Shown here piece by piece: positions 1-42,783 of a DNA stretch of 42,783 nucleotides. The DNA is taken from contig DXBP01000026.1 of assembly GCA_019116445.1 (NCBI GenBank), positions 1 to 42,783 of the forward strand. The letters run 5' to 3'. The stretch comes from Candidatus Gemmiger excrementigallinarum (lineage in GTDB: Bacteria > Bacillota > Clostridia > Oscillospirales > Ruminococcaceae). The translations under genes and the position numbers were made by a program. Within the stretch, counting starts at the first letter, position 1; every line of letters begins with the position of its first letter. The notes beneath the pieces are model-generated. The model saw nothing but the letters and a program-made list of their open reading frames with translations. It had not been told where the DNA came from and did not search any database.

Positions 1-4
1 TGAC

Positions 5-67
5 CTCCCTTTGCTTGGTTGTGCAGTTGGCAGACCGCACTTCTATTTTAGCAAAGGGAGTTTTTTG
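5..67 (+). terminator. Intrinsic terminator of a gene left of the window
   Basis: A perfect 11-bp inverted repeat (5-15 with 50-60) is followed directly by a run of six T (61-66). The 34-base loop contains a smaller GTGC/GCAC dyad. It would end a plus-strand transcript entering from the left. No coding region is visible between here and the element boundary. Confidence 0.6.
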
Positions 68-96
68 TTTCCATAATCGGCACAAGCCTTCTTTTG

Positions 97-119
97 AACC
101 ACTCGCCTAGCGAGTGGTT
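97..119. repeat. Perfect 10-bp palindrome with 3-base loop
   Basis: AACCACTCGC (97-106) and GCGAGTGGTT (110-119) form a perfect hairpin with loop CTA. It lies on the host side of the element end. Hairpins like this occur at the ends of IS200/IS605-type or REP-like elements, but no transposase is present, so its identity is open. Confidence 0.4.
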
Positions 120-132
120 TTCGGCATACAAG

Positions 133-171
133 AAAAACCTCCGCAGCCCTATAAAGGGCGCGGAGGTTTTT
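133..171 (-). terminator. Displaced original terminator of tRNA-Thr
   Basis: AAAAACCTCCGC (133-144) pairs with 160-171 and GCCCT (146-150) with AGGGC (155-159), with one bulged A. Read on the minus strand it ends in a T tract. It sits directly beyond the 48-bp tRNA tail copy (173-220), so it is most simply the chromosomal terminator that followed tRNA-Thr before the element inserted. Confidence 0.65.
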
Positions 172-172
172 C

Positions 173-220
173 TATGGGGCTAGTAACAGGACTCGAACCT
201 GCAACCTGCTGATTACAAAT
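173..220. repeat. attL: 48-bp copy of the tRNA-Thr 3' end
   Basis: Identical over 48 bases to 13267-13314. It includes the tRNA 3' CCA-end complement, T arm, variable loop and part of the anticodon arm. Beyond position 220 the identity stops, so no functional tRNA can be made from this copy. Confidence 0.93.
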
Positions 221-248
221 TGTGCCTCCCTGCTTTTGTGACGTGTAG

Positions 249-301
249 TGTCATTCAGTTTTATTCTATATATCGTCATTTTTAATTCATTGTCATTCAG
301 T
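249..301. repeat. 11-bp direct repeat near the left end
   Basis: TGTCATTCAGT occurs at 249-259 and again at 291-301, 42 bp apart (four helical turns), in an AT-rich stretch between attL and the integrase gene. It could be an excisionase or integrase accessory site; this is inference from position only. The rest of 221-417 has no gene that I can support. Confidence 0.4.
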
Positions 302-327
302 AGTATATTGCATTTTTTAGTATAATA

Positions 328-346
328 GTTGACCAAAAGTTGACCA
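328..346. repeat. Left integrase arm-type site (candidate)
   Basis: GTTGACCAAAAGTTGACCA is a doublet of GTTGACC with an 11-bp period. The same 19 bases occur in the same orientation at 13167-13185 near the other end. Paired direct repeats about one helical turn apart inside both ends are typical of arm sites bound by the N-terminal domain of tyrosine integrases. Confidence 0.6.
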
Positions 347-369
347 CGATGGCAGGTTGACAAAGCATT

Positions 370-413
370 TCCCCGGCTGGCCGTGTCCGATGTTGGCACA
401 TTCCCGCCGGGGA
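370..413 (-). terminator. Possible terminator after the integrase gene
   Basis: TCCCCGGC (read on the minus strand) at 413-406 pairs with GCCGGGGA at 377-370, enclosing a 28-base loop. It lies immediately downstream of the integrase stop at 418. The following T tract is weak, so this is only a candidate. Confidence 0.35.
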
Positions 414-417
414 TTTT

Positions 418-1842
418 TCAGCCTGTTTCAGTTTGTAGGATGCGGGCAAATGCCTCCCCCAGAGCGTCGGCAGCCCTGGCGTCGGAAGAGCGGATAAACC
501 CGGCATAGATGTTTGTAGTAGTGCTGACCTGTGCATGGCCCAGCCGTCCGGCCACCGTTGTGACCGGCACATGGGCGGCGATCAGCAGCGCAGCGTTTGA
601 ATGGCGCAGGCTATGGAACCGTACCGGCGGCAAATCATGCTCCCGCAGGAAGCGCGGGAACCAGCTTGTCACGCTGTTGGGGTCTATGGGCTGACCGTCC
701 CACTTGGTAAACAACAGGTCGTTGTCTACCGTCTTTCCCAAAATGCGCACCTTTCGCGCCCACTTGGAGCCGATGCGCAGCCGCTCCCGCAACTGCCACT
801 GTTGATAGTCCCGCAAGAGCTGTACCGCGTTTTCATCCAGCTTTATGACACGGCAGCTTTTCTTTGTTTTGGGGGTGGAGAACAGCAGCCCTTTGCCATC
901 CACCGGCTCCAATGTCCGATTGACGGCCAGCAGCCCTGCGGGCAAGTCTATGTCAGACCACCGCAGGCCGCACAGTTCGCCCCGGCGGCACCCGGTAAAC
1001 AAAGCGAGCTGCACAAGCACGCTGTATTGCGTTGGAGCGTCCGGCAGCGCCGCAAGCAGCTTTGCAATGCCGGATTCGTCCAGGTATTGCACCTCCGGCG
1101 TCTCCACTTTGGGCGGATCCACACGGGCGCAGGGGTTTTCCTGCAGCAGTTGCCACCGTACCGCCGTATTAAACACGCTGGACAACAACCGGTGATAATG
1201 CCGGGCGCTGTTGCCGGACAGTTTTTCATTCCTTGACACGTTTTCAAAGGCTTTGGAGAACGGCACCCTGGCAGCCTGTGCGAGCTTTTGAGCCGTTTGC
1301 AGACTGGTGCACTCCCCTGCCCATATCCGCGCTACGGTGCGCTCTGCGACGCCCGCAGCGTCCACCAGGGCCTTGCGCTTGCCCTTCGGATACACAGACA
1401 CAAAGCCAGGCTTTGCCTGGTATTTGCCATCTAGGCGGATACCGGGCTTTTGCAGTTGGGTGTAAAACTGCATGATATGACCCGGGCGCAGCTTGCTCAA
1501 CTTGATATGCCCCAGGGCGGCAGAGATGCGGGGCACCAACTTTCTGTAGTCATTGACCGTGTGGGGCTTCAGTTGCGGCTCTGCGTATTCCTTGAACCAC
1601 TTTGCAAGCAATTCGTCCACCGTCATGGAATCAGCCACAAGCCCGCCTTGCTGCACCTGGCGTTCAAAATCCATTGCCGCCTTTTGCACAGCCTTTTCGA
1701 TCTGGCGGGCCGTCATTCCTTCCGTCGGGCAATAGGTGGTGCTTTTCATGACCTTTTTGCCGTCCTGGGCCTCACCGGCATAAACCCGGATGCGGTAGGA
1801 GGTCTTGCCGTCTTTAGTTGTCCGTTTCTGGATGTTCGCCAT
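418..1842 (-). CDS. int: Tyrosine site-specific integrase with embedded HTH segment
   Basis: Phage-type tyrosine recombinase, 474 residues, expected to integrate and excise the element at tRNA-Thr. The N-terminus (about 1-60) looks like an AP2-like arm-binding domain; the core-binding region spans about 75-235; the catalytic domain carries Arg286 (TGCRRGEL), a Lys in the TPKTKKS loop, His410 and Arg413 (FHSLRH), His436 (GRLGH) and Tyr446 (NIYAG). Unusual is residues 153-201, an XRE-like helix-turn-helix stretch (AAGVAERTVARIWAG) inside the core-binding region. The start at 1842 is preferred over an upstream in-frame ATG at 1857 because the codons between them contain the AGGAG ribosome site. 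It overlaps the repressor gene by 29 bp, suggesting coupling. Confidence 0.93.
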   Translation of the reverse strand: MANIQKRTTKDGKTSYRIRVYAGEAQDGKKVMKSTTYCPTEGMTARQIEKAVQKAAMDFERQVQQGGLVADSMTVDELLAKWFKEYAEPQLKPHTVNDYRKLVPRISAALGHIKLSKLRPGHIMQFYTQLQKPGIRLDGKYQAKPGFVSVYPKGKRKALVDAAGVAERTVARIWAGECTSLQTAQKLAQAARVPFSKAFENVSRNEKLSGNSARHYHRLLSSVFNTAVRWQLLQENPCARVDPPKVETPEVQYLDESGIAKLLAALPDAPTQYSVLVQLALFTGCRRGELCGLRWSDIDLPAGLLAVNRTLEPVDGKGLLFSTPKTKKSCRVIKLDENAVQLLRDYQQWQLRERLRIGSKWARKVRILGKTVDNDLLFTKWDGQPIDPNSVTSWFPRFLREHDLPPVRFHSLRHSNAALLIAAHVPVTTVAGRLGHAQVSTTTNIYAGFIRSSDARAADALGEAFARILQTETG

Positions 1843-2635
1843 CTTTATTCTCCTCAACGGCCTTCAATGCAGAAATCATTATATCGGCAAATTCATCCAA
1901 ACTTAGCGCCCTGTGAGTATCGACTAATTGTTGCAGTGACGCCTTTTCAAGAGCAGCTTCACATAGTTCCAAATCCGTTTGTATAAAATCATTCACAAAA
2001 TTGTCTGCCGCTTCTTTTGCATCGTATTTTCGCATTCGGCAAATAGTGTTTAATTCGGTTATTTTCTGAATCAGTTGCCCAAAATCCAGTGCGCTCATTT
2101 CTAACATAGCATCCCTGGAAACATCTTTCAAAAGTTCTTGTAAACGACTCGCAGCATTTTTGTACAACGCAAGACTTTCTGATATTTTTGCAGCGCATCC
2201 ACTTTCGATGATGCGTGACGTGACAGTTCGCACTTCATTGTAAAACTCTGAAACGTTTTGGCAAATTTCCAGCAGCTCACCTATAGAACTTGTTGCAGGC
2301 AATAGCGCTTTTTCGTTCTGACCTGCCAATCGTTTTACGGCCCCTTCAGTAAGTCCTGTGTATCTGCATACAGACTCTAACGTTGCGTTCACTTGCTTTG
2401 GCGCACTTTCTAGCAAAAGCCAATCTATAGATACGTTAAATTCTCTTGCTATTTTTAACAGAGCAACCGCGTCCGGCGCACTTTTGCCGCTGCACCAGTT
2501 TCCAACAGTTTGCCGAGTCGCACCGACAATCTCTGCAATTTTTTCTTGTGTAATTCCTTTTGTTTCGTCAATCAGTCCCCGGAATCTCCGGGGAAAAGTG
2601 TCGTTGTATTCAAACTTTTTATTTTTTCTCGGCAC
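1814..2635 (-). CDS. cI-like XRE-family repressor
   Basis: A 273-residue protein with an N-terminal XRE helix-turn-helix at about residues 25-75 (GITQEKIAEIVGATRQTVGNW) and a long helical C-terminal region with no recognisable protease or metal motif. Its place, directly upstream of and overlapping int and divergent from the replication operon, is that of a lysogeny repressor. GTG at 2635 is the likely start: the Shine-Dalgarno GGAGAGG lies just upstream, and an earlier GTG at 2644 overlaps that site. It is visibly more AT-rich than its neighbours, as element control regions often are. Which operator it binds is not shown. Confidence 0.8.
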   Translation of the reverse strand: MPRKNKKFEYNDTFPRRFRGLIDETKGITQEKIAEIVGATRQTVGNWCSGKSAPDAVALLKIAREFNVSIDWLLLESAPKQVNATLESVCRYTGLTEGAVKRLAGQNEKALLPATSSIGELLEICQNVSEFYNEVRTVTSRIIESGCAAKISESLALYKNAASRLQELLKDVSRDAMLEMSALDFGQLIQKITELNTICRMRKYDAKEAADNFVNDFIQTDLELCEAALEKASLQQLVDTHRALSLDEFADIMISALKAVEENKDGEHPETDN

Positions 2636-2800
2636 AGCAATCACCTCTCCACTTTGTTAAATCTATTTGAAAACTTGCGTTATAATAAAATCAGAAAATA
2701 AATTTTGCATTTTTGTATTTAGCTTGTTTTATTTTGCTTTTCATAGTACAATGATAGCACAATACAGCACAGTTTTCAAGAGAAAGGAAAGGGCGTTTAT
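2636..2800. promoter_or_regulatory. Divergent control region of the element
   Basis: This AT-rich gap separates the leftward repressor-integrase unit from the rightward operon. A rightward promoter is clear: -35 TTGTTT (2724-2729), 17-bp spacer, -10 TACAAT (2747-2752). A TATAAT at 2681-2686 has no good -35. The leftward promoter could not be assigned with confidence. Confidence 0.6.
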
Positions 2801-2986
2801 ATGGAAAAATTAAGCCAAGAGGCCATTACCCTCCGCCGTAAATATCTGCGCAGCTGGCGGGCAAAAAACCGCGATAAGGTGCGCGAATACAACGCACGTT
2901 ATTGGGAAAAGCGTCTTGAACGTGAAGCCAGTGCCGCAGAGCAAGCGGCCCAGAAGCAGAAAGAAGGTGATACAAACAATGGGTGA
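2801..2986 (+). CDS. Small basic phage-type protein
   Basis: First gene of the rightward operon, 61 residues, ATG preceded by AGAAAGGAAAGGG. It is rich in Arg, Lys and aromatic residues (RRKYLRSWRAKNRDKVREYN, then RYWEKR), a pattern seen in small proteins next to excisionases in Firmicutes prophages and ICEs. No function is established; a DNA- or RNA-binding role is a guess from its charge. Its last 8 bases overlap the next gene. Confidence 0.65.
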   Translation: MEKLSQEAITLRRKYLRSWRAKNRDKVREYNARYWEKRLEREASAAEQAAQKQKEGDTNNG

Positions 2987-3206
2987 AGCCGTCCTATTCC
3001 CCCGCATGGGCACCATCAAAGAAGCCGCCGACGCCTCCGGCCTTGCCGTCTATCGTGTGCGCCGTCTGGTGGCCTCTGGCCGTATTCGCTACGTCAAAGC
3101 TGGTCGCCGTATCCTGGTAAACTTGGACAGCCTGGCCCGCTATCTGAATACGGGAGATCAGCCGGATTCGGTCACTTGTGGCGGTATGCAGAGGATTCCC
3201 GAATGA
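2979..3206 (+). CDS. Excisionase-like HTH protein
   Basis: A 75-residue protein with a MerR/AlpA-type helix-turn-helix of the excisionase family: TIKEAADASGLAVYRVRRLV (12-31), a basic wing (GRIRYVKAGRR) and a helix LVNLDSLARYL. Such proteins bend DNA at att sites to direct integrase towards excision. ATG 2979 follows AAGAAGGTGA; a longer upstream reading runs inside the previous gene and is unlikely. It overlaps the previous gene by 8 bp and the next by ATGA, so the block is translationally coupled. Confidence 0.75.
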   Translation: MGEAVLFPRMGTIKEAADASGLAVYRVRRLVASGRIRYVKAGRRILVNLDSLARYLNTGDQPDSVTCGGMQRIPE

Positions 3207-3322
3207 GCACGCAAAAGAAAAAAGCCGCCCCGGATGCTGCAACATCCAGAACGGCCCGGCGGTGGGAAAATGCACGCTATCGCAATTTCACCGCCCCTAT
3301 TCTACCACACAGAAAGGGGTAA
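3203..3322 (+). CDS. 39-residue ORF coupled to the excisionase-like gene
   Basis: ATG 3203 overlaps the preceding stop as ATGA; the frame stays open for 39 codons to a TAA ending at 3322, four bases before the next ATG. The product is basic (MSTQKKKAAPDA start, then RTARRWENARYR). No family was recognised. Coupling and tight packing argue for translation, but the region could also be a structured spacer. Confidence 0.4.
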   Translation: MSTQKKKAAPDAATSRTARRWENARYRNFTAPILPHRKG

Positions 3323-3326
3323 CGCA

Positions 3327-3656
3327 ATGATTGAAGTATCCAGTTTTTTGAAACACGGACGTGAAAACGCCATATCTGCCGCAGACCTGTGTAAAGCCAC
3401 CGGGGCCACACCCCGCGCTCTGCGCCATTGCATAGCTGCAGAACGAGCCGCCGGGGTGGAAATCCTTTATTCACCTGACGGGCAGAGCGGGTACTTCCTG
3501 CCCAATCTTGACCCGGTAAAAGCCAAAATGGAGCGTCAAGCCTTTTACCATGTGATGAAGGCGCGGGCGGTCTGCACCTGCACCGCTCTGCGTCCTGTTG
3601 CCCGCGCTTTAGGCGTCCCGGCGGTGCAAGTGTCCCCCGTTGAAAGCGAGGCGTAA
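3327..3656 (+). CDS. Small winged-helix DNA-binding protein
   Basis: A 109-residue protein whose first 60 residues read as a helix-turn-helix with a wing: AISAADLCKATGATPRALRH, then a beta turn (EILYSPDGQSGYFLP). Similar small proteins lie between excisionase and replication genes in Clostridia prophages. ATG 3327 follows AGAAAGGGG; the longer upstream frame lacks a ribosome site. The stop at 3656 is two bases before the initiator gene. Target and role are unknown. Confidence 0.65.
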   Translation: MIEVSSFLKHGRENAISAADLCKATGATPRALRHCIAAERAAGVEILYSPDGQSGYFLPNLDPVKAKMERQAFYHVMKARAVCTCTALRPVARALGVPAVQVSPVESEA

Positions 3657-3658
3657 GC

Positions 3659-4357
3659 ATGGCGGTTTTGAGAAACCCAAACCGGGGCAAGTTTACGGTG
3701 ATAGACAACTATGCCTTGCAAGATGAAGGCCTTTCTTTGAAAGCCCGGGGCCTTCTTGTGACAATGCTTTCCCTTCCCGACAACTGGCAATTCTCGGAAA
3801 ACGGCCTTTGCGCCATATTCCAGAAAGACGGCCAGGCATCTATCCGCAGCGGCTTGAAAGAGTTGGAAGAAGGCGGATATTTGATCAGAAAGCGGACGCG
3901 GGACGGCTTTGGCAGGGTGTCGAATGTCGAATGGACAATATGCGATTATCCACACTTGGAAAATCCAAGTGTGGTAAATCCAAACTTGGATTTTCGACCC
4001 CAATTAAATACTAAACAATCTAATACTGAAATAATTAAAGAACTAAATAATAGACCCCCTGTTTCCCCCGAAAGGGGAACAACCGCCCCCGAAAAGAGAA
4101 AACGCTTTGCGCCTCCCACTGTCGATGAAGTCCGCGCCTATTGCACAGAGCGCGGAAACCGCGTTGACCCGCAACGGTTTGTAGACTTCTACACCGCCAA
4201 CGGCTGGACGCAGGGGCACGGGAAGAAAATAAAAGACTGGCGGGCTGCTATCCGCACATGGGAGGGCCGGGAAACGCAACGTGTACCGGCACAGACTGCA
4301 AAACCGATTCCTGCGGCGGAGGACTACGACCTGGACAAGTTTTTCGGAGGTGCATAA
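3659..4357 (+). CDS. Replication initiator (HTH plus DnaD-like C-terminus)
   Basis: A 232-residue protein with an N-terminal winged helix of the Rep/HTH_36 type (residues 10-95: GLSLKARGLLVTMLSLPDNW, then a helix reading GQASIRSGLKELEEGGYL). A low-complexity Asn-rich linker (100-135) follows, then a DnaD-like C-terminal motif (FVDFYTANGWTQGHGKKIKD). In Firmicutes phages such proteins bind the origin and bring in the helicase loader, here encoded directly downstream. The linker DNA carries inverted repeats and an AT-rich block annotated separately as a candidate origin. It is an initiator of theta-type phage replication by inference; no nuclease motif of a rolling-circle Rep is visible. Confidence 0.75.
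   Translation: MAVLRNPNRGKFTVIDNYALQDEGLSLKARGLLVTMLSLPDNWQFSENGLCAIFQKDGQASIRSGLKELEEGGYLIRKRTRDGFGRVSNVEWTICDYPHLENPSVVNPNLDFRPQLNTKQSNTEIIKELNNRPPVSPERGTTAPEKRKRFAPPTVDEVRAYCTERGNRVDPQRFVDFYTANGWTQGHGKKIKDWRAAIRTWEGRETQRVPAQTAKPIPAAEDYDLDKFFGGA
3950..4053. other. Candidate replication origin inside the initiator gene
   Basis: Within the linker-coding region lie a perfect 10-bp stem (3950-3959 with 3965-3974), an 8-bp palindrome (3976-3983 with 3986-3993), and three copies of ACTTGGA in either orientation (3954-3960, 3964-3970, 3984-3990). They are followed by about 50 bases of very AT-rich DNA (4001-4053) that could melt. Iterons plus an unwinding element inside the initiator gene is the layout of many Firmicutes phage origins. 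Confidence 0.55.
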
Positions 4358-5191
4358 ATGAGCGACTGGAACGACCGACTGGGCAACCCTCTGCAACCGA
4401 GCGACTACATAGACGCCAAAAGCGGCCTGGTTGTTTGCGGTACGTGCGGCGAGCCGAAACAGCACGTCATTGAGCTGGCAGGCGTCAAGACGATTGTGCC
4501 GTGCGCCTGCCGGTGTACCAGAGAGCAGGACGCAGCCCGGCGGGAGGAAGTGGAACGCCAGCGCGCAGAGTATGAGCGTTCCCGCCGTCGAACCGAGTGT
4601 TTCGGGGACGATCTGAAAAAGGCCGGATACACCTTTGCAGCGGATGACCGGCGCAATGCGCAGGTGTCAGACGCCGCCTGGGGCTATACAAAGGACTTTG
4701 CGCAGCAGCGCAAGGACGGCAAGGGTCTTTTGTTCCTGGGCACAGTCGGAACCGGGAAAACCTTTTACGCCTGTTGCATCGCAAACGCCGTCATAGATGC
4801 AGGGTACAGCGCAATCGTGACGAACTTTGCACAGATTGCAAGCGATCTGCAAGGCGCGTTTGATAAACGATCAGTACACAATCGGCTGCTACGGGCGGAC
4901 TTGATTGTGCTGGACGATCTGGCCGCAGAGCGTGACACCTCATTCATGCAGGAAGTTGTTTTCCAGGTGGTAGAGGAACTCAGCGGGGCAGGCAAGCCCA
5001 TGATCCTGACGAGCAACCTGTCCCCGCAAGAGTTCCTGCACCCGGCGGAGTTATCCCGCTCCCGCGTATTTTCCAGAGTGGCGGAGGTCTGCACCATCAT
5101 TTCCGTGACCGGCGCAGACAGACGCATGGAACGGCGCAAGGCGGAGCAGAAAGACGACAGACAACGGCTGATTGACGCAGCAAGCAGCTAA
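4358..5191 (+). CDS. DnaC/IstB-type helicase loader ATPase
   Basis: A 277-residue AAA+ protein. An N-terminal Cys cluster (Cys27, Cys30, Cys49, Cys51, Cys53) may bind zinc; Walker A is GTVGTGKT (128-135), Walker B is LIVLDDL (182-188) and sensor 1 is ILTSNLS. This is the DnaC-like loader type that places the replicative helicase on origin DNA. The start codon directly follows the initiator stop (TAAATG), so the two are coupled and probably act together. No helicase gene is in the element, so a host or helper DnaB-type helicase must be used. Confidence 0.85.
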   Translation: MSDWNDRLGNPLQPSDYIDAKSGLVVCGTCGEPKQHVIELAGVKTIVPCACRCTREQDAARREEVERQRAEYERSRRRTECFGDDLKKAGYTFAADDRRNAQVSDAAWGYTKDFAQQRKDGKGLLFLGTVGTGKTFYACCIANAVIDAGYSAIVTNFAQIASDLQGAFDKRSVHNRLLRADLIVLDDLAAERDTSFMQEVVFQVVEELSGAGKPMILTSNLSPQEFLHPAELSRSRVFSRVAEVCTIISVTGADRRMERRKAEQKDDRQRLIDAASS

Positions 5192-5251
5192 CGCCGCGCC
5201 ACACCGCGAGAATGGGGCCGTTTCTGACTTCAGAAGCAAAAAGGGGGCTTT

Positions 5252-6082
5252 ATGGAATCTGCAAAAAACACCGGGCAGCAGGAAACAAACGCAGCCCTTG
5301 CCGCGCTGGCCGCCACCGGCAACGCCTTTGCCCTGGGCCAGCTTTGGGAGATCAACAAAGGACTGCTGCACTCTATGTTCTGGAAGTGGTACTCCGGCCA
5401 CCGGGAACAGGCAGACGCGCATGGTATGACTGTGGACGATTTCGAGCAAGAGGGCTTTTTTGCGGTGCAGTACGCCGCCGAGCACTACGACCCCGGCAAA
5501 GGCATTGCGTTCTCCACATGGCTTGCATACGCCATGAAACGGCAGATTGACCAGGCTTTGACCAACGGCCACCGGCGCAACATCACAGGCACAGACGGAA
5601 AGATTCACACGATCAGCGCCGACCCTCTAAACCACTGCACAAGCCTGGATGCCCCGGCGGGCACCGACGGCGAAAGCGACACGACGTTTGGAGAACTTCT
5701 CCCCGACCAGACGGCGGCCAGAGAGATGCAGGGCGTGGAAGATAGGCTTTATCATGAGCAGATGCACGACGCTGTAGAGAACGCCCTTGAAAAACTGCCG
5801 CCGGATGAATTGGAGGTTTTGCGCTGTCATTTCTACCAGGATAAAACCTACAAGGAAACCGCCTCCGTCGTTGGCAAAGACCTTTCGACGGTTCGCGCAA
5901 TAGAGGGACGCGCACTTCGCAACTTGCGCGCAGACCCGAAGCTGCGGCGCTGGCACGATGATTTCATCACGACCAGGGCATGGAGCAACGCCGGATTCTT
6001 TGCATGGCAGAATAGCGGCAGCATTGAGGAACGCACCATAGAATCGTTAGAAAATCGAAACCTGCTTAACGTGTGCCCCTGA
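5252..6082 (+). CDS. Element-encoded sigma-70 family factor
   Basis: A 276-residue sigma factor. Region 2 is at about residues 30-105 (DFEQEGFFAVQYAAEHYDP, then FSTWLAYAMKRQI), and region 4 at about 185-235 (ALEKLPPDELEVLRCHFYQD, then YKETASVVGKDLSTVRAIEG). Region 1.1 is absent and region 3 is reduced. Phage-type sigma-like proteins in this position drive late gene transcription; here it lies between replication and tail genes, so it may switch on the tail cassette or helper promoters. The ribosome site (GGGGG) is poor. A non-promoter role cannot be excluded. Confidence 0.78.
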   Translation: MESAKNTGQQETNAALAALAATGNAFALGQLWEINKGLLHSMFWKWYSGHREQADAHGMTVDDFEQEGFFAVQYAAEHYDPGKGIAFSTWLAYAMKRQIDQALTNGHRRNITGTDGKIHTISADPLNHCTSLDAPAGTDGESDTTFGELLPDQTAAREMQGVEDRLYHEQMHDAVENALEKLPPDELEVLRCHFYQDKTYKETASVVGKDLSTVRAIEGRALRNLRADPKLRRWHDDFITTRAWSNAGFFAWQNSGSIEERTIESLENRNLLNVCP

Positions 6083-6121
6083 AACGATCACAGCAAAAGG
6101 GAGACGCCAACGGAGGGCGTA

Positions 6122-6586
6122 ATGTCAAAACATCTTACAGACAAAGAGAGAAAACAAGTTATCGCAGACTTTGTGGTGCTAGGAACTTATGCGGCAGTTT
6201 CAAGAAAGCATAAAATCTCCCCTCACACAGTGCGAAACATCGTTGCGGCAGACCCCCATATTACCGAAAAATGCCGCTGTAAAAAAGAACAAAATACAGC
6301 GGACATTTTAGCGTATATGGACGGACAGAAGGAAACGGTGTGTGCCATTATCGGCTTGCTTCTTCAGGCATTACAAGACCCCGAAAAGCTGAACCGAGCA
6401 AGTATACAGAGCGTTGCCGTTTCTTTGGGAATCATCATTGATAAATTCACCTCCGCCGGGGCAACCGTCGAAGAACAGCGCCTGCGCATTGCCATGCTGA
6501 AGGAAAAGACCGGCCAGGGCGAGCGCGACCTGTCGCAGTTTGAGGAAATCGTAAAGGCAAACGGTGGGCGTTTTCTTCTCTCATAA
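6122..6586 (+). CDS. TerS-like helix-turn-helix protein
   Basis: A 154-residue protein with an N-terminal HTH (TYAAVSRKHKISPHTVRNIV, 21-40) and a helical middle with the pattern ASIQSVAVSLGIIIDKFTSA (102-121). This architecture resembles small terminase subunit-like HTH proteins found before terL in Clostridia prophages. Small terminase selects DNA for packaging. No large subunit follows, which is what a satellite that redirects a helper packaging motor would show. The assignment is from pattern only; a transcription regulator is the alternative. A GGAGGGCG site precedes ATG 6122. Confidence 0.5.
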   Translation: MSKHLTDKERKQVIADFVVLGTYAAVSRKHKISPHTVRNIVAADPHITEKCRCKKEQNTADILAYMDGQKETVCAIIGLLLQALQDPEKLNRASIQSVAVSLGIIIDKFTSAGATVEEQRLRIAMLKEKTGQGERDLSQFEEIVKANGGRFLLS

Positions 6587-6675
6587 AACAATCAGGATTA
6601 CTTGGAAGTATATTCAACCTCATAGAACCAGACAAAACCTGACATTTTCGCCTGTATGGGCAGAAAGGGTATTAC

Positions 6676-7119
6676 ATGAGATTCTACTCCATGACAACCA
6701 ACCGGGCCGCCATTGACAGCCGGTCATTCCATGACGCCGTGACCATCGGCGGAGGTATTCACGAGATCCGCCTGCGCTTTGGGAAAGCGGCCCCAGCCTT
6801 CTGGAAAATCTGGAAAGCCATAGAAACCGGCACGCAAGAAGATCAGAAAGCAGCATACAACAGCCTGTCCGCGCTGCTGTTCGGTGAAGATGCCGCCGAG
6901 ATTGCTGCAGCAGAGGGTGAGGCAGTCTTTTTTGTATGGCTGTACCACTACACCAAAACCCGCGTCTTGCCCTTCATGCTGGCCTGTTCTGCGGCACTGA
7001 AGTTTGCTTATATGCGCGCGACTGTTTACACCCGCCCGCCCATGACCCGGGCCTTCTATTCTGTGTATCTGCGGCTGCGCATGGCCGCCGAAATCGCAAA
7101 AGCCCGGAAATACCAGTGA
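6676..7119 (+). CDS. Unknown protein at head of tail cassette
   Basis: A 147-residue protein, not recognised. The N-terminal half (AVTIGGGIHEIRLRFGKAAP) and acidic middle (LLFGEDAAEIAAAEGEAVFF) recall tail assembly chaperone-type proteins, and the C-terminus is basic and aromatic-rich. The ribosome site AGAAAGGG precedes ATG 6676; ATG 6691 is an alternative. It sits where a major tail protein or first chaperone would be in a siphophage but is too short for a major tail protein. The 89-base gap before it holds nothing I can identify. Confidence 0.55.
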   Translation: MRFYSMTTNRAAIDSRSFHDAVTIGGGIHEIRLRFGKAAPAFWKIWKAIETGTQEDQKAAYNSLSALLFGEDAAEIAAAEGEAVFFVWLYHYTKTRVLPFMLACSAALKFAYMRATVYTRPPMTRAFYSVYLRLRMAAEIAKARKYQ

Positions 7120-7133
7120 AGGGAGGCAGAACC

Positions 7134-7520
7134 ATGCACATCATCGAACACAAAGACCGCGCCGCCGCAAAACCGTACAAGGACACCGTAATATTCAAGC
7201 GTGGCGGCCAAAAGCTGCGCCTCCGGGTGCACGCAGACCCGTTTGCCGCTCTGTTTCAGATGGACGCGGCTCTGGACACTATGCGCAAAGCAGAAAGCAA
7301 AATCAAGGCAAACCCAGCGGACGCCGAAGTGCAGGAAGCATACGGCGGGGCCGTTCTGGACTTCTTTGCCGCCGTGTTCGGGGAAGATCAGACGCTTGCC
7401 ATTGTCGATTTTTACAAGGGCCTCCCGGGCTTTATGCTGCGGGACGTGAAGCGGTACATCATCGGCACCGCTTTGCCGAAAATAAAGAAACTGGCGGCCA
7501 AACAGAGCCGCCGGGCGTGA
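7134..7520 (+). CDS. Phage tail assembly chaperone
   Basis: A 128-residue protein. Its C-terminal half (FFAAVFGEDQTLAIVDFYKG, then ALPKIKKLAAKQSRRA) matches the style of Firmicutes phage tail assembly chaperones, which bind the tape measure protein and help the tail tube polymerise on it. It lies 15 bp before the tape measure gene, as in siphophages. ATG 7134 follows GGGAGG; a longer upstream frame has no support. No slippery heptamer for a G/GT frameshift was noticed. Confidence 0.68.
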   Translation: MHIIEHKDRAAAKPYKDTVIFKRGGQKLRLRVHADPFAALFQMDAALDTMRKAESKIKANPADAEVQEAYGGAVLDFFAAVFGEDQTLAIVDFYKGLPGFMLRDVKRYIIGTALPKIKKLAAKQSRRA

Positions 7521-7535
7521 TAGGTAGGTGATTTA

Positions 7536-9569
7536 ATGGCAGATGTTGGTGAAGTTCGATACAAAGTTACCGTTGACGATTCCGGCATCGAGAACGACCA
7601 GAAGAAAGTCGAGGATAAACTAGGGAAAGGCGGCAAGAGTGCCGGAGCACAGTTTGCCGAAGGTTTCAAGGCAGGCATAGACCCCACAAAGGCCACCAAT
7701 AGCAAAGTGGCCGACGCAGTAACCGACAAATGGAAAACGGCATCCGCCGTTGTTGGTGCGTCCTTTGCCGCCATGACCGCCGGGGCCGTCGCCTTTGGCG
7801 TGAAGTCGATAGGCCTTGCGTCCGATCTGAACGAGGTGCAAAACGTCGTTGACACCACCTTTGGGGACAGTGCCGATCAGGTCAACAAGTGGGCGGAATC
7901 CGCTGGAGAGGCGTTTGGTTTGTCGGAACTGTCGGCCAAACAGTACACATCCACGCTGGGGGCTATGCTGAAAAGTATGGGCATGAGTGAGGACGCTACA
8001 ACCGAAATGTCCATCGCGCTTGCCGGCCTTGCTGGTGATATGGCCAGTTTCTACAACCTTGACCCGGCGGAAGCGTTTGAAAAACTGCGCAGCGGCATTT
8101 CCGGCGAGACTGAACCGCTCAAACAGTTGGGCATTAACATGAGCGTCGCCAATTTGGAGGCATTTGCTCTTGAAAACGGCTTACTGGATGTTGCCGAAGG
8201 CAGCAACGAGTTAAAACAGGCCCAGGAAGAACTCTCCATAAAGCAAATGAAGCTGAATGAGCTGCAAGAAAAGGGCACCGCGTCCGCAAGCCAGATTGCA
8301 AGCGCACAGCTTGCGGTTGAAAAGGCCCAGGACAAGGTAAACGACAGCATGACGGCCAGTTTTGACAGCCTGGACGCAGCGACGCAAGCAGAAATTCGCT
8401 ATCAGTACATCATGCAAGCCACCGCCGACGCGCAGGGTGATTTTTCCAAAACATCGGACAGCCTTGCCAACCAGCAGCGAATTTTGCAAATGGAGGTGGA
8501 AACACTTTCCGCCGACCTGGGCCAGGCGCTTCTCCCTGCCGCTCTAAGTGTCGTGGAAGGGCTGCGCAGCCTTGTGGAATGGGCAAGCCAAAACCAAACG
8601 GCGCTCACCGTTTTGGCGGTCGCCTTTGCCGGTATAACCGCCGCAATTATCGCCTATTCCGCAAGCCTGACCCTTGCCGCCTCCGGCATGACGATAGCGA
8701 CAGCCGCCGGGGCTGCTTTCGGTGCCGTCGTGGGCTTCCTGACAAGCCCCATCACGTTGGTGATTGCGGCCATAACGGCCCTGGTTGCCGCTGGGGTGCT
8801 CCTATACCAAAACTGGGACACCGTTTCCGCATGGGCTGCAAGCGCCTGGGAAAGTATCAAGCAAAGCATTTCAAGCGCAATAGAGGCCGTGTCCGCCTTC
8901 ATATCGAACCTTGCGGCCTCTGCATCCGCCAAAATGAGCGGAGTTCGGGACGCCATCGTGAACGGTTTCAACAGCGCGGTGGAGTTTATAACCTCCCTGC
9001 CCGCAAAAGCCAAACAATGGGGGTCTGACTTTGTACAGGGCCTTATTGACGGTATCACCTCTATGGCCCGCAATGTTGCGGACGCGGCAAAGGGACTTGC
9101 CGATAAAATTGCCGGGTTTCTCCACTTCTCCCGCCCCGACGTTGGCCCGCTGCGCGAGTATGAAACGTGGATGCCCGACATGGTGCGCGGCCTTGCTGCT
9201 GGCATCCGGGCGAATGAGCCGGAGCTGGAAAGCGCCGCCGATTCTATGGCCGGGAAGGTTTCCGGCAAGATCAAACGGGGCATTGCCAGCGCTGCGCAAT
9301 GGGCAGACTTTGCAAGCGGCATAAACATTCCCGGCCCGCTTTCCCCTGGCCTTTCCTGGTCCTCTCTAACCGGCAGACTTGACGCGGCGGGAGTTTTCTC
9401 ACACGATAGCACGCGCATGGAAGGGCTACGGCAGGCGCTCACGATCACGCCAACAATAGCCAAACCCGGCGGGGCCTTCATCGAAGTACCCGTGTCCATT
9501 GATGGCCGGGAAGTGGCCCGCGCTACTGCATGGTACATGGGTGAGCAACTTGCATGGGAGGAAAGATAA
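7536..9569 (+). CDS. Phage tail tape measure protein
   Basis: A 677-residue tape measure protein of the TP901 type. The N-terminal domain (about 75-215) has GVKSIGLASDLNEVQNVVDT and a following conserved SAKQYTSTLGAMLKSMGMSE; a helical stretch (about 220-330) and a hydrophobic Ala-rich segment (about 350-430, likely membrane-active helices) follow, then LYQNWDTV and a C-terminal domain. Tape measure length sets tail length, and 677 residues would predict a medium-short siphophage tail. It is intact, though the element has no capsid or tube gene. Confidence 0.92.
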   Translation: MADVGEVRYKVTVDDSGIENDQKKVEDKLGKGGKSAGAQFAEGFKAGIDPTKATNSKVADAVTDKWKTASAVVGASFAAMTAGAVAFGVKSIGLASDLNEVQNVVDTTFGDSADQVNKWAESAGEAFGLSELSAKQYTSTLGAMLKSMGMSEDATTEMSIALAGLAGDMASFYNLDPAEAFEKLRSGISGETEPLKQLGINMSVANLEAFALENGLLDVAEGSNELKQAQEELSIKQMKLNELQEKGTASASQIASAQLAVEKAQDKVNDSMTASFDSLDAATQAEIRYQYIMQATADAQGDFSKTSDSLANQQRILQMEVETLSADLGQALLPAALSVVEGLRSLVEWASQNQTALTVLAVAFAGITAAIIAYSASLTLAASGMTIATAAGAAFGAVVGFLTSPITLVIAAITALVAAGVLLYQNWDTVSAWAASAWESIKQSISSAIEAVSAFISNLAASASAKMSGVRDAIVNGFNSAVEFITSLPAKAKQWGSDFVQGLIDGITSMARNVADAAKGLADKIAGFLHFSRPDVGPLREYETWMPDMVRGLAAGIRANEPELESAADSMAGKVSGKIKRGIASAAQWADFASGINIPGPLSPGLSWSSLTGRLDAAGVFSHDSTRMEGLRQALTITPTIAKPGGAFIEVPVSIDGREVARATAWYMGEQLAWEER

Positions 9570-9570
9570 A

Positions 9571-10137
9571 GTGAAGGCGTTTAGAATTGGTTTACCCTCC
9601 ACCGTTTCCTACTGCGGCAAGGAATATAGGCTGCGCCCCGCGTGGCCCAACGTGCTGACCGCTGCGGACGTTTTGAGCGACCCCGCATTGCCGGACGGTA
9701 TCAAGATCAGCGCCGCCCTTGACCTGGTAATTGCATCACAGCACCCGGCGGACGTTAAGCTGCTGGAGGCTGCTTTTTCAACGCTGAACCCCGACGCAAA
9801 GACCGGCGGCAAAAAGCTGCTTGATTTTAACCAGGATTGGGAATACATCGTTTCGGGCATCCTGCAGGCATACGGCATTGACCTGTACGCCGCCCCGCGC
9901 CTGCACTGGATGCGGTTGCGCTCCATGCTGGAAAGCATCCCGAACAATACCCGCATTGCGGAAATTATGGCAATCCGGGGCATGGAAATGCCCAAACCGA
10001 CAAAGTACAACGGGGAGGAACGGGCGCGAATTGCCCGGCTAAAGGCCCAGTTTGCCATCAAGGCCGCCCCCTCTGGCCTGTCTGAAGGTCTGAACGGCTT
10101 GTTCAATGCGCTGGCCGCCCAGGCAAGGCAGAAATAA
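9571..10137 (+). CDS. Bacteriophage Gp15-family tail protein
   Basis: A 188-residue protein that resembles the Gp15 family (listerial phage A118 type), found beside tape measure genes: LPSTVSYCGKEYRLRPAWPN at the start, DFNQDWEYIVSGILQAYGID in the middle, LHWMRLRSMLESIP after it. GTG 9571 is chosen because GGGAGGAAAG lies just upstream and the tape measure stop is two bases before. In the usual order Gp15 precedes the tape measure gene; here it follows. Its biochemical role is not known. Confidence 0.75.
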   Translation: MKAFRIGLPSTVSYCGKEYRLRPAWPNVLTAADVLSDPALPDGIKISAALDLVIASQHPADVKLLEAAFSTLNPDAKTGGKKLLDFNQDWEYIVSGILQAYGIDLYAAPRLHWMRLRSMLESIPNNTRIAEIMAIRGMEMPKPTKYNGEERARIARLKAQFAIKAAPSGLSEGLNGLFNALAAQARQK

Positions 10138-10152
10138 CCAACAAACAAAGCA

Positions 10153-10196
10153 AGCCGTCCGGCAAAGGTCACACGACCCGCCGGGCGGCTTTTTTT
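10153..10196 (+). terminator. Terminator of the replication-tail operon
   Basis: An 11-bp stem (10153-10163 with 10180-10190, one G-T pair) is followed by six T. It closes the long rightward operon that begins at 2801. Read on the other strand it could also stop transcripts from the zeta gene. Confidence 0.8.
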
Positions 10197-10216
10197 CTGT
10201 TCTGAATGAGTTTAAT

Positions 10217-10269
10217 GACACGATAACGCGCGCGAAATTCGCCCAGTTTGCGGACACGATACGCGCGCG
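10217..10269. repeat. Direct repeat GACACGATA(A)CGCGCGCG
   Basis: The motif occurs at 10217-10234 (with one extra A) and at 10253-10269, 36 bp apart, between the two convergent transcription units. The alternating CG runs stand out from the surroundings. Function unknown; a protein-binding site is possible. Confidence 0.4.
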
Positions 10270-10316
10270 TAGCCTCTGCGGTCCCTGCTCGCCCCGCTGT
10301 GCGCTTTTCACACCCA

Positions 10317-10877
10317 TCAAAGGGTAATTTCCCGCCTTAGTTCCAAAAGCCACGCAGGGGGCGTTTCTGTGGCTGTCGCGATTTCCCCGTTGCGGTAAAA
10401 CGCAACGACCCGGAAACCGTTGTTGTTATCGTAGAAGGTCGCCTCATTGCACAGGGGCAGCAGTTTGGCGAGATCACGGAACCGCCGGGCAAAGCGGCGC
10501 TCCACATCCTGCGCCGCAATATTGTGGCCGCCGTGCGCCACCCGGTTTGCAATGCGCTGTATGGATTCCTGTGCCGTGTCCAGCCCCACATAGTACAGCC
10601 GCACAGTATAGCCCGCATCACGGGCCGCACGCGCCATCTTGCGGGAAAAGCTGCCCGAAAGGGTGCTTTCCTCTGTGAAGTCTATACGCTGCTCCAGGCA
10701 GCTTTGCAGCTTTTCGATAGCTGCTTGACCACCTGCGTATTCATCGCCACCCAGTTGGGCAGTCAGTTTGTCGGGGTCAACGATCACGCCCAGATCATCC
10801 AGGCAATCTTTGAGGACGCCGGACAGGCTGCTTTTGCCTGCGCCGTTGACACCGCCCACAATGGTAAACATCGGCAT
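10317..10877 (-). CDS. Zeta toxin-like P-loop kinase
   Basis: A 186-residue zeta/AAA-type kinase. Walker A is GGVNGAGKSS (8-17), followed by DPDKLTAQL and a TEESTLSGSF motif that matches the zeta substrate-binding strand. Zeta toxins phosphorylate UDP-N-acetylglucosamine and block wall synthesis; related proteins may use other substrates. Its ATG overlaps the upstream RHH stop (TAATG), the classic antitoxin-toxin arrangement. The partner is not an epsilon antitoxin, so this is a variant pairing. A housekeeping kinase cannot be excluded, but gene context favours addiction or defence. Confidence 0.8.
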   Translation of the reverse strand: MPMFTIVGGVNGAGKSSLSGVLKDCLDDLGVIVDPDKLTAQLGGDEYAGGQAAIEKLQSCLEQRIDFTEESTLSGSFSRKMARAARDAGYTVRLYYVGLDTAQESIQRIANRVAHGGHNIAAQDVERRFARRFRDLAKLLPLCNEATFYDNNNGFRVVAFYRNGEIATATETPPAWLLELRREITL

Positions 10878-11080
10878 TATTCGTCTACCTCCCCGGAGGC
10901 TTCCCGCTCCATGCGTTGCTTGACTGCCCCCACAATATAGCCGTTGAGGCTCTCCCCTGCTGCATCGGCAGCGGCTTGCACTTCTGCACGTTGGCCCTTT
11001 GGCAGCCTCACAAGAACCTTATCGTATTTGGCCGCTTCGTATTTTGTGGTTGCTTTAATTTGTGCTTTGCTTACCGTCAT
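10877..11080 (-). CDS. Ribbon-helix-helix antitoxin/repressor
   Basis: A 67-residue Arc/RHH-type protein: strand YDKVLVRLPKGQRAEVQAAA, then the helix pair AGESLNGYIVGAVKQRME. It is coupled to the zeta-like gene by a TAATG overlap and starts after GAGGTGAT. Such proteins bind palindromic operators as dimers. Three related 17-bp motifs lie directly upstream (11114-11196) and are the expected sites for autorepression and for control of the divergent operon. Confidence 0.8.
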   Translation of the reverse strand: MTVSKAQIKATTKYEAAKYDKVLVRLPKGQRAEVQAAADAAGESLNGYIVGAVKQRMEREASGEVDE

Positions 11081-11113
11081 AGTATCACCTCGATACTATT
11101 ATACCACAATATT

Positions 11114-11203
11114 ATAGCGATAGCGATATACAAAATAGATAGCGCTAGCGTTATATCTTTGTGCAATCCGTCAATTGATATAACGATAGCGATATAGTAT
11201 AAT
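11114..11203. promoter_or_regulatory. Three 17-bp operators and a divergent promoter
   Basis: ATAGCGATAGCGATATA (11114-11130), ATAGCGCTAGCGTTATA (11139-11155) and ATAACGATAGCGATATA (11180-11196) are near-identical. The third lies exactly in the spacer of a rightward promoter, -35 TTGATA (11175-11180), 17 bp, -10 TATAAT (11198-11203). The others cover the leftward promoter area of the RHH gene. The RHH protein is the likely ligand. Confidence 0.7.
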
Positions 11204-11449
11204 GATAATGTCGAAAGGGACAAGGCACGGTGAAAACCTCTGGGGAACACCGGTAAGCGCCAGATAACAGACTGCGCAACGGACTTGCAAAGCAAGGGTT
11301 AAACAAGCATTGGGCACTGGCCGCCTGCAACCGAGTAGACAAAAAGAAAAGGCACCGCGACAGCCGACCAAAGCAAACGCGATGCCAAACCCAACAAGGG
11401 GCAGCCCCATTATAGCACGGGCCGCCCTCCATATCAAGGAGGTTACACC

Positions 11450-11725
11450 ATGAGTAGTATTGAACTTCTTTCCCTTGTAGAACAGTACAAGGAAGCACAG
11501 CAGCTTATTGAAGCTGCACAGGCGGAGATGGACACCATCAAGGCCACCATTTCGGCGGAAATGGCCCGCCGGGACGTTGACCGCATGGACGTGGGCACCC
11601 ACAAAGTCACGCTGAAAACCGTGACTACCAGCCGCCTGGACGGCAAGGCCATCAAGGCCGCCGCGCCCGACCTGGCCGCCCGCTTCATCAAGACCACCAC
11701 GACCACGCGCTTTTGCGTGGCGTAA
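11450..11725 (+). CDS. Small coiled-coil phage/ICE protein
   Basis: A 91-residue protein with an N-terminal helix (LLSLVEQYKEAQQLIEAAQA) and a C-terminal segment VTLKTVTTSRLDGKAIKAAA ending in TTTTTRFCVA. This end is shared by small proteins of Firmicutes mobile elements whose function is unknown to me. The start follows AAGGAGG. It is first in the rightward operon driven by the promoter at 11175-11203; about 245 bases of untranslated leader precede it, which is long and may be regulatory. Confidence 0.65.
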   Translation: MSSIELLSLVEQYKEAQQLIEAAQAEMDTIKATISAEMARRDVDRMDVGTHKVTLKTVTTSRLDGKAIKAAAPDLAARFIKTTTTTRFCVA

Positions 11726-11777
11726 ACCACAAAGCTGTGCTATCTGGCTATACGGGCTTTCAAGGGAGGATGCAACC

Positions 11778-12125
11778 ATGAAGAAACCGCAAGATGCGAA
11801 CACCGCCGCCGATCAGCAGCCGGCCGGCAAGACCTTCACCTTCACCGACCCCGAGATCATCAAAATTGCGGAGGCTCTTTCCGACGCGCGGCTTGCCGGA
11901 CGCATTCACGGGGGCGACACTATCACCGCAGATGTAAAGGCAATGCTGAAAGAAGATGCCGCCTTTATCAACCTGTTCGGCTTCACCAACCGGGACGCTA
12001 TGGAGACAGCATACATCATCCGGCGCAGCCTCGACAACCCGCTGGCAGTGCACAGGATTATGAAGTGGGCTTTCGCTGTGGAAGAAGTCCAAAGAAAAAA
12101 GGCCCGGCAAACCGGCGAGGAATGA
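11778..12125 (+). CDS. Paralogue A of small KTFTF-motif family
   Basis: A 115-residue protein, largest of three tandem relatives. It has KTFTFTDPEI near the start, an insert of about 45 residues, then DAMETAYIIRRSLDNP and a helix ending EEVQRKKA. The same blocks occur without the insert in the two following genes. No known family was recognised. GGGAGG precedes the ATG. All-helical, soluble, with no catalytic motif visible. Confidence 0.65.
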   Translation: MKKPQDANTAADQQPAGKTFTFTDPEIIKIAEALSDARLAGRIHGGDTITADVKAMLKEDAAFINLFGFTNRDAMETAYIIRRSLDNPLAVHRIMKWAFAVEEVQRKKARQTGEE

Positions 12126-12138
12126 GGGGGACAAGATC

Positions 12139-12300
12139 ATGGACAAGACGTTCACATTTTCGGAGCCGGACGCGATCAGCGCCGCATACATCATCCAAAG
12201 CGCCCAGGGCAACCCCAGGTTGCTCCATGAAATTCTGATTCATGCGCGGGCCTTTGAGGAGGTCTACCGGCGCAAGGCTGAACAGACCGACAAAGAGTGA
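12139..12300 (+). CDS. Paralogue B of small KTFTF-motif family (53 aa)
   Basis: A 53-residue protein: KTFTFSEPDAISAAYIIQSA, then GNPRLLHEILIHARAFEEVY and a basic end. It is the minimal form of the family. Its leader (GAGGGGGACAAGATCATGG) is almost identical to that of paralogue C, which supports a recent tandem duplication. Function unknown; the size suggests a protein-binding adaptor or inhibitor, which is a guess. Confidence 0.65.
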   Translation: MDKTFTFSEPDAISAAYIIQSAQGNPRLLHEILIHARAFEEVYRRKAEQTDKE

Positions 12301-12317
12301 TTAGAGGGGGCAAGATC

Positions 12318-12590
12318 ATGGACAAAGACAAACTCATTGCACAGCTGTTTGCGCTGCTGAAGGACGCAAGCGCAGTACAGTGCGACCTTGTGCTGACTTC
12401 TGTGGAGCACACGACCGGCAAGGCAAGGGACGATAAGGCCAGCGGCAAGACCTTCACCCTCACCGCGCCGGACGCTATCGAAATAGCGTACATCGTCCAG
12501 CGCTCGCAAGACAACCCACAGCTGATGCACAAGCTGCTGCTCTACTGCAAGGCATTTGAAAAAGCATATTCTGATGATGATCAGAAGTAG
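12318..12590 (+). CDS. Paralogue C of small KTFTF-motif family
   Basis: A 90-residue protein with a 45-residue N-terminal helix-rich extension (KLIAQLFALLKDASAVQ), then KTFTLTAPDAIEIAYIVQRS and DNPQLMHKLLLYCKAFEKAY. ATG 12318 is chosen because it is preceded by GAGGGGG, as in paralogue B; an upstream in-frame codon at 12297 overlaps the previous stop. Last gene of the operon; a terminator follows at once. Confidence 0.65.
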   Translation: MDKDKLIAQLFALLKDASAVQCDLVLTSVEHTTGKARDDKASGKTFTLTAPDAIEIAYIVQRSQDNPQLMHKLLLYCKAFEKAYSDDDQK

Positions 12591-12595
12591 CTTCC

Positions 12596-12622
12596 GCCCC
12601 GGTTAATCCCCGGGGCTTTTTT
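12596..12622 (+). terminator. Terminator of the small-gene operon
   Basis: GCCCCGG and CCGGGGC form a short GC-rich hairpin followed by a run of six T, a few bases after the stop of paralogue C. It separates the coding part of the element from the non-coding right end. Confidence 0.7.
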
Positions 12623-12691
12623 GTTTGATTGCGACCAGTATTAAAACCAGTCGCAAAACGCACGCAATCGCACGGTGTGCGTTTCTTTTGC

Positions 12692-12727
12692 TTATCTTTT
12701 CAAAATCGTGCGATTTTCGAAAGATAA
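12692..12727. repeat. Long near-perfect dyad, 17-bp arms
   Basis: 12692-12708 pairs with 12711-12727 in 15 of 17 positions around a 2-base centre. It is AT-rich with a CGATTTT/AAAATCG core. There is no T tract for termination, so it is more like a protein-binding dyad or an origin element. Flanking bases 12620-12690 hold smaller GCGAC and CGCAC dyads. Confidence 0.5.
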
Positions 12728-12810
12728 ACGCATGGCGGCGTGTTCTGATCGTGCGCCGTGCATTCCACCATTTCCGCAGGGTCACGAAAATGGCCCGCCG
12801 GGCGGCCTGT

Positions 12811-13120
12811 GCTACCTGGGAAAACCTGGGGTTTTTCTTATATAGGCCCCCGTAGTGTTTTCATCCTTTTTTGTGTCGTTTTTTGTACGGTTTCGGGGAC
12901 GGTGCCGGAGGCGGAAAACCTGCAAAAACCTGTATTTTTCCCTGTATAGCAAAAGCTATTTGCCATATAGCAAATATGCCAAAACCTAAGAAAACCCAAT
13001 ATTTCCGCCTATATCGCCGAGCGCCTGGAAGCTAACAAAAGCTAACGTTTCCGCCCATATTGCCCCCGCAGGCTGGAACCTACGGAAACCTACGATTTCT
13101 GTCTATATAGTCCCGAGCGC
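12811..13120. repeat. Array of five 40-47-bp repeats with internal doublets
   Basis: Repeats at 12811-12852, 12912-12950, 12979-13024, 13026-13069 and 13074-13120. Each has a 7-base word twice with a 10-bp period, then a TTTCC-type tract, a TATA-rich core and a CCC(GAGCGC) tail. The word differs between repeats but agrees within a repeat: ACCTGGG twice, ACCTGCA/ACCTGTA, ACCTAAG/ACCCAAT, AGCTAAC twice, ACCTACG twice. Two hairpins (12946-12959, 12958-12975) lie between the second and third. No convincing gene lies in 12591-13268. An origin, packaging or accessory recombination site is possible. Confidence 0.7.
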
Positions 13121-13166
13121 GTCCCCCCGATCAGTGGACCGGCAAACGCGCAGTTTTTTGAGGAAA

Positions 13167-13185
13167 GTTGACCAAAAGTTGACCA
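13167..13185. repeat. Right integrase arm-type site (candidate)
   Basis: The 19 bases are identical to 328-346 and in the same orientation. They lie 82 bp inside the right attachment repeat, while the left copy lies 108 bp inside the left one. The most likely reader is the arm-binding domain of the element integrase. Confidence 0.6.
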
Positions 13186-13215
13186 TTCCCGGAAAATCAG
13201 GCCCCGTCTGGGCAT

Positions 13216-13266
13216 AAAAAAGAACCGCCGTGCTTGCGATTTTGTACGCAGATACGGCGGTTTTCT
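13216..13266 (-). terminator. Element-supplied terminator for tRNA-Thr
   Basis: AACCGCCGT (13223-13231) pairs with ACGGCGGTT (13254-13262); on the minus strand a run of six T follows the stem. It lies directly downstream of the tRNA 3' end within the element, replacing the chromosomal one now found at 133-171. Confidence 0.7.
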
Positions 13267-13314
13267 TATGGGGCTAGTAACAGGACTCGAACCTGCAACC
13301 TGCTGATTACAAAT
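13267..13314. repeat. attR: 48-bp repeat within the intact tRNA-Thr
   Basis: Identical to 173-220. It covers the 3' portion of the tRNA-Thr gene plus two bases beyond the CCA end. Because the element carries this sequence, insertion leaves a whole tRNA gene. Confidence 0.93.
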
Positions 13315-13344
13315 CAGCTGCACTACCAATTGTGCTATACTAGC
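13269..13344 (-). tRNA. tRNA-Thr (anticodon TGT)
   Basis: Reads 5' GCTAGTA at 13344, a D arm with GCAC/GTGC, an anticodon arm GCTGA-TTTGTAA-TCAGC (anticodon TGT, reading ACA), a T arm with GGTTCGAGTCC, and a 3' acceptor TACTAGC with an encoded CCA. The length of 76 bases with CCA is normal. Its 3' part is the insertion target of the element. Confidence 0.95.
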
Positions 13345-13381
13345 GGAACTAGTTTAGTGTAACACATTTGGCAGGCCGTTG

Positions 13382-14245
13382 TCAATGCTGAAACAGCGCA
13401 TTTTGCAACGCGGCATAATCCTGCAGCGTCAGCTGTTCCGGACGTGCGCGCTGATCCAGGCCCGCAGCCTCTAAAGCTGCCAGCACCTGCGCCTTGGACA
13501 GTTTCAGTCCGTTGGCAATCGCATTGGCGGCTGTTTTGCGACGCTGGGAAAATGCAGCGCGGATCAGGGCAAAATAAGCCGATTCCTGCTCAGCAGGCAA
13601 CGTTACCGGCGGCTGCTGGCGAACATCCAAGCGGATCACGGCGCTGGTCACGTTGGGAGCTGGGTAAAAACTGCCAGGCTGTACGCTGAACAACAGCTTA
13701 GGCTGGGCATAGTACGCCACAGCATAACTGATGGCACCGGCTTCCCGCGTGCCAGGGGCCGCACAAAGGCGCTGTGCAGCTTCTTTCTGTACCATGACTG
13801 TGATATTGCGGATGGGAAGTTTTTCTTCCAGAAGGCGCATCAGAATAGGGCTGGTGATGTAGTATGGTAGATTGGCGCAAACGGCCACCGGTTTATCGCC
13901 AAATTCTTCGGCCAGAAGGGATTTCAAATCCACTTTGAGCACATCGTTGAGAACCAACTTGAAGTTATCGAATCCAGCCATGGTTTCAGCCAGCAGCGGC
14001 GGCAAACGCTTATCCACCTCAATGGAAACCACTTTATCGGCGCGGCGGCAAAGCTGTTCCGTCAGAACGCCAATGCCTGGGCCGATCTCCAGCACACCCC
14101 AGCCGGGGCCAATTTCCGCTGCCTCTGCAATACGCGGGCAGATGCCGGGGTTGATGATAAAATTTTGCCCGAAGCCTTTGGAAAGTGCAAAATCATACCG
14201 CGCACACAAATCGCGGATGGTGGAAAGGTCGGTCAGATTGGGCAC
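13382..14245 (-). CDS. rsmA: 16S rRNA dimethyladenosine transferase RsmA (KsgA)
   Basis: A 287-residue enzyme that uses S-adenosylmethionine to dimethylate two adjacent adenines near the 3' end of 16S rRNA. Visible motifs: GFGQNFIINPGI near the N-terminus, SAM motif I VLEIGPGIGVLTEQL, and catalytic motif IV NLPYYITSPIL; the C-terminal helical domain has AFSQRRKTAANAI. The length is normal. GTG 14245 follows AAAGGAAG. It lies 20 bases downstream of the S41 gene and may share its transcript. Confidence 0.95.
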   Translation of the reverse strand: MPNLTDLSTIRDLCARYDFALSKGFGQNFIINPGICPRIAEAAEIGPGWGVLEIGPGIGVLTEQLCRRADKVVSIEVDKRLPPLLAETMAGFDNFKLVLNDVLKVDLKSLLAEEFGDKPVAVCANLPYYITSPILMRLLEEKLPIRNITVMVQKEAAQRLCAAPGTREAGAISYAVAYYAQPKLLFSVQPGSFYPAPNVTSAVIRLDVRQQPPVTLPAEQESAYFALIRAAFSQRRKTAANAIANGLKLSKAQVLAALEAAGLDQRARPEQLTLQDYAALQNALFQH

Positions 14246-14265
14246 GATATTCTTCCTTTCCCTAC

Positions 14266-15480
14266 TCAGTTCTGCCCTGTCAGCGACATGGCCGTGTTGA
14301 CAGCCTTGTTGATCTGCGGGTCGGTATCAATGGTGAAGTCGTAATATGCCGTCTGCTCGTCGGCGCTCAGAGAAGCATCTACATCCGGTGTCAAACCGGT
14401 ATCGTTCCAGGACTTTCCTTCATTATCCAGCAGCAGGCCCACGGTGATATAGGCGGCAGAACCATCGGAGAAACTCTGCGCATCGCTCATCACAACGCCC
14501 TTGCCCATGGTGGTCGTTCCAACCAGCGTGGCCCCACCCATTTTGCGCAGAGCATTGGCAAAGAGTTCTGCGCCGCCTGCGGTGCTGCCGTTAACAAGGC
14601 AGACCATCGGCAGAGTGATTTCGTTTTCATCGGACATACGCAGGTCGGTTATAGTACCGTCCTTATTTTCCTGCTGTGCAATCAGGCCGGAAGGCAAACA
14701 GTAATCCGCCGAAACCAGTGCGGCGTTGAGATTTTCCCCGGTGTTGTCGCGCAGATCGAATACATAGCAGGTGGCGCCCTGTTCTTTGAGGCTGTCTACC
14801 GCAGTCTTGAACTCGTTGGCAGTGCTTGTGCCGAAAGAATCTATACGGATATAGCCGCAGGTGCCCGCCGTCAGCTGATAGGAAACCGTAGGCGTATTGT
14901 AATTGGTATGCACCAGGTCCAGTGTCTGCTCCTGGCGATCCGGCGTCAGATAGGTGATCGTGGTGGTGGTGCCTTCCTCCCCCAGCAGTGCCGAGGTGAT
15001 CGTTGCGGTATCCATCATCGTTTTGGTGGAAGTCCCGTTGATGGCGGTAATAAAGCCACGGACCTGCAGGCCGTTTTCACTGGCGGGAGAATTATCATAT
15101 ACCCGGATGATGCGGGCGTAGCCGGAAGAAGTATCATTGACGACCGCCACACCGATACCGGTGAGTTTGCCGGAAGCCACGGCCTGCATCTCACTGTAGG
15201 CTTTGGCACTGTAGTATTTGGCATACTTATCGTTGATGCCCAGAACATAGCCGGCGGCAATGGTATCGTTGAGGGTGTCTTCGTTGATGGTAAAATATTC
15301 GTTGGCGCGCACAAAACGGTCCAGCTCCGAAAGTTTGTTGTACTGCCGCTCCTTGTTTTTGACGCTGGAAACGGTAGAATTGAACATATTCATGGAGATG
15401 ACCATGGTAAGTGAAAAGGTGACCGCCATGGCGATCAGCGCAATGGTAGCGGCAACGCCCAGACTGATTTTTTTGCTCAT
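14266..15480 (-). CDS. S41 (C-terminal processing) family protein, nucleophile missing
   Basis: A 404-residue envelope protein with one N-terminal membrane anchor (about 6-30), a PDZ domain (about 95-185) and an S41 fold (about 190-375). Active S41 enzymes have a G-S-A-S-A-S-E block with the third Ser-type position as nucleophile; here the block is NGSTAGGAE (297-305), so the nucleophile position is Gly302. The partner Lys327 (TTMGKGVV) is kept, while the usual DLRxNPGG loop is DLRDNTGEN. It may be a scaffold or pseudo-peptidase. It lies at the end of the ftsE-ftsX-M23 operon, where CtpA/CtpB-type proteins regulate wall hydrolases. Confidence 0.85.
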   Translation of the reverse strand: MSKKISLGVAATIALIAMAVTFSLTMVISMNMFNSTVSSVKNKERQYNKLSELDRFVRANEYFTINEDTLNDTIAAGYVLGINDKYAKYYSAKAYSEMQAVASGKLTGIGVAVVNDTSSGYARIIRVYDNSPASENGLQVRGFITAINGTSTKTMMDTATITSALLGEEGTTTTITYLTPDRQEQTLDLVHTNYNTPTVSYQLTAGTCGYIRIDSFGTSTANEFKTAVDSLKEQGATCYVFDLRDNTGENLNAALVSADYCLPSGLIAQQENKDGTITDLRMSDENEITLPMVCLVNGSTAGGAELFANALRKMGGATLVGTTTMGKGVVMSDAQSFSDGSAAYITVGLLLDNEGKSWNDTGLTPDVDASLSADEQTAYYDFTIDTDPQINKAVNTAMSLTGQN

Positions 15481-15514
15481 GGATCAGATGGCTCCTTATG
15501 GTTTGTTGGCCGCA

Positions 15515-15628
15515 TCAGGCGGCGTAAGACAAAGAAAAGATCACGGTGCTGAACAGGCTCAACACCATCATGGCTGCAAATACCAGGCAGAAAATGCGCA
15601 CAGCGGTTTTATGTTTCTGCGGTTTCAT
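15515..15628 (-). CDS. 37-residue single-pass membrane protein
   Basis: ATG 15628 follows GAGGGGAGGA with good spacing; the frame encodes a basic start (MKPQKHKTAVR) then a hydrophobic helix (IFCLVFAAMMVLSLFSTVIF). It sits between the M23 gene and the S41 gene, 22 bases after the former and 34 before the latter. No family recognised. It could be an operon-linked microprotein acting on FtsX or the hydrolase, which is only inference from place. Confidence 0.6.
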   Translation of the reverse strand: MKPQKHKTAVRIFCLVFAAMMVLSLFSTVIFSLSYAA

Positions 15629-15650
15629 GGACGGTTTCCTCCCCTCAAAA

Positions 15651-16865
15651 TCAGTGCGGAATCCAGTTGGCTGCGTTTACCAGCACGCCGTTGATCTTCA
15701 TTTCCAGATGCAGATGGTTGCCGGTGGAATAGCCGGTGGAACCGACATAGCCAATGATCTGGCCCTTGGTTACATTCTGACCGGCGCTGACAGCCGGAGC
15801 GCTGATCATATGCGCATACAGTGTGGAGTACGTATTGCCTTCATCGTCTTTGCCGTGATAAATCTGCACATAGTTGCCCCAGCTGTAATGGTAGGTGGCA
15901 TCGGTAACGATACCATCGGCCACCGCGTAGATGGCAGTACCACCGGGCGCGGCAAAGTCAGTGCCGCGGTGCCCGCCAGTGCCAAAGACGCAGGAAATAT
16001 ACTTGTAAGTTGCCAGGGCCGGGCCGAAGTTCAGCGAACAGGTCAATGCTGCATCACTGTACTTATCCACCTGGGAGTTCAGGTAGGCATCCAACTGTGC
16101 CGCAGCCTGGTCCAGATTCTTACGGGCCTGCTCCTCTTCAACGGCCAGAGCCTCAGCCTGGGCGTCCGCGGCCGAGATGGTAGCATCCTGCTGCTGGATG
16201 CTGCTCTGCAGCTCCGCTTTCTTGCTGTCCAGCTGGCTGTTCTGGTTCTGCAGTTCAGCCTGCTGGGCTTCCAGCTCGGCTTTTGCGTTTTCCAGTTCGG
16301 TGCGCTGGGCTTCCAGTTCCAGGCGCTCGTTCTCAATCTGCTGGCAGATCTCCTCATCCTTGGTGGAAATCTGTTCCAGTGCCTCCGCAAAGGTCAGCAG
16401 CTGATACAGATTGCTGGCACTGGAAAGCAGTGCAATGGACCCGCCGTCGTTCAGCATCTGCATTGCGCCCAGACGGTCCTTGAAACCTTCCCAACGCTCA
16501 TCATACTCGGCCTGCTTGACATCTACTTCCGCTTGCTTTTCTTCAATTTCCAGCTGCTTGCTGTTGATGTCTTCCTCAACCTGAGCAATGGATTGCTGCA
16601 GCAATCCGATCTGTGTGGTGATTACCTCGGTCTGCTGCTCGTACTGCTCCTTGAGTTCTTCAGCGTTGGCTTTATTGGCTTCGTTATCCTTGATTTTTTG
16701 CTGGATCTCTTCCAGCTGCTGCTGGGCGGCGTCCTTCTGTGCCTGCAGTTCGGATTTTTTGTCATCCGCAAGTGTCATGGTGTTGGTGGAAACCGTCAGG
16801 GTGATGACCATCGAAACCGCCAGCGCCATAGACACCGCCTTTTTAAAAAGCGGAGAAATTTTCAT
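15651..16865 (-). CDS. Coiled-coil M23 peptidase/EnvC-like protein
   Basis: A 404-residue secreted protein: signal peptide or anchor (1-33), long coiled coil (about 36-265, Glu/Gln-rich heptads), and a LytM/M23 domain (about 290-404). All zinc ligands appear present: His299 and Asp303 (HRGTD), and His386 in the HLH motif, with His352 (YAHM) as catalytic partner. So, unlike EnvC, it may itself cut peptidoglycan. It is encoded directly after ftsX; proteins of this type are activated by FtsEX through the coiled coil. ATG 16865 follows AAGGAAAAC. Confidence 0.9.
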   Translation of the reverse strand: MKISPLFKKAVSMALAVSMVITLTVSTNTMTLADDKKSELQAQKDAAQQQLEEIQQKIKDNEANKANAEELKEQYEQQTEVITTQIGLLQQSIAQVEEDINSKQLEIEEKQAEVDVKQAEYDERWEGFKDRLGAMQMLNDGGSIALLSSASNLYQLLTFAEALEQISTKDEEICQQIENERLELEAQRTELENAKAELEAQQAELQNQNSQLDSKKAELQSSIQQQDATISAADAQAEALAVEEEQARKNLDQAAAQLDAYLNSQVDKYSDAALTCSLNFGPALATYKYISCVFGTGGHRGTDFAAPGGTAIYAVADGIVTDATYHYSWGNYVQIYHGKDDEGNTYSTLYAHMISAPAVSAGQNVTKGQIIGYVGSTGYSTGNHLHLEMKINGVLVNAANWIPH

Positions 16866-16890
16866 TTTCGTTTTCCTTGTTCTGTTTGGA

Positions 16891-17796
16891 TCAGACGTTC
16901 AGATGTTTGCGGATACTGGTTGCCGTACCGATACCGCACAGGACAAAGCCCAGCACGGCGAAACCGCCGACAATATAGTACCATACATCCGTCAGCGGTA
17001 CGAGCTGCCCGCCGAACATCTGGGAAAGATTGGTCGGATTTTCGGCATACCAGCGGCAAAGGGCATAGTAAGCGCCGCATACCACGCCGGAAGCGATAGC
17101 AGCTGCAATCAAACCGGAGGTGACGCCTTCCACAAAGAACGGGAAACGGATAAAGCCGTTGGTGGCACCCACCAGTTTCATGATGCCGATCTCTTTACGG
17201 CGGTTAAAGACGGTAATTTTGATGGTGTTGTTGATGACCACAATGCTGACGACGGCCAGCACGGCCACGATCGCGTAACAGGCATAGCTGATGGTTTTCT
17301 GCAAAGAAACAAAGATATTGGAAAGCTCCAGCGGTGCATTGACCCGGTACACACCGTCGATTTGCTCCAGCTGCTGCTTCACAGCAGAGATGTTATCCGG
17401 GCTGTCCACCACGACGCGGTAGTTGGGATAGAACGGGTTGTCGTTGGCGAAGGCTTCCTCCAGATTGATGTAATCAGACAATGCGTCGTTATAGATGGTA
17501 AGGACTTCCTGCGGTGAAACATAGGTCACGCCCACCACATGTTCGGTGCTGCGGATGGTTGCGTCAGCTGCGGCAATCTGCTCCTCTGAGGCATCAATAT
17601 TCATATAGACGACCGTTTCGTTCTGATCGCCGATGTACTCAACCATGGCGTCGATGTTGACACCCAGCAGATAAGCGGCACCGATCAGCAGCATACAGAC
17701 CGTCAGTACGCCCATGGAGGCAAAAGTCATCAGTCGGTTGGCCCGCAGATTGTGCAGACCCTGCCCGACCAGATAGGTAAAACTGGAAAAGCGCAT
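16891..17796 (-). CDS. ftsX: Cell division ABC transporter membrane subunit FtsX
   Basis: A 301-residue permease with four membrane segments (about 22-45, 172-196, 222-245, 270-292) and a large extracytoplasmic loop between the first two, as in FtsX. RKEIGIMKLVGATNGFIR before segment three is the coupling motif to FtsE. FtsX passes ATP-driven changes in FtsE to a hydrolase outside; the coiled-coil M23 protein encoded 25 bases downstream is the natural partner. Confidence 0.95.
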   Translation of the reverse strand: MRFSSFTYLVGQGLHNLRANRLMTFASMGVLTVCMLLIGAAYLLGVNIDAMVEYIGDQNETVVYMNIDASEEQIAAADATIRSTEHVVGVTYVSPQEVLTIYNDALSDYINLEEAFANDNPFYPNYRVVVDSPDNISAVKQQLEQIDGVYRVNAPLELSNIFVSLQKTISYACYAIVAVLAVVSIVVINNTIKITVFNRRKEIGIMKLVGATNGFIRFPFFVEGVTSGLIAAAIASGVVCGAYYALCRWYAENPTNLSQMFGGQLVPLTDVWYYIVGGFAVLGFVLCGIGTATSIRKHLNV

Positions 17797-17823
17797 GATG
17801 TTCCCCTCTTGGTTATGTATCCG

Positions 17824-18576
17824 TTATTCGTCGTCATACTCCTCGCGGCTGCGGGCTGCCACCTTGGCGGCATACCGGCGCGCGACTTCCGGATGTGCAG
17901 TATCCGATGCAACCATGCCGTCGGCCAGCGTAATCACACGGTTGTTATATTTGGCTGCCAGCTTGTGCACAAGCTCATGCTCGTGAGTGACAACGACAAC
18001 CGTGATATTGACCTTGTTGATGGCCTCAAACAGCTGCATGATGTCCATGGACATTTCGGGGTCAATGTTACCGGTGGGCTCGTCCGCAATGATGATCTTG
18101 GGGCCATGGGCCAAAGCACGGGCTACGGCCACACGCTGCTGCTCACCACCGGAAAGTTCATCCGGCAGGCGGTCCATTTTATCTTCCAGACCGACCAGCG
18201 AAAGGGCAAACGGTACACGCGCCTTGATCTTCTTGCTGGAAATGTTGGTTACCCGCATGGCAAATGCAACATTTTCATATACAGTCATGGTAGGGATTAG
18301 GCGGAAATCCTGGAAGACAACCCCCATCTGACGCCGCAGATAGGGCACCTTGCGGCGCTTGAGCTTGGTCAGGTCCTGGCCGTTGATGAAGACGCGGCCT
18401 TCGGTGGGCTTTTCTTCCATCTGGATCAGCTTCAAAAACGTGGATTTGCCCGCGCCGGAATGGCCCAGGATAAACACAAATTCCCCTTCGTCAATATGGA
18501 TATTGATATCCTCAAGCGCAACATTTTCATCGTTGTGCGTTTCGTATGTCTTGGAAACATGCTCAAATTCGATCAT
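17824..18576 (-). CDS. ftsE: Cell division ATPase FtsE
   Basis: A 250-residue ABC ATPase: Walker A GHSGAGKST, signature LSGGEQQRVAVARAL, Walker B IIIADEPTGNID and the switch His in VVVVTHE. The length exceeds the usual 220-230 residues by a charged C-terminal tail (ARRYAAKVAARSREEYDDE). It is first gene of the envelope operon ftsE-ftsX-M23-microprotein-S41. Confidence 0.96.
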   Translation of the reverse strand: MIEFEHVSKTYETHNDENVALEDINIHIDEGEFVFILGHSGAGKSTFLKLIQMEEKPTEGRVFINGQDLTKLKRRKVPYLRRQMGVVFQDFRLIPTMTVYENVAFAMRVTNISSKKIKARVPFALSLVGLEDKMDRLPDELSGGEQQRVAVARALAHGPKIIIADEPTGNIDPEMSMDIMQLFEAINKVNITVVVVTHEHELVHKLAAKYNNRVITLADGMVASDTAHPEVARRYAAKVAARSREEYDDE

Positions 18577-18633
18577 TGGTAAACTCCTGTTGACTTGCTA
18601 CGTCCAAGTAATGGTTACAGTCATACATTTATA

Positions 18634-18662
18634 AGAATACCATGCCGGGCACTTCCGGTCAA
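18634..18662 (-). promoter_or_regulatory. Promoter of the ftsE operon
   Basis: On the minus strand: -35 TTGACC (18662-18657), a 17-bp spacer, and -10 TATTCT (18639-18634) with a TG one base upstream (extended -10). It lies about 58 bases before the ftsE start. Confidence 0.6.
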
Positions 18663-18723
18663 GGGGGCGTTCCCGGGCAAAAGAGTGAAAATTATGCGAA
18701 GGTCCGCTCTATAAGGAAAAACA

Positions 18724-18767
18724 ACCGCGACCGGAAAATTCTTACAAAACCGGTCGCGGTATTTTTT
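18724..18767. terminator. Strong terminator between ftsE promoter and rsmF-type gene
   Basis: ACCGCGACCGG (18724-18734) pairs perfectly with CCGGTCGCGGT (18750-18760), followed by six T on the plus strand. The minus strand reading, which would end the rRNA methyltransferase transcript, has a weaker T-rich tail. Confidence 0.75.
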
Positions 18768-18777
18768 GGCTATGTTG

Positions 18778-20145
18778 TCAGCCCAGGTTGCGCAGCCCCT
18801 TGGGATAGTGATTTTTGATGCGGCCGCCGCTTACTTTGCCGCCCCCCAGAGGGAAGCCATCCACACAGACGGCACACCAGCCGTTTTGTGCAGTGCGGGC
18901 GTCGATTTCCTCCCCGCGCAGCCAGGCTGCAGTGCGGGGATCGTCCCGGGTGAGTTCTTCCCGGTTGGTGCATTGCGCACCGTAGGCCATGAACAGCGCA
19001 TGGGCCGGCTGAAAGCGTTTTTTTATCACACTGCCGGCCAGCACGCCGCTGCGCAGCAAGCGAATTTTCCCCATAGGCAGCTGGGCACTTTCGGTGGGCG
19101 GCAAAAGCACCCACTCCCCTGCCAGTGTCACCGGATGCTGTGCCAGTTGAGGAAAACAGGATTCCGCAAAGGCATACCATTCCGGCGGGACCTTGGCCGG
19201 ACGAACCGGTTTGCTGCGGCCCGGCTGTGGTGCCTCGGCGTCCGCCGCTTTCTGCAGTTTGGCCATAAAATGCCCTTCCCCGCCGTCAGCCGGCCAGATG
19301 CGGCGGCAGCGTTCGGCAGGAAAACCTTCCGGTGCACGGTTGGGCTCGCCGGGACGGCCAAAGCCGCAGTCCGACAGATCACAAAGAGAAAACTCCGGGT
19401 GCCGGTCCAGGAAAGATGCGATCTGCGCTTCATCCTCCTGCGGTGCAAAGGTACAGGTAGAATAAACCAGCACACCTCCCGGTGCCAGCAGTGTGGCGGC
19501 ATTTTCCAGAATTTCGGCGCCCAGTTCGGCGCAGTGGTCCACCAGGGCTGCATCGTGCTGGGTCGCTGCGGCGGCCTCCTTGCGGAACATCCCCTCCCCG
19601 GAGCAAGGGGCATCTACCAGCACACGGTCAAACCGGCCCGGCCAGGTTGCCGCCAGGCGGGCAGTGTCGGCGTTGGTGACCAGGGCGTTGGTGACCCCCA
19701 TGCGCTCTAGATTCTGGCGCAGAATCTCGGCGCGGCTTGCCACAAATTCATTGGCTACCAGCAGGCCCTTCCCCTGCAGCGCGGCAGCCAGCTGACTGGT
19801 CTTGCCGCCGGGCGCGGCACACAAATCGGCCACCCGCATGCCGGGGCGCACATCCAGCAAGGCGGCCGGTGCGCTGGCGCTGGGTTCCTGGGCGTAAAAA
19901 ACGCCGGCATGATGCCAGGGATGCCGACCGGGGCGCCAGTCCGGGGCGGTGGTAAATGCCGAAGCGCAGAACGGTGAAGCTGTAACGGAAAAGTCCGCCT
20001 GTTCTGCCACCCAGGATGCGGGGCAGCGCAGCGTATTGACCGTGATACCACGTGCCGGTTCCGGCGTGGCGTAGGTGTAAAGTTCCGCAAAGCGCTCCCC
20101 TAACAGAGCACGCTCCCGCGCAAGAAAGTCGGCGGGGAATTCCAT
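18778..20145 (-). CDS. RsmF/NOL1-NOP2-Sun family rRNA m5C methyltransferase
   Basis: A 455-residue SAM-dependent RNA 5-methylcytosine methyltransferase. SAM-binding motif VADLCAAPGGKTSQLAA is at about residues 109-125; the two catalytic Cys lie in DAPCSGEGMF and STCTFAPQEDE. The C-terminal third is the RsmF-type RNA-binding extension. The start at 20145 follows GGGAGG; the frame is open upstream but without a ribosome site. Exact target (16S position 1407 or other) cannot be told from sequence. Confidence 0.9.
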   Translation of the reverse strand: MEFPADFLARERALLGERFAELYTYATPEPARGITVNTLRCPASWVAEQADFSVTASPFCASAFTTAPDWRPGRHPWHHAGVFYAQEPSASAPAALLDVRPGMRVADLCAAPGGKTSQLAAALQGKGLLVANEFVASRAEILRQNLERMGVTNALVTNADTARLAATWPGRFDRVLVDAPCSGEGMFRKEAAAATQHDAALVDHCAELGAEILENAATLLAPGGVLVYSTCTFAPQEDEAQIASFLDRHPEFSLCDLSDCGFGRPGEPNRAPEGFPAERCRRIWPADGGEGHFMAKLQKAADAEAPQPGRSKPVRPAKVPPEWYAFAESCFPQLAQHPVTLAGEWVLLPPTESAQLPMGKIRLLRSGVLAGSVIKKRFQPAHALFMAYGAQCTNREELTRDDPRTAAWLRGEEIDARTAQNGWCAVCVDGFPLGGGKVSGGRIKNHYPKGLRNLG

Positions 20146-20244
20146 CTTGTATCCTCCCTTGCATAAACAGGCCATGACCGGGCAAACTACCAGTGCGGCA
20201 GAAAACCGCAGATCGTTTTTTACTTGCGAAAGGAGTAACCTCTC

Positions 20245-20385
20245 ATGGCAAAGAATCAGACGAACAACATGAACAACCGCAGCACCAACACCACCAGCAG
20301 CACCCAGAAAAAGACCACCAACGGTACCCAGCAGCGCAGCACCAACCGCACCACCAGCACGACCGAGAGCAAGAACAGCAAGTGA
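20245..20385 (+). CDS. 46-residue Asn/Thr/Gln/Ser-rich small protein
   Basis: ATG 20245 follows GAAAGGAG at ideal spacing; 46 codons end at TGA 20383-20385 and a terminator follows 30 bases later, so it is a complete small transcription unit. The product is made almost only of Asn, Thr, Ser, Gln, Lys and Arg (starts MAKNQTNNMNNRSTNTTSST). The composition recalls gamma-type small acid-soluble spore proteins, but no protease cleavage motif is visible, so the family is not assigned. Confidence 0.6.
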   Translation: MAKNQTNNMNNRSTNTTSSTQKKTTNGTQQRSTNRTTSTTESKNSK

Positions 20386-20416
20386 TTCCGGCCCGCGGAT
20401 TTGCCGCGGCATAGAA

Positions 20417-20453
20417 AAGGCTCCGGCCCCCGCAAAGGGGCCGGGGCTTTTTC
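20417..20453. terminator. Terminator shared by small ORF and mrnC
   Basis: GCTCCGGCCCC and GGGGCCGGGGC pair (one G-T) and are followed by five T on the plus strand. It ends the Asn/Thr-rich gene and, read the other way, lies just beyond the mrnC stop. Confidence 0.75.
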
Positions 20454-20858
20454 TTATTCGGGTTGGTAACCGGCCCAGAGTGCGTCGAACAACTCCTGCA
20501 CACGGGCGGTGTTCCCCTGCAGATAGAGCCAGCCGAGCAGGCACTCAAACCCGGTAGAGGCCCGGTATTCCTGCACAGTGGCGTGTTTTGCCACGCTGGC
20601 CTTGCTGGCGTTTTTGCCGCGCCGCAGGACATCGGCTTCCGCTTCGGTCAAAAGCGGTTCCAGAATTTCCAGTTCACGGCTTTGGGCATGGGCACTTACA
20701 TAATGGGTAGCCACGGTGTGCAGCCGGTTGGGCTGCAGGCGGGTGGTACCTACCAGTCTGGCGCGCACAAGCAGTTCCAGCACTGCATCCCCCACAAAGG
20801 CCAGGGCCAAGGGGGACATTTCATGAATGTCCACTTCGGATTTTGCTTCAAACAACAT
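20454..20858 (-). CDS. mrnC: Mini-ribonuclease 3 (MrnC)
   Basis: A 134-residue RNase III-type nuclease without the dsRNA-binding domain. Motifs: LALAFVGDAVLELLVR (holding the catalytic acidic residues), RRGKNA, and EYRASTGFECLLGWLYLQG. In Bacillus it matures 23S rRNA ends. The length is normal. ATG 20858 is given; a TTG at 20864 that overlaps the obg stop is possible and would add two residues. It is translationally close-coupled to obg. Confidence 0.9.
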   Translation of the reverse strand: MLFEAKSEVDIHEMSPLALAFVGDAVLELLVRARLVGTTRLQPNRLHTVATHYVSAHAQSRELEILEPLLTEAEADVLRRGKNASKASVAKHATVQEYRASTGFECLLGWLYLQGNTARVQELFDALWAGYQPE

Positions 20859-20860
20859 AC

Positions 20861-22144
20861 TCAATACAGATAATCAAACTCGTATTCGCCGATCTTGATG
20901 GTGTCGTCTTCCTCAACACCTTCCGCCACCAGCTTGTCCAGAATACCGGAGTCACCCAGCTGGGTCTGGAAATACTGCAGGCTCTCGTAGTCTTCCACAT
21001 TGGTGCCGGCCAGAATACGCTCCAGCCAGGGAGCATCGATGGTGAACTCGTGGTCGCCGGTACGGGTGACGGTAAAGGGCCGGGTGGGTTCCAGACTCTT
21101 GTCGGGACGCTTGTACTCCGCCTCATACACTTTGATGGGCGGCAGGTCTTTCAGGCGGTTATACACCAGCGCCGGCAGACCGTCCACCCCCTGGCGGGTT
21201 GCCGCCGAGATGGGCAGGAAGGTCAGGCCTTTGCCTTCCACATAGTTTTTGAACTCTTCGATCTGCTCCGGAGTGGCGATATCGCACTTGTTACCCAGCA
21301 CGATCTGGGGGCGCTGGGACAGTTCCGCACTGAAGCCCGCCAGTTCATGGTTGATCTGCTCAAAATCCGCCTTGGGATCACGACCCTCACAGCCGGAAAC
21401 ATCCACCACATGCAGCAGAAGACGGCAGCGCTCCACGTGGCGCAGGAAGTCATGGCCCAGGCCAACACCTTCGGCGGCACCTTCGATGAGGCCGGGAATA
21501 TCGGCACAGACAAAACTCTGTTCCGGACCAACCCGCACGACCCCCAGCACCGGGGTCAGTGTCGTAAAGTGATAATTGGCGATCTTGGGCTTGGCAGCCG
21601 AAATGATGCTGATGAGGGTGGACTTGCCCACATTGGGGAAGCCGATCAGGCCCACGTCCGCAATCACCTTGAGCTCCAGCTGCACGTGCAGGTCTTCCCC
21701 GGGCAGACCGGGCTTGGCAAATTTGGGAATCTGGCGGGTGGGAGTAGCAAAATGGGAGTTGCCCCAGCCGCCGCGGCCGCCCCGGGCAATGACCACCGGC
21801 TCGGAGCCGGAAAGGTCAGCAATGACCAGGCCGGATTCCGCTTCTTTGAGGACGGTGCCGCGGGGCACACGGATCACAAGATCATCGGCATCGGCGCCGC
21901 TCTGGCGCTTGGCGCGGCCATTCTCGCCGTCCGGGGCCGTATACTTGCGCTTGTAGCGGAAATCCATCAGGGTGGAAAGGTTGTCGTCGGCCACAAAAAT
22001 GATGTCGCCGCCGCGGCCACCGTCACCGCCGTCAGGACCGCCCGCCGCCACAAATTTTTCGCGGTGGAAGGTCACGGCGCCGTCGCCGCCTTTGCCGGCG
22101 TGCAGCCAGATGGTCGCGGTATCAATAAAATTACTGGTTGCCAT
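20861..22144 (-). CDS. obgE: Obg-family GTPase (ObgE/CgtA)
   Basis: A 427-residue ribosome-assembly GTPase. The Gly-rich OBG fold spans 1-158 (GGPDGGDGGRGGDIIF), the G domain 159-335 has GFPNVGKST (G1), DIPGLIEGA (G3) and NKCD (G4), and a C-terminal OCT domain spans about 345-427. It binds 50S intermediates and links growth to nucleotide status. It lies downstream of rpmA as in most Firmicutes. Confidence 0.96.
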   Translation of the reverse strand: MATSNFIDTATIWLHAGKGGDGAVTFHREKFVAAGGPDGGDGGRGGDIIFVADDNLSTLMDFRYKRKYTAPDGENGRAKRQSGADADDLVIRVPRGTVLKEAESGLVIADLSGSEPVVIARGGRGGWGNSHFATPTRQIPKFAKPGLPGEDLHVQLELKVIADVGLIGFPNVGKSTLISIISAAKPKIANYHFTTLTPVLGVVRVGPEQSFVCADIPGLIEGAAEGVGLGHDFLRHVERCRLLLHVVDVSGCEGRDPKADFEQINHELAGFSAELSQRPQIVLGNKCDIATPEQIEEFKNYVEGKGLTFLPISAATRQGVDGLPALVYNRLKDLPPIKVYEAEYKRPDKSLEPTRPFTVTRTGDHEFTIDAPWLERILAGTNVEDYESLQYFQTQLGDSGILDKLVAEGVEEDDTIKIGEYEFDYLY

Positions 22145-22186
22145 AGTTTACCTCGCGCGGTGCCGGGCACCGTTTGTAATAAAAAT

Positions 22187-22211
22187 CGGGCAGGCCGTGC
22201 CGGCCCGCCCG
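22187..22211 (-). terminator. Terminator between rpmA and obg
   Basis: Read on the minus strand, CGGGCGGGCCG and CGGCCTGCCCG form an 11-bp stem with one G-T pair and a 3-base loop, followed by TTTTT. A further GGTGCC/GGCACC dyad (22160-22171) lies just before obg. Read-through or a separate obg promoter is therefore needed. Confidence 0.65.
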
Positions 22212-22221
22212 TCTGGTTTTT

Positions 22222-22473
22222 TTACTGCTTGACCGTGCAGCGCTTGCGGTCGCGGCCCATGCGCTCGAAATGAACGCGGCCATCGACGAGCGCGAACAGC
22301 GTGTCGTCGCTGCCGATGCCGACGCCCTCACCCGGATGGATGTGGGTGCCGCGCTGGCGGACCAGAATGTTGCCGGCCAGAACGTACTGACCGTCGCCGC
22401 GCTTGACGCCGAGGCGCTTGGACTCGGAATCACGGCCGTTCTTGGTAGAACCTACGCCTTTTTTATGTGCCAT
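22222..22473 (-). CDS. rpmA: 50S ribosomal protein L27 (no N-terminal extension)
   Basis: An 83-residue L27: [20 protein letters not shown] start, then [20 protein letters not shown]. Many Firmicutes L27 proteins begin with a phage-like leader that the Prp protease removes before ribosome assembly; this one starts at the mature end. Only 14 bases separate it from rplU, so there is no room for prp. Confidence 0.97.
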
Positions 22474-22487
22474 TGTGCTGTACCTCC

Positions 22488-22799
22488 TTAGCCGTTAATC
22501 GCGGTGATTTCCACCTTGGTGTAGGGCTGACGATGGCCTTTGCGGACCATGCTGCCCTTCTTGGGACGATAGGTGAGAATGTTGAGCTTCTTGCCCTTGC
22601 CATTCTTGACGACCTTGGCGGTGACAGAAGCGCCCTCAACAACGGGAGCGCCAACCTTGACAGCGCCCTCCTCGCCAACGGCCAGGACCTGATCGAAGGT
22701 GACTTCGCTGTCAGCCTCAGCGTTCAGCTTCTCGACGAAGACAACATCGCCGACCTTAACGCTGTACTGCTTGCCACCAGTTTTGATAACTGCGTACAT
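22488..22799 (-). CDS. rplU: 50S ribosomal protein L21
   Basis: A 103-residue L21: [20 protein letters not shown] start, C-terminal [18 protein letters not shown] typical of the family. ATG 22799 follows GAAAGAGG. First gene of rplU-rpmA, with its promoter and a possible autoregulatory leader directly upstream. An upstream in-frame extension to 22937 overlaps the promoter and is not coding. Confidence 0.97.
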
Positions 22800-22918
22800 T
22801 CGGATAACCTCTTTCAATAAGTCTCGCTGGACAGTAGGGCGTTGCGGCAAAACCGCACACTTTTCGGGCCCATACCAAGCGGCTCTAAAACTATAGCATA
22901 GATTTTGCGGCTTGTCAA
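22800..22918 (-). promoter_or_regulatory. rplU promoter and L21-type leader
   Basis: Minus strand -35 TTGACA (22918-22913), 17-bp spacer, -10 TATAGT (22895-22890): near consensus. The leader of about 85 bases has a GCGG-TTTT-GCCGC hairpin (about 22839-22851) and ends at the ribosome site. Position and size fit the ribosomal protein L21 leader family of Firmicutes, but I could not check the family consensus. Confidence 0.7.
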
Positions 22919-22955
22919 GGAATTTTTGGCAAAACAAAACCGCTGCAGCGTCTTT

Positions 22956-23810
22956 TTATTCCTTGACTGTGCGGCGTGCTGCTTCAAGGGTGTTGCGCAG
23001 AAGCGTGGCGCGGGTCATGAGCCCCACACCGCCCGGGACCGGCGTGATCCAGGAGGCTTTTTGCGAGGCTGCGGCAAAGTCCACGTCCCCGCGGAGCTTG
23101 CCGTCAGCACCGCGGTTGATGCCCACATCAATGACCACAGCGCCGGGTTTGATCATGTCGCCGGTAACAAAACCGGCGCGGCCTACGGCCACCACCAGAA
23201 TATCCGCGGAAGCGCAGATCTCTTTCAGGTTCCGCGTCTTGGAGTGGCAGATCGTGACCGTTGCGTCTTTCTGCACCAGCAGCATGGCCACCGGTTTGCC
23301 CACAATGTTGGAGCGCCCCAGCACCACCGCGTGCTTGCCGGCAATTTCGGTGCCGGTGGCTTCAATCATGCGGATGCAGGCAGCCGGCGTGCAAGGAACA
23401 AAGCAGGGTTCCCCAATCTGCATCCGACCGATGTTGACGGGAGAGAAACCATCCACGTCTTTCTCCGGAGGGATAGCGTCGATGATTGCCTTGGTGTCGA
23501 TATGTGCAGGCAGCGGCAGCTGCACCAGAATACCATGTACAGCCTTATTCGCCGCCAGTTCCTTTACTTTTGCCAGCAATTCTTCCTGGGTGGTTTCGGC
23601 CGGCAGCCGGATGTTCATACTTCCGATTCCGCACATGGTACAGTCCCGGATTTTGCCGCGCACATAAACCTCACTGGCCGGGTTATCCCCTACCAGCACA
23701 ACGGCCAGGCAGGGGTACACATTTCTGGCTTTCAGCCATTCGCTTTGCCAGGCGGCCTGTTCCTTTTCGTCTTCTGCCAGCAGCTTGCCGTCAATGATCT
23801 TCGCTTCCAT
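22956..23810 (-). CDS. folD: Methylenetetrahydrofolate dehydrogenase/cyclohydrolase FolD
   Basis: A 284-residue bifunctional enzyme interconverting 5,10-methylene- and 10-formyl-tetrahydrofolate. Motifs: the catalytic Lys in YVRGKIRDC, GILVQLPLPAHID, KDVDGFSPVNIGR, the NADP site VVLGRSNIVGKP and PVPGGVGLMTRATLL near the end. The length is normal. It follows lgt by 15 bases and is probably co-transcribed. Confidence 0.96.
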   Translation of the reverse strand: MEAKIIDGKLLAEDEKEQAAWQSEWLKARNVYPCLAVVLVGDNPASEVYVRGKIRDCTMCGIGSMNIRLPAETTQEELLAKVKELAANKAVHGILVQLPLPAHIDTKAIIDAIPPEKDVDGFSPVNIGRMQIGEPCFVPCTPAACIRMIEATGTEIAGKHAVVLGRSNIVGKPVAMLLVQKDATVTICHSKTRNLKEICASADILVVAVGRAGFVTGDMIKPGAVVIDVGINRGADGKLRGDVDFAAASQKASWITPVPGGVGLMTRATLLRNTLEAARRTVKE

Positions 23811-23825
23811 AGGGAGCTCCTCTCT

Positions 23826-24980
23826 TTACTCTTTTTCCTCATCCGCCGAAGCCGGTACTTCCGGCGCTACCGCCGGGGCCGCCTCATCCGAAGCCGGTTC
23901 CCCTTGTTCGGAATCCTGTTCCTCCACGGCCGGCGCGTTCTCTTCCGGTTCCGGGTCTTCCAGTTCCTCGATGTCCAGAGCGTCCAGATCCAGACCGGCC
24001 AGACGATCATTCATGGCTTCAGTGGCAGCGACAAACTCTGCGTGAGAGGCGCTGGCCGGCAGTTCATCCGGCGAGAAACGGTCCGCCGCCTGCGCCTCTT
24101 TCTGAATGTCCCGCACCGCCAGGGTCACCATCAGGGTCTTGCCTTTGGCGCGGCGCAACCCGGCTACCAGCAAGGCGAAAGCCACCAGTGCCGAAAGGTA
24201 AGCCACCAGCTGGCTGGCGCGCAAGCTGGTGTTGCCGATGAGCAGCGAGTCAGTGCGGAGTCCTTCGATCCAGCCACGGCCCAGGCCGTACCAGATGGCA
24301 TAAAGCAGAAAGATCTGCCCGTGGAATTTACGATGCTTTACATACAATGCCAAAGCCACAAAGCCGACCAGGCACCAGATGCTTTCGTAGAGGAACGTGG
24401 GGTGTACCGGCATATTGGGGTCTACGGTCATGCCGGCCGGCAGCGTGACCTGCACCGACTGCAGGTAGGCTTTGGTCCCCTCGCTGTACATACCCCAGGG
24501 CAGCGTGGTGTTGGTGCCGAAGGCTTCCTGATTTACAAAGTTGCCCCAGCGGCCAATGCCCTGGCCGATCAGAAAGCCCAGAGCCACCAGATCAAACAGC
24601 GGCAGCAGCGGCACTTTTCGCCATTTGGCAGCAAGGCCGCCGAACACAAAGGCACCGATGACTGCTCCATAAATGGCAATGCCGCCCAGGCGAATGTCAA
24701 TCATTTCCCAGACACTCTGATACTCAAACGGAGCCATTGCCACATAATAAATGCGGGCGCAGACAATGGCCATCACGGTGCCGATGGCAATAACATCCAC
24801 CAGACGGTCGGAGTCGATACCGAAATCCGGTGCATAGCGGAAGGCATACAGCAGCGCCAACAGCATACCGACGGCAATGATGACGCCATACCAATAAATA
24901 TTGAATCCACCGATGGACAGCGCCACGCGGTTGATGGTAAACTCCAGCCCCAGTCCCGGGAATTGAACATGGTAGACCAT
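23826..24980 (-). CDS. lgt: Prolipoprotein diacylglyceryl transferase Lgt with acidic tail
   Basis: A 384-residue membrane enzyme that attaches diacylglycerol to the lipobox Cys of prolipoproteins. Seven membrane segments fill residues 18-285; the Lgt signature GQGIGRWGNFVNQEAFG is present, with the GGIAIYG motif in its Gram-positive form. The last 95 residues form an unusual cytoplasmic tail rich in Glu, Asp, Ala and Pro (for example DIEELEDPEPEENAP). Most Lgt proteins stop near 270-290 residues. Confidence 0.94.
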   Translation of the reverse strand: MVYHVQFPGLGLEFTINRVALSIGGFNIYWYGVIIAVGMLLALLYAFRYAPDFGIDSDRLVDVIAIGTVMAIVCARIYYVAMAPFEYQSVWEMIDIRLGGIAIYGAVIGAFVFGGLAAKWRKVPLLPLFDLVALGFLIGQGIGRWGNFVNQEAFGTNTTLPWGMYSEGTKAYLQSVQVTLPAGMTVDPNMPVHPTFLYESIWCLVGFVALALYVKHRKFHGQIFLLYAIWYGLGRGWIEGLRTDSLLIGNTSLRASQLVAYLSALVAFALLVAGLRRAKGKTLMVTLAVRDIQKEAQAADRFSPDELPASASHAEFVAATEAMNDRLAGLDLDALDIEELEDPEPEENAPAVEEQDSEQGEPASDEAAPAVAPEVPASADEEKE

Positions 24981-25027
24981 AGGTATACTTCCTCGTTTTC
25001 TTGTAGTGTATCCCTTCTTCGGGAATC

Positions 25028-26314
25028 TTACTGCGGGTCGATCTGCACGTAAGCGCGATTTTCTTCCCGCAGTGCCGTTTTCATCAGGGCGTTGGCATCT
25101 TCCACCGTCAGTTCGGCCAGAGCGGCAATCTCGTCCGCCAGTGTGCGGCCCTTCAGGCAGGCTGCTGCGGCTTCCTCGGCGGCATCGTCCACGGTTTCCA
25201 CATCCCCCAGCAGTTCGCCGTACATCTGGTTTTTCACCAGCAGGAACAGTTCGGGGTCAATGCCCTCCGTACGCAGACGTTCGATCTCCGCCTGCAGCAT
25301 ATCGGTTACCTGGCGGGGCGTATCACTCTCGCCGGTGAAAGCCACCGCACAGGCACCCCGCACCGCGATAAAGTCCCCGGAAAACTCGGGATTGACCAGA
25401 GCCTCATCGTACAGCTTGCGGTAGAGTTTTGTCAGCCCGCCGACTACCAGATCCCCCAGCATATCCAGCAGCAGTTCCCGTTTGAGATCCCCGGGCACCA
25501 GCGGCGGTTCGCGATAGGCCACGCCAAAGCAAGGCTTGTTCACCGGCATGGTGAACCGGACTTCTTTGCGGGGAATGGGGCCTTCCTCGATAGGAATGTC
25601 CCACTGCACGTCATGGGCAGCGCGGGCACGGTACAGACCGTTGCGCTTACAGGCCTCCACCGCCTGCTCCAGTGTGATCTTGCCCGCTACCGAAAGCACC
25701 ATATTGGACGGCGCATAAAACGCTTTGGTGCAGCTATACAACAGCTGCGGTGTCAGCGTAGCGATGCTGTCTACCGTGCCGGCAATGTCGTCGCGCAGCG
25801 GGTGTTCATGATACAAGCAGCGGAACAGGGCGTTGAGCAGCCGCCAGTCGGGGCTGTCATCGTACATTTTGATTTCCTGGCCGATGATCCCCTGCTCCTT
25901 GGCAATGGTGGCCTTGGTAAACCAGGGCTTGCCCACCAATCCCAGAAGAATGTCGAGGTTTTCGTCGATTTTTTGGGTCGCCGAGAAAATATAGCAGGTA
26001 CGGTCATAGCTGGTAAATGCATTGGCCGACGCGCCGGTTTTTGCATAGAAACTGAAAGAATCGCCCTTGGGCGTTTCACACATTTTGTGTTCCAGAAAAT
26101 GGGCAGTGCCCGCAGGCAAGGTGACCGGTTTCCCGTCCAGCAGGAACTGGCGGTGAATGGAGCCAAACGCCGTGGCATAGATGGCATGCACGCTGCTGTA
26201 TCCCGGCATGGTGCGGCAAAGCACCGTCAGGCCGCTGGGCAGCACCGCCTTCTGGCAGCTGACGGCGGCCGCAGCGCGGGTCTGGGCTGCGGCAAACTGT
26301 TCGTTATTGGACAT
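25028..26314 (-). CDS. M16 zinc peptidase, YmfH-like (active partner)
   Basis: A 428-residue inverzincin. The HxxEH zinc motif is present as HFLEH (about residue 88-92), with the downstream Glu in the following helix (about EQGIIGQEI). It is likely the catalytic half of a two-protein peptidase chamber with the product of the upstream gene. ATG 26314 follows AAAGGGGG and overlaps the upstream gene by 11 bp. Substrates of the YmfF/YmfH-type pair are not established. Confidence 0.9.
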   Translation of the reverse strand: MSNNEQFAAAQTRAAAAVSCQKAVLPSGLTVLCRTMPGYSSVHAIYATAFGSIHRQFLLDGKPVTLPAGTAHFLEHKMCETPKGDSFSFYAKTGASANAFTSYDRTCYIFSATQKIDENLDILLGLVGKPWFTKATIAKEQGIIGQEIKMYDDSPDWRLLNALFRCLYHEHPLRDDIAGTVDSIATLTPQLLYSCTKAFYAPSNMVLSVAGKITLEQAVEACKRNGLYRARAAHDVQWDIPIEEGPIPRKEVRFTMPVNKPCFGVAYREPPLVPGDLKRELLLDMLGDLVVGGLTKLYRKLYDEALVNPEFSGDFIAVRGACAVAFTGESDTPRQVTDMLQAEIERLRTEGIDPELFLLVKNQMYGELLGDVETVDDAAEEAAAACLKGRTLADEIAALAELTVEDANALMKTALREENRAYVQIDPQ

Positions 26315-27602
26315 CGGCAGCGCCCCCTTTCCCCTGCGTACCGGGCTTGGCCGTGACGGCATAGCACACCGAGTAGCTGTATTCCTGAAGAGTCTGGCGC
26401 ACTTCCTCCAGCGTTACCGCACTGGTAAGAACTTTGCCGTATTCCGGCGGATACAGCGGTTCGCCGCGGGTGATCTGACCGTAATACCAGTTTTCCAACG
26501 CAGCCAGACTATCCCCCAGCGCATCCATGCCGGAGAGCAGCCCGCGGCGGCAGTCATCCACTTCCTCCTGGGTGATGGGGCCGTTTTTCAGGGCTTCCCA
26601 CTCAGCCAGAATCGCCGCCTCGGCCTGCTCTTCTTTGCCGGGTTCCACACCGGAATCGATCATCATAACGCCGGTGGCCCGCTGGGCGGCCGAGCCGCAG
26701 TAATAGCACAAAGACTGCTTTTCCCGCACATTGCGGAACAGGCGGCTGGTGGCAGAGCCACCCAGCACGCTCATAGCCACCCGCAGGATGCTGACGCTGG
26801 GCGGGTTGGCATTTTCGCCAGCCGTGAACAGCATACACAGCTTGGCCTGGGTCAATCCGGGAATCTCTTCCCTGAAATGGCGCGGCGGCGCAGGCGGCAT
26901 TCCCATGGGAGCCGCAAAAGGATGCGGTGTACGGGGCAGATTCTGCAGTTTTTGCAGCAGCAGGTCGGCGACCCGTTCTTCGTCCGCTCCCTGCACCATG
27001 ACATCGATGGTGGCGGTGGCGAGGATCCGGTCGTATTCCGCTTTCAGGCTGGCAGGCGTGACGTTGACAAGTTCCCCGGGATAGCCCCCCAGCTCAATGC
27101 CAGCGGGAGAGTCACCGAAAAATTTGCGCCGTGCCTGCCGCACACAGTACAGCCGCTTGGAGTTGAATTCCGCTTCCAGGCGGCGGGCCTGAGTTTCAGT
27201 TTCAATGCGGACGGCCTCGGCATCAAAAACGCCATCCACCAGATAAGGGTCAAAAATCGTGCCGAACACGATATCGGCATAGGCATCGGTCAGATTTTCG
27301 CCGTTGAGGGCGTAGCGGTCCTTGATGCCGCAGATGTCAGCGGAAAGAATCCGGTCGGTTCCGGCGTTGGAAAGATCCACGCCGAGGTCCGCCCCATACA
27401 GTTCCGCCAGGCGACGGGACAGTGCCGTCATATCCGGGCAGGCCGCATACCCGCGTTCCAGCACAAGGGCCAGCACAGCGGCGTCCGTGGCAGATTCCCG
27501 CCGGGCGGGAAAACGCAGATGGATCGCGATGCGGCAGCGATTGAATTTTGCAGCGTCCAATGTGGTGATAAACACCCCGGGCGCGAGTTGTTTCCGTTCC
27601 AA
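26304..27602 (-). CDS. M16-family protein, YmfF-like (no zinc motif)
   Basis: A 432-residue M16-fold protein lacking HxxEH: the matching N-terminal helix reads DAAVLALVLERGYAACPDM. The C-terminal domain keeps the R/Y pair region (GSATSRLFRNVREKQSLCYY). Such inactive subunits pair with an active one, as in mitochondrial processing peptidase and the Bacillus YmfF/YmfH and AlbE/AlbF pairs. TTG 27602 is the start, preceded by GAAAGGAA. Confidence 0.88.
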   Translation of the reverse strand: MERKQLAPGVFITTLDAAKFNRCRIAIHLRFPARRESATDAAVLALVLERGYAACPDMTALSRRLAELYGADLGVDLSNAGTDRILSADICGIKDRYALNGENLTDAYADIVFGTIFDPYLVDGVFDAEAVRIETETQARRLEAEFNSKRLYCVRQARRKFFGDSPAGIELGGYPGELVNVTPASLKAEYDRILATATIDVMVQGADEERVADLLLQKLQNLPRTPHPFAAPMGMPPAPPRHFREEIPGLTQAKLCMLFTAGENANPPSVSILRVAMSVLGGSATSRLFRNVREKQSLCYYCGSAAQRATGVMMIDSGVEPGKEEQAEAAILAEWEALKNGPITQEEVDDCRRGLLSGMDALGDSLAALENWYYGQITRGEPLYPPEYGKVLTSAVTLEEVRQTLQEYSYSVCYAVTAKPGTQGKGGAADVQ

Positions 27603-27634
27603 ATCGTTATTCCTTTCAACAGATAGATACCGGT

Positions 27635-27663
27635 ATTATACCGCTAACACCCGCAAAAGTAAA
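27635..27663 (-). promoter_or_regulatory. Promoter of the M16 pair
   Basis: Minus strand -35 TTTACT (27663-27658), 17-bp spacer, -10 TATAAT (27640-27635), about 33 bases before the TTG start. The -10 is perfect and the -35 weak. The remaining divergent gap to 27854 shows no clear promoter for the MATE gene. Confidence 0.55.
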
Positions 27664-27854
27664 CAAAGGGGACAAAAAACCTGCCAAAGATCGGGTACCG
27701 GTACAGAAAAAATGGATTTTTTTGCACAAACCCATTAACGAGGGCCGGGGCGTGTGCGGTATTATAGTAGGTACGGAGGGAAGAATCAACCGCAGGTTCC
27801 ACCGGACACCAAACCATTCGTGTTCGCTTTGCGTGGAACCAAGGAGCACAACAC

Positions 27855-29207
27855 ATGGAGAAAAATCTGACCACGGGCAGCGTATTGCACAATGTACTGT
27901 ACTTTTCGCTGCCTTATCTTTTGTCCTATTTTCTGCAGACGCTGTACGGGATGGCCGATTTGTTCATCATCGGCCAGTTCGAGGGAGCGGCCAGCACTAC
28001 GGCGGTTTCGGTAGGCAGCCAGGTCATGCACATGATCACCGTCATGATCGTGGGGCTGGCCATGGGTTCCACTGTCGGCATCGGCCGGGCCATCGGCGCC
28101 GGGGAGCACAAACGCGTTACCGCCATCATCGGCAACACCGTTTCCTTGTTTATGGTGGTATCCGTTGCCCTGATGGGAGTGCTGCTCCTGCTGGTACGCC
28201 CCATTGTTGCCATTATGTCTACCCCGGAAGAAGCCGTCGCCGGAACCGTTGCTTATCTGACCATCTGCTTTATCGGAATTCCCTGTATCACTGCATACAA
28301 CATCATCAGTTCGATTTTCCGCGGACTGGGGGATTCCAAAAGCCCCATGTATTTCATTGCCGTGGCGTGTGCGGCCAACATAGCCCTGGATTATCTGTTT
28401 ATCGGTGCCATGGGGCTGGGACCTGCCGGTGCAGCACTGGGGACTACCCTCTCTCAGGCAATCAGTGTGGTGGTTTCTCTGGCGGTCATTCTCAAACGCC
28501 AGACCGGCATCAACCTGCGTAAAGAAGATCTGAAGCTCCGGCGCCCGGTTCTGCGCCAGATCCTGAAAATCGGTCTGCCGGTGGCCCTCCAGGACGGTTT
28601 TATCCAGATCGCCTTCATTGTGATTACCATTATTGCCAACCGGCGCGGTCTGAGCGATGCCGCAGCGGTGGGCATTGTGGAAAAGGTCATCAGTTTCCTG
28701 TTCCTGGTACCGTCGTCCATGCTTTCCACTGTGTCGGCACTGGGGGCACAAAATATCGGTGCCGGAAAGCACGAGCGTGCCGCACTCACCCTGCGCTATG
28801 CCATCTTTATTGCAGCCGGATTCGGGCTGTGCATCAGTATCGTGATGCAGTGGATCGCCGAACCGGTGGTGGGCCTTTTCACCACCGATGCCGTTGTGAT
28901 TCTGGCCGGCGGGCAATACATCCGCGGATACATCTGGGATTGCCTGTTTGCGGGAATTCATTTCAGTTTCAGCGGTTATTTCTGTGCCTATGGCCGTTCA
29001 GAGATCTCTTTCCTGCACAATATTGCAGCCATTCTGCTGATCCGGATTCCCGGTGTGTACCTGATGTCCAACGGGTTCCCGGATTCCCTGTTCCCCATGG
29101 GACTGGCTACTGTGGGCGGTTCGCTGCTCTCCATCAGCATCTGCGTGGTGGCATTTGTATACCTGAAACGGCGCGGCTATTTTGACAGCGTTGCGGTGCA
29201 GGCATAA
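27855..29207 (+). CDS. MATE-family efflux transporter
   Basis: A 450-residue, twelve-helix exporter of the MATE (NorM/DinF) superfamily, driven by a Na+ or H+ gradient. The two six-helix halves begin near residues 15 and 235. Typical motifs: the start region LYFSLPYLLSYFLQTLYGMA, DLFIIGQFEGA, and FRGLGDSKSPM in helix 4-5. Substrate cannot be told from sequence. AAGGAGCACAACAC precedes the ATG. It stands alone on the plus strand between minus-strand operons. Confidence 0.93.
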   Translation: MEKNLTTGSVLHNVLYFSLPYLLSYFLQTLYGMADLFIIGQFEGAASTTAVSVGSQVMHMITVMIVGLAMGSTVGIGRAIGAGEHKRVTAIIGNTVSLFMVVSVALMGVLLLLVRPIVAIMSTPEEAVAGTVAYLTICFIGIPCITAYNIISSIFRGLGDSKSPMYFIAVACAANIALDYLFIGAMGLGPAGAALGTTLSQAISVVVSLAVILKRQTGINLRKEDLKLRRPVLRQILKIGLPVALQDGFIQIAFIVITIIANRRGLSDAAAVGIVEKVISFLFLVPSSMLSTVSALGAQNIGAGKHERAALTLRYAIFIAAGFGLCISIVMQWIAEPVVGLFTTDAVVILAGGQYIRGYIWDCLFAGIHFSFSGYFCAYGRSEISFLHNIAAILLIRIPGVYLMSNGFPDSLFPMGLATVGGSLLSISICVVAFVYLKRRGYFDSVAVQA

Positions 29208-29229
29208 AAAACTTTATCAGGATACAACA

Positions 29230-29263
29230 AAGCCCCCGCACACCATAAGGTGTGCGGGGGCTT
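29230..29263. terminator. Bidirectional hairpin between MATE gene and lysC
   Basis: A perfect 15-bp stem (29230-29244 with 29249-29263) with loop ATAA lies between the convergent genes. T content downstream is moderate on the minus strand and low on the plus strand, yet the stem is strong enough to end both. Confidence 0.8.
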
Positions 29264-29293
29264 ACCCTTTCCCCTCTATCGGTCCGGAAACCC

Positions 29294-30499
29294 TTAGTTG
29301 ATGAAAGCGTCGTGGATGGCGGCCACAGCCTTGTCGGCATCCTGCTCATCGATGATGACGCTGATCTTGATCTCACTGGTGGAGATCATCTTGATGTTGA
29401 TGTTCTGGTTGAAGAGGGCTTCAAACATGGTGGAAGCAACGCCGGAATGGCTCTGCATACCGGCACCGACGATGGATACTTTGGCGGAGTTCTTGTCGAC
29501 GCTGATTTCGCCGCCGCCGAAGCGGGACGCAGCACTGTTCAGGGCCGAAACGGCAGCCTCGGCATCACCCAGCGGCACCGTGAAGCTCAGATCCTTCTTG
29601 CCCTCGCTACCGGAACTCTGCAGAATGATGTCGACGTTGATGTTCTTCTGAGCCAGCAGGCTGAACACCTTAAAGGACATACCCGGCACATCCGGAACAT
29701 TTTTGATAGAAATAACGGCGACGTCGTTGTCCTTCGCCACACCTTTGATCAACATACCTTCCACGTTGGCTTCCTCCTTCACGATGGTGCCGGGCACCGG
29801 GTTGATGCTGGAGATAACTTCCAGCTCGACATTATACTTTTTGGCCAGTTCGACGCTGCGGTTGTTGAGCACCTGCGCACCCAGAGAGGCGAGTTCCAGC
29901 ATCTCGTCAAACGTGATCTCTTTCAGCTTGGTTGCCTTGGGAATCTTGCGGGGATCGGCGGTGTACACGCCTTCCACGTCGGTGTAGATCTGGCAACGGT
30001 CGGCATGCAGTGCCGCCGCCAGAGCCACCGCAGAGGTATCGCTGCCGCCGCGGCCCAGGGTGGTGATATCATCAGAGCGGTTAAGCCCCTGGAAACCTGC
30101 GACCACGACCACACGGTTGCGGGCCAGTTCGCTCTCCACGCGTTCGGTATCCAGGCGCTTGATGCGGGCCTTGGAATAGGAACGGTCGGTGTTGAAACCG
30201 GCCTGCCAGCCGGTCAGGCTGATGGCCGAAACGCCCAGTTCCTGCAGGGCCATCGTCAGCAGCGCAATGGAAATTTGCTCGCCGGTAGCCAGCAACATAT
30301 CCATCTCGCGATGGGACGGGTCCGAGGTGATCTCGGCCGCCTTAGCAATCAGGTCATCGGTGGTATCGCCCTGAGCGGACACTACCACGACAACGTCATT
30401 GCCGGCGTTGCGCGTATTCATGACGATGCGCGCCACGTTGAAGATGCGGCTGCGGTCTTTTACCGACGTGCCGCCGAATTTTTGCACGATCAAAGCCAT
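29294..30499 (-). CDS. lysC: Aspartate kinase
   Basis: A 401-residue enzyme phosphorylating aspartate, the first step to lysine, threonine and methionine. Catalytic motifs: VQKFGGTSV (start), TLGRGGSDTSAVA, TDVEGVYTADPR. Two ACT domains follow (about 265-401; SHSGVASTMFEALFNQNINI in the second), the usual site for feedback by lysine or threonine. It lies 37 bases after thrB, so expression with the threonine genes is likely. Confidence 0.95.
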   Translation of the reverse strand: MALIVQKFGGTSVKDRSRIFNVARIVMNTRNAGNDVVVVVSAQGDTTDDLIAKAAEITSDPSHREMDMLLATGEQISIALLTMALQELGVSAISLTGWQAGFNTDRSYSKARIKRLDTERVESELARNRVVVVAGFQGLNRSDDITTLGRGGSDTSAVALAAALHADRCQIYTDVEGVYTADPRKIPKATKLKEITFDEMLELASLGAQVLNNRSVELAKKYNVELEVISSINPVPGTIVKEEANVEGMLIKGVAKDNDVAVISIKNVPDVPGMSFKVFSLLAQKNINVDIILQSSGSEGKKDLSFTVPLGDAEAAVSALNSAASRFGGGEISVDKNSAKVSIVGAGMQSHSGVASTMFEALFNQNINIKMISTSEIKISVIIDEQDADKAVAAIHDAFIN

Positions 30500-30536
30500 A
30501 GGTATCGTCTTCCTCCTCTATCTATGCACAGGCGCC

Positions 30537-31427
30537 TTACTCGACCACCGCGCCGGCGTTATCCGCCAGCAGACGATGCACAGTAAAGTGCCGGAGCAGC
30601 TCACTTTGCTGCAGTGCCGCTGCAGCCCGGTCAAAAAAGGCGGTATCGTCCTTGTGAACCACCGCCATGATGGTGGGACCGGCGCCGGAGATATAAACTG
30701 CTAGCGCGCCGAGGTCCAGCGCCAGTTCAAATATCTCGTCGCCGCCCTGGATCAGGGGCAACCGGTATTGCTGGTGAAGCGAATCTTTTGTTGCTACACC
30801 GAGCAATGCGTAGTCACCATCGCAGAATGCGGCCGTAGCCAACGCTGCGCGGGACAGATTATACACCGCATCTTTATGGCTGACCATCTGGGGCAGCGCG
30901 GCGCGTGCCTTGGAAGTCAGCAGGCGGAAATCCGGCACAAAGGCCGCAAAAGCCAGTTCCGGGTCGATATCCTTTTTGACACTGTATACCTGGCCCTCAT
31001 CAATAACGCTGGTGACAAAGCCGCCCAGCATAGCGGGGGCCACGTTATCGGGATGGCCTTCAATGGCCGTTGCCAGCGTCAGCATCTGCCGCTTGGTGAG
31101 TTTATCTCCCAGCAACGCATTGGCACCCAGAATTCCGGCCACGATGCAAGCCGAGCTGGAACCCAGGCCACGGGCCATGGGAATATCGTTGCGCTGGGTG
31201 ATGCGCAGGCCCCGCAGGGGAATGCCCAACTGATCGTAAACCACCCGCGCCGAACGATACACAAGGTTGTTGGAACCGGCCGGGACATGGGTGCCATCCA
31301 CAGAAGAAATCTGGATGCCGGTACATTCCTCGAAAGTAAAGACGTTATGCATGGAAACCGCCAGGCCCAGGGAGTCGAATCCGGCACCCACATTGGCACT
31401 GGTGGCAGGAACCGTTACCTGTATCAT
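30537..31427 (-). CDS. thrB: Homoserine kinase
   Basis: A 296-residue GHMP-family kinase giving O-phosphohomoserine for threonine synthesis. The N-terminal motif VTVPATSANVGAGFDSLGLA and the ATP loop PMARGLGSSSACIV are clear; the C-terminal YISGAGPTIMAV motif is complete. It sits between hom and lysC on the same strand; thrC is not in the window. Confidence 0.95.
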   Translation of the reverse strand: MIQVTVPATSANVGAGFDSLGLAVSMHNVFTFEECTGIQISSVDGTHVPAGSNNLVYRSARVVYDQLGIPLRGLRITQRNDIPMARGLGSSSACIVAGILGANALLGDKLTKRQMLTLATAIEGHPDNVAPAMLGGFVTSVIDEGQVYSVKKDIDPELAFAAFVPDFRLLTSKARAALPQMVSHKDAVYNLSRAALATAAFCDGDYALLGVATKDSLHQQYRLPLIQGGDEIFELALDLGALAVYISGAGPTIMAVVHKDDTAFFDRAAAALQQSELLRHFTVHRLLADNAGAVVE

Positions 31428-31459
31428 ATGAAAGGCCCCTCTCTTTTGTGAGTCGTAGT

Positions 31460-32689
31460 TCAGTCAGCCAGCTGCTTGAGGACCAGCGCTACTTCCCCGC
31501 CCAGAACGCCGACCTTGTTGCAGATCTCCTGGATCTGGGTGGTCGTTGCCGCATCAATGCGGTAGGCGGCTTCGCCGTTTTCCTCCAGAACGGTATGCCC
31601 GGCACCCGCCACATTGGGCAGCAGCGCCGCCGCAACACCGCGCACGCGGATGTACCACGCATACGTACCGGGATCCTGTACCAGCCCTTCCTGTTTGGGA
31701 GCCGGTTTCCAGAACAGGCTGTCATGGACCTTGGCGCCTTCCTTGAGAGCGTCGATCACGTCAGCCACTACGGCGCTGGCGGTGGGCAGTTTTCCGGCAC
31801 CCTTGCCGTAGAAAACCACGTCGCCCAGCATATCCCCCTGCATCAGTACGGCGTTGAATACATCATCCACGCCGGCCAGCTGGTTGGAATTGGGAACCAG
31901 CATCGGTTCCACGCCTACGGCCATCTGGCCGTTCTTGCCCTCGTCATACCAGGCAATCAGCTTGATGGCGGAATCCAGCTTTTCGGCTGCCTTGATGTCG
32001 GTTACGGTAATATCGCGAATACCACGGGTGGGAATATTATCGGGGTATACATGATGCCCGCAGGCCAGACTGGCCAGAATGGCAATTTTGCGGCAGGCAT
32101 CCCGACCATCCACATCATCACCGGGGTCCTTGGTTTCGGCATAGCCCAGCTGCTGCGCGATCTTGAGTGCTTCTGCAAAACTCATGTTCTCCCGTTTCAT
32201 CTTGGTGAGCATGAAGTTGGTGGTGCCGTTGACAATGCCCTGAATCCGGCTGATATGATTCGCTGCCAGGCACTGGTGCATTGGTGTGATGATAGGGGTA
32301 CCGCCGCCAACGCTTGCCTCAAAGAGGAACGCCGCACCGTGCTCGCGGGCCAGGGCCAGCAATTCAGCACCGTGGGTGGCGACCATCTCCTTGTTGGAGG
32401 TACAGACGCTGCGGCCGCTCTCCAGGCACTGCCGCACATACGGGTAGGCAAACTTGGTGCCGCCGATGGTTTCGACCACGACTTTGACCTCGGGGTCCTG
32501 CAGAATGGTATCAATGGACTTGGTGAACAGCGCAGCATCCGGTGAATCGGAAAAATCCCGCACGTCCAGGATGTACTTGACCTCTACCGGTTCCCCGGCG
32601 CGGCGCGCGATGGATGCCGCATTGCGGCGGCAGACTTCCAGTACACCACTGCCCACCGTGCCAAAGCCCATGATTGCGATTTTTGCCAT
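31460..32689 (-). CDS. hom: Homoserine dehydrogenase
   Basis: A 409-residue NAD(P)-dependent enzyme. Nucleotide motif GFGTVGSGVLEV (7-18); catalytic region with SVGGGTPIITPMHQ, then KDPGDDVDGRDACRKIAILA, which holds the conserved Asp and Lys of the active site. The last 80 residues form a short ACT-like regulatory domain. Bacillus-type Hom is about 430 residues, so this is slightly short. Confidence 0.95.
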   Translation of the reverse strand: MAKIAIMGFGTVGSGVLEVCRRNAASIARRAGEPVEVKYILDVRDFSDSPDAALFTKSIDTILQDPEVKVVVETIGGTKFAYPYVRQCLESGRSVCTSNKEMVATHGAELLALAREHGAAFLFEASVGGGTPIITPMHQCLAANHISRIQGIVNGTTNFMLTKMKRENMSFAEALKIAQQLGYAETKDPGDDVDGRDACRKIAILASLACGHHVYPDNIPTRGIRDITVTDIKAAEKLDSAIKLIAWYDEGKNGQMAVGVEPMLVPNSNQLAGVDDVFNAVLMQGDMLGDVVFYGKGAGKLPTASAVVADVIDALKEGAKVHDSLFWKPAPKQEGLVQDPGTYAWYIRVRGVAAALLPNVAGAGHTVLEENGEAAYRIDAATTTQIQEICNKVGVLGGEVALVLKQLAD

Positions 32690-32774
32690 GAATGGTTCCC
32701 CCTTACTTGGTTATGCGGGACCTTCCCTTTCCATCAGTCCCCCGTACAGGCTTTTGCCCGCACCTGCTTTGCGC

Positions 32775-33203
32775 TCAGGCGCCGCGGTGAATCTCCACCA
32801 CACAGGGCTGATGGGAAAGCCGCGTGAGCATCTCTTCCACCGGCATCTGCATCGTACCGGTGCGCACCGTAACTTCCACCTGTGCGGCACCGTTTTCCGG
32901 CCGGGACTGGGTGATCGTTACAATGGACGCACCCGCCGCCGATATGCCCGAAAGCAATGCCTGCAACGCCCCGGTTTTATCCAGCAGGGTTGCCACAACG
33001 GTAATGGACTCGCGGCCGGCTTCGGCATCAAAGACGGTATCTTTATATTTATAGAAGGCGCTGCGGGATATGCCCGCCTGGCGGGCCGCCGTGGAAATAT
33101 TGGTCACCGCACCGGAAGCCAACAGTTCTTTTGCCTGCAGCACTTTGAGAAATACTTCCGGCAGGACGTCCGCATCTACCAGCAGGAATCGGCGATCCGG
33201 CAT
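32775..33203 (-). CDS. ACT-domain regulator, PheB-like (UPF0735)
   Basis: A 142-residue protein: an N-terminal HTH-like segment (NISTAARQAGISRSAFYKYK, about 35-54) and a C-terminal ACT domain (about 70-140, TVVATLLDKTGALQALLSGI). Proteins of this type commonly precede hom or pheA in Firmicutes and are thought to sense amino acids. ATG 33203 follows AAGGAGGGG. First gene of the hom-thrB-lysC group. Confidence 0.85.
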   Translation of the reverse strand: MPDRRFLLVDADVLPEVFLKVLQAKELLASGAVTNISTAARQAGISRSAFYKYKDTVFDAEAGRESITVVATLLDKTGALQALLSGISAAGASIVTITQSRPENGAAQVEVTVRTGTMQMPVEEMLTRLSHQPCVVEIHRGA

Positions 33204-33245
33204 ATTGTCCCCTCCTTGCGTACAGTTGTAGTTTCGACAAGCAAC

Positions 33246-33274
33246 ATCATACCACCGAAAAAGCCGCTTGGCAA
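33246..33274 (-). promoter_or_regulatory. Promoter of the threonine operon
   Basis: Minus strand -35 TTGCCA (33274-33269), 17-bp spacer, -10 TATGAT (33251-33246). The untranslated leader is only about 35 bases, which leaves no room for a T-box or peptide attenuator. Confidence 0.7.
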
Positions 33275-33379
33275 GTATTTTTGCTGGATTTTCGCTCGTT
33301 TTTGGCATTTTGCACAGCGTTCCTCCACTTTAAAGGCTGTTTTTCTACGGCGGTTACCTGTGCGCGGCAGAAAAACAAA

Positions 33380-33411
33380 TGCCCACTCCGGTGCAAGTAC
33401 CAGAGTGGGCA
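33380..33411 (-). terminator. Terminator of the PBP gene
   Basis: TGCCCACTC and GAGTGGGCA form a 9-bp stem, extended by GGT/ACC past one mismatch. Read on the minus strand it is followed by TTTGTTTTT. It lies 24 bases beyond the PBP stop. Confidence 0.75.
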
Positions 33412-33434
33412 CAAGTGTATAAAAGAGAGAAGAA

Positions 33435-36047
33435 TCAGGCTGCCGGCGTTGTGGTATCCGTTGTCTGTGCGCCTTCAGCTGCCTGCTGCGCCAAAGCGGC
33501 GTAGGGATCTTCCTCCGGCGTCGTGTAACTTGCGTCGGGGAGGTTATCCTCGGTATAGTAGCCGGTCGCACCGCCACCGGAAACAATTGCACCGGTGGAA
33601 GTATCAAACTGTTTGGCCACAACACCGTCGGGCATCGGGAATTCTGCGGCTTCCTTGTCGGCCTGCAGTTCTTCCATCAGGTTCTTCCACACCTGCTGGA
33701 TCGGCGCGCCACTGCGCCCCTGACGCCCCAAAGCATACATGTCGGTAGGTTTATCACACCCCCACCACAGGGCCGTGACATAGTAAGGCGTCATACCCGC
33801 AAAGGTATAATCCTTATAGTCACTGGTAGTACCGGTCTTGGCCGCCGCCTCGATGTCGCCGGCGGGTGCCATGCCGCTGGCCGTACCGCCGCTCTTCAGA
33901 ACGTTGGTCATCATGCGGTTCATGATATAGGCGGTAGTGGGATCGATGGCCTGGATGGTATTGATATACTTGGTGTTGTCCAGCACCTCGTTGCCCAGGT
34001 AATCGGTGATCTCGGTGTAGTAGTGGGGCGTGGTAAAGGTGCCGTCATAGAAGATGCTGTAAGCACCGGCCAGCTGCACCACTGTCATACCACGGCTCTG
34101 GGACCCCAGCACCAACGGAGCCAGGTCCATATCGGTTTCTGCGTCAATATAGGTGCATTCCAGCGTGTCATGCACAAAGTTGTACAGGAAGTCCACGCCT
34201 ACCATGTTGCCTACCCACACCGCCACGGTGTTGTAGGACTGACGCAGAGCGTCGTACACCAGCATGGGGTCGCCGTTACCTCCTACATTGCCGTAGTTAA
34301 TAGGCCAAGAACGCCATACATCGGAACGGGACTGGGCAGCTTCGGAGTACGGGTCCATATAGGAATACTCATCCTTCAGCACGCGCTTATCCTCCGCCGA
34401 ATAGAACGGAGCATCCAGCACCTGAGAAGAGTAGTTGATGAGCTTGTAGTCCAGCGCCAGGCAGTAAGCACCGATGGGTTTCATGGTAGAACCGGTCTGG
34501 TGCGGGATGGTGGCACGGTTGGTGCCCAGGTCGTATTTCTTTTCGCCGACACCGCCGCCAATGCCCAGAATGTTGCCGTCATAGTCCAACGTGGCGATGG
34601 CCGCCTGGGTGCGGACCGTTTCGTACACACAGAGATATTCGGTATCATCGTTGGGATAGTTGTCGTCGGTGGAAACGCCCATTTTCAGGGTGGTCTGCTC
34701 ATCGTCGGTGTAGACGGGAATATCATCCACGCCGTACACTGCCAGACCATCCTTGGTCAGGGGCAGGCCGGTGTTTTCATCGAAAGTGACGTCATCCCAG
34801 CTGCTGGTTTCAGCCGGGTAATCCCGCAGGCAGACCGCTTCCTCGTGCCACAATGCGGGGATGTTGCCGTCCGCATCGTACATGGCATTTTCAATGGCCG
34901 TCTGCACCTCAGGGTCCACGGTGGAATACACGCGCAGGCCACCGTTGAAGATCATGGATTTGGCTTCGTCAGCCGTCATGTTCAGCTTTTCCTGCAGGTC
35001 GTTGAGCAGTTCGTAGTACAGCGCGTCGGTAAAGTAGGAGTTCTGGGAAGAACGGGTGGAGTTCTCGGTCGCGCTGCTGGTTTCCGCCAGCGTGATGGTT
35101 TCCGCACAGGCAGAATTGTACTCTTCCTCTGTGATATATCCCTGATTATACATCTCATACAGGACGTGGTTGCGACGGGTAATCAGGTTTTCCGGGTTCG
35201 TGAAGGGATTATAAGCTGTGGGGTTCTTGGTGATGGATGCCAGCACCGCACACTCCGACAGAGTGAGGTCCTCCACGCGTTTGCCGAAGTACTCCTGCGC
35301 GCCAGCCTCCATGCCACAGACAATACCCGTCAGGGGGATGGTATTGAGGTAGGCTTCCAGGATGGTTTCTTTGCTGTAGCGATTGGACAGACCCAAGGCG
35401 CGGAAAATTTCGCGCACCTTACGCATCTTGTCCACCTCGTCATCGCCGGTCAGGTTTTTGACGAGCTGCTGTTCCAGCGTGGATGCACCCTGCTGGAAAC
35501 CGTAGATCGCATGATCGGTAAATTCGTTGAGGGCAGCACCGATGGTACGCTTGATGTTGATACCGGGCTCGTCGTAGAAGTCCTTGTCCTCGATGGCGAT
35601 AACCGCGTGCTGTAGATCTTCCGGCATGGCTGAAAGTTCACGCCAGATACGGTTTTCGCCCTGGGTCAGGGTCGCATACTTGTTGCCGTTTTTATCGTAG
35701 ATGATGGTCGTCTGCTTGTTCTTCTGGTTATCCAGGTCGAGGACCTCGCCGTCATCCGCCGTGACCTGTACAATGTACATCGACAGCAGAACACCGGCCA
35801 CGCTGCCCAGCATGATACACACGCAGAACACACAGCCGATGAAGCGAAGAATCATGACGGGAATGCTGCGCCGTTTCTTCTTCTTTTTCTTCTTCGGGTC
35901 CTGAGGATTGACCGGATTGAACTGCCCGGTCGCACCGTTGTTCGATTTTACGCCATCCGTGGAAATATGGCGCTCCTTTTTGGGTTCTATGGGAACCGCC
36001 TCCTTTGATCCTATCCGAAAAAGCGTTGCCGGCCAATGCCGTAACAC
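33435..36047 (-). CDS. Class A penicillin-binding protein (PBP1A type)
   Basis: A bifunctional peptidoglycan synthase of about 850 residues. Order: a Lys-rich cytoplasmic tail (KKKKKKKRR), one membrane anchor, a GT51 glycosyltransferase (EDKDFYDEPGINIKRTIGAA, GASTLEQQLVKNL), then a transpeptidase with STMK, SYN and KTGTT active-site motifs, and a Thr/Ala-rich end. The coordinate uses the GTG at 36047, the only ordinary start codon between the promoter -10 and the membrane anchor, but it has no ribosome site. A strong AAAGGAGG (36006-35999) instead points to an ATA codon at 35990. Confidence 0.93.
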   Translation of the reverse strand: MLRHWPATLFRIGSKEAVPIEPKKERHISTDGVKSNNGATGQFNPVNPQDPKKKKKKKRRSIPVMILRFIGCVFCVCIMLGSVAGVLLSMYIVQVTADDGEVLDLDNQKNKQTTIIYDKNGNKYATLTQGENRIWRELSAMPEDLQHAVIAIEDKDFYDEPGINIKRTIGAALNEFTDHAIYGFQQGASTLEQQLVKNLTGDDEVDKMRKVREIFRALGLSNRYSKETILEAYLNTIPLTGIVCGMEAGAQEYFGKRVEDLTLSECAVLASITKNPTAYNPFTNPENLITRRNHVLYEMYNQGYITEEEYNSACAETITLAETSSATENSTRSSQNSYFTDALYYELLNDLQEKLNMTADEAKSMIFNGGLRVYSTVDPEVQTAIENAMYDADGNIPALWHEEAVCLRDYPAETSSWDDVTFDENTGLPLTKDGLAVYGVDDIPVYTDDEQTTLKMGVSTDDNYPNDDTEYLCVYETVRTQAAIATLDYDGNILGIGGGVGEKKYDLGTNRATIPHQTGSTMKPIGAYCLALDYKLINYSSQVLDAPFYSAEDKRVLKDEYSYMDPYSEAAQSRSDVWRSWPINYGNVGGNGDPMLVYDALRQSYNTVAVWVGNMVGVDFLYNFVHDTLECTYIDAETDMDLAPLVLGSQSRGMTVVQLAGAYSIFYDGTFTTPHYYTEITDYLGNEVLDNTKYINTIQAIDPTTAYIMNRMMTNVLKSGGTASGMAPAGDIEAAAKTGTTSDYKDYTFAGMTPYYVTALWWGCDKPTDMYALGRQGRSGAPIQQVWKNLMEELQADKEAAEFPMPDGVVAKQFDTSTGAIVSGGGATGYYTEDNLPDASYTTPEEDPYAALAQQAAEGAQTTDTTTPAA

Positions 36048-36072
36048 AGAATTGCAGAGTGCTATAGAATGG

Positions 36073-36081
36073 ATTATACCA
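36073..36081 (-). promoter_or_regulatory. Extended -10 promoter of the PBP gene
   Basis: Minus strand TGGTATAAT: a perfect -10 (36078-36073) with an extended TG one base upstream, and no good -35. Transcription would begin near 36066, so the reading frame further upstream cannot be translated from this transcript. Confidence 0.6.
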
Positions 36082-36181
36082 CAAAAGCACCGCAAAAGTA
36101 CAGTCCGTTACGCAAAATTCACAAGTTTTTGTTTTTTTTACGATATACCGTCCCATACTAACGCCAAAGGAGGGCTATCGG

Positions 36182-36493
36182 ATGGAAAACAAGCATGGAC
36201 GCGGTTCCGTTTTGTATCTTTGGCTGCTGGGGGGTGTTGCCCTGTTGTGCCTGGCGGTCAGTGTATGGTTTTTGCTTCGCGGGCAGGCCCGCCGCCCGGA
36301 ACCCCTGTACCTTTTAAAAGACAATGCCGGGCATGTGGCGTTGTATGCCGGGGATGGCACCGGTCCCCTGGCCCAGTACGACGAGATCTATACCCGCCTG
36401 CTACCCGAAAGCGATGTGCTGGCCCTGCAGCAGGGCGTGCCGATTTACAATGAAACAGAACTGCAGAAGCGTCTGGAAGATTACGGATTCTGA
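36182..36493 (+). CDS. Membrane protein with BofC-like C-terminal domain
   Basis: A 103-residue protein: one membrane helix (about 11-33, LYLWLLGGVALLCLAVSVWF) and an outside domain reading EPLYLLKDNAGHVALY, then LLPESDVLALQQGVPIYNET and a final LEDYGF. This resembles the BofC C-terminal domain common in small Clostridia envelope proteins. BofC in Bacillus restrains a forespore signalling protease; here the role is unknown. ATG follows AAAGGAGGGC. Confidence 0.65.
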   Translation: MENKHGRGSVLYLWLLGGVALLCLAVSVWFLLRGQARRPEPLYLLKDNAGHVALYAGDGTGPLAQYDEIYTRLLPESDVLALQQGVPIYNETELQKRLEDYGF

Positions 36494-36528
36494 ACCGGAA
36501 ATTCCCCGGCGATCTTTAACAACTTTTC

Positions 36529-36557
36529 TTGCGCCGGGCAGCGATTTATGCTATAGT
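36529..36557 (+). promoter_or_regulatory. Promoter of the acyl carrier protein gene
   Basis: -35 TTGCGC (36529-36534), 17-bp spacer, -10 TATAGT (36552-36557), with TGC directly before the -10 (extended -10). The leader is about 30 bases and contains AAAGGAG. Confidence 0.7.
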
Positions 36558-36592
36558 ATGGGTAATTACCATGCTTTAAAGGAGTACTGAAT

Positions 36593-36832
36593 ATGACCGA
36601 ACAGGATATTTTGACTGCGGTGCAGGATATTTTCCGTGACAATTTTGACGACGACAGCCTGGTTATCACCCGTGAAACCTGCGCCGACGACATTGAGGAT
36701 TGGGACAGTCTGGAACAGATCAACCTGCTGACCGCCATCGAGAAGAAATTCAACATCAAGTTCAAACTTTCTGATGTTCGCGGCCTGAAGGACGTGGGCG
36801 ATCTGCTGGACCTGGTGGCACGCATGGTCTGA
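36593..36832 (+). CDS. Acyl carrier protein
   Basis: A 79-residue acyl carrier protein. Ser in the DSLEQINLL motif is the phosphopantetheine site; four-helix size and acidity fit the family. The sequence around it (EDWDSL rather than the fatty-acid DSLD) and the neighbours (MaoC, SDR, GNAT-like) suggest a specialised carrier rather than the main AcpP. An intrinsic terminator separates it from the next gene, so it is made in excess. Confidence 0.9.
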   Translation: MTEQDILTAVQDIFRDNFDDDSLVITRETCADDIEDWDSLEQINLLTAIEKKFNIKFKLSDVRGLKDVGDLLDLVARMV

Positions 36833-36874
36833 TGGACCGGCGTGATTTTATTCCAGCATCATACCATAAAATAG

Positions 36875-36898
36875 GGCGGCCCTGTGCCGCCTTTTTTT
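36875..36898 (+). terminator. Attenuating terminator between ACP and MaoC genes
   Basis: GGCGGC and GCCGCC (36875-36880, 36886-36891) with a 5-base loop, followed by seven T. The next gene begins 25 bases later and shows no promoter of its own that I can support, so partial read-through is likely. Confidence 0.7.
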
Positions 36899-36922
36899 CA
36901 AAAAAGGAAAGAGGAGTCTGTC

Positions 36923-37339
36923 ATGAACCACTATACGTTGGCTGAGATGACCCCCGGACTGACAGAGGAATTCACCGTAACGGTCACTGCCGAAATGATG
37001 GATGCATTCCGGACACTCACCGGCGATGTTTCCCCCATCCACATCGATGCTGCATACGCCAAAGACCGCGGCTACCCTGGCCGTGTGGTCTACGGTATGC
37101 TGGGCGCCAGCTTTTTTTCTACGTTGGCGGGCGTTTATCTGCCGGGCGAGCATTGCCTGCTGCACGGTGTGGAATGTAAATTTGCCAAGCCGGTGTTTAT
37201 CGGCGATACGCTGACCGTAAAAGGCACGGTCCTGCGGGTCAGCGAAATCGGCAACGAAGCGGAAATCAAGGCCGTTATCACCAATCAGAACGGCCAGCGG
37301 GTGACCCGCGGCATCATCAAGGCAGGCCTTGCCAAATAA
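36923..37339 (+). CDS. MaoC-like hotdog hydratase/dehydratase
   Basis: A 138-residue single-hotdog protein with the (R)-specific hydratase motif: catalytic Asp and His in GDVSPIHIDAAYAK, then GYPGRVVYGMLGASFF. Enzymes of this type add or remove water at the 3-hydroxyacyl/2-enoyl stage on CoA or ACP. Start follows AGAGGAG. The neighbours (ACP and SDR) suggest an ACP-bound substrate. Confidence 0.88.
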   Translation: MNHYTLAEMTPGLTEEFTVTVTAEMMDAFRTLTGDVSPIHIDAAYAKDRGYPGRVVYGMLGASFFSTLAGVYLPGEHCLLHGVECKFAKPVFIGDTLTVKGTVLRVSEIGNEAEIKAVITNQNGQRVTRGIIKAGLAK

Positions 37340-37353
37340 GGGAGGATTCCATC

Positions 37354-38094
37354 ATGTCGTATACTTATCTGATCACCGGTGCGACCAGCGATGTGGGCCG
37401 CGCGCTGATTGCCCGTTTGCTGAACGGTGCTCCGGATGCGTTGGTGCTGGCCCAGGGCTGCGGCGACCTGGATAAGCTGGCGTCCCTGTGCCAGCGGTTT
37501 CCCGGCCAGATCCGCCCCTATGACGTGGATCTGTCTGACCGTGCCAAGGTAGATACTTTCATGCAGCTGCTGGAAACGTCTGCCCCGGCACCGACCCATT
37601 TCATCCATCTGCCCGCGCTGCCGGTAATCAACACCAAATTCAAGGCCTTCGACCAGACCCGTTTTGACCGGGACCTGGAGATTCAGGTCCACAGCGCCAT
37701 TCGGATCTGCCGCGGTATACTGCCCGCCATGGCCCGGGCTAAATTCGGGCGGGTCCTCTTCATTCAGACCAGCTACACCATCGGCTGCCCGCCCAAAAAC
37801 ACCGCCGCCTATGTGATGGCCAAAAGCGCCGTCGGCGGTCTTGTAAAGAGCCTGGCTGTGGAGTACGCCAAGTTTGGCGTGACGGTCAACTGCGTGGCCC
37901 CCAGCATGATGGAAACCAACTTTCTGAAGGATACCCCCGACCTTATCGTGCAGGCTGCGGCAGCGGACAACCCCATGGGCCGCAACGCCACCCCCGAGGA
38001 CGTTGTTCCCGCCATGGCGTTTTTACTCTCGGACGAGGCGGGCTTTATCACCGGCGTGACACTGCCGGTCACGGGAGGTTCGGCCATTGTCTGA
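37354..38094 (+). CDS. SDR-family oxidoreductase (FabG-like)
   Basis: A 246-residue short-chain dehydrogenase. NAD(P) motif TGATSDVGRAL (8-18); active-site Ser in FIQTSYT and the YVMAK pair Tyr/Lys; the C-terminal GFITGVTLPVTGG is FabG-like. The cofactor motif TGATSDVG departs from the classic TGxxxGIG. A 3-oxoacyl-ACP or sugar-linked substrate is likely. It is 14 bases after the MaoC gene and overlaps the next. Confidence 0.9.
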   Translation: MSYTYLITGATSDVGRALIARLLNGAPDALVLAQGCGDLDKLASLCQRFPGQIRPYDVDLSDRAKVDTFMQLLETSAPAPTHFIHLPALPVINTKFKAFDQTRFDRDLEIQVHSAIRICRGILPAMARAKFGRVLFIQTSYTIGCPPKNTAAYVMAKSAVGGLVKSLAVEYAKFGVTVNCVAPSMMETNFLKDTPDLIVQAAAADNPMGRNATPEDVVPAMAFLLSDEAGFITGVTLPVTGGSAIV

Positions 38095-39082
38095 CGTGAC
38101 ATTCCGTCTGGCCCGCCTGGGCGAAGACCGGGCCATCATAGACTTCATTAACGAGAATTTCGATATGCGGCTGCCGCTGCTGAATCGCCCCGAACTGTAT
38201 CACCACTACTATGCCGGGCGCGGCGGTGTTCCGCAGTTTGCCGTGGCCGAGCAGGACGGCCAATATGTGAGTGCCGCCGGATACATACTTGCCAACACGA
38301 CACGTCGCCCTGACGTATGGGTCAGTGTATGGGTGGCCGCCAAAGGACATAACGGCGTAGGCCTGGAACTGATGAACGCGCTGCCGGGGCTGCTGCATGC
38401 AAATGTGCTTGCTTGCAACAACATTCGCCCCAACACCTGCACATTCTATCAGTTCCTGGGCTGGCAGGCCGGACGTATCCCCCACTATTACCGTCTGGGA
38501 CGGCGCACCGATTATCAGCTGGCAAAGCCGCTGCGGTACGTTTTGCCGCCGGTGCAGCGGGACCTTGGACTGGAAAAAATCGAATCAGCAGCCGATCTGA
38601 TTCCGCTGGGGATGCCCGCTACCCCGCACACCCCCCGTAAAGATACCTGGTATCTCCGGCGGCGGTATTTTCACTACCCCCACTTCCATTATGATGTGTG
38701 GGCCGCACGGGAACACGGCAAATTACTCGCCTACGTAGTCACCCGCACCGTCACGGCACAGGAAACCGGCTGTGTGCCGGTGGTTCGGCTGGTGGATTTT
38801 ATCGGCGAAGATCAGGTGTTGCCGCGGCTGGGCGGCGCGCTGGATGCCATTCTGCACCGCACCGGCGCTGAGTACATAGACTGCTACAATGTGGGCATTC
38901 CCGCAGAGATCTGGCAGGCGGCCGGTTTCACTGAGCGCGTAGAGGGCGATGGTTGCGTGATTCCCAATTATCTGACGCCACCGTTGCGGGAGAATACGGA
39001 GTACTACTATTTTACCAGCAAACCGGAAAATTTTGTGTTGTTCAAAGCGGACGGCGACCAGGATCGCCCCAACCTGAAATAA
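38087..39082 (+). CDS. GNAT-like acyltransferase, two-domain
   Basis: A 331-residue protein starting at TTG 38087 (GGGAGG eight bases upstream), overlapping the SDR stop by 8 bp. The N-terminal 145 residues look GNAT-like (TFRLARLGEDRAIIDFINEN; GLELMNALPGLLHANVLACN; a late FYQFLGWQAGRIPHYYRLG). The C-terminal half may be a second, degenerate GNAT fold (EYIDCYNVGIPAEIWQAAGF). It might transfer an acyl group from the ACP, but no donor or acceptor is shown. This family is common beside glycan genes; here no glycosyltransferase is near. Confidence 0.65.
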   Translation: MSDVTFRLARLGEDRAIIDFINENFDMRLPLLNRPELYHHYYAGRGGVPQFAVAEQDGQYVSAAGYILANTTRRPDVWVSVWVAAKGHNGVGLELMNALPGLLHANVLACNNIRPNTCTFYQFLGWQAGRIPHYYRLGRRTDYQLAKPLRYVLPPVQRDLGLEKIESAADLIPLGMPATPHTPRKDTWYLRRRYFHYPHFHYDVWAAREHGKLLAYVVTRTVTAQETGCVPVVRLVDFIGEDQVLPRLGGALDAILHRTGAEYIDCYNVGIPAEIWQAAGFTERVEGDGCVIPNYLTPPLRENTEYYYFTSKPENFVLFKADGDQDRPNLK

Positions 39083-39086
39083 TGGC

Positions 39087-39121
39087 AAGTGCCCCGGCTG
39101 CAACCTGCAGCCGGGGCACTT
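39087..39121 (+). terminator. Terminator of the ACP-SDR-GNAT group
   Basis: A perfect 16-bp stem (39087-39102 with 39106-39121) with a 3-base loop. The T tract is short, but the stem is very strong. Confidence 0.75.
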
Positions 39122-39141
39122 ACTTTACCATGGAAAGCAAA

Positions 39142-39167
39142 CAAAAAGACCGCCTGCCGGCGGTCTT
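39142..39167 (-). terminator. Terminator of the HU gene
   Basis: AAGACCGCC and GGCGGTCTT form a 9-bp stem with a 4-base loop; on the minus strand TTT follows. It lies 20 bases beyond the HU stop. Confidence 0.75.
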
Positions 39168-39186
39168 AAAAACGGGGTAAGAGGAT

Positions 39187-39462
39187 TTACTGCGCGACCT
39201 TCTCTTTCAGACGGCCGCTGGCCTTGAAGCCGGGAATTGCAGTGGGTTCCAGCTTGCTGGTCACCTTGGTTTTGGGATTGGTAAAGTTCTTGGTCTGGCG
39301 CTCCCGCATTTCAAAGCGGCCAAACCCAGCAATCGTAACCTTATCGCCGCCCTTGAGCACGTCACCGATGGTGCCGAAAATGCAATCCATGACCTTTTCC
39401 ACTTCGCCGCTGGTCATGCCGGTGTCGTTTGCAACCTTGGTAATCAACTGAGATCTCGTCAT
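39187..39462 (-). CDS. hup: HU-family nucleoid DNA-binding protein
   Basis: A 91-residue histone-like protein. N-terminal dimer helices (TRSQLITKVANDTGMTSGEV), the core GGDKVTIAGFGRFEMRERQT, and the DNA-bending arm region (NPKTKVTSKLEPTAIPGF). It deviates from the usual GRNP arm tip (FTNPKT). It wraps and bends chromosomal DNA and could help element integrase. Confidence 0.95.
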   Translation of the reverse strand: MTRSQLITKVANDTGMTSGEVEKVMDCIFGTIGDVLKGGDKVTIAGFGRFEMRERQTKNFTNPKTKVTSKLEPTAIPGFKASGRLKEKVAQ

Positions 39463-39518
39463 AATTCCTTTATACTCCCTATTGCTTAGGCACAGTGCCT
39501 GTTATTATTACGCCCCAT

Positions 39519-39547
39519 ATTATAGAAAAAATACCGCGCAGAATCAA
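39519..39547 (-). promoter_or_regulatory. Promoter of the HU gene
   Basis: Minus strand -35 TTGATT (39547-39542), 17-bp spacer, -10 TATAAT (39524-39519). The rest of the gap to 39690 shows no gene. Confidence 0.7.
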
Positions 39548-39683
39548 GCGTTTTTGACCAATTACGACGGAAATCGGCAAATGGTCTAAAATTTGCCAAA
39601 CACAGCCGCGAAAATTCCGTCATTCGGCGAATAATCGTTCCTTTTTTGGCGTAATGCCGGGGGAATTTCTGCCCAAAGTCCAT

Positions 39684-39716
39684 AAAAAAAGAGCCTACAC
39701 CCTATGGTACAGGCTC
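39684..39716 (-). terminator. Terminator of carB
   Basis: GAGCCT and AGGCTC (39691-39696, 39711-39716) plus an inner ACC/GGT, with a 2-base internal bulge on each side; seven T follow on the minus strand. Confidence 0.75.
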
Positions 39717-39729
39717 ATTTTTTATGGAA

Positions 39730-42700
39730 TCAATCCTGTTTGGCGTCGCGATGCAGGCGGGCAACATCCACCAGTTCCATCTGGCTGATATCGTGGTCGC
39801 CGCGCAGTGCATCCACCAGTACGCGGGCAGTATCCATGGCCGTAATGCACGGGATGGACAGTTCCGTAGCCTTGCGGCGGAACTTGACCGAATCACGGTG
39901 AGGATCACGGCCGTGGGGGCTGGTGGAAATGATATAGTCAACCAGGCCGCTCTCCAGCAGGTCGATGACGTTGGGGCGGGCCCCGCTCATCTGACGAACC
40001 ACACTGCAGGGCACCATCTGGCTGTTGAGATAGCGGGCCGTTTCGGCGGTACCGTAGATCTTGTAGCCGTAGTCATGGAGCTTCCATGCCAGTTCAGCGG
40101 CTTCCTTCTTGTCGCTGTCCTTGACGGTGACAATGACACAGGAACCGGGGCCTGGTACCTTGAACTGATAACCGGCTGCCACAAGGCCTTTCATCATGGC
40201 TTCATGGAAAGTGGGAGCAATGCCCAGCACTTCGCCGGTGGACTTCATCTCGGGACCCAGCATGGTATCCACGCCGTGGAGTTTCAGGAAGCTGTAGACG
40301 GGTACCTTGACAGCGTAGTAGGGGCTCTTGCCGCCGCGCCACAGACCGGTGCCGTAGCCCATATCTTTGAGCTTCTCACCCAGCGTGCAGCGCACGGCGA
40401 GATCCACCATGGGAACGCCGGTAACCTTGCTGATATAGGGCACGGTACGGCTGGAACGGGGGTTGACCTCGATGACATAGACCTTGCCGTCCTGGACCGC
40501 GTACTGAACGTTGACCAGGCCCACCACTTTCAGTTCGCGGGCAAAACGGCCGGTGTAGTCCACCAGTGTGTCGATAACCTTCTGGCTGAAGTTATAGGGC
40601 GGATAGACGCAGATGGAGTCACCGGAATGAACGCCGGTACGCTCGATCTGTTCCATGATGCCGGGCACCAGATAATCGGTACCATCGCAGATGGCATCGA
40701 CCTCGCACTCGGTGCCGTAGATGTACTTATCCATCAGCACCGGGTGGCTCATGTCTACATGAGCCGTGATAACGCCCATGTACTCGATGACATCGGCAGA
40801 GTTGTAGGCCACGATCATGTTCTGGCCACCCAACACATAAGAAGGACGCATCAGAACCGGGTAACCGACCTCCTGTGCCGCCTTGAGGGCTTCGTCCAGG
40901 GTGTAGACGGTGCGGCCCTCGGGGCGAGGAATGCCGCAGCGCTCCAGCAACTGGTCAAAGCGTTCACGGTCCTCGGCTTCATCGATGGCATCGGCAGGGG
41001 TGCCCAGAATGGGCAGGCCGATTTCGTCCATGTGTTTGGCCAGCTTGATGGCCGTCTGACCGCCGAACTGCACCAGACAGCCGTCCGGTTTCTCAGTGGC
41101 AATGATGTTGTCCACACTCTCGGGGTTCAGGGGATCAAAGTACAGGCGGTCACCAGTATCAAAGTCGGTGGATACGGTTTCCGGGTTGTTGTTCACCAGG
41201 ATGGCTTCGCAGCCGTGGTTCTTCAGCGTCCAGACGGCATGTACCGAGCAGTAGTCGAACTCGATGCCCTGACCGATGCGGATGGGACCGGAGCCAAAAA
41301 CCAGTACCTTTTTCTTTTTGGGATCGCTGTGCTCGGCAATGAACTGCGCCGCTTCATTATCCTCATCATAGGTGGAATAGAAATACGGCGTCTTGGCCGC
41401 GAACTCTGCCGCGCAGGTATCGACCATCTTAAAGGATGCCTGAACCGTTTCGGGCAAGGTATCCACACCAGACAAACGCTTGATGGTCTTGTCCAGGAAG
41501 CCAAACTTCTTGGCTTCCAGATACTTTTCCCGGGTCAGTTCGCCCTGTTGCAGGCCCAACTCGATGTCAGCCAGATGCTGCATCTTATCCAGGAACCACC
41601 AGTCGATCTTGGTGATATTGTAGATCGTTTCATGGGGCACGCCGCGTTTGAGAGCTTCGTACACGCAGAAGGCACGCTCGGAGTCCTGTACATGGAGATG
41701 CTCGATGACTTCCTCGGTGGAAAGCTGCTCAAAATCAGGTAGGGTCAGGGTATCCATACCCAGTTCGATGGAGGACACAGCCTTCATCATGGCGTGCTCA
41801 AAGTTGTTGCCGATGGCCATGACTTCGCCGGTAGCCATCATCTGGGTGCCAAGGGATTTATCAGCGTAAACGAACTTATCGAAAGGCCACTTCGGGTATT
41901 TGACGACCACGTAGTCCAGAGCCGGCTCGAAGCAGGCGCAGGTCTCGCCGGTAACATCGTTGGTGATCTCGTCCAGGGTGTAGCCCAGCGCGATCTTGGT
42001 GGCTACTTTGGCAATGGGATAGCCGGTAGCCTTGGAGGCCAGCGCCGAAGAACGGGACACACGGGGGTTGACCTCGATGACCGCGTACTCGAAGCTGTCG
42101 GGCTTGAGGGCAAACTGGCAGTTGCAGCCGCCTTCGATACCCAGCTCGGTAATGATGTCCAGGGCTGCGGTGCGCAGCATCTGGTACTCTTTATCGGACA
42201 GGGTCTGGCTGGGGGCCACAACGATGGAGTCACCAGTGTGAACGCCTACGGGGTCCAGGTTCTCCATGTTGCAGACGGTGATTACGTTGCCCTTGGAGTC
42301 ACGCATGACCTCGTACTCGATCTCTTTCCAGCCGGAGATGCACTTCTCCACCAGAATCTGATGAATGGGCGACAGGCGCAGACCGTTGGTGGCGATCTCA
42401 TGCAGTTTTTCCCGATTTTCGCAGATGCCGCCGCCGGTACCGCCCATGGTGAAGGCCGGGCGGACAATAACGGGATAGCCGATGACCTCGGCAAATTCCA
42501 GTGCTGCATCCAGATCTTCCACGACCTTGGAAGGCACGATGGGCTGGTGCAGCTTCTCCATGGTGTCCTTGAAGAGCTGACGGTCCTCGGCACGGTCGAT
42601 GGTTTCCGGCTTGCAGGCCAGCAAACGAACGCCGCTGCGATCCAGGAAGCCATTGCGGGCCAGTTCCATGGAGAGGTTCAGACCCATCTGGCCGCCCAGG

Positions 42701-42783
42701 TTGGGCAGGATGGCATCGGGCTTTTCCTTTTCAATGATGCGCTCGACGACCTCTGCCGTCAGCGGCTCGATATACACATGATC
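39730..42783 (-). CDS. carB: Carbamoyl-phosphate synthase large subunit (5' end outside window)
   Basis: The last 1017 or so residues of CarB, which makes carbamoyl phosphate from glutamine-derived ammonia, bicarbonate and two ATP, for pyrimidines and arginine. Both ATP-grasp halves are present: the first reads PRVSRSSALASKATGYPIAK, the second PVLMRPSYVLGGQNMIVA, with GSGPIRIGQGIEFDYCSVHA between them and a C-terminal allosteric domain. By comparison with E. coli CarB (1073 residues) about 60 N-terminal residues, with the first nucleotide loop, lie beyond the right edge. carA is not visible. Confidence 0.96.
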   Translation of the reverse strand, partial: DHVYIEPLTAEVVERIIEKEKPDAILPNLGGQMGLNLSMELARNGFLDRSGVRLLACKPETIDRAEDRQLFKDTMEKLHQPIVPSKVVEDLDAALEFAEVIGYPVIVRPAFTMGGTGGGICENREKLHEIATNGLRLSPIHQILVEKCISGWKEIEYEVMRDSKGNVITVCNMENLDPVGVHTGDSIVVAPSQTLSDKEYQMLRTAALDIITELGIEGGCNCQFALKPDSFEYAVIEVNPRVSRSSALASKATGYPIAKVATKIALGYTLDEITNDVTGETCACFEPALDYVVVKYPKWPFDKFVYADKSLGTQMMATGEVMAIGNNFEHAMMKAVSSIELGMDTLTLPDFEQLSTEEVIEHLHVQDSERAFCVYEALKRGVPHETIYNITKIDWWFLDKMQHLADIELGLQQGELTREKYLEAKKFGFLDKTIKRLSGVDTLPETVQASFKMVDTCAAEFAAKTPYFYSTYDEDNEAAQFIAEHSDPKKKKVLVFGSGPIRIGQGIEFDYCSVHAVWTLKNHGCEAILVNNNPETVSTDFDTGDRLYFDPLNPESVDNIIATEKPDGCLVQFGGQTAIKLAKHMDEIGLPILGTPADAIDEAEDRERFDQLLERCGIPRPEGRTVYTLDEALKAAQEVGYPVLMRPSYVLGGQNMIVAYNSADVIEYMGVITAHVDMSHPVLMDKYIYGTECEVDAICDGTDYLVPGIMEQIERTGVHSGDSICVYPPYNFSQKVIDTLVDYTGRFARELKVVGLVNVQYAVQDGKVYVIEVNPRSSRTVPYISKVTGVPMVDLAVRCTLGEKLKDMGYGTGLWRGGKSPYYAVKVPVYSFLKLHGVDTMLGPEMKSTGEVLGIAPTFHEAMMKGLVAAGYQFKVPGPGSCVIVTVKDSDKKEAAELAWKLHDYGYKIYGTAETARYLNSQMVPCSVVRQMSGARPNVIDLLESGLVDYIISTSPHGRDPHRDSVKFRRKATELSIPCITAMDTARVLVDALRGDHDISQMELVDVARLHRDAKQD

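What the first reader, a model, noticed from the sequence alone, without database searches (positions are those of the whole stretch)
173..13314. A tRNA-Thr element with its own tape measure but no capsid, portal or large terminase
Seen: perfect 48-bp ends, intact integrase, repressor, replication genes, sigma-like and TerS-like proteins, and a complete tail-length cassette, all without capsid, TerL, major tail, baseplate or lysis genes. Known: PICI-type satellites carry integrase, replication and packaging-redirecting genes and steal helper particles; several reshape helper capsids. Inference: this one may reshape the helper tail by supplying another tape measure and chaperone, a strategy I do not know to be described. 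A decayed prophage is the main alternative, but its genes look intact.
Basis: partly seen in the sequence, partly recalled or inferred. Interest (0 to 1): 0.85.

Follow-up and report, generated by a model that had tools for sequence, protein, structure and literature searches.

The report
Phage satellite with its own tail-ruler
A small mobile element in what is probably a gut bacterium has no recognisable genes for a virus head but carries the genes that set the length of a virus tail, so it probably fits its own ruler into tails taken from a helper virus, a trick already shown by experiment in satellites of the cholera bacterium.

Summary
Window 173-13314 is a 13.1-kb element with 48-bp identical ends at tRNA-Thr(TGT). 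Among 19 proteins scanned none is head, portal, TerL, major-tail or lysis, but there are a tape measure (TMP), a homologue of the prophage gene in the tail-chaperone position, Gp15 and a TerS homologue. It is unlikely to be a chance deletion product. A distant integrase carries a 58%-identical full-length TMP with chaperone and zeta/antitoxin in an 11.5-kb island at tRNA-Val (L039). Nine islands (L039 included) share its phage-type sigma factor; no head gene was recognised in them. L039 and L206 carry TMPs, L204 a tail-tip protein, six no recognised tail gene. Gp15 precedes TMP in 20 of 20 other loci but follows it here. A resident prophage fragment has a TerS 42% identical, next to TerL. Best reading: a phage satellite that redirects packaging and builds chimeric helper tails with its own TMP. 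That mechanism was shown in 2026 for cholera PLEs (PMC12987554), so this is a new variant. New here: another bacterial lineage, with a tail module that differs from island to island. Helper, induction and particles are untested.

The parts
173..220 (.). left end repeat (48 bp, copy of part of tRNA-Thr)
   Evidence: identical to 13267-13314
418..1842 (-). tyrosine integrase
   Evidence: PF00589 2.8e-24, phrog_1 6.3e-75; 63% to the integrase of same-site island L285
1814..2644 (-). CI-type repressor
   Evidence: HTH_3 4.4e-12, phrog_8 1.1e-18
2979..3206 (+). excisionase-like HTH protein
   Evidence: HTH_17 3.7e-9, phrog_66 4.6e-5
3234..3656 (+). small DNA-binding-like protein of the replication block
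   Evidence: phrog_2113 6.2e-8; 48-50% to L285
3659..4357 (+). replication initiator-like protein
   Evidence: phrog_4707 9.5e-23
4358..5191 (+). DnaC-like helicase loader
   Evidence: phrog_50 2.9e-44
5252..6082 (+). phage-type sigma factor, likely late regulator; homologues in nine other islands
   Evidence: Sigma70_r4 4.9e-13, phrog_351 1.9e-31; L219; the other eight
6122..6586 (+). small terminase (TerS) homologue
   Evidence: 42% to the ORF directly upstream of TerL on own-genome contig C41 (E 1.4e-32); 35% over 149 aa to the ORF at the same position in prophage G107, which hits phrog_1206 TerS at 1.4e-5
6676..7119 (+). chaperone-like protein A (tentative)
   Evidence: 33% over 63 aa to L039 6363-6551; no family hit
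7128..7520 (+). tail assembly chaperone homologue B
   Evidence: aligns with the gene upstream of Gp15/TMP in three prophages; AF2 model pLDDT 87.6; second viral fold match is an annotated tail assembly chaperone, prob 1.00, TM 0.52, E 0.048; no family hit, no significant PDB match
7536..9569 (+). tail length tape measure protein, 677 aa
   Evidence: phrog_1535 1e-55; full-length homologue in L039
9571..10137 (+). Gp15-family tail protein, placed after TMP
   Evidence: PF06854 1.4e-28, phrog_706 2e-31; order test
10317..10877 (-). zeta-toxin-like kinase
   Evidence: PF06414 9.7e-12; 61-63% to L039
10877..11080 (-). Arc-type antitoxin-like protein
   Evidence: PF03869 2.9e-4, phrog_13890 2.4e-17
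11450..11725 (+). small protein 'l', shared by several islands
   Evidence: phrog_434 (its C-terminal part) 1.6e-12
11778..12590 (+). three related small proteins (11778-12125, 12139-12300, 12297-12590); relatives near the att end of L039, L204 and L205
13267..13314 (.). right end repeat inside tRNA-Thr(TGT) 13269-13344

Best explanation
The element is a phage satellite. Shown: it has satellite anatomy (integrase, repressor facing away from the rest, own replication genes, phage-type sigma, TerS homologue, small size, tRNA site) without recognisable head, TerL, tube or lysis genes, plus a tail-ruler cassette shared with an independently integrated island and with far fewer amino-acid-changing than silent differences. 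Inferred: after induction by a helper it excises and replicates; its sigma factor turns on its late genes; its TerS directs the helper's large terminase to its own DNA; its chaperone and 677-aa TMP replace the helper's in growing tails, and the helper tube and tip assemble around them. The result is a chimeric, probably shorter-tailed particle carrying satellite DNA. Likely gains, also inferred, are independence from interference aimed at the helper TMP and control over tail length or DNA entry.
For: Full-length TMP homologue (58% local, 69% over aligned columns; pS 0.78, saturated, against pN 0.22 over 612 codons) with chaperone B, zeta/antitoxin and small genes in L039, an 11.5-kb island at tRNA-Val with a 25%-identical integrase. 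Eight further islands share the sigma factor; no TerL/portal/minor head/MTP was found in them; L206 carries a different TMP and L204 a tail-tip protein (PF06605 1.7e-29) downstream of that sigma factor. L172, from a virus collection, carries integrase, zeta, TerS (phrog_57 4.6e-31) and TMP. Gp15 lies upstream of TMP in 20 of 20 other loci with both, downstream only here. Own-genome contig C41 has a TerS 42% identical, next to TerL; own-genome contig C30 has portal, TerL and an 808-aa TMP. Precedent by experiment in PLEs (PMC12987554).
Against: No helper, induction, excision or particle was observed. Six of the ten sigma-bearing islands counted show no recognised tail gene, among them the closest same-site sibling L285, so the cassette is optional. 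The nearest viral-contig integrase (66%) sits in a contig that looks, by eye, like a prophage end with an endolysin-like gene. Chaperone B has no family or significant PDB match and chaperone A is tentative. L039 shows no Gp15 and no TerS that I could recognise. The genome is an 83% complete MAG and C41 is a 6.9-kb contig that could be contamination. The head-gene BLAST is insensitive (31 of 90 control loci). A TMP gene alone does not prove that it is built into particles.
Confidence: 0.66

Rival explanations
1. A deletion remnant of a full prophage: the segment from TerL to the major tail protein and everything after the tail ruler were lost, leaving open but idle genes.
For: A prophage of about 31 kb uses the same tRNA-Thr in G274; an integrase 66% identical sits in L299, which looks by eye like a prophage end; TerS, chaperone, Gp15 and TMP are ordinary prophage genes.
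Against: The G274 prophage has a distant integrase (26%). Gp15 follows TMP, contrary to 20 of 20 loci. A TMP cassette of the same family sits in L039 with another integrase, tRNA and gene order (sigma after TMP), also without recognised head genes. TMP differences are mostly silent. Nine other islands share the sigma factor.
Confidence: 0.1
2. The satellite uses the tail cassette as a weapon: surplus TMP and chaperone titrate or poison helper tail assembly to protect the host or favour the satellite, and are not part of the particle.
For: Tail assembly is a known defence target (Tai, Tab: PMC11364771, PMC10884400, passages). Some islands carry only uncharacterised proteins at the late position.
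Against: The PLE inhibitor Rta is an 80-aa protein and Tai and Tab are described as blockers, not as TMPs; a poison needs no matched chaperone. In PLEs the TMP is incorporated and needed for transfer.
Confidence: 0.12
3. A satellite that picked up phage tail genes as passive cargo with no role in its own transfer.
For: Tail genes vary or are absent among siblings.
Against: Three distinct TMPs (window/L039, L206, L172) and one tail-tip gene occur in such islands; TMP differences are mostly silent; the chaperone is kept beside the TMP in window and L039.
Confidence: 0.1

Closest known systems
PLE satellites of Vibrio cholerae (PLE1, PLE4, PLE11)
   Same: Satellite-encoded TMP with a tail assembly chaperone gene; PLE11 TMP is built into chimeric, about 10-nm shorter tails and tmp deletion cuts transfer by 96% (PLE1), 99% (PLE4) and about 99.9% (PLE11) (PMC12987554, section 8 read).
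   Different: PLE tails are contractile and the helper is the lytic phage ICP1; here a tyrosine integrase at a tRNA, a CI-type repressor, Gp15 and a TerS homologue. PLE sequences were not compared.
cf-PICIs with putative tmp genes
   Same: Satellites reported in silico to carry tmp (PMC12987554, Extended Data Fig. 10 legend).
   Different: cf-PICIs are capsid-forming; no capsid, portal or TerL was recognised here.
Gram-positive PICIs / SaPIs
   Same: Size, integrase with regulator, own replication module, TerS homologue, no recognised head or lysis genes.
   Different: Carries tail assembly genes; its tRNA is also used by a prophage in the genus.
Prophages of the same bacterial family (e.g. 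G107, L110/L260)
   Same: Homologues of TerS, chaperone, Gp15 and TMP, in the order TerS-TerL-portal-...-MTP-chaperone-Gp15-TMP.
   Different: They carry the head module and tube; the order of Gp15 and TMP is reversed in the element.

Membership tests
Phage-inducible chromosomal island (criteria of PMC6092414, passages) | integrase, master regulator and replication module in conserved order | tested here: met
   int and repressor leftward, excisionase-like and replication genes rightward
Phage-inducible chromosomal island (criteria of PMC6092414, passages) | size around 12-15 kb | tested here: met
   13,142 bp from 173 to 13314
Phage-inducible chromosomal island (criteria of PMC6092414, passages) | att site never occupied by prophages | tested here: not met
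   G274 carries a prophage of about 31 kb (portal, minor head, TMP, TerL homologues) at the same tRNA-Thr
[quoted passage not shown]
   TMP, Gp15 and chaperone homologue present; head, tube and lysis genes not recognised
Phage-inducible chromosomal island (criteria of PMC6092414, passages) | phage-dependent induction, interference and packaging | not testable with these tools
   needs culture; only a TerS homologue and candidate resident prophages were found
cf-PICI | own capsid genes | tested here: not met
   no capsid, portal or TerL recognised
PLE | satellite TMP plus tail assembly chaperone | tested here: met
   7128-7520 and 7536-9569
PLE | homology to PLE genes and dependence on ICP1 | not tested
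   PLE sequences were not compared
PLE | satellite TMP in the virion | not testable with these tools
   needs particles
Decayed prophage | collinear with a full prophage apart from deletions | tested here: not met
   Gp15 order reversed relative to 20 of 20 loci; no collinear prophage among the loci read at the site or by TMP search

The most novel reading that the evidence does not exclude
A family of satellites, probably of Gram-positive gut bacteria, whose late slot near a phage-type sigma factor is an exchangeable tail module: one of several different tape measures, or a tail-tip protein, fitted into whichever helper tail is at hand. By swapping the module the satellites would reset tail length, DNA entry or even the host range of their transducing particles.
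Probability: 0.35. Interest if true: 0.8.

Novelty: new variant of a known kind. Interest (0 to 1): 0.62.

Why it matters
Satellites were known to remodel heads and packaging; tail remodelling was shown by experiment in 2026 in one family, the PLEs (PMC12987554). A second lineage in the family of Ruthenibacterium, with an apparently non-contractile-type ruler and a slot that in one island holds a tail-tip gene instead, would make tail piracy a general satellite strategy. A satellite and a resident prophage with tape measures of different length in one genome (677 against 808 aa) would make the ruler rule and its benefit directly testable.

Tried and rejected
Close relatives of Gp15 in IMG/VR: none. 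A TMP-alignment scan of IMG/VR gave one distant locus (L109, 29%, residues 1-676, in a 42-kb contig) and a chaperone-alignment scan none. The plasmid and phage collections hold no record in which one place covers 80% of the TMP. Loci with small TMPs were checked as possible further islands: G266 is a phage with TerL and portal homologues; G278 and G114 look like contractile-tail phages by eye only; G351 and G352 were not resolved. The helical protein of L039/L204/L285 gave an unusable model (pLDDT 38.8) and no family hit. A search for the rest of the C41 prophage by a portal from a relative of its TerL found nothing. A portal Pfam search of the own genome was empty although a BLAST-recognised portal lies on C30, so that empty answer is not evidence of absence. 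Zeta as a marker hits 62 of 396 genomes, mostly on other kinds of loci, so zeta alone does not define the family.

Results against the reading that are kept: six of ten sigma-bearing islands show no recognised tail gene; the integrase also occurs in a likely prophage; a prophage uses the same tRNA; 59 of 90 loci of the control set (89 TMP loci and L284, the flank of L291) gave no head-gene hit by iterated BLAST from one prophage, so that test is insensitive, and further islands among those 59 could have been missed. Two viral contigs, L302 (integrase 33%, sigma 28%, no tail gene recognised) and L173 (sigma, part of zeta), are partial and were left out of the count of ten. L210, L206 and L211 are cut by contig ends.
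Full report
What is there. Bases 173-220 and 13267-13314 are identical, the right copy lying in tRNA-Thr(TGT) 13269-13344 minus. Between them lie an integrase and repressor facing left, then rightward excisionase-like, replication, helicase-loader and sigma-factor genes, a TerS homologue, a tail cassette, a leftward zeta/Arc pair and small genes. Of 19 proteins scanned against Pfam and PHROGs none is assigned to a capsid, portal, large terminase, major tail, baseplate or lysis family; the TMP cross-matches an endolysin family at 1.7e-5. The left flank is only 172 bp long because the contig begins there, in a repeat.

The tail cassette. 7536-9569 is a tape measure (phrog_1535 1e-55 and many other TMP families). 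9571-10137 is Phage_Gp15 (PF06854 1.4e-28). 7128-7520 has no family hit but aligns with the protein just upstream of Gp15 and TMP in three prophages; its model is confident (pLDDT 87.6), its best viral fold match is an unnamed siphovirus protein (E 1.8e-6) and the second an annotated tail assembly chaperone (prob 1.00, TM 0.52, E 0.048); solved structures gave nothing significant. 6676-7119 is only tentatively chaperone-like. In prophage L110 the order is TerL, portal, minor head, connector, major tail protein (phrog_820), chaperone-position gene, Gp15, TMP. So the element carries the ruler and its helpers but not the tube.

TerS. 6122-6586 gave no useful family hit. It is 35% identical over 149 aa (E 1.2e-23) to the ORF directly upstream of TerL in prophage G107, which hits a TerS family (phrog_1206 1.4e-5). 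More telling, a 6.9-kb contig of the window's own genome (C41) ends in a TerL whose upstream ORF is 42% identical to it (E 1.4e-32; 24 of 55 and 24 of 55 residues identical in residues 1-55 and 56-110, 7 of 25 aligned after that). A homologue of a resident phage's TerS is what a packaging-redirecting satellite is expected to carry; that step is inference.

A sibling with another integrase. Of 197 family genomes searched with the TMP, 29 match at E 1e-10, and of 396 genomes searched with the two-sequence profile, 47 match at 1e-30. In these two surveys only one genome besides the window's aligns over the whole length: G031, seen also as contig CALXBO010000010.1 (L039). A distant full-length match (29%) was met in one 42-kb viral contig (L109). 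In L039 the TMP (58% local identity, 69% over aligned columns), chaperone B (39-40%), the start of protein A, zeta (63%), antitoxin and two small genes lie in an 11.5-kb island with 27-bp repeats at tRNA-Val. Its integrase is only 25% identical, and its sigma factor follows the TMP instead of preceding it; I recognised no Gp15 or TerS in it. TMP codons show pS 0.78 (saturated) against pN 0.22 over 612 codons, which points to selection for the protein sequence.

A wider family. Zeta (62 of 396 genomes, 67 places listed) was used as a lead; besides the window and L039, 56 of the other 65 places were fetched and mapped, nine were not fetched for this. Seven are islands with integrase, zeta and the same sigma type: L204, L205, L206, L207, L210, L212, L219. 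Adding the window, L039 and L285 (found by its site) makes ten islands with the sigma factor. Repeats mark both ends in L204, L205, L212 (tRNA-Val), L207 and L219 (tRNA-Gly), L285 (tRNA-Thr), and a sequence like the tRNA-Val repeat marks one end of L206, whose contig stops. In these ten, L211 and L172 no TerL, portal, minor head or major tail homologue was found by iterated BLAST (0 of 12; the same method detects such genes in only 31 of 90 control loci, so it is insensitive). The cargo near the sigma factor differs: TMP with chaperone (window, L039), a different TMP of 735 aa (L206, phrog_58 5e-49; 29% to the window's over 306 aa), a tail-tip protein (L204, PF06605 1.7e-29, phrog_5555 2.9e-61), and proteins of 200-220 aa without family, helical by eye (L207, L210, L212, L219, L285); L205 has none recognised. 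L039 and L204 also carry a 205-aa protein of that sort. A further island from a virus collection, L172, has integrase, zeta, a clear TerS (phrog_57 4.6e-31) and a TMP split over two ORFs (phrog_13339 4.1e-104 for the first), next to tRNA-Thr(GGT), without the sigma factor and without a repeat pair in the part held.

The same site. All 35 genomes of the genus match the flank with tRNA-Thr, at least three of them only over the tRNA part. Nineteen loci were read: in several what looks by eye like the same chromosomal gene end precedes the tRNA (L264, L266, L267, L270), right ends akin to the element's occur in L265, L268 and L273, and integrases lie next to it in L262 and L278. In G763 the site holds L285, a 10-kb island with an integrase 63% identical, sigma 51%, the 3234-3656 protein 48%, a weak TerS hit (phrog_4044 0.0011) and a 206-aa protein, but no TMP. 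In G274 it holds a prophage of about 31 kb with portal, minor head, TMP and TerL homologues and an integrase of 26% identity. That is not the collinear prophage that would make the element a remnant.

Why not a remnant. In 20 of 20 other loci holding both genes Gp15 lies upstream of TMP; in the element it lies downstream. Deletion alone does not produce this, nor the presence of the same cassette behind two distant integrases.

How it most likely works. Shown: anatomy, conservation, distribution. Inferred: helper induction, sigma-driven late expression, TerS-guided packaging, and replacement of the helper TMP and chaperone in the growing tail. The eight nearest TMPs outside the islands by N-terminal score are 973, 1128, 891, 1097, 848, 1127, 1213 and 621 aa long as called by my script; three of them (L083, L084, L149) lie in loci without a recognised head gene. 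A resident prophage (C30) has 808 aa. With 677 aa the element's ruler is shorter than that resident one and than seven of the eight. In PLEs a 95-aa difference was expected to give 10-15 nm and gave about 10 (PMC12987554), so tails roughly 14-21 nm shorter than C30 tails are predicted if C30 is the helper.

What is known. PMC12987554 (section 8 read in full, other passages) shows that PLEs encode TMP and chaperone, that PLE11 TMP enters chimeric tails about 10 nm shorter, and that tmp deletion lowers transfer by 96 to about 99.9%; it notes tmp genes in PLE-like elements and cf-PICIs. Tail assembly as a target of defence is in PMC11364771 and PMC10884400 (passages). The listings of searches showed no paper on such satellites in gut Clostridia; searches listed only 25 of 185 and 15 of 134 papers, and subscription papers and preprints are not held, so this is a limited statement.

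Verdict. The element fails two PICI criteria and the cf-PICI definition, and would work like a PLE without having been tested for membership. I file it as a new variant: a satellite lineage of another bacterial family with an exchangeable tail slot.

Noticed in passing
window 1-144: A repeat of about 140 bp at the contig start with seven other places in the genome, five of them beginning at base 1 of another contig; probably a small interspersed element at which the assembly breaks.
   Followed up: no
L204:12572-14260: An island at tRNA-Val without recognised head genes carries a Prophage_tail (PF06605) tail-tip protein next to its sigma factor, where L206 has a TMP; this could change receptor use of particles.
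   Followed up: partly
L039:5614-6237, L204:15176-15790, L285:6296-6916: A protein of about 205 aa, helical by eye, shared by three islands, no family hit; other unassigned 200-220-aa proteins lie at the late position in L207, L210, L212, L219.
   Followed up: partly
L172:2026-5650: TMP split over two ORFs (726 and 460 aa) in a TerS-bearing island from a virus collection; could be a frame break, an intron or a true split.
   Followed up: no
L317 (own genome C41) 5440-6894: Prophage fragment with a TerS 42% identical to the element's, directly before TerL; a helper candidate cut by the contig end.
   Followed up: partly
L314 (own genome C30) 1-13810: Resident prophage region with TMP (808 aa), Gp15, portal and TerL, homologous gene by gene to the prophage at tRNA-Thr in G274.
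   Followed up: no
L222:9578-14379: In a same-genus genome zeta sits beside another integrase, a 451-aa protein that looks like a relaxase (by eye) and a RepA-like ATPase: another element type.
   Followed up: no
L282 (G760) near 16760-16860: About 100 bp like the element's right end (74%) lie next to tRNA-Thr with what look like chromosomal genes beyond, perhaps a scar of an excised relative.
   Followed up: no
L299:3288-8451: Integrase 66% identical to the window's in a 12-kb viral contig with an endolysin-like gene (by eye): the integrase type is shared with prophages.
   Followed up: partly
L302 (viral contig, 8.7 kb): Integrase 33%, antitoxin, sigma 28% and loader 40% to the window in one partial contig; probably one more island of this kind, no tail gene recognised.
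   Followed up: no
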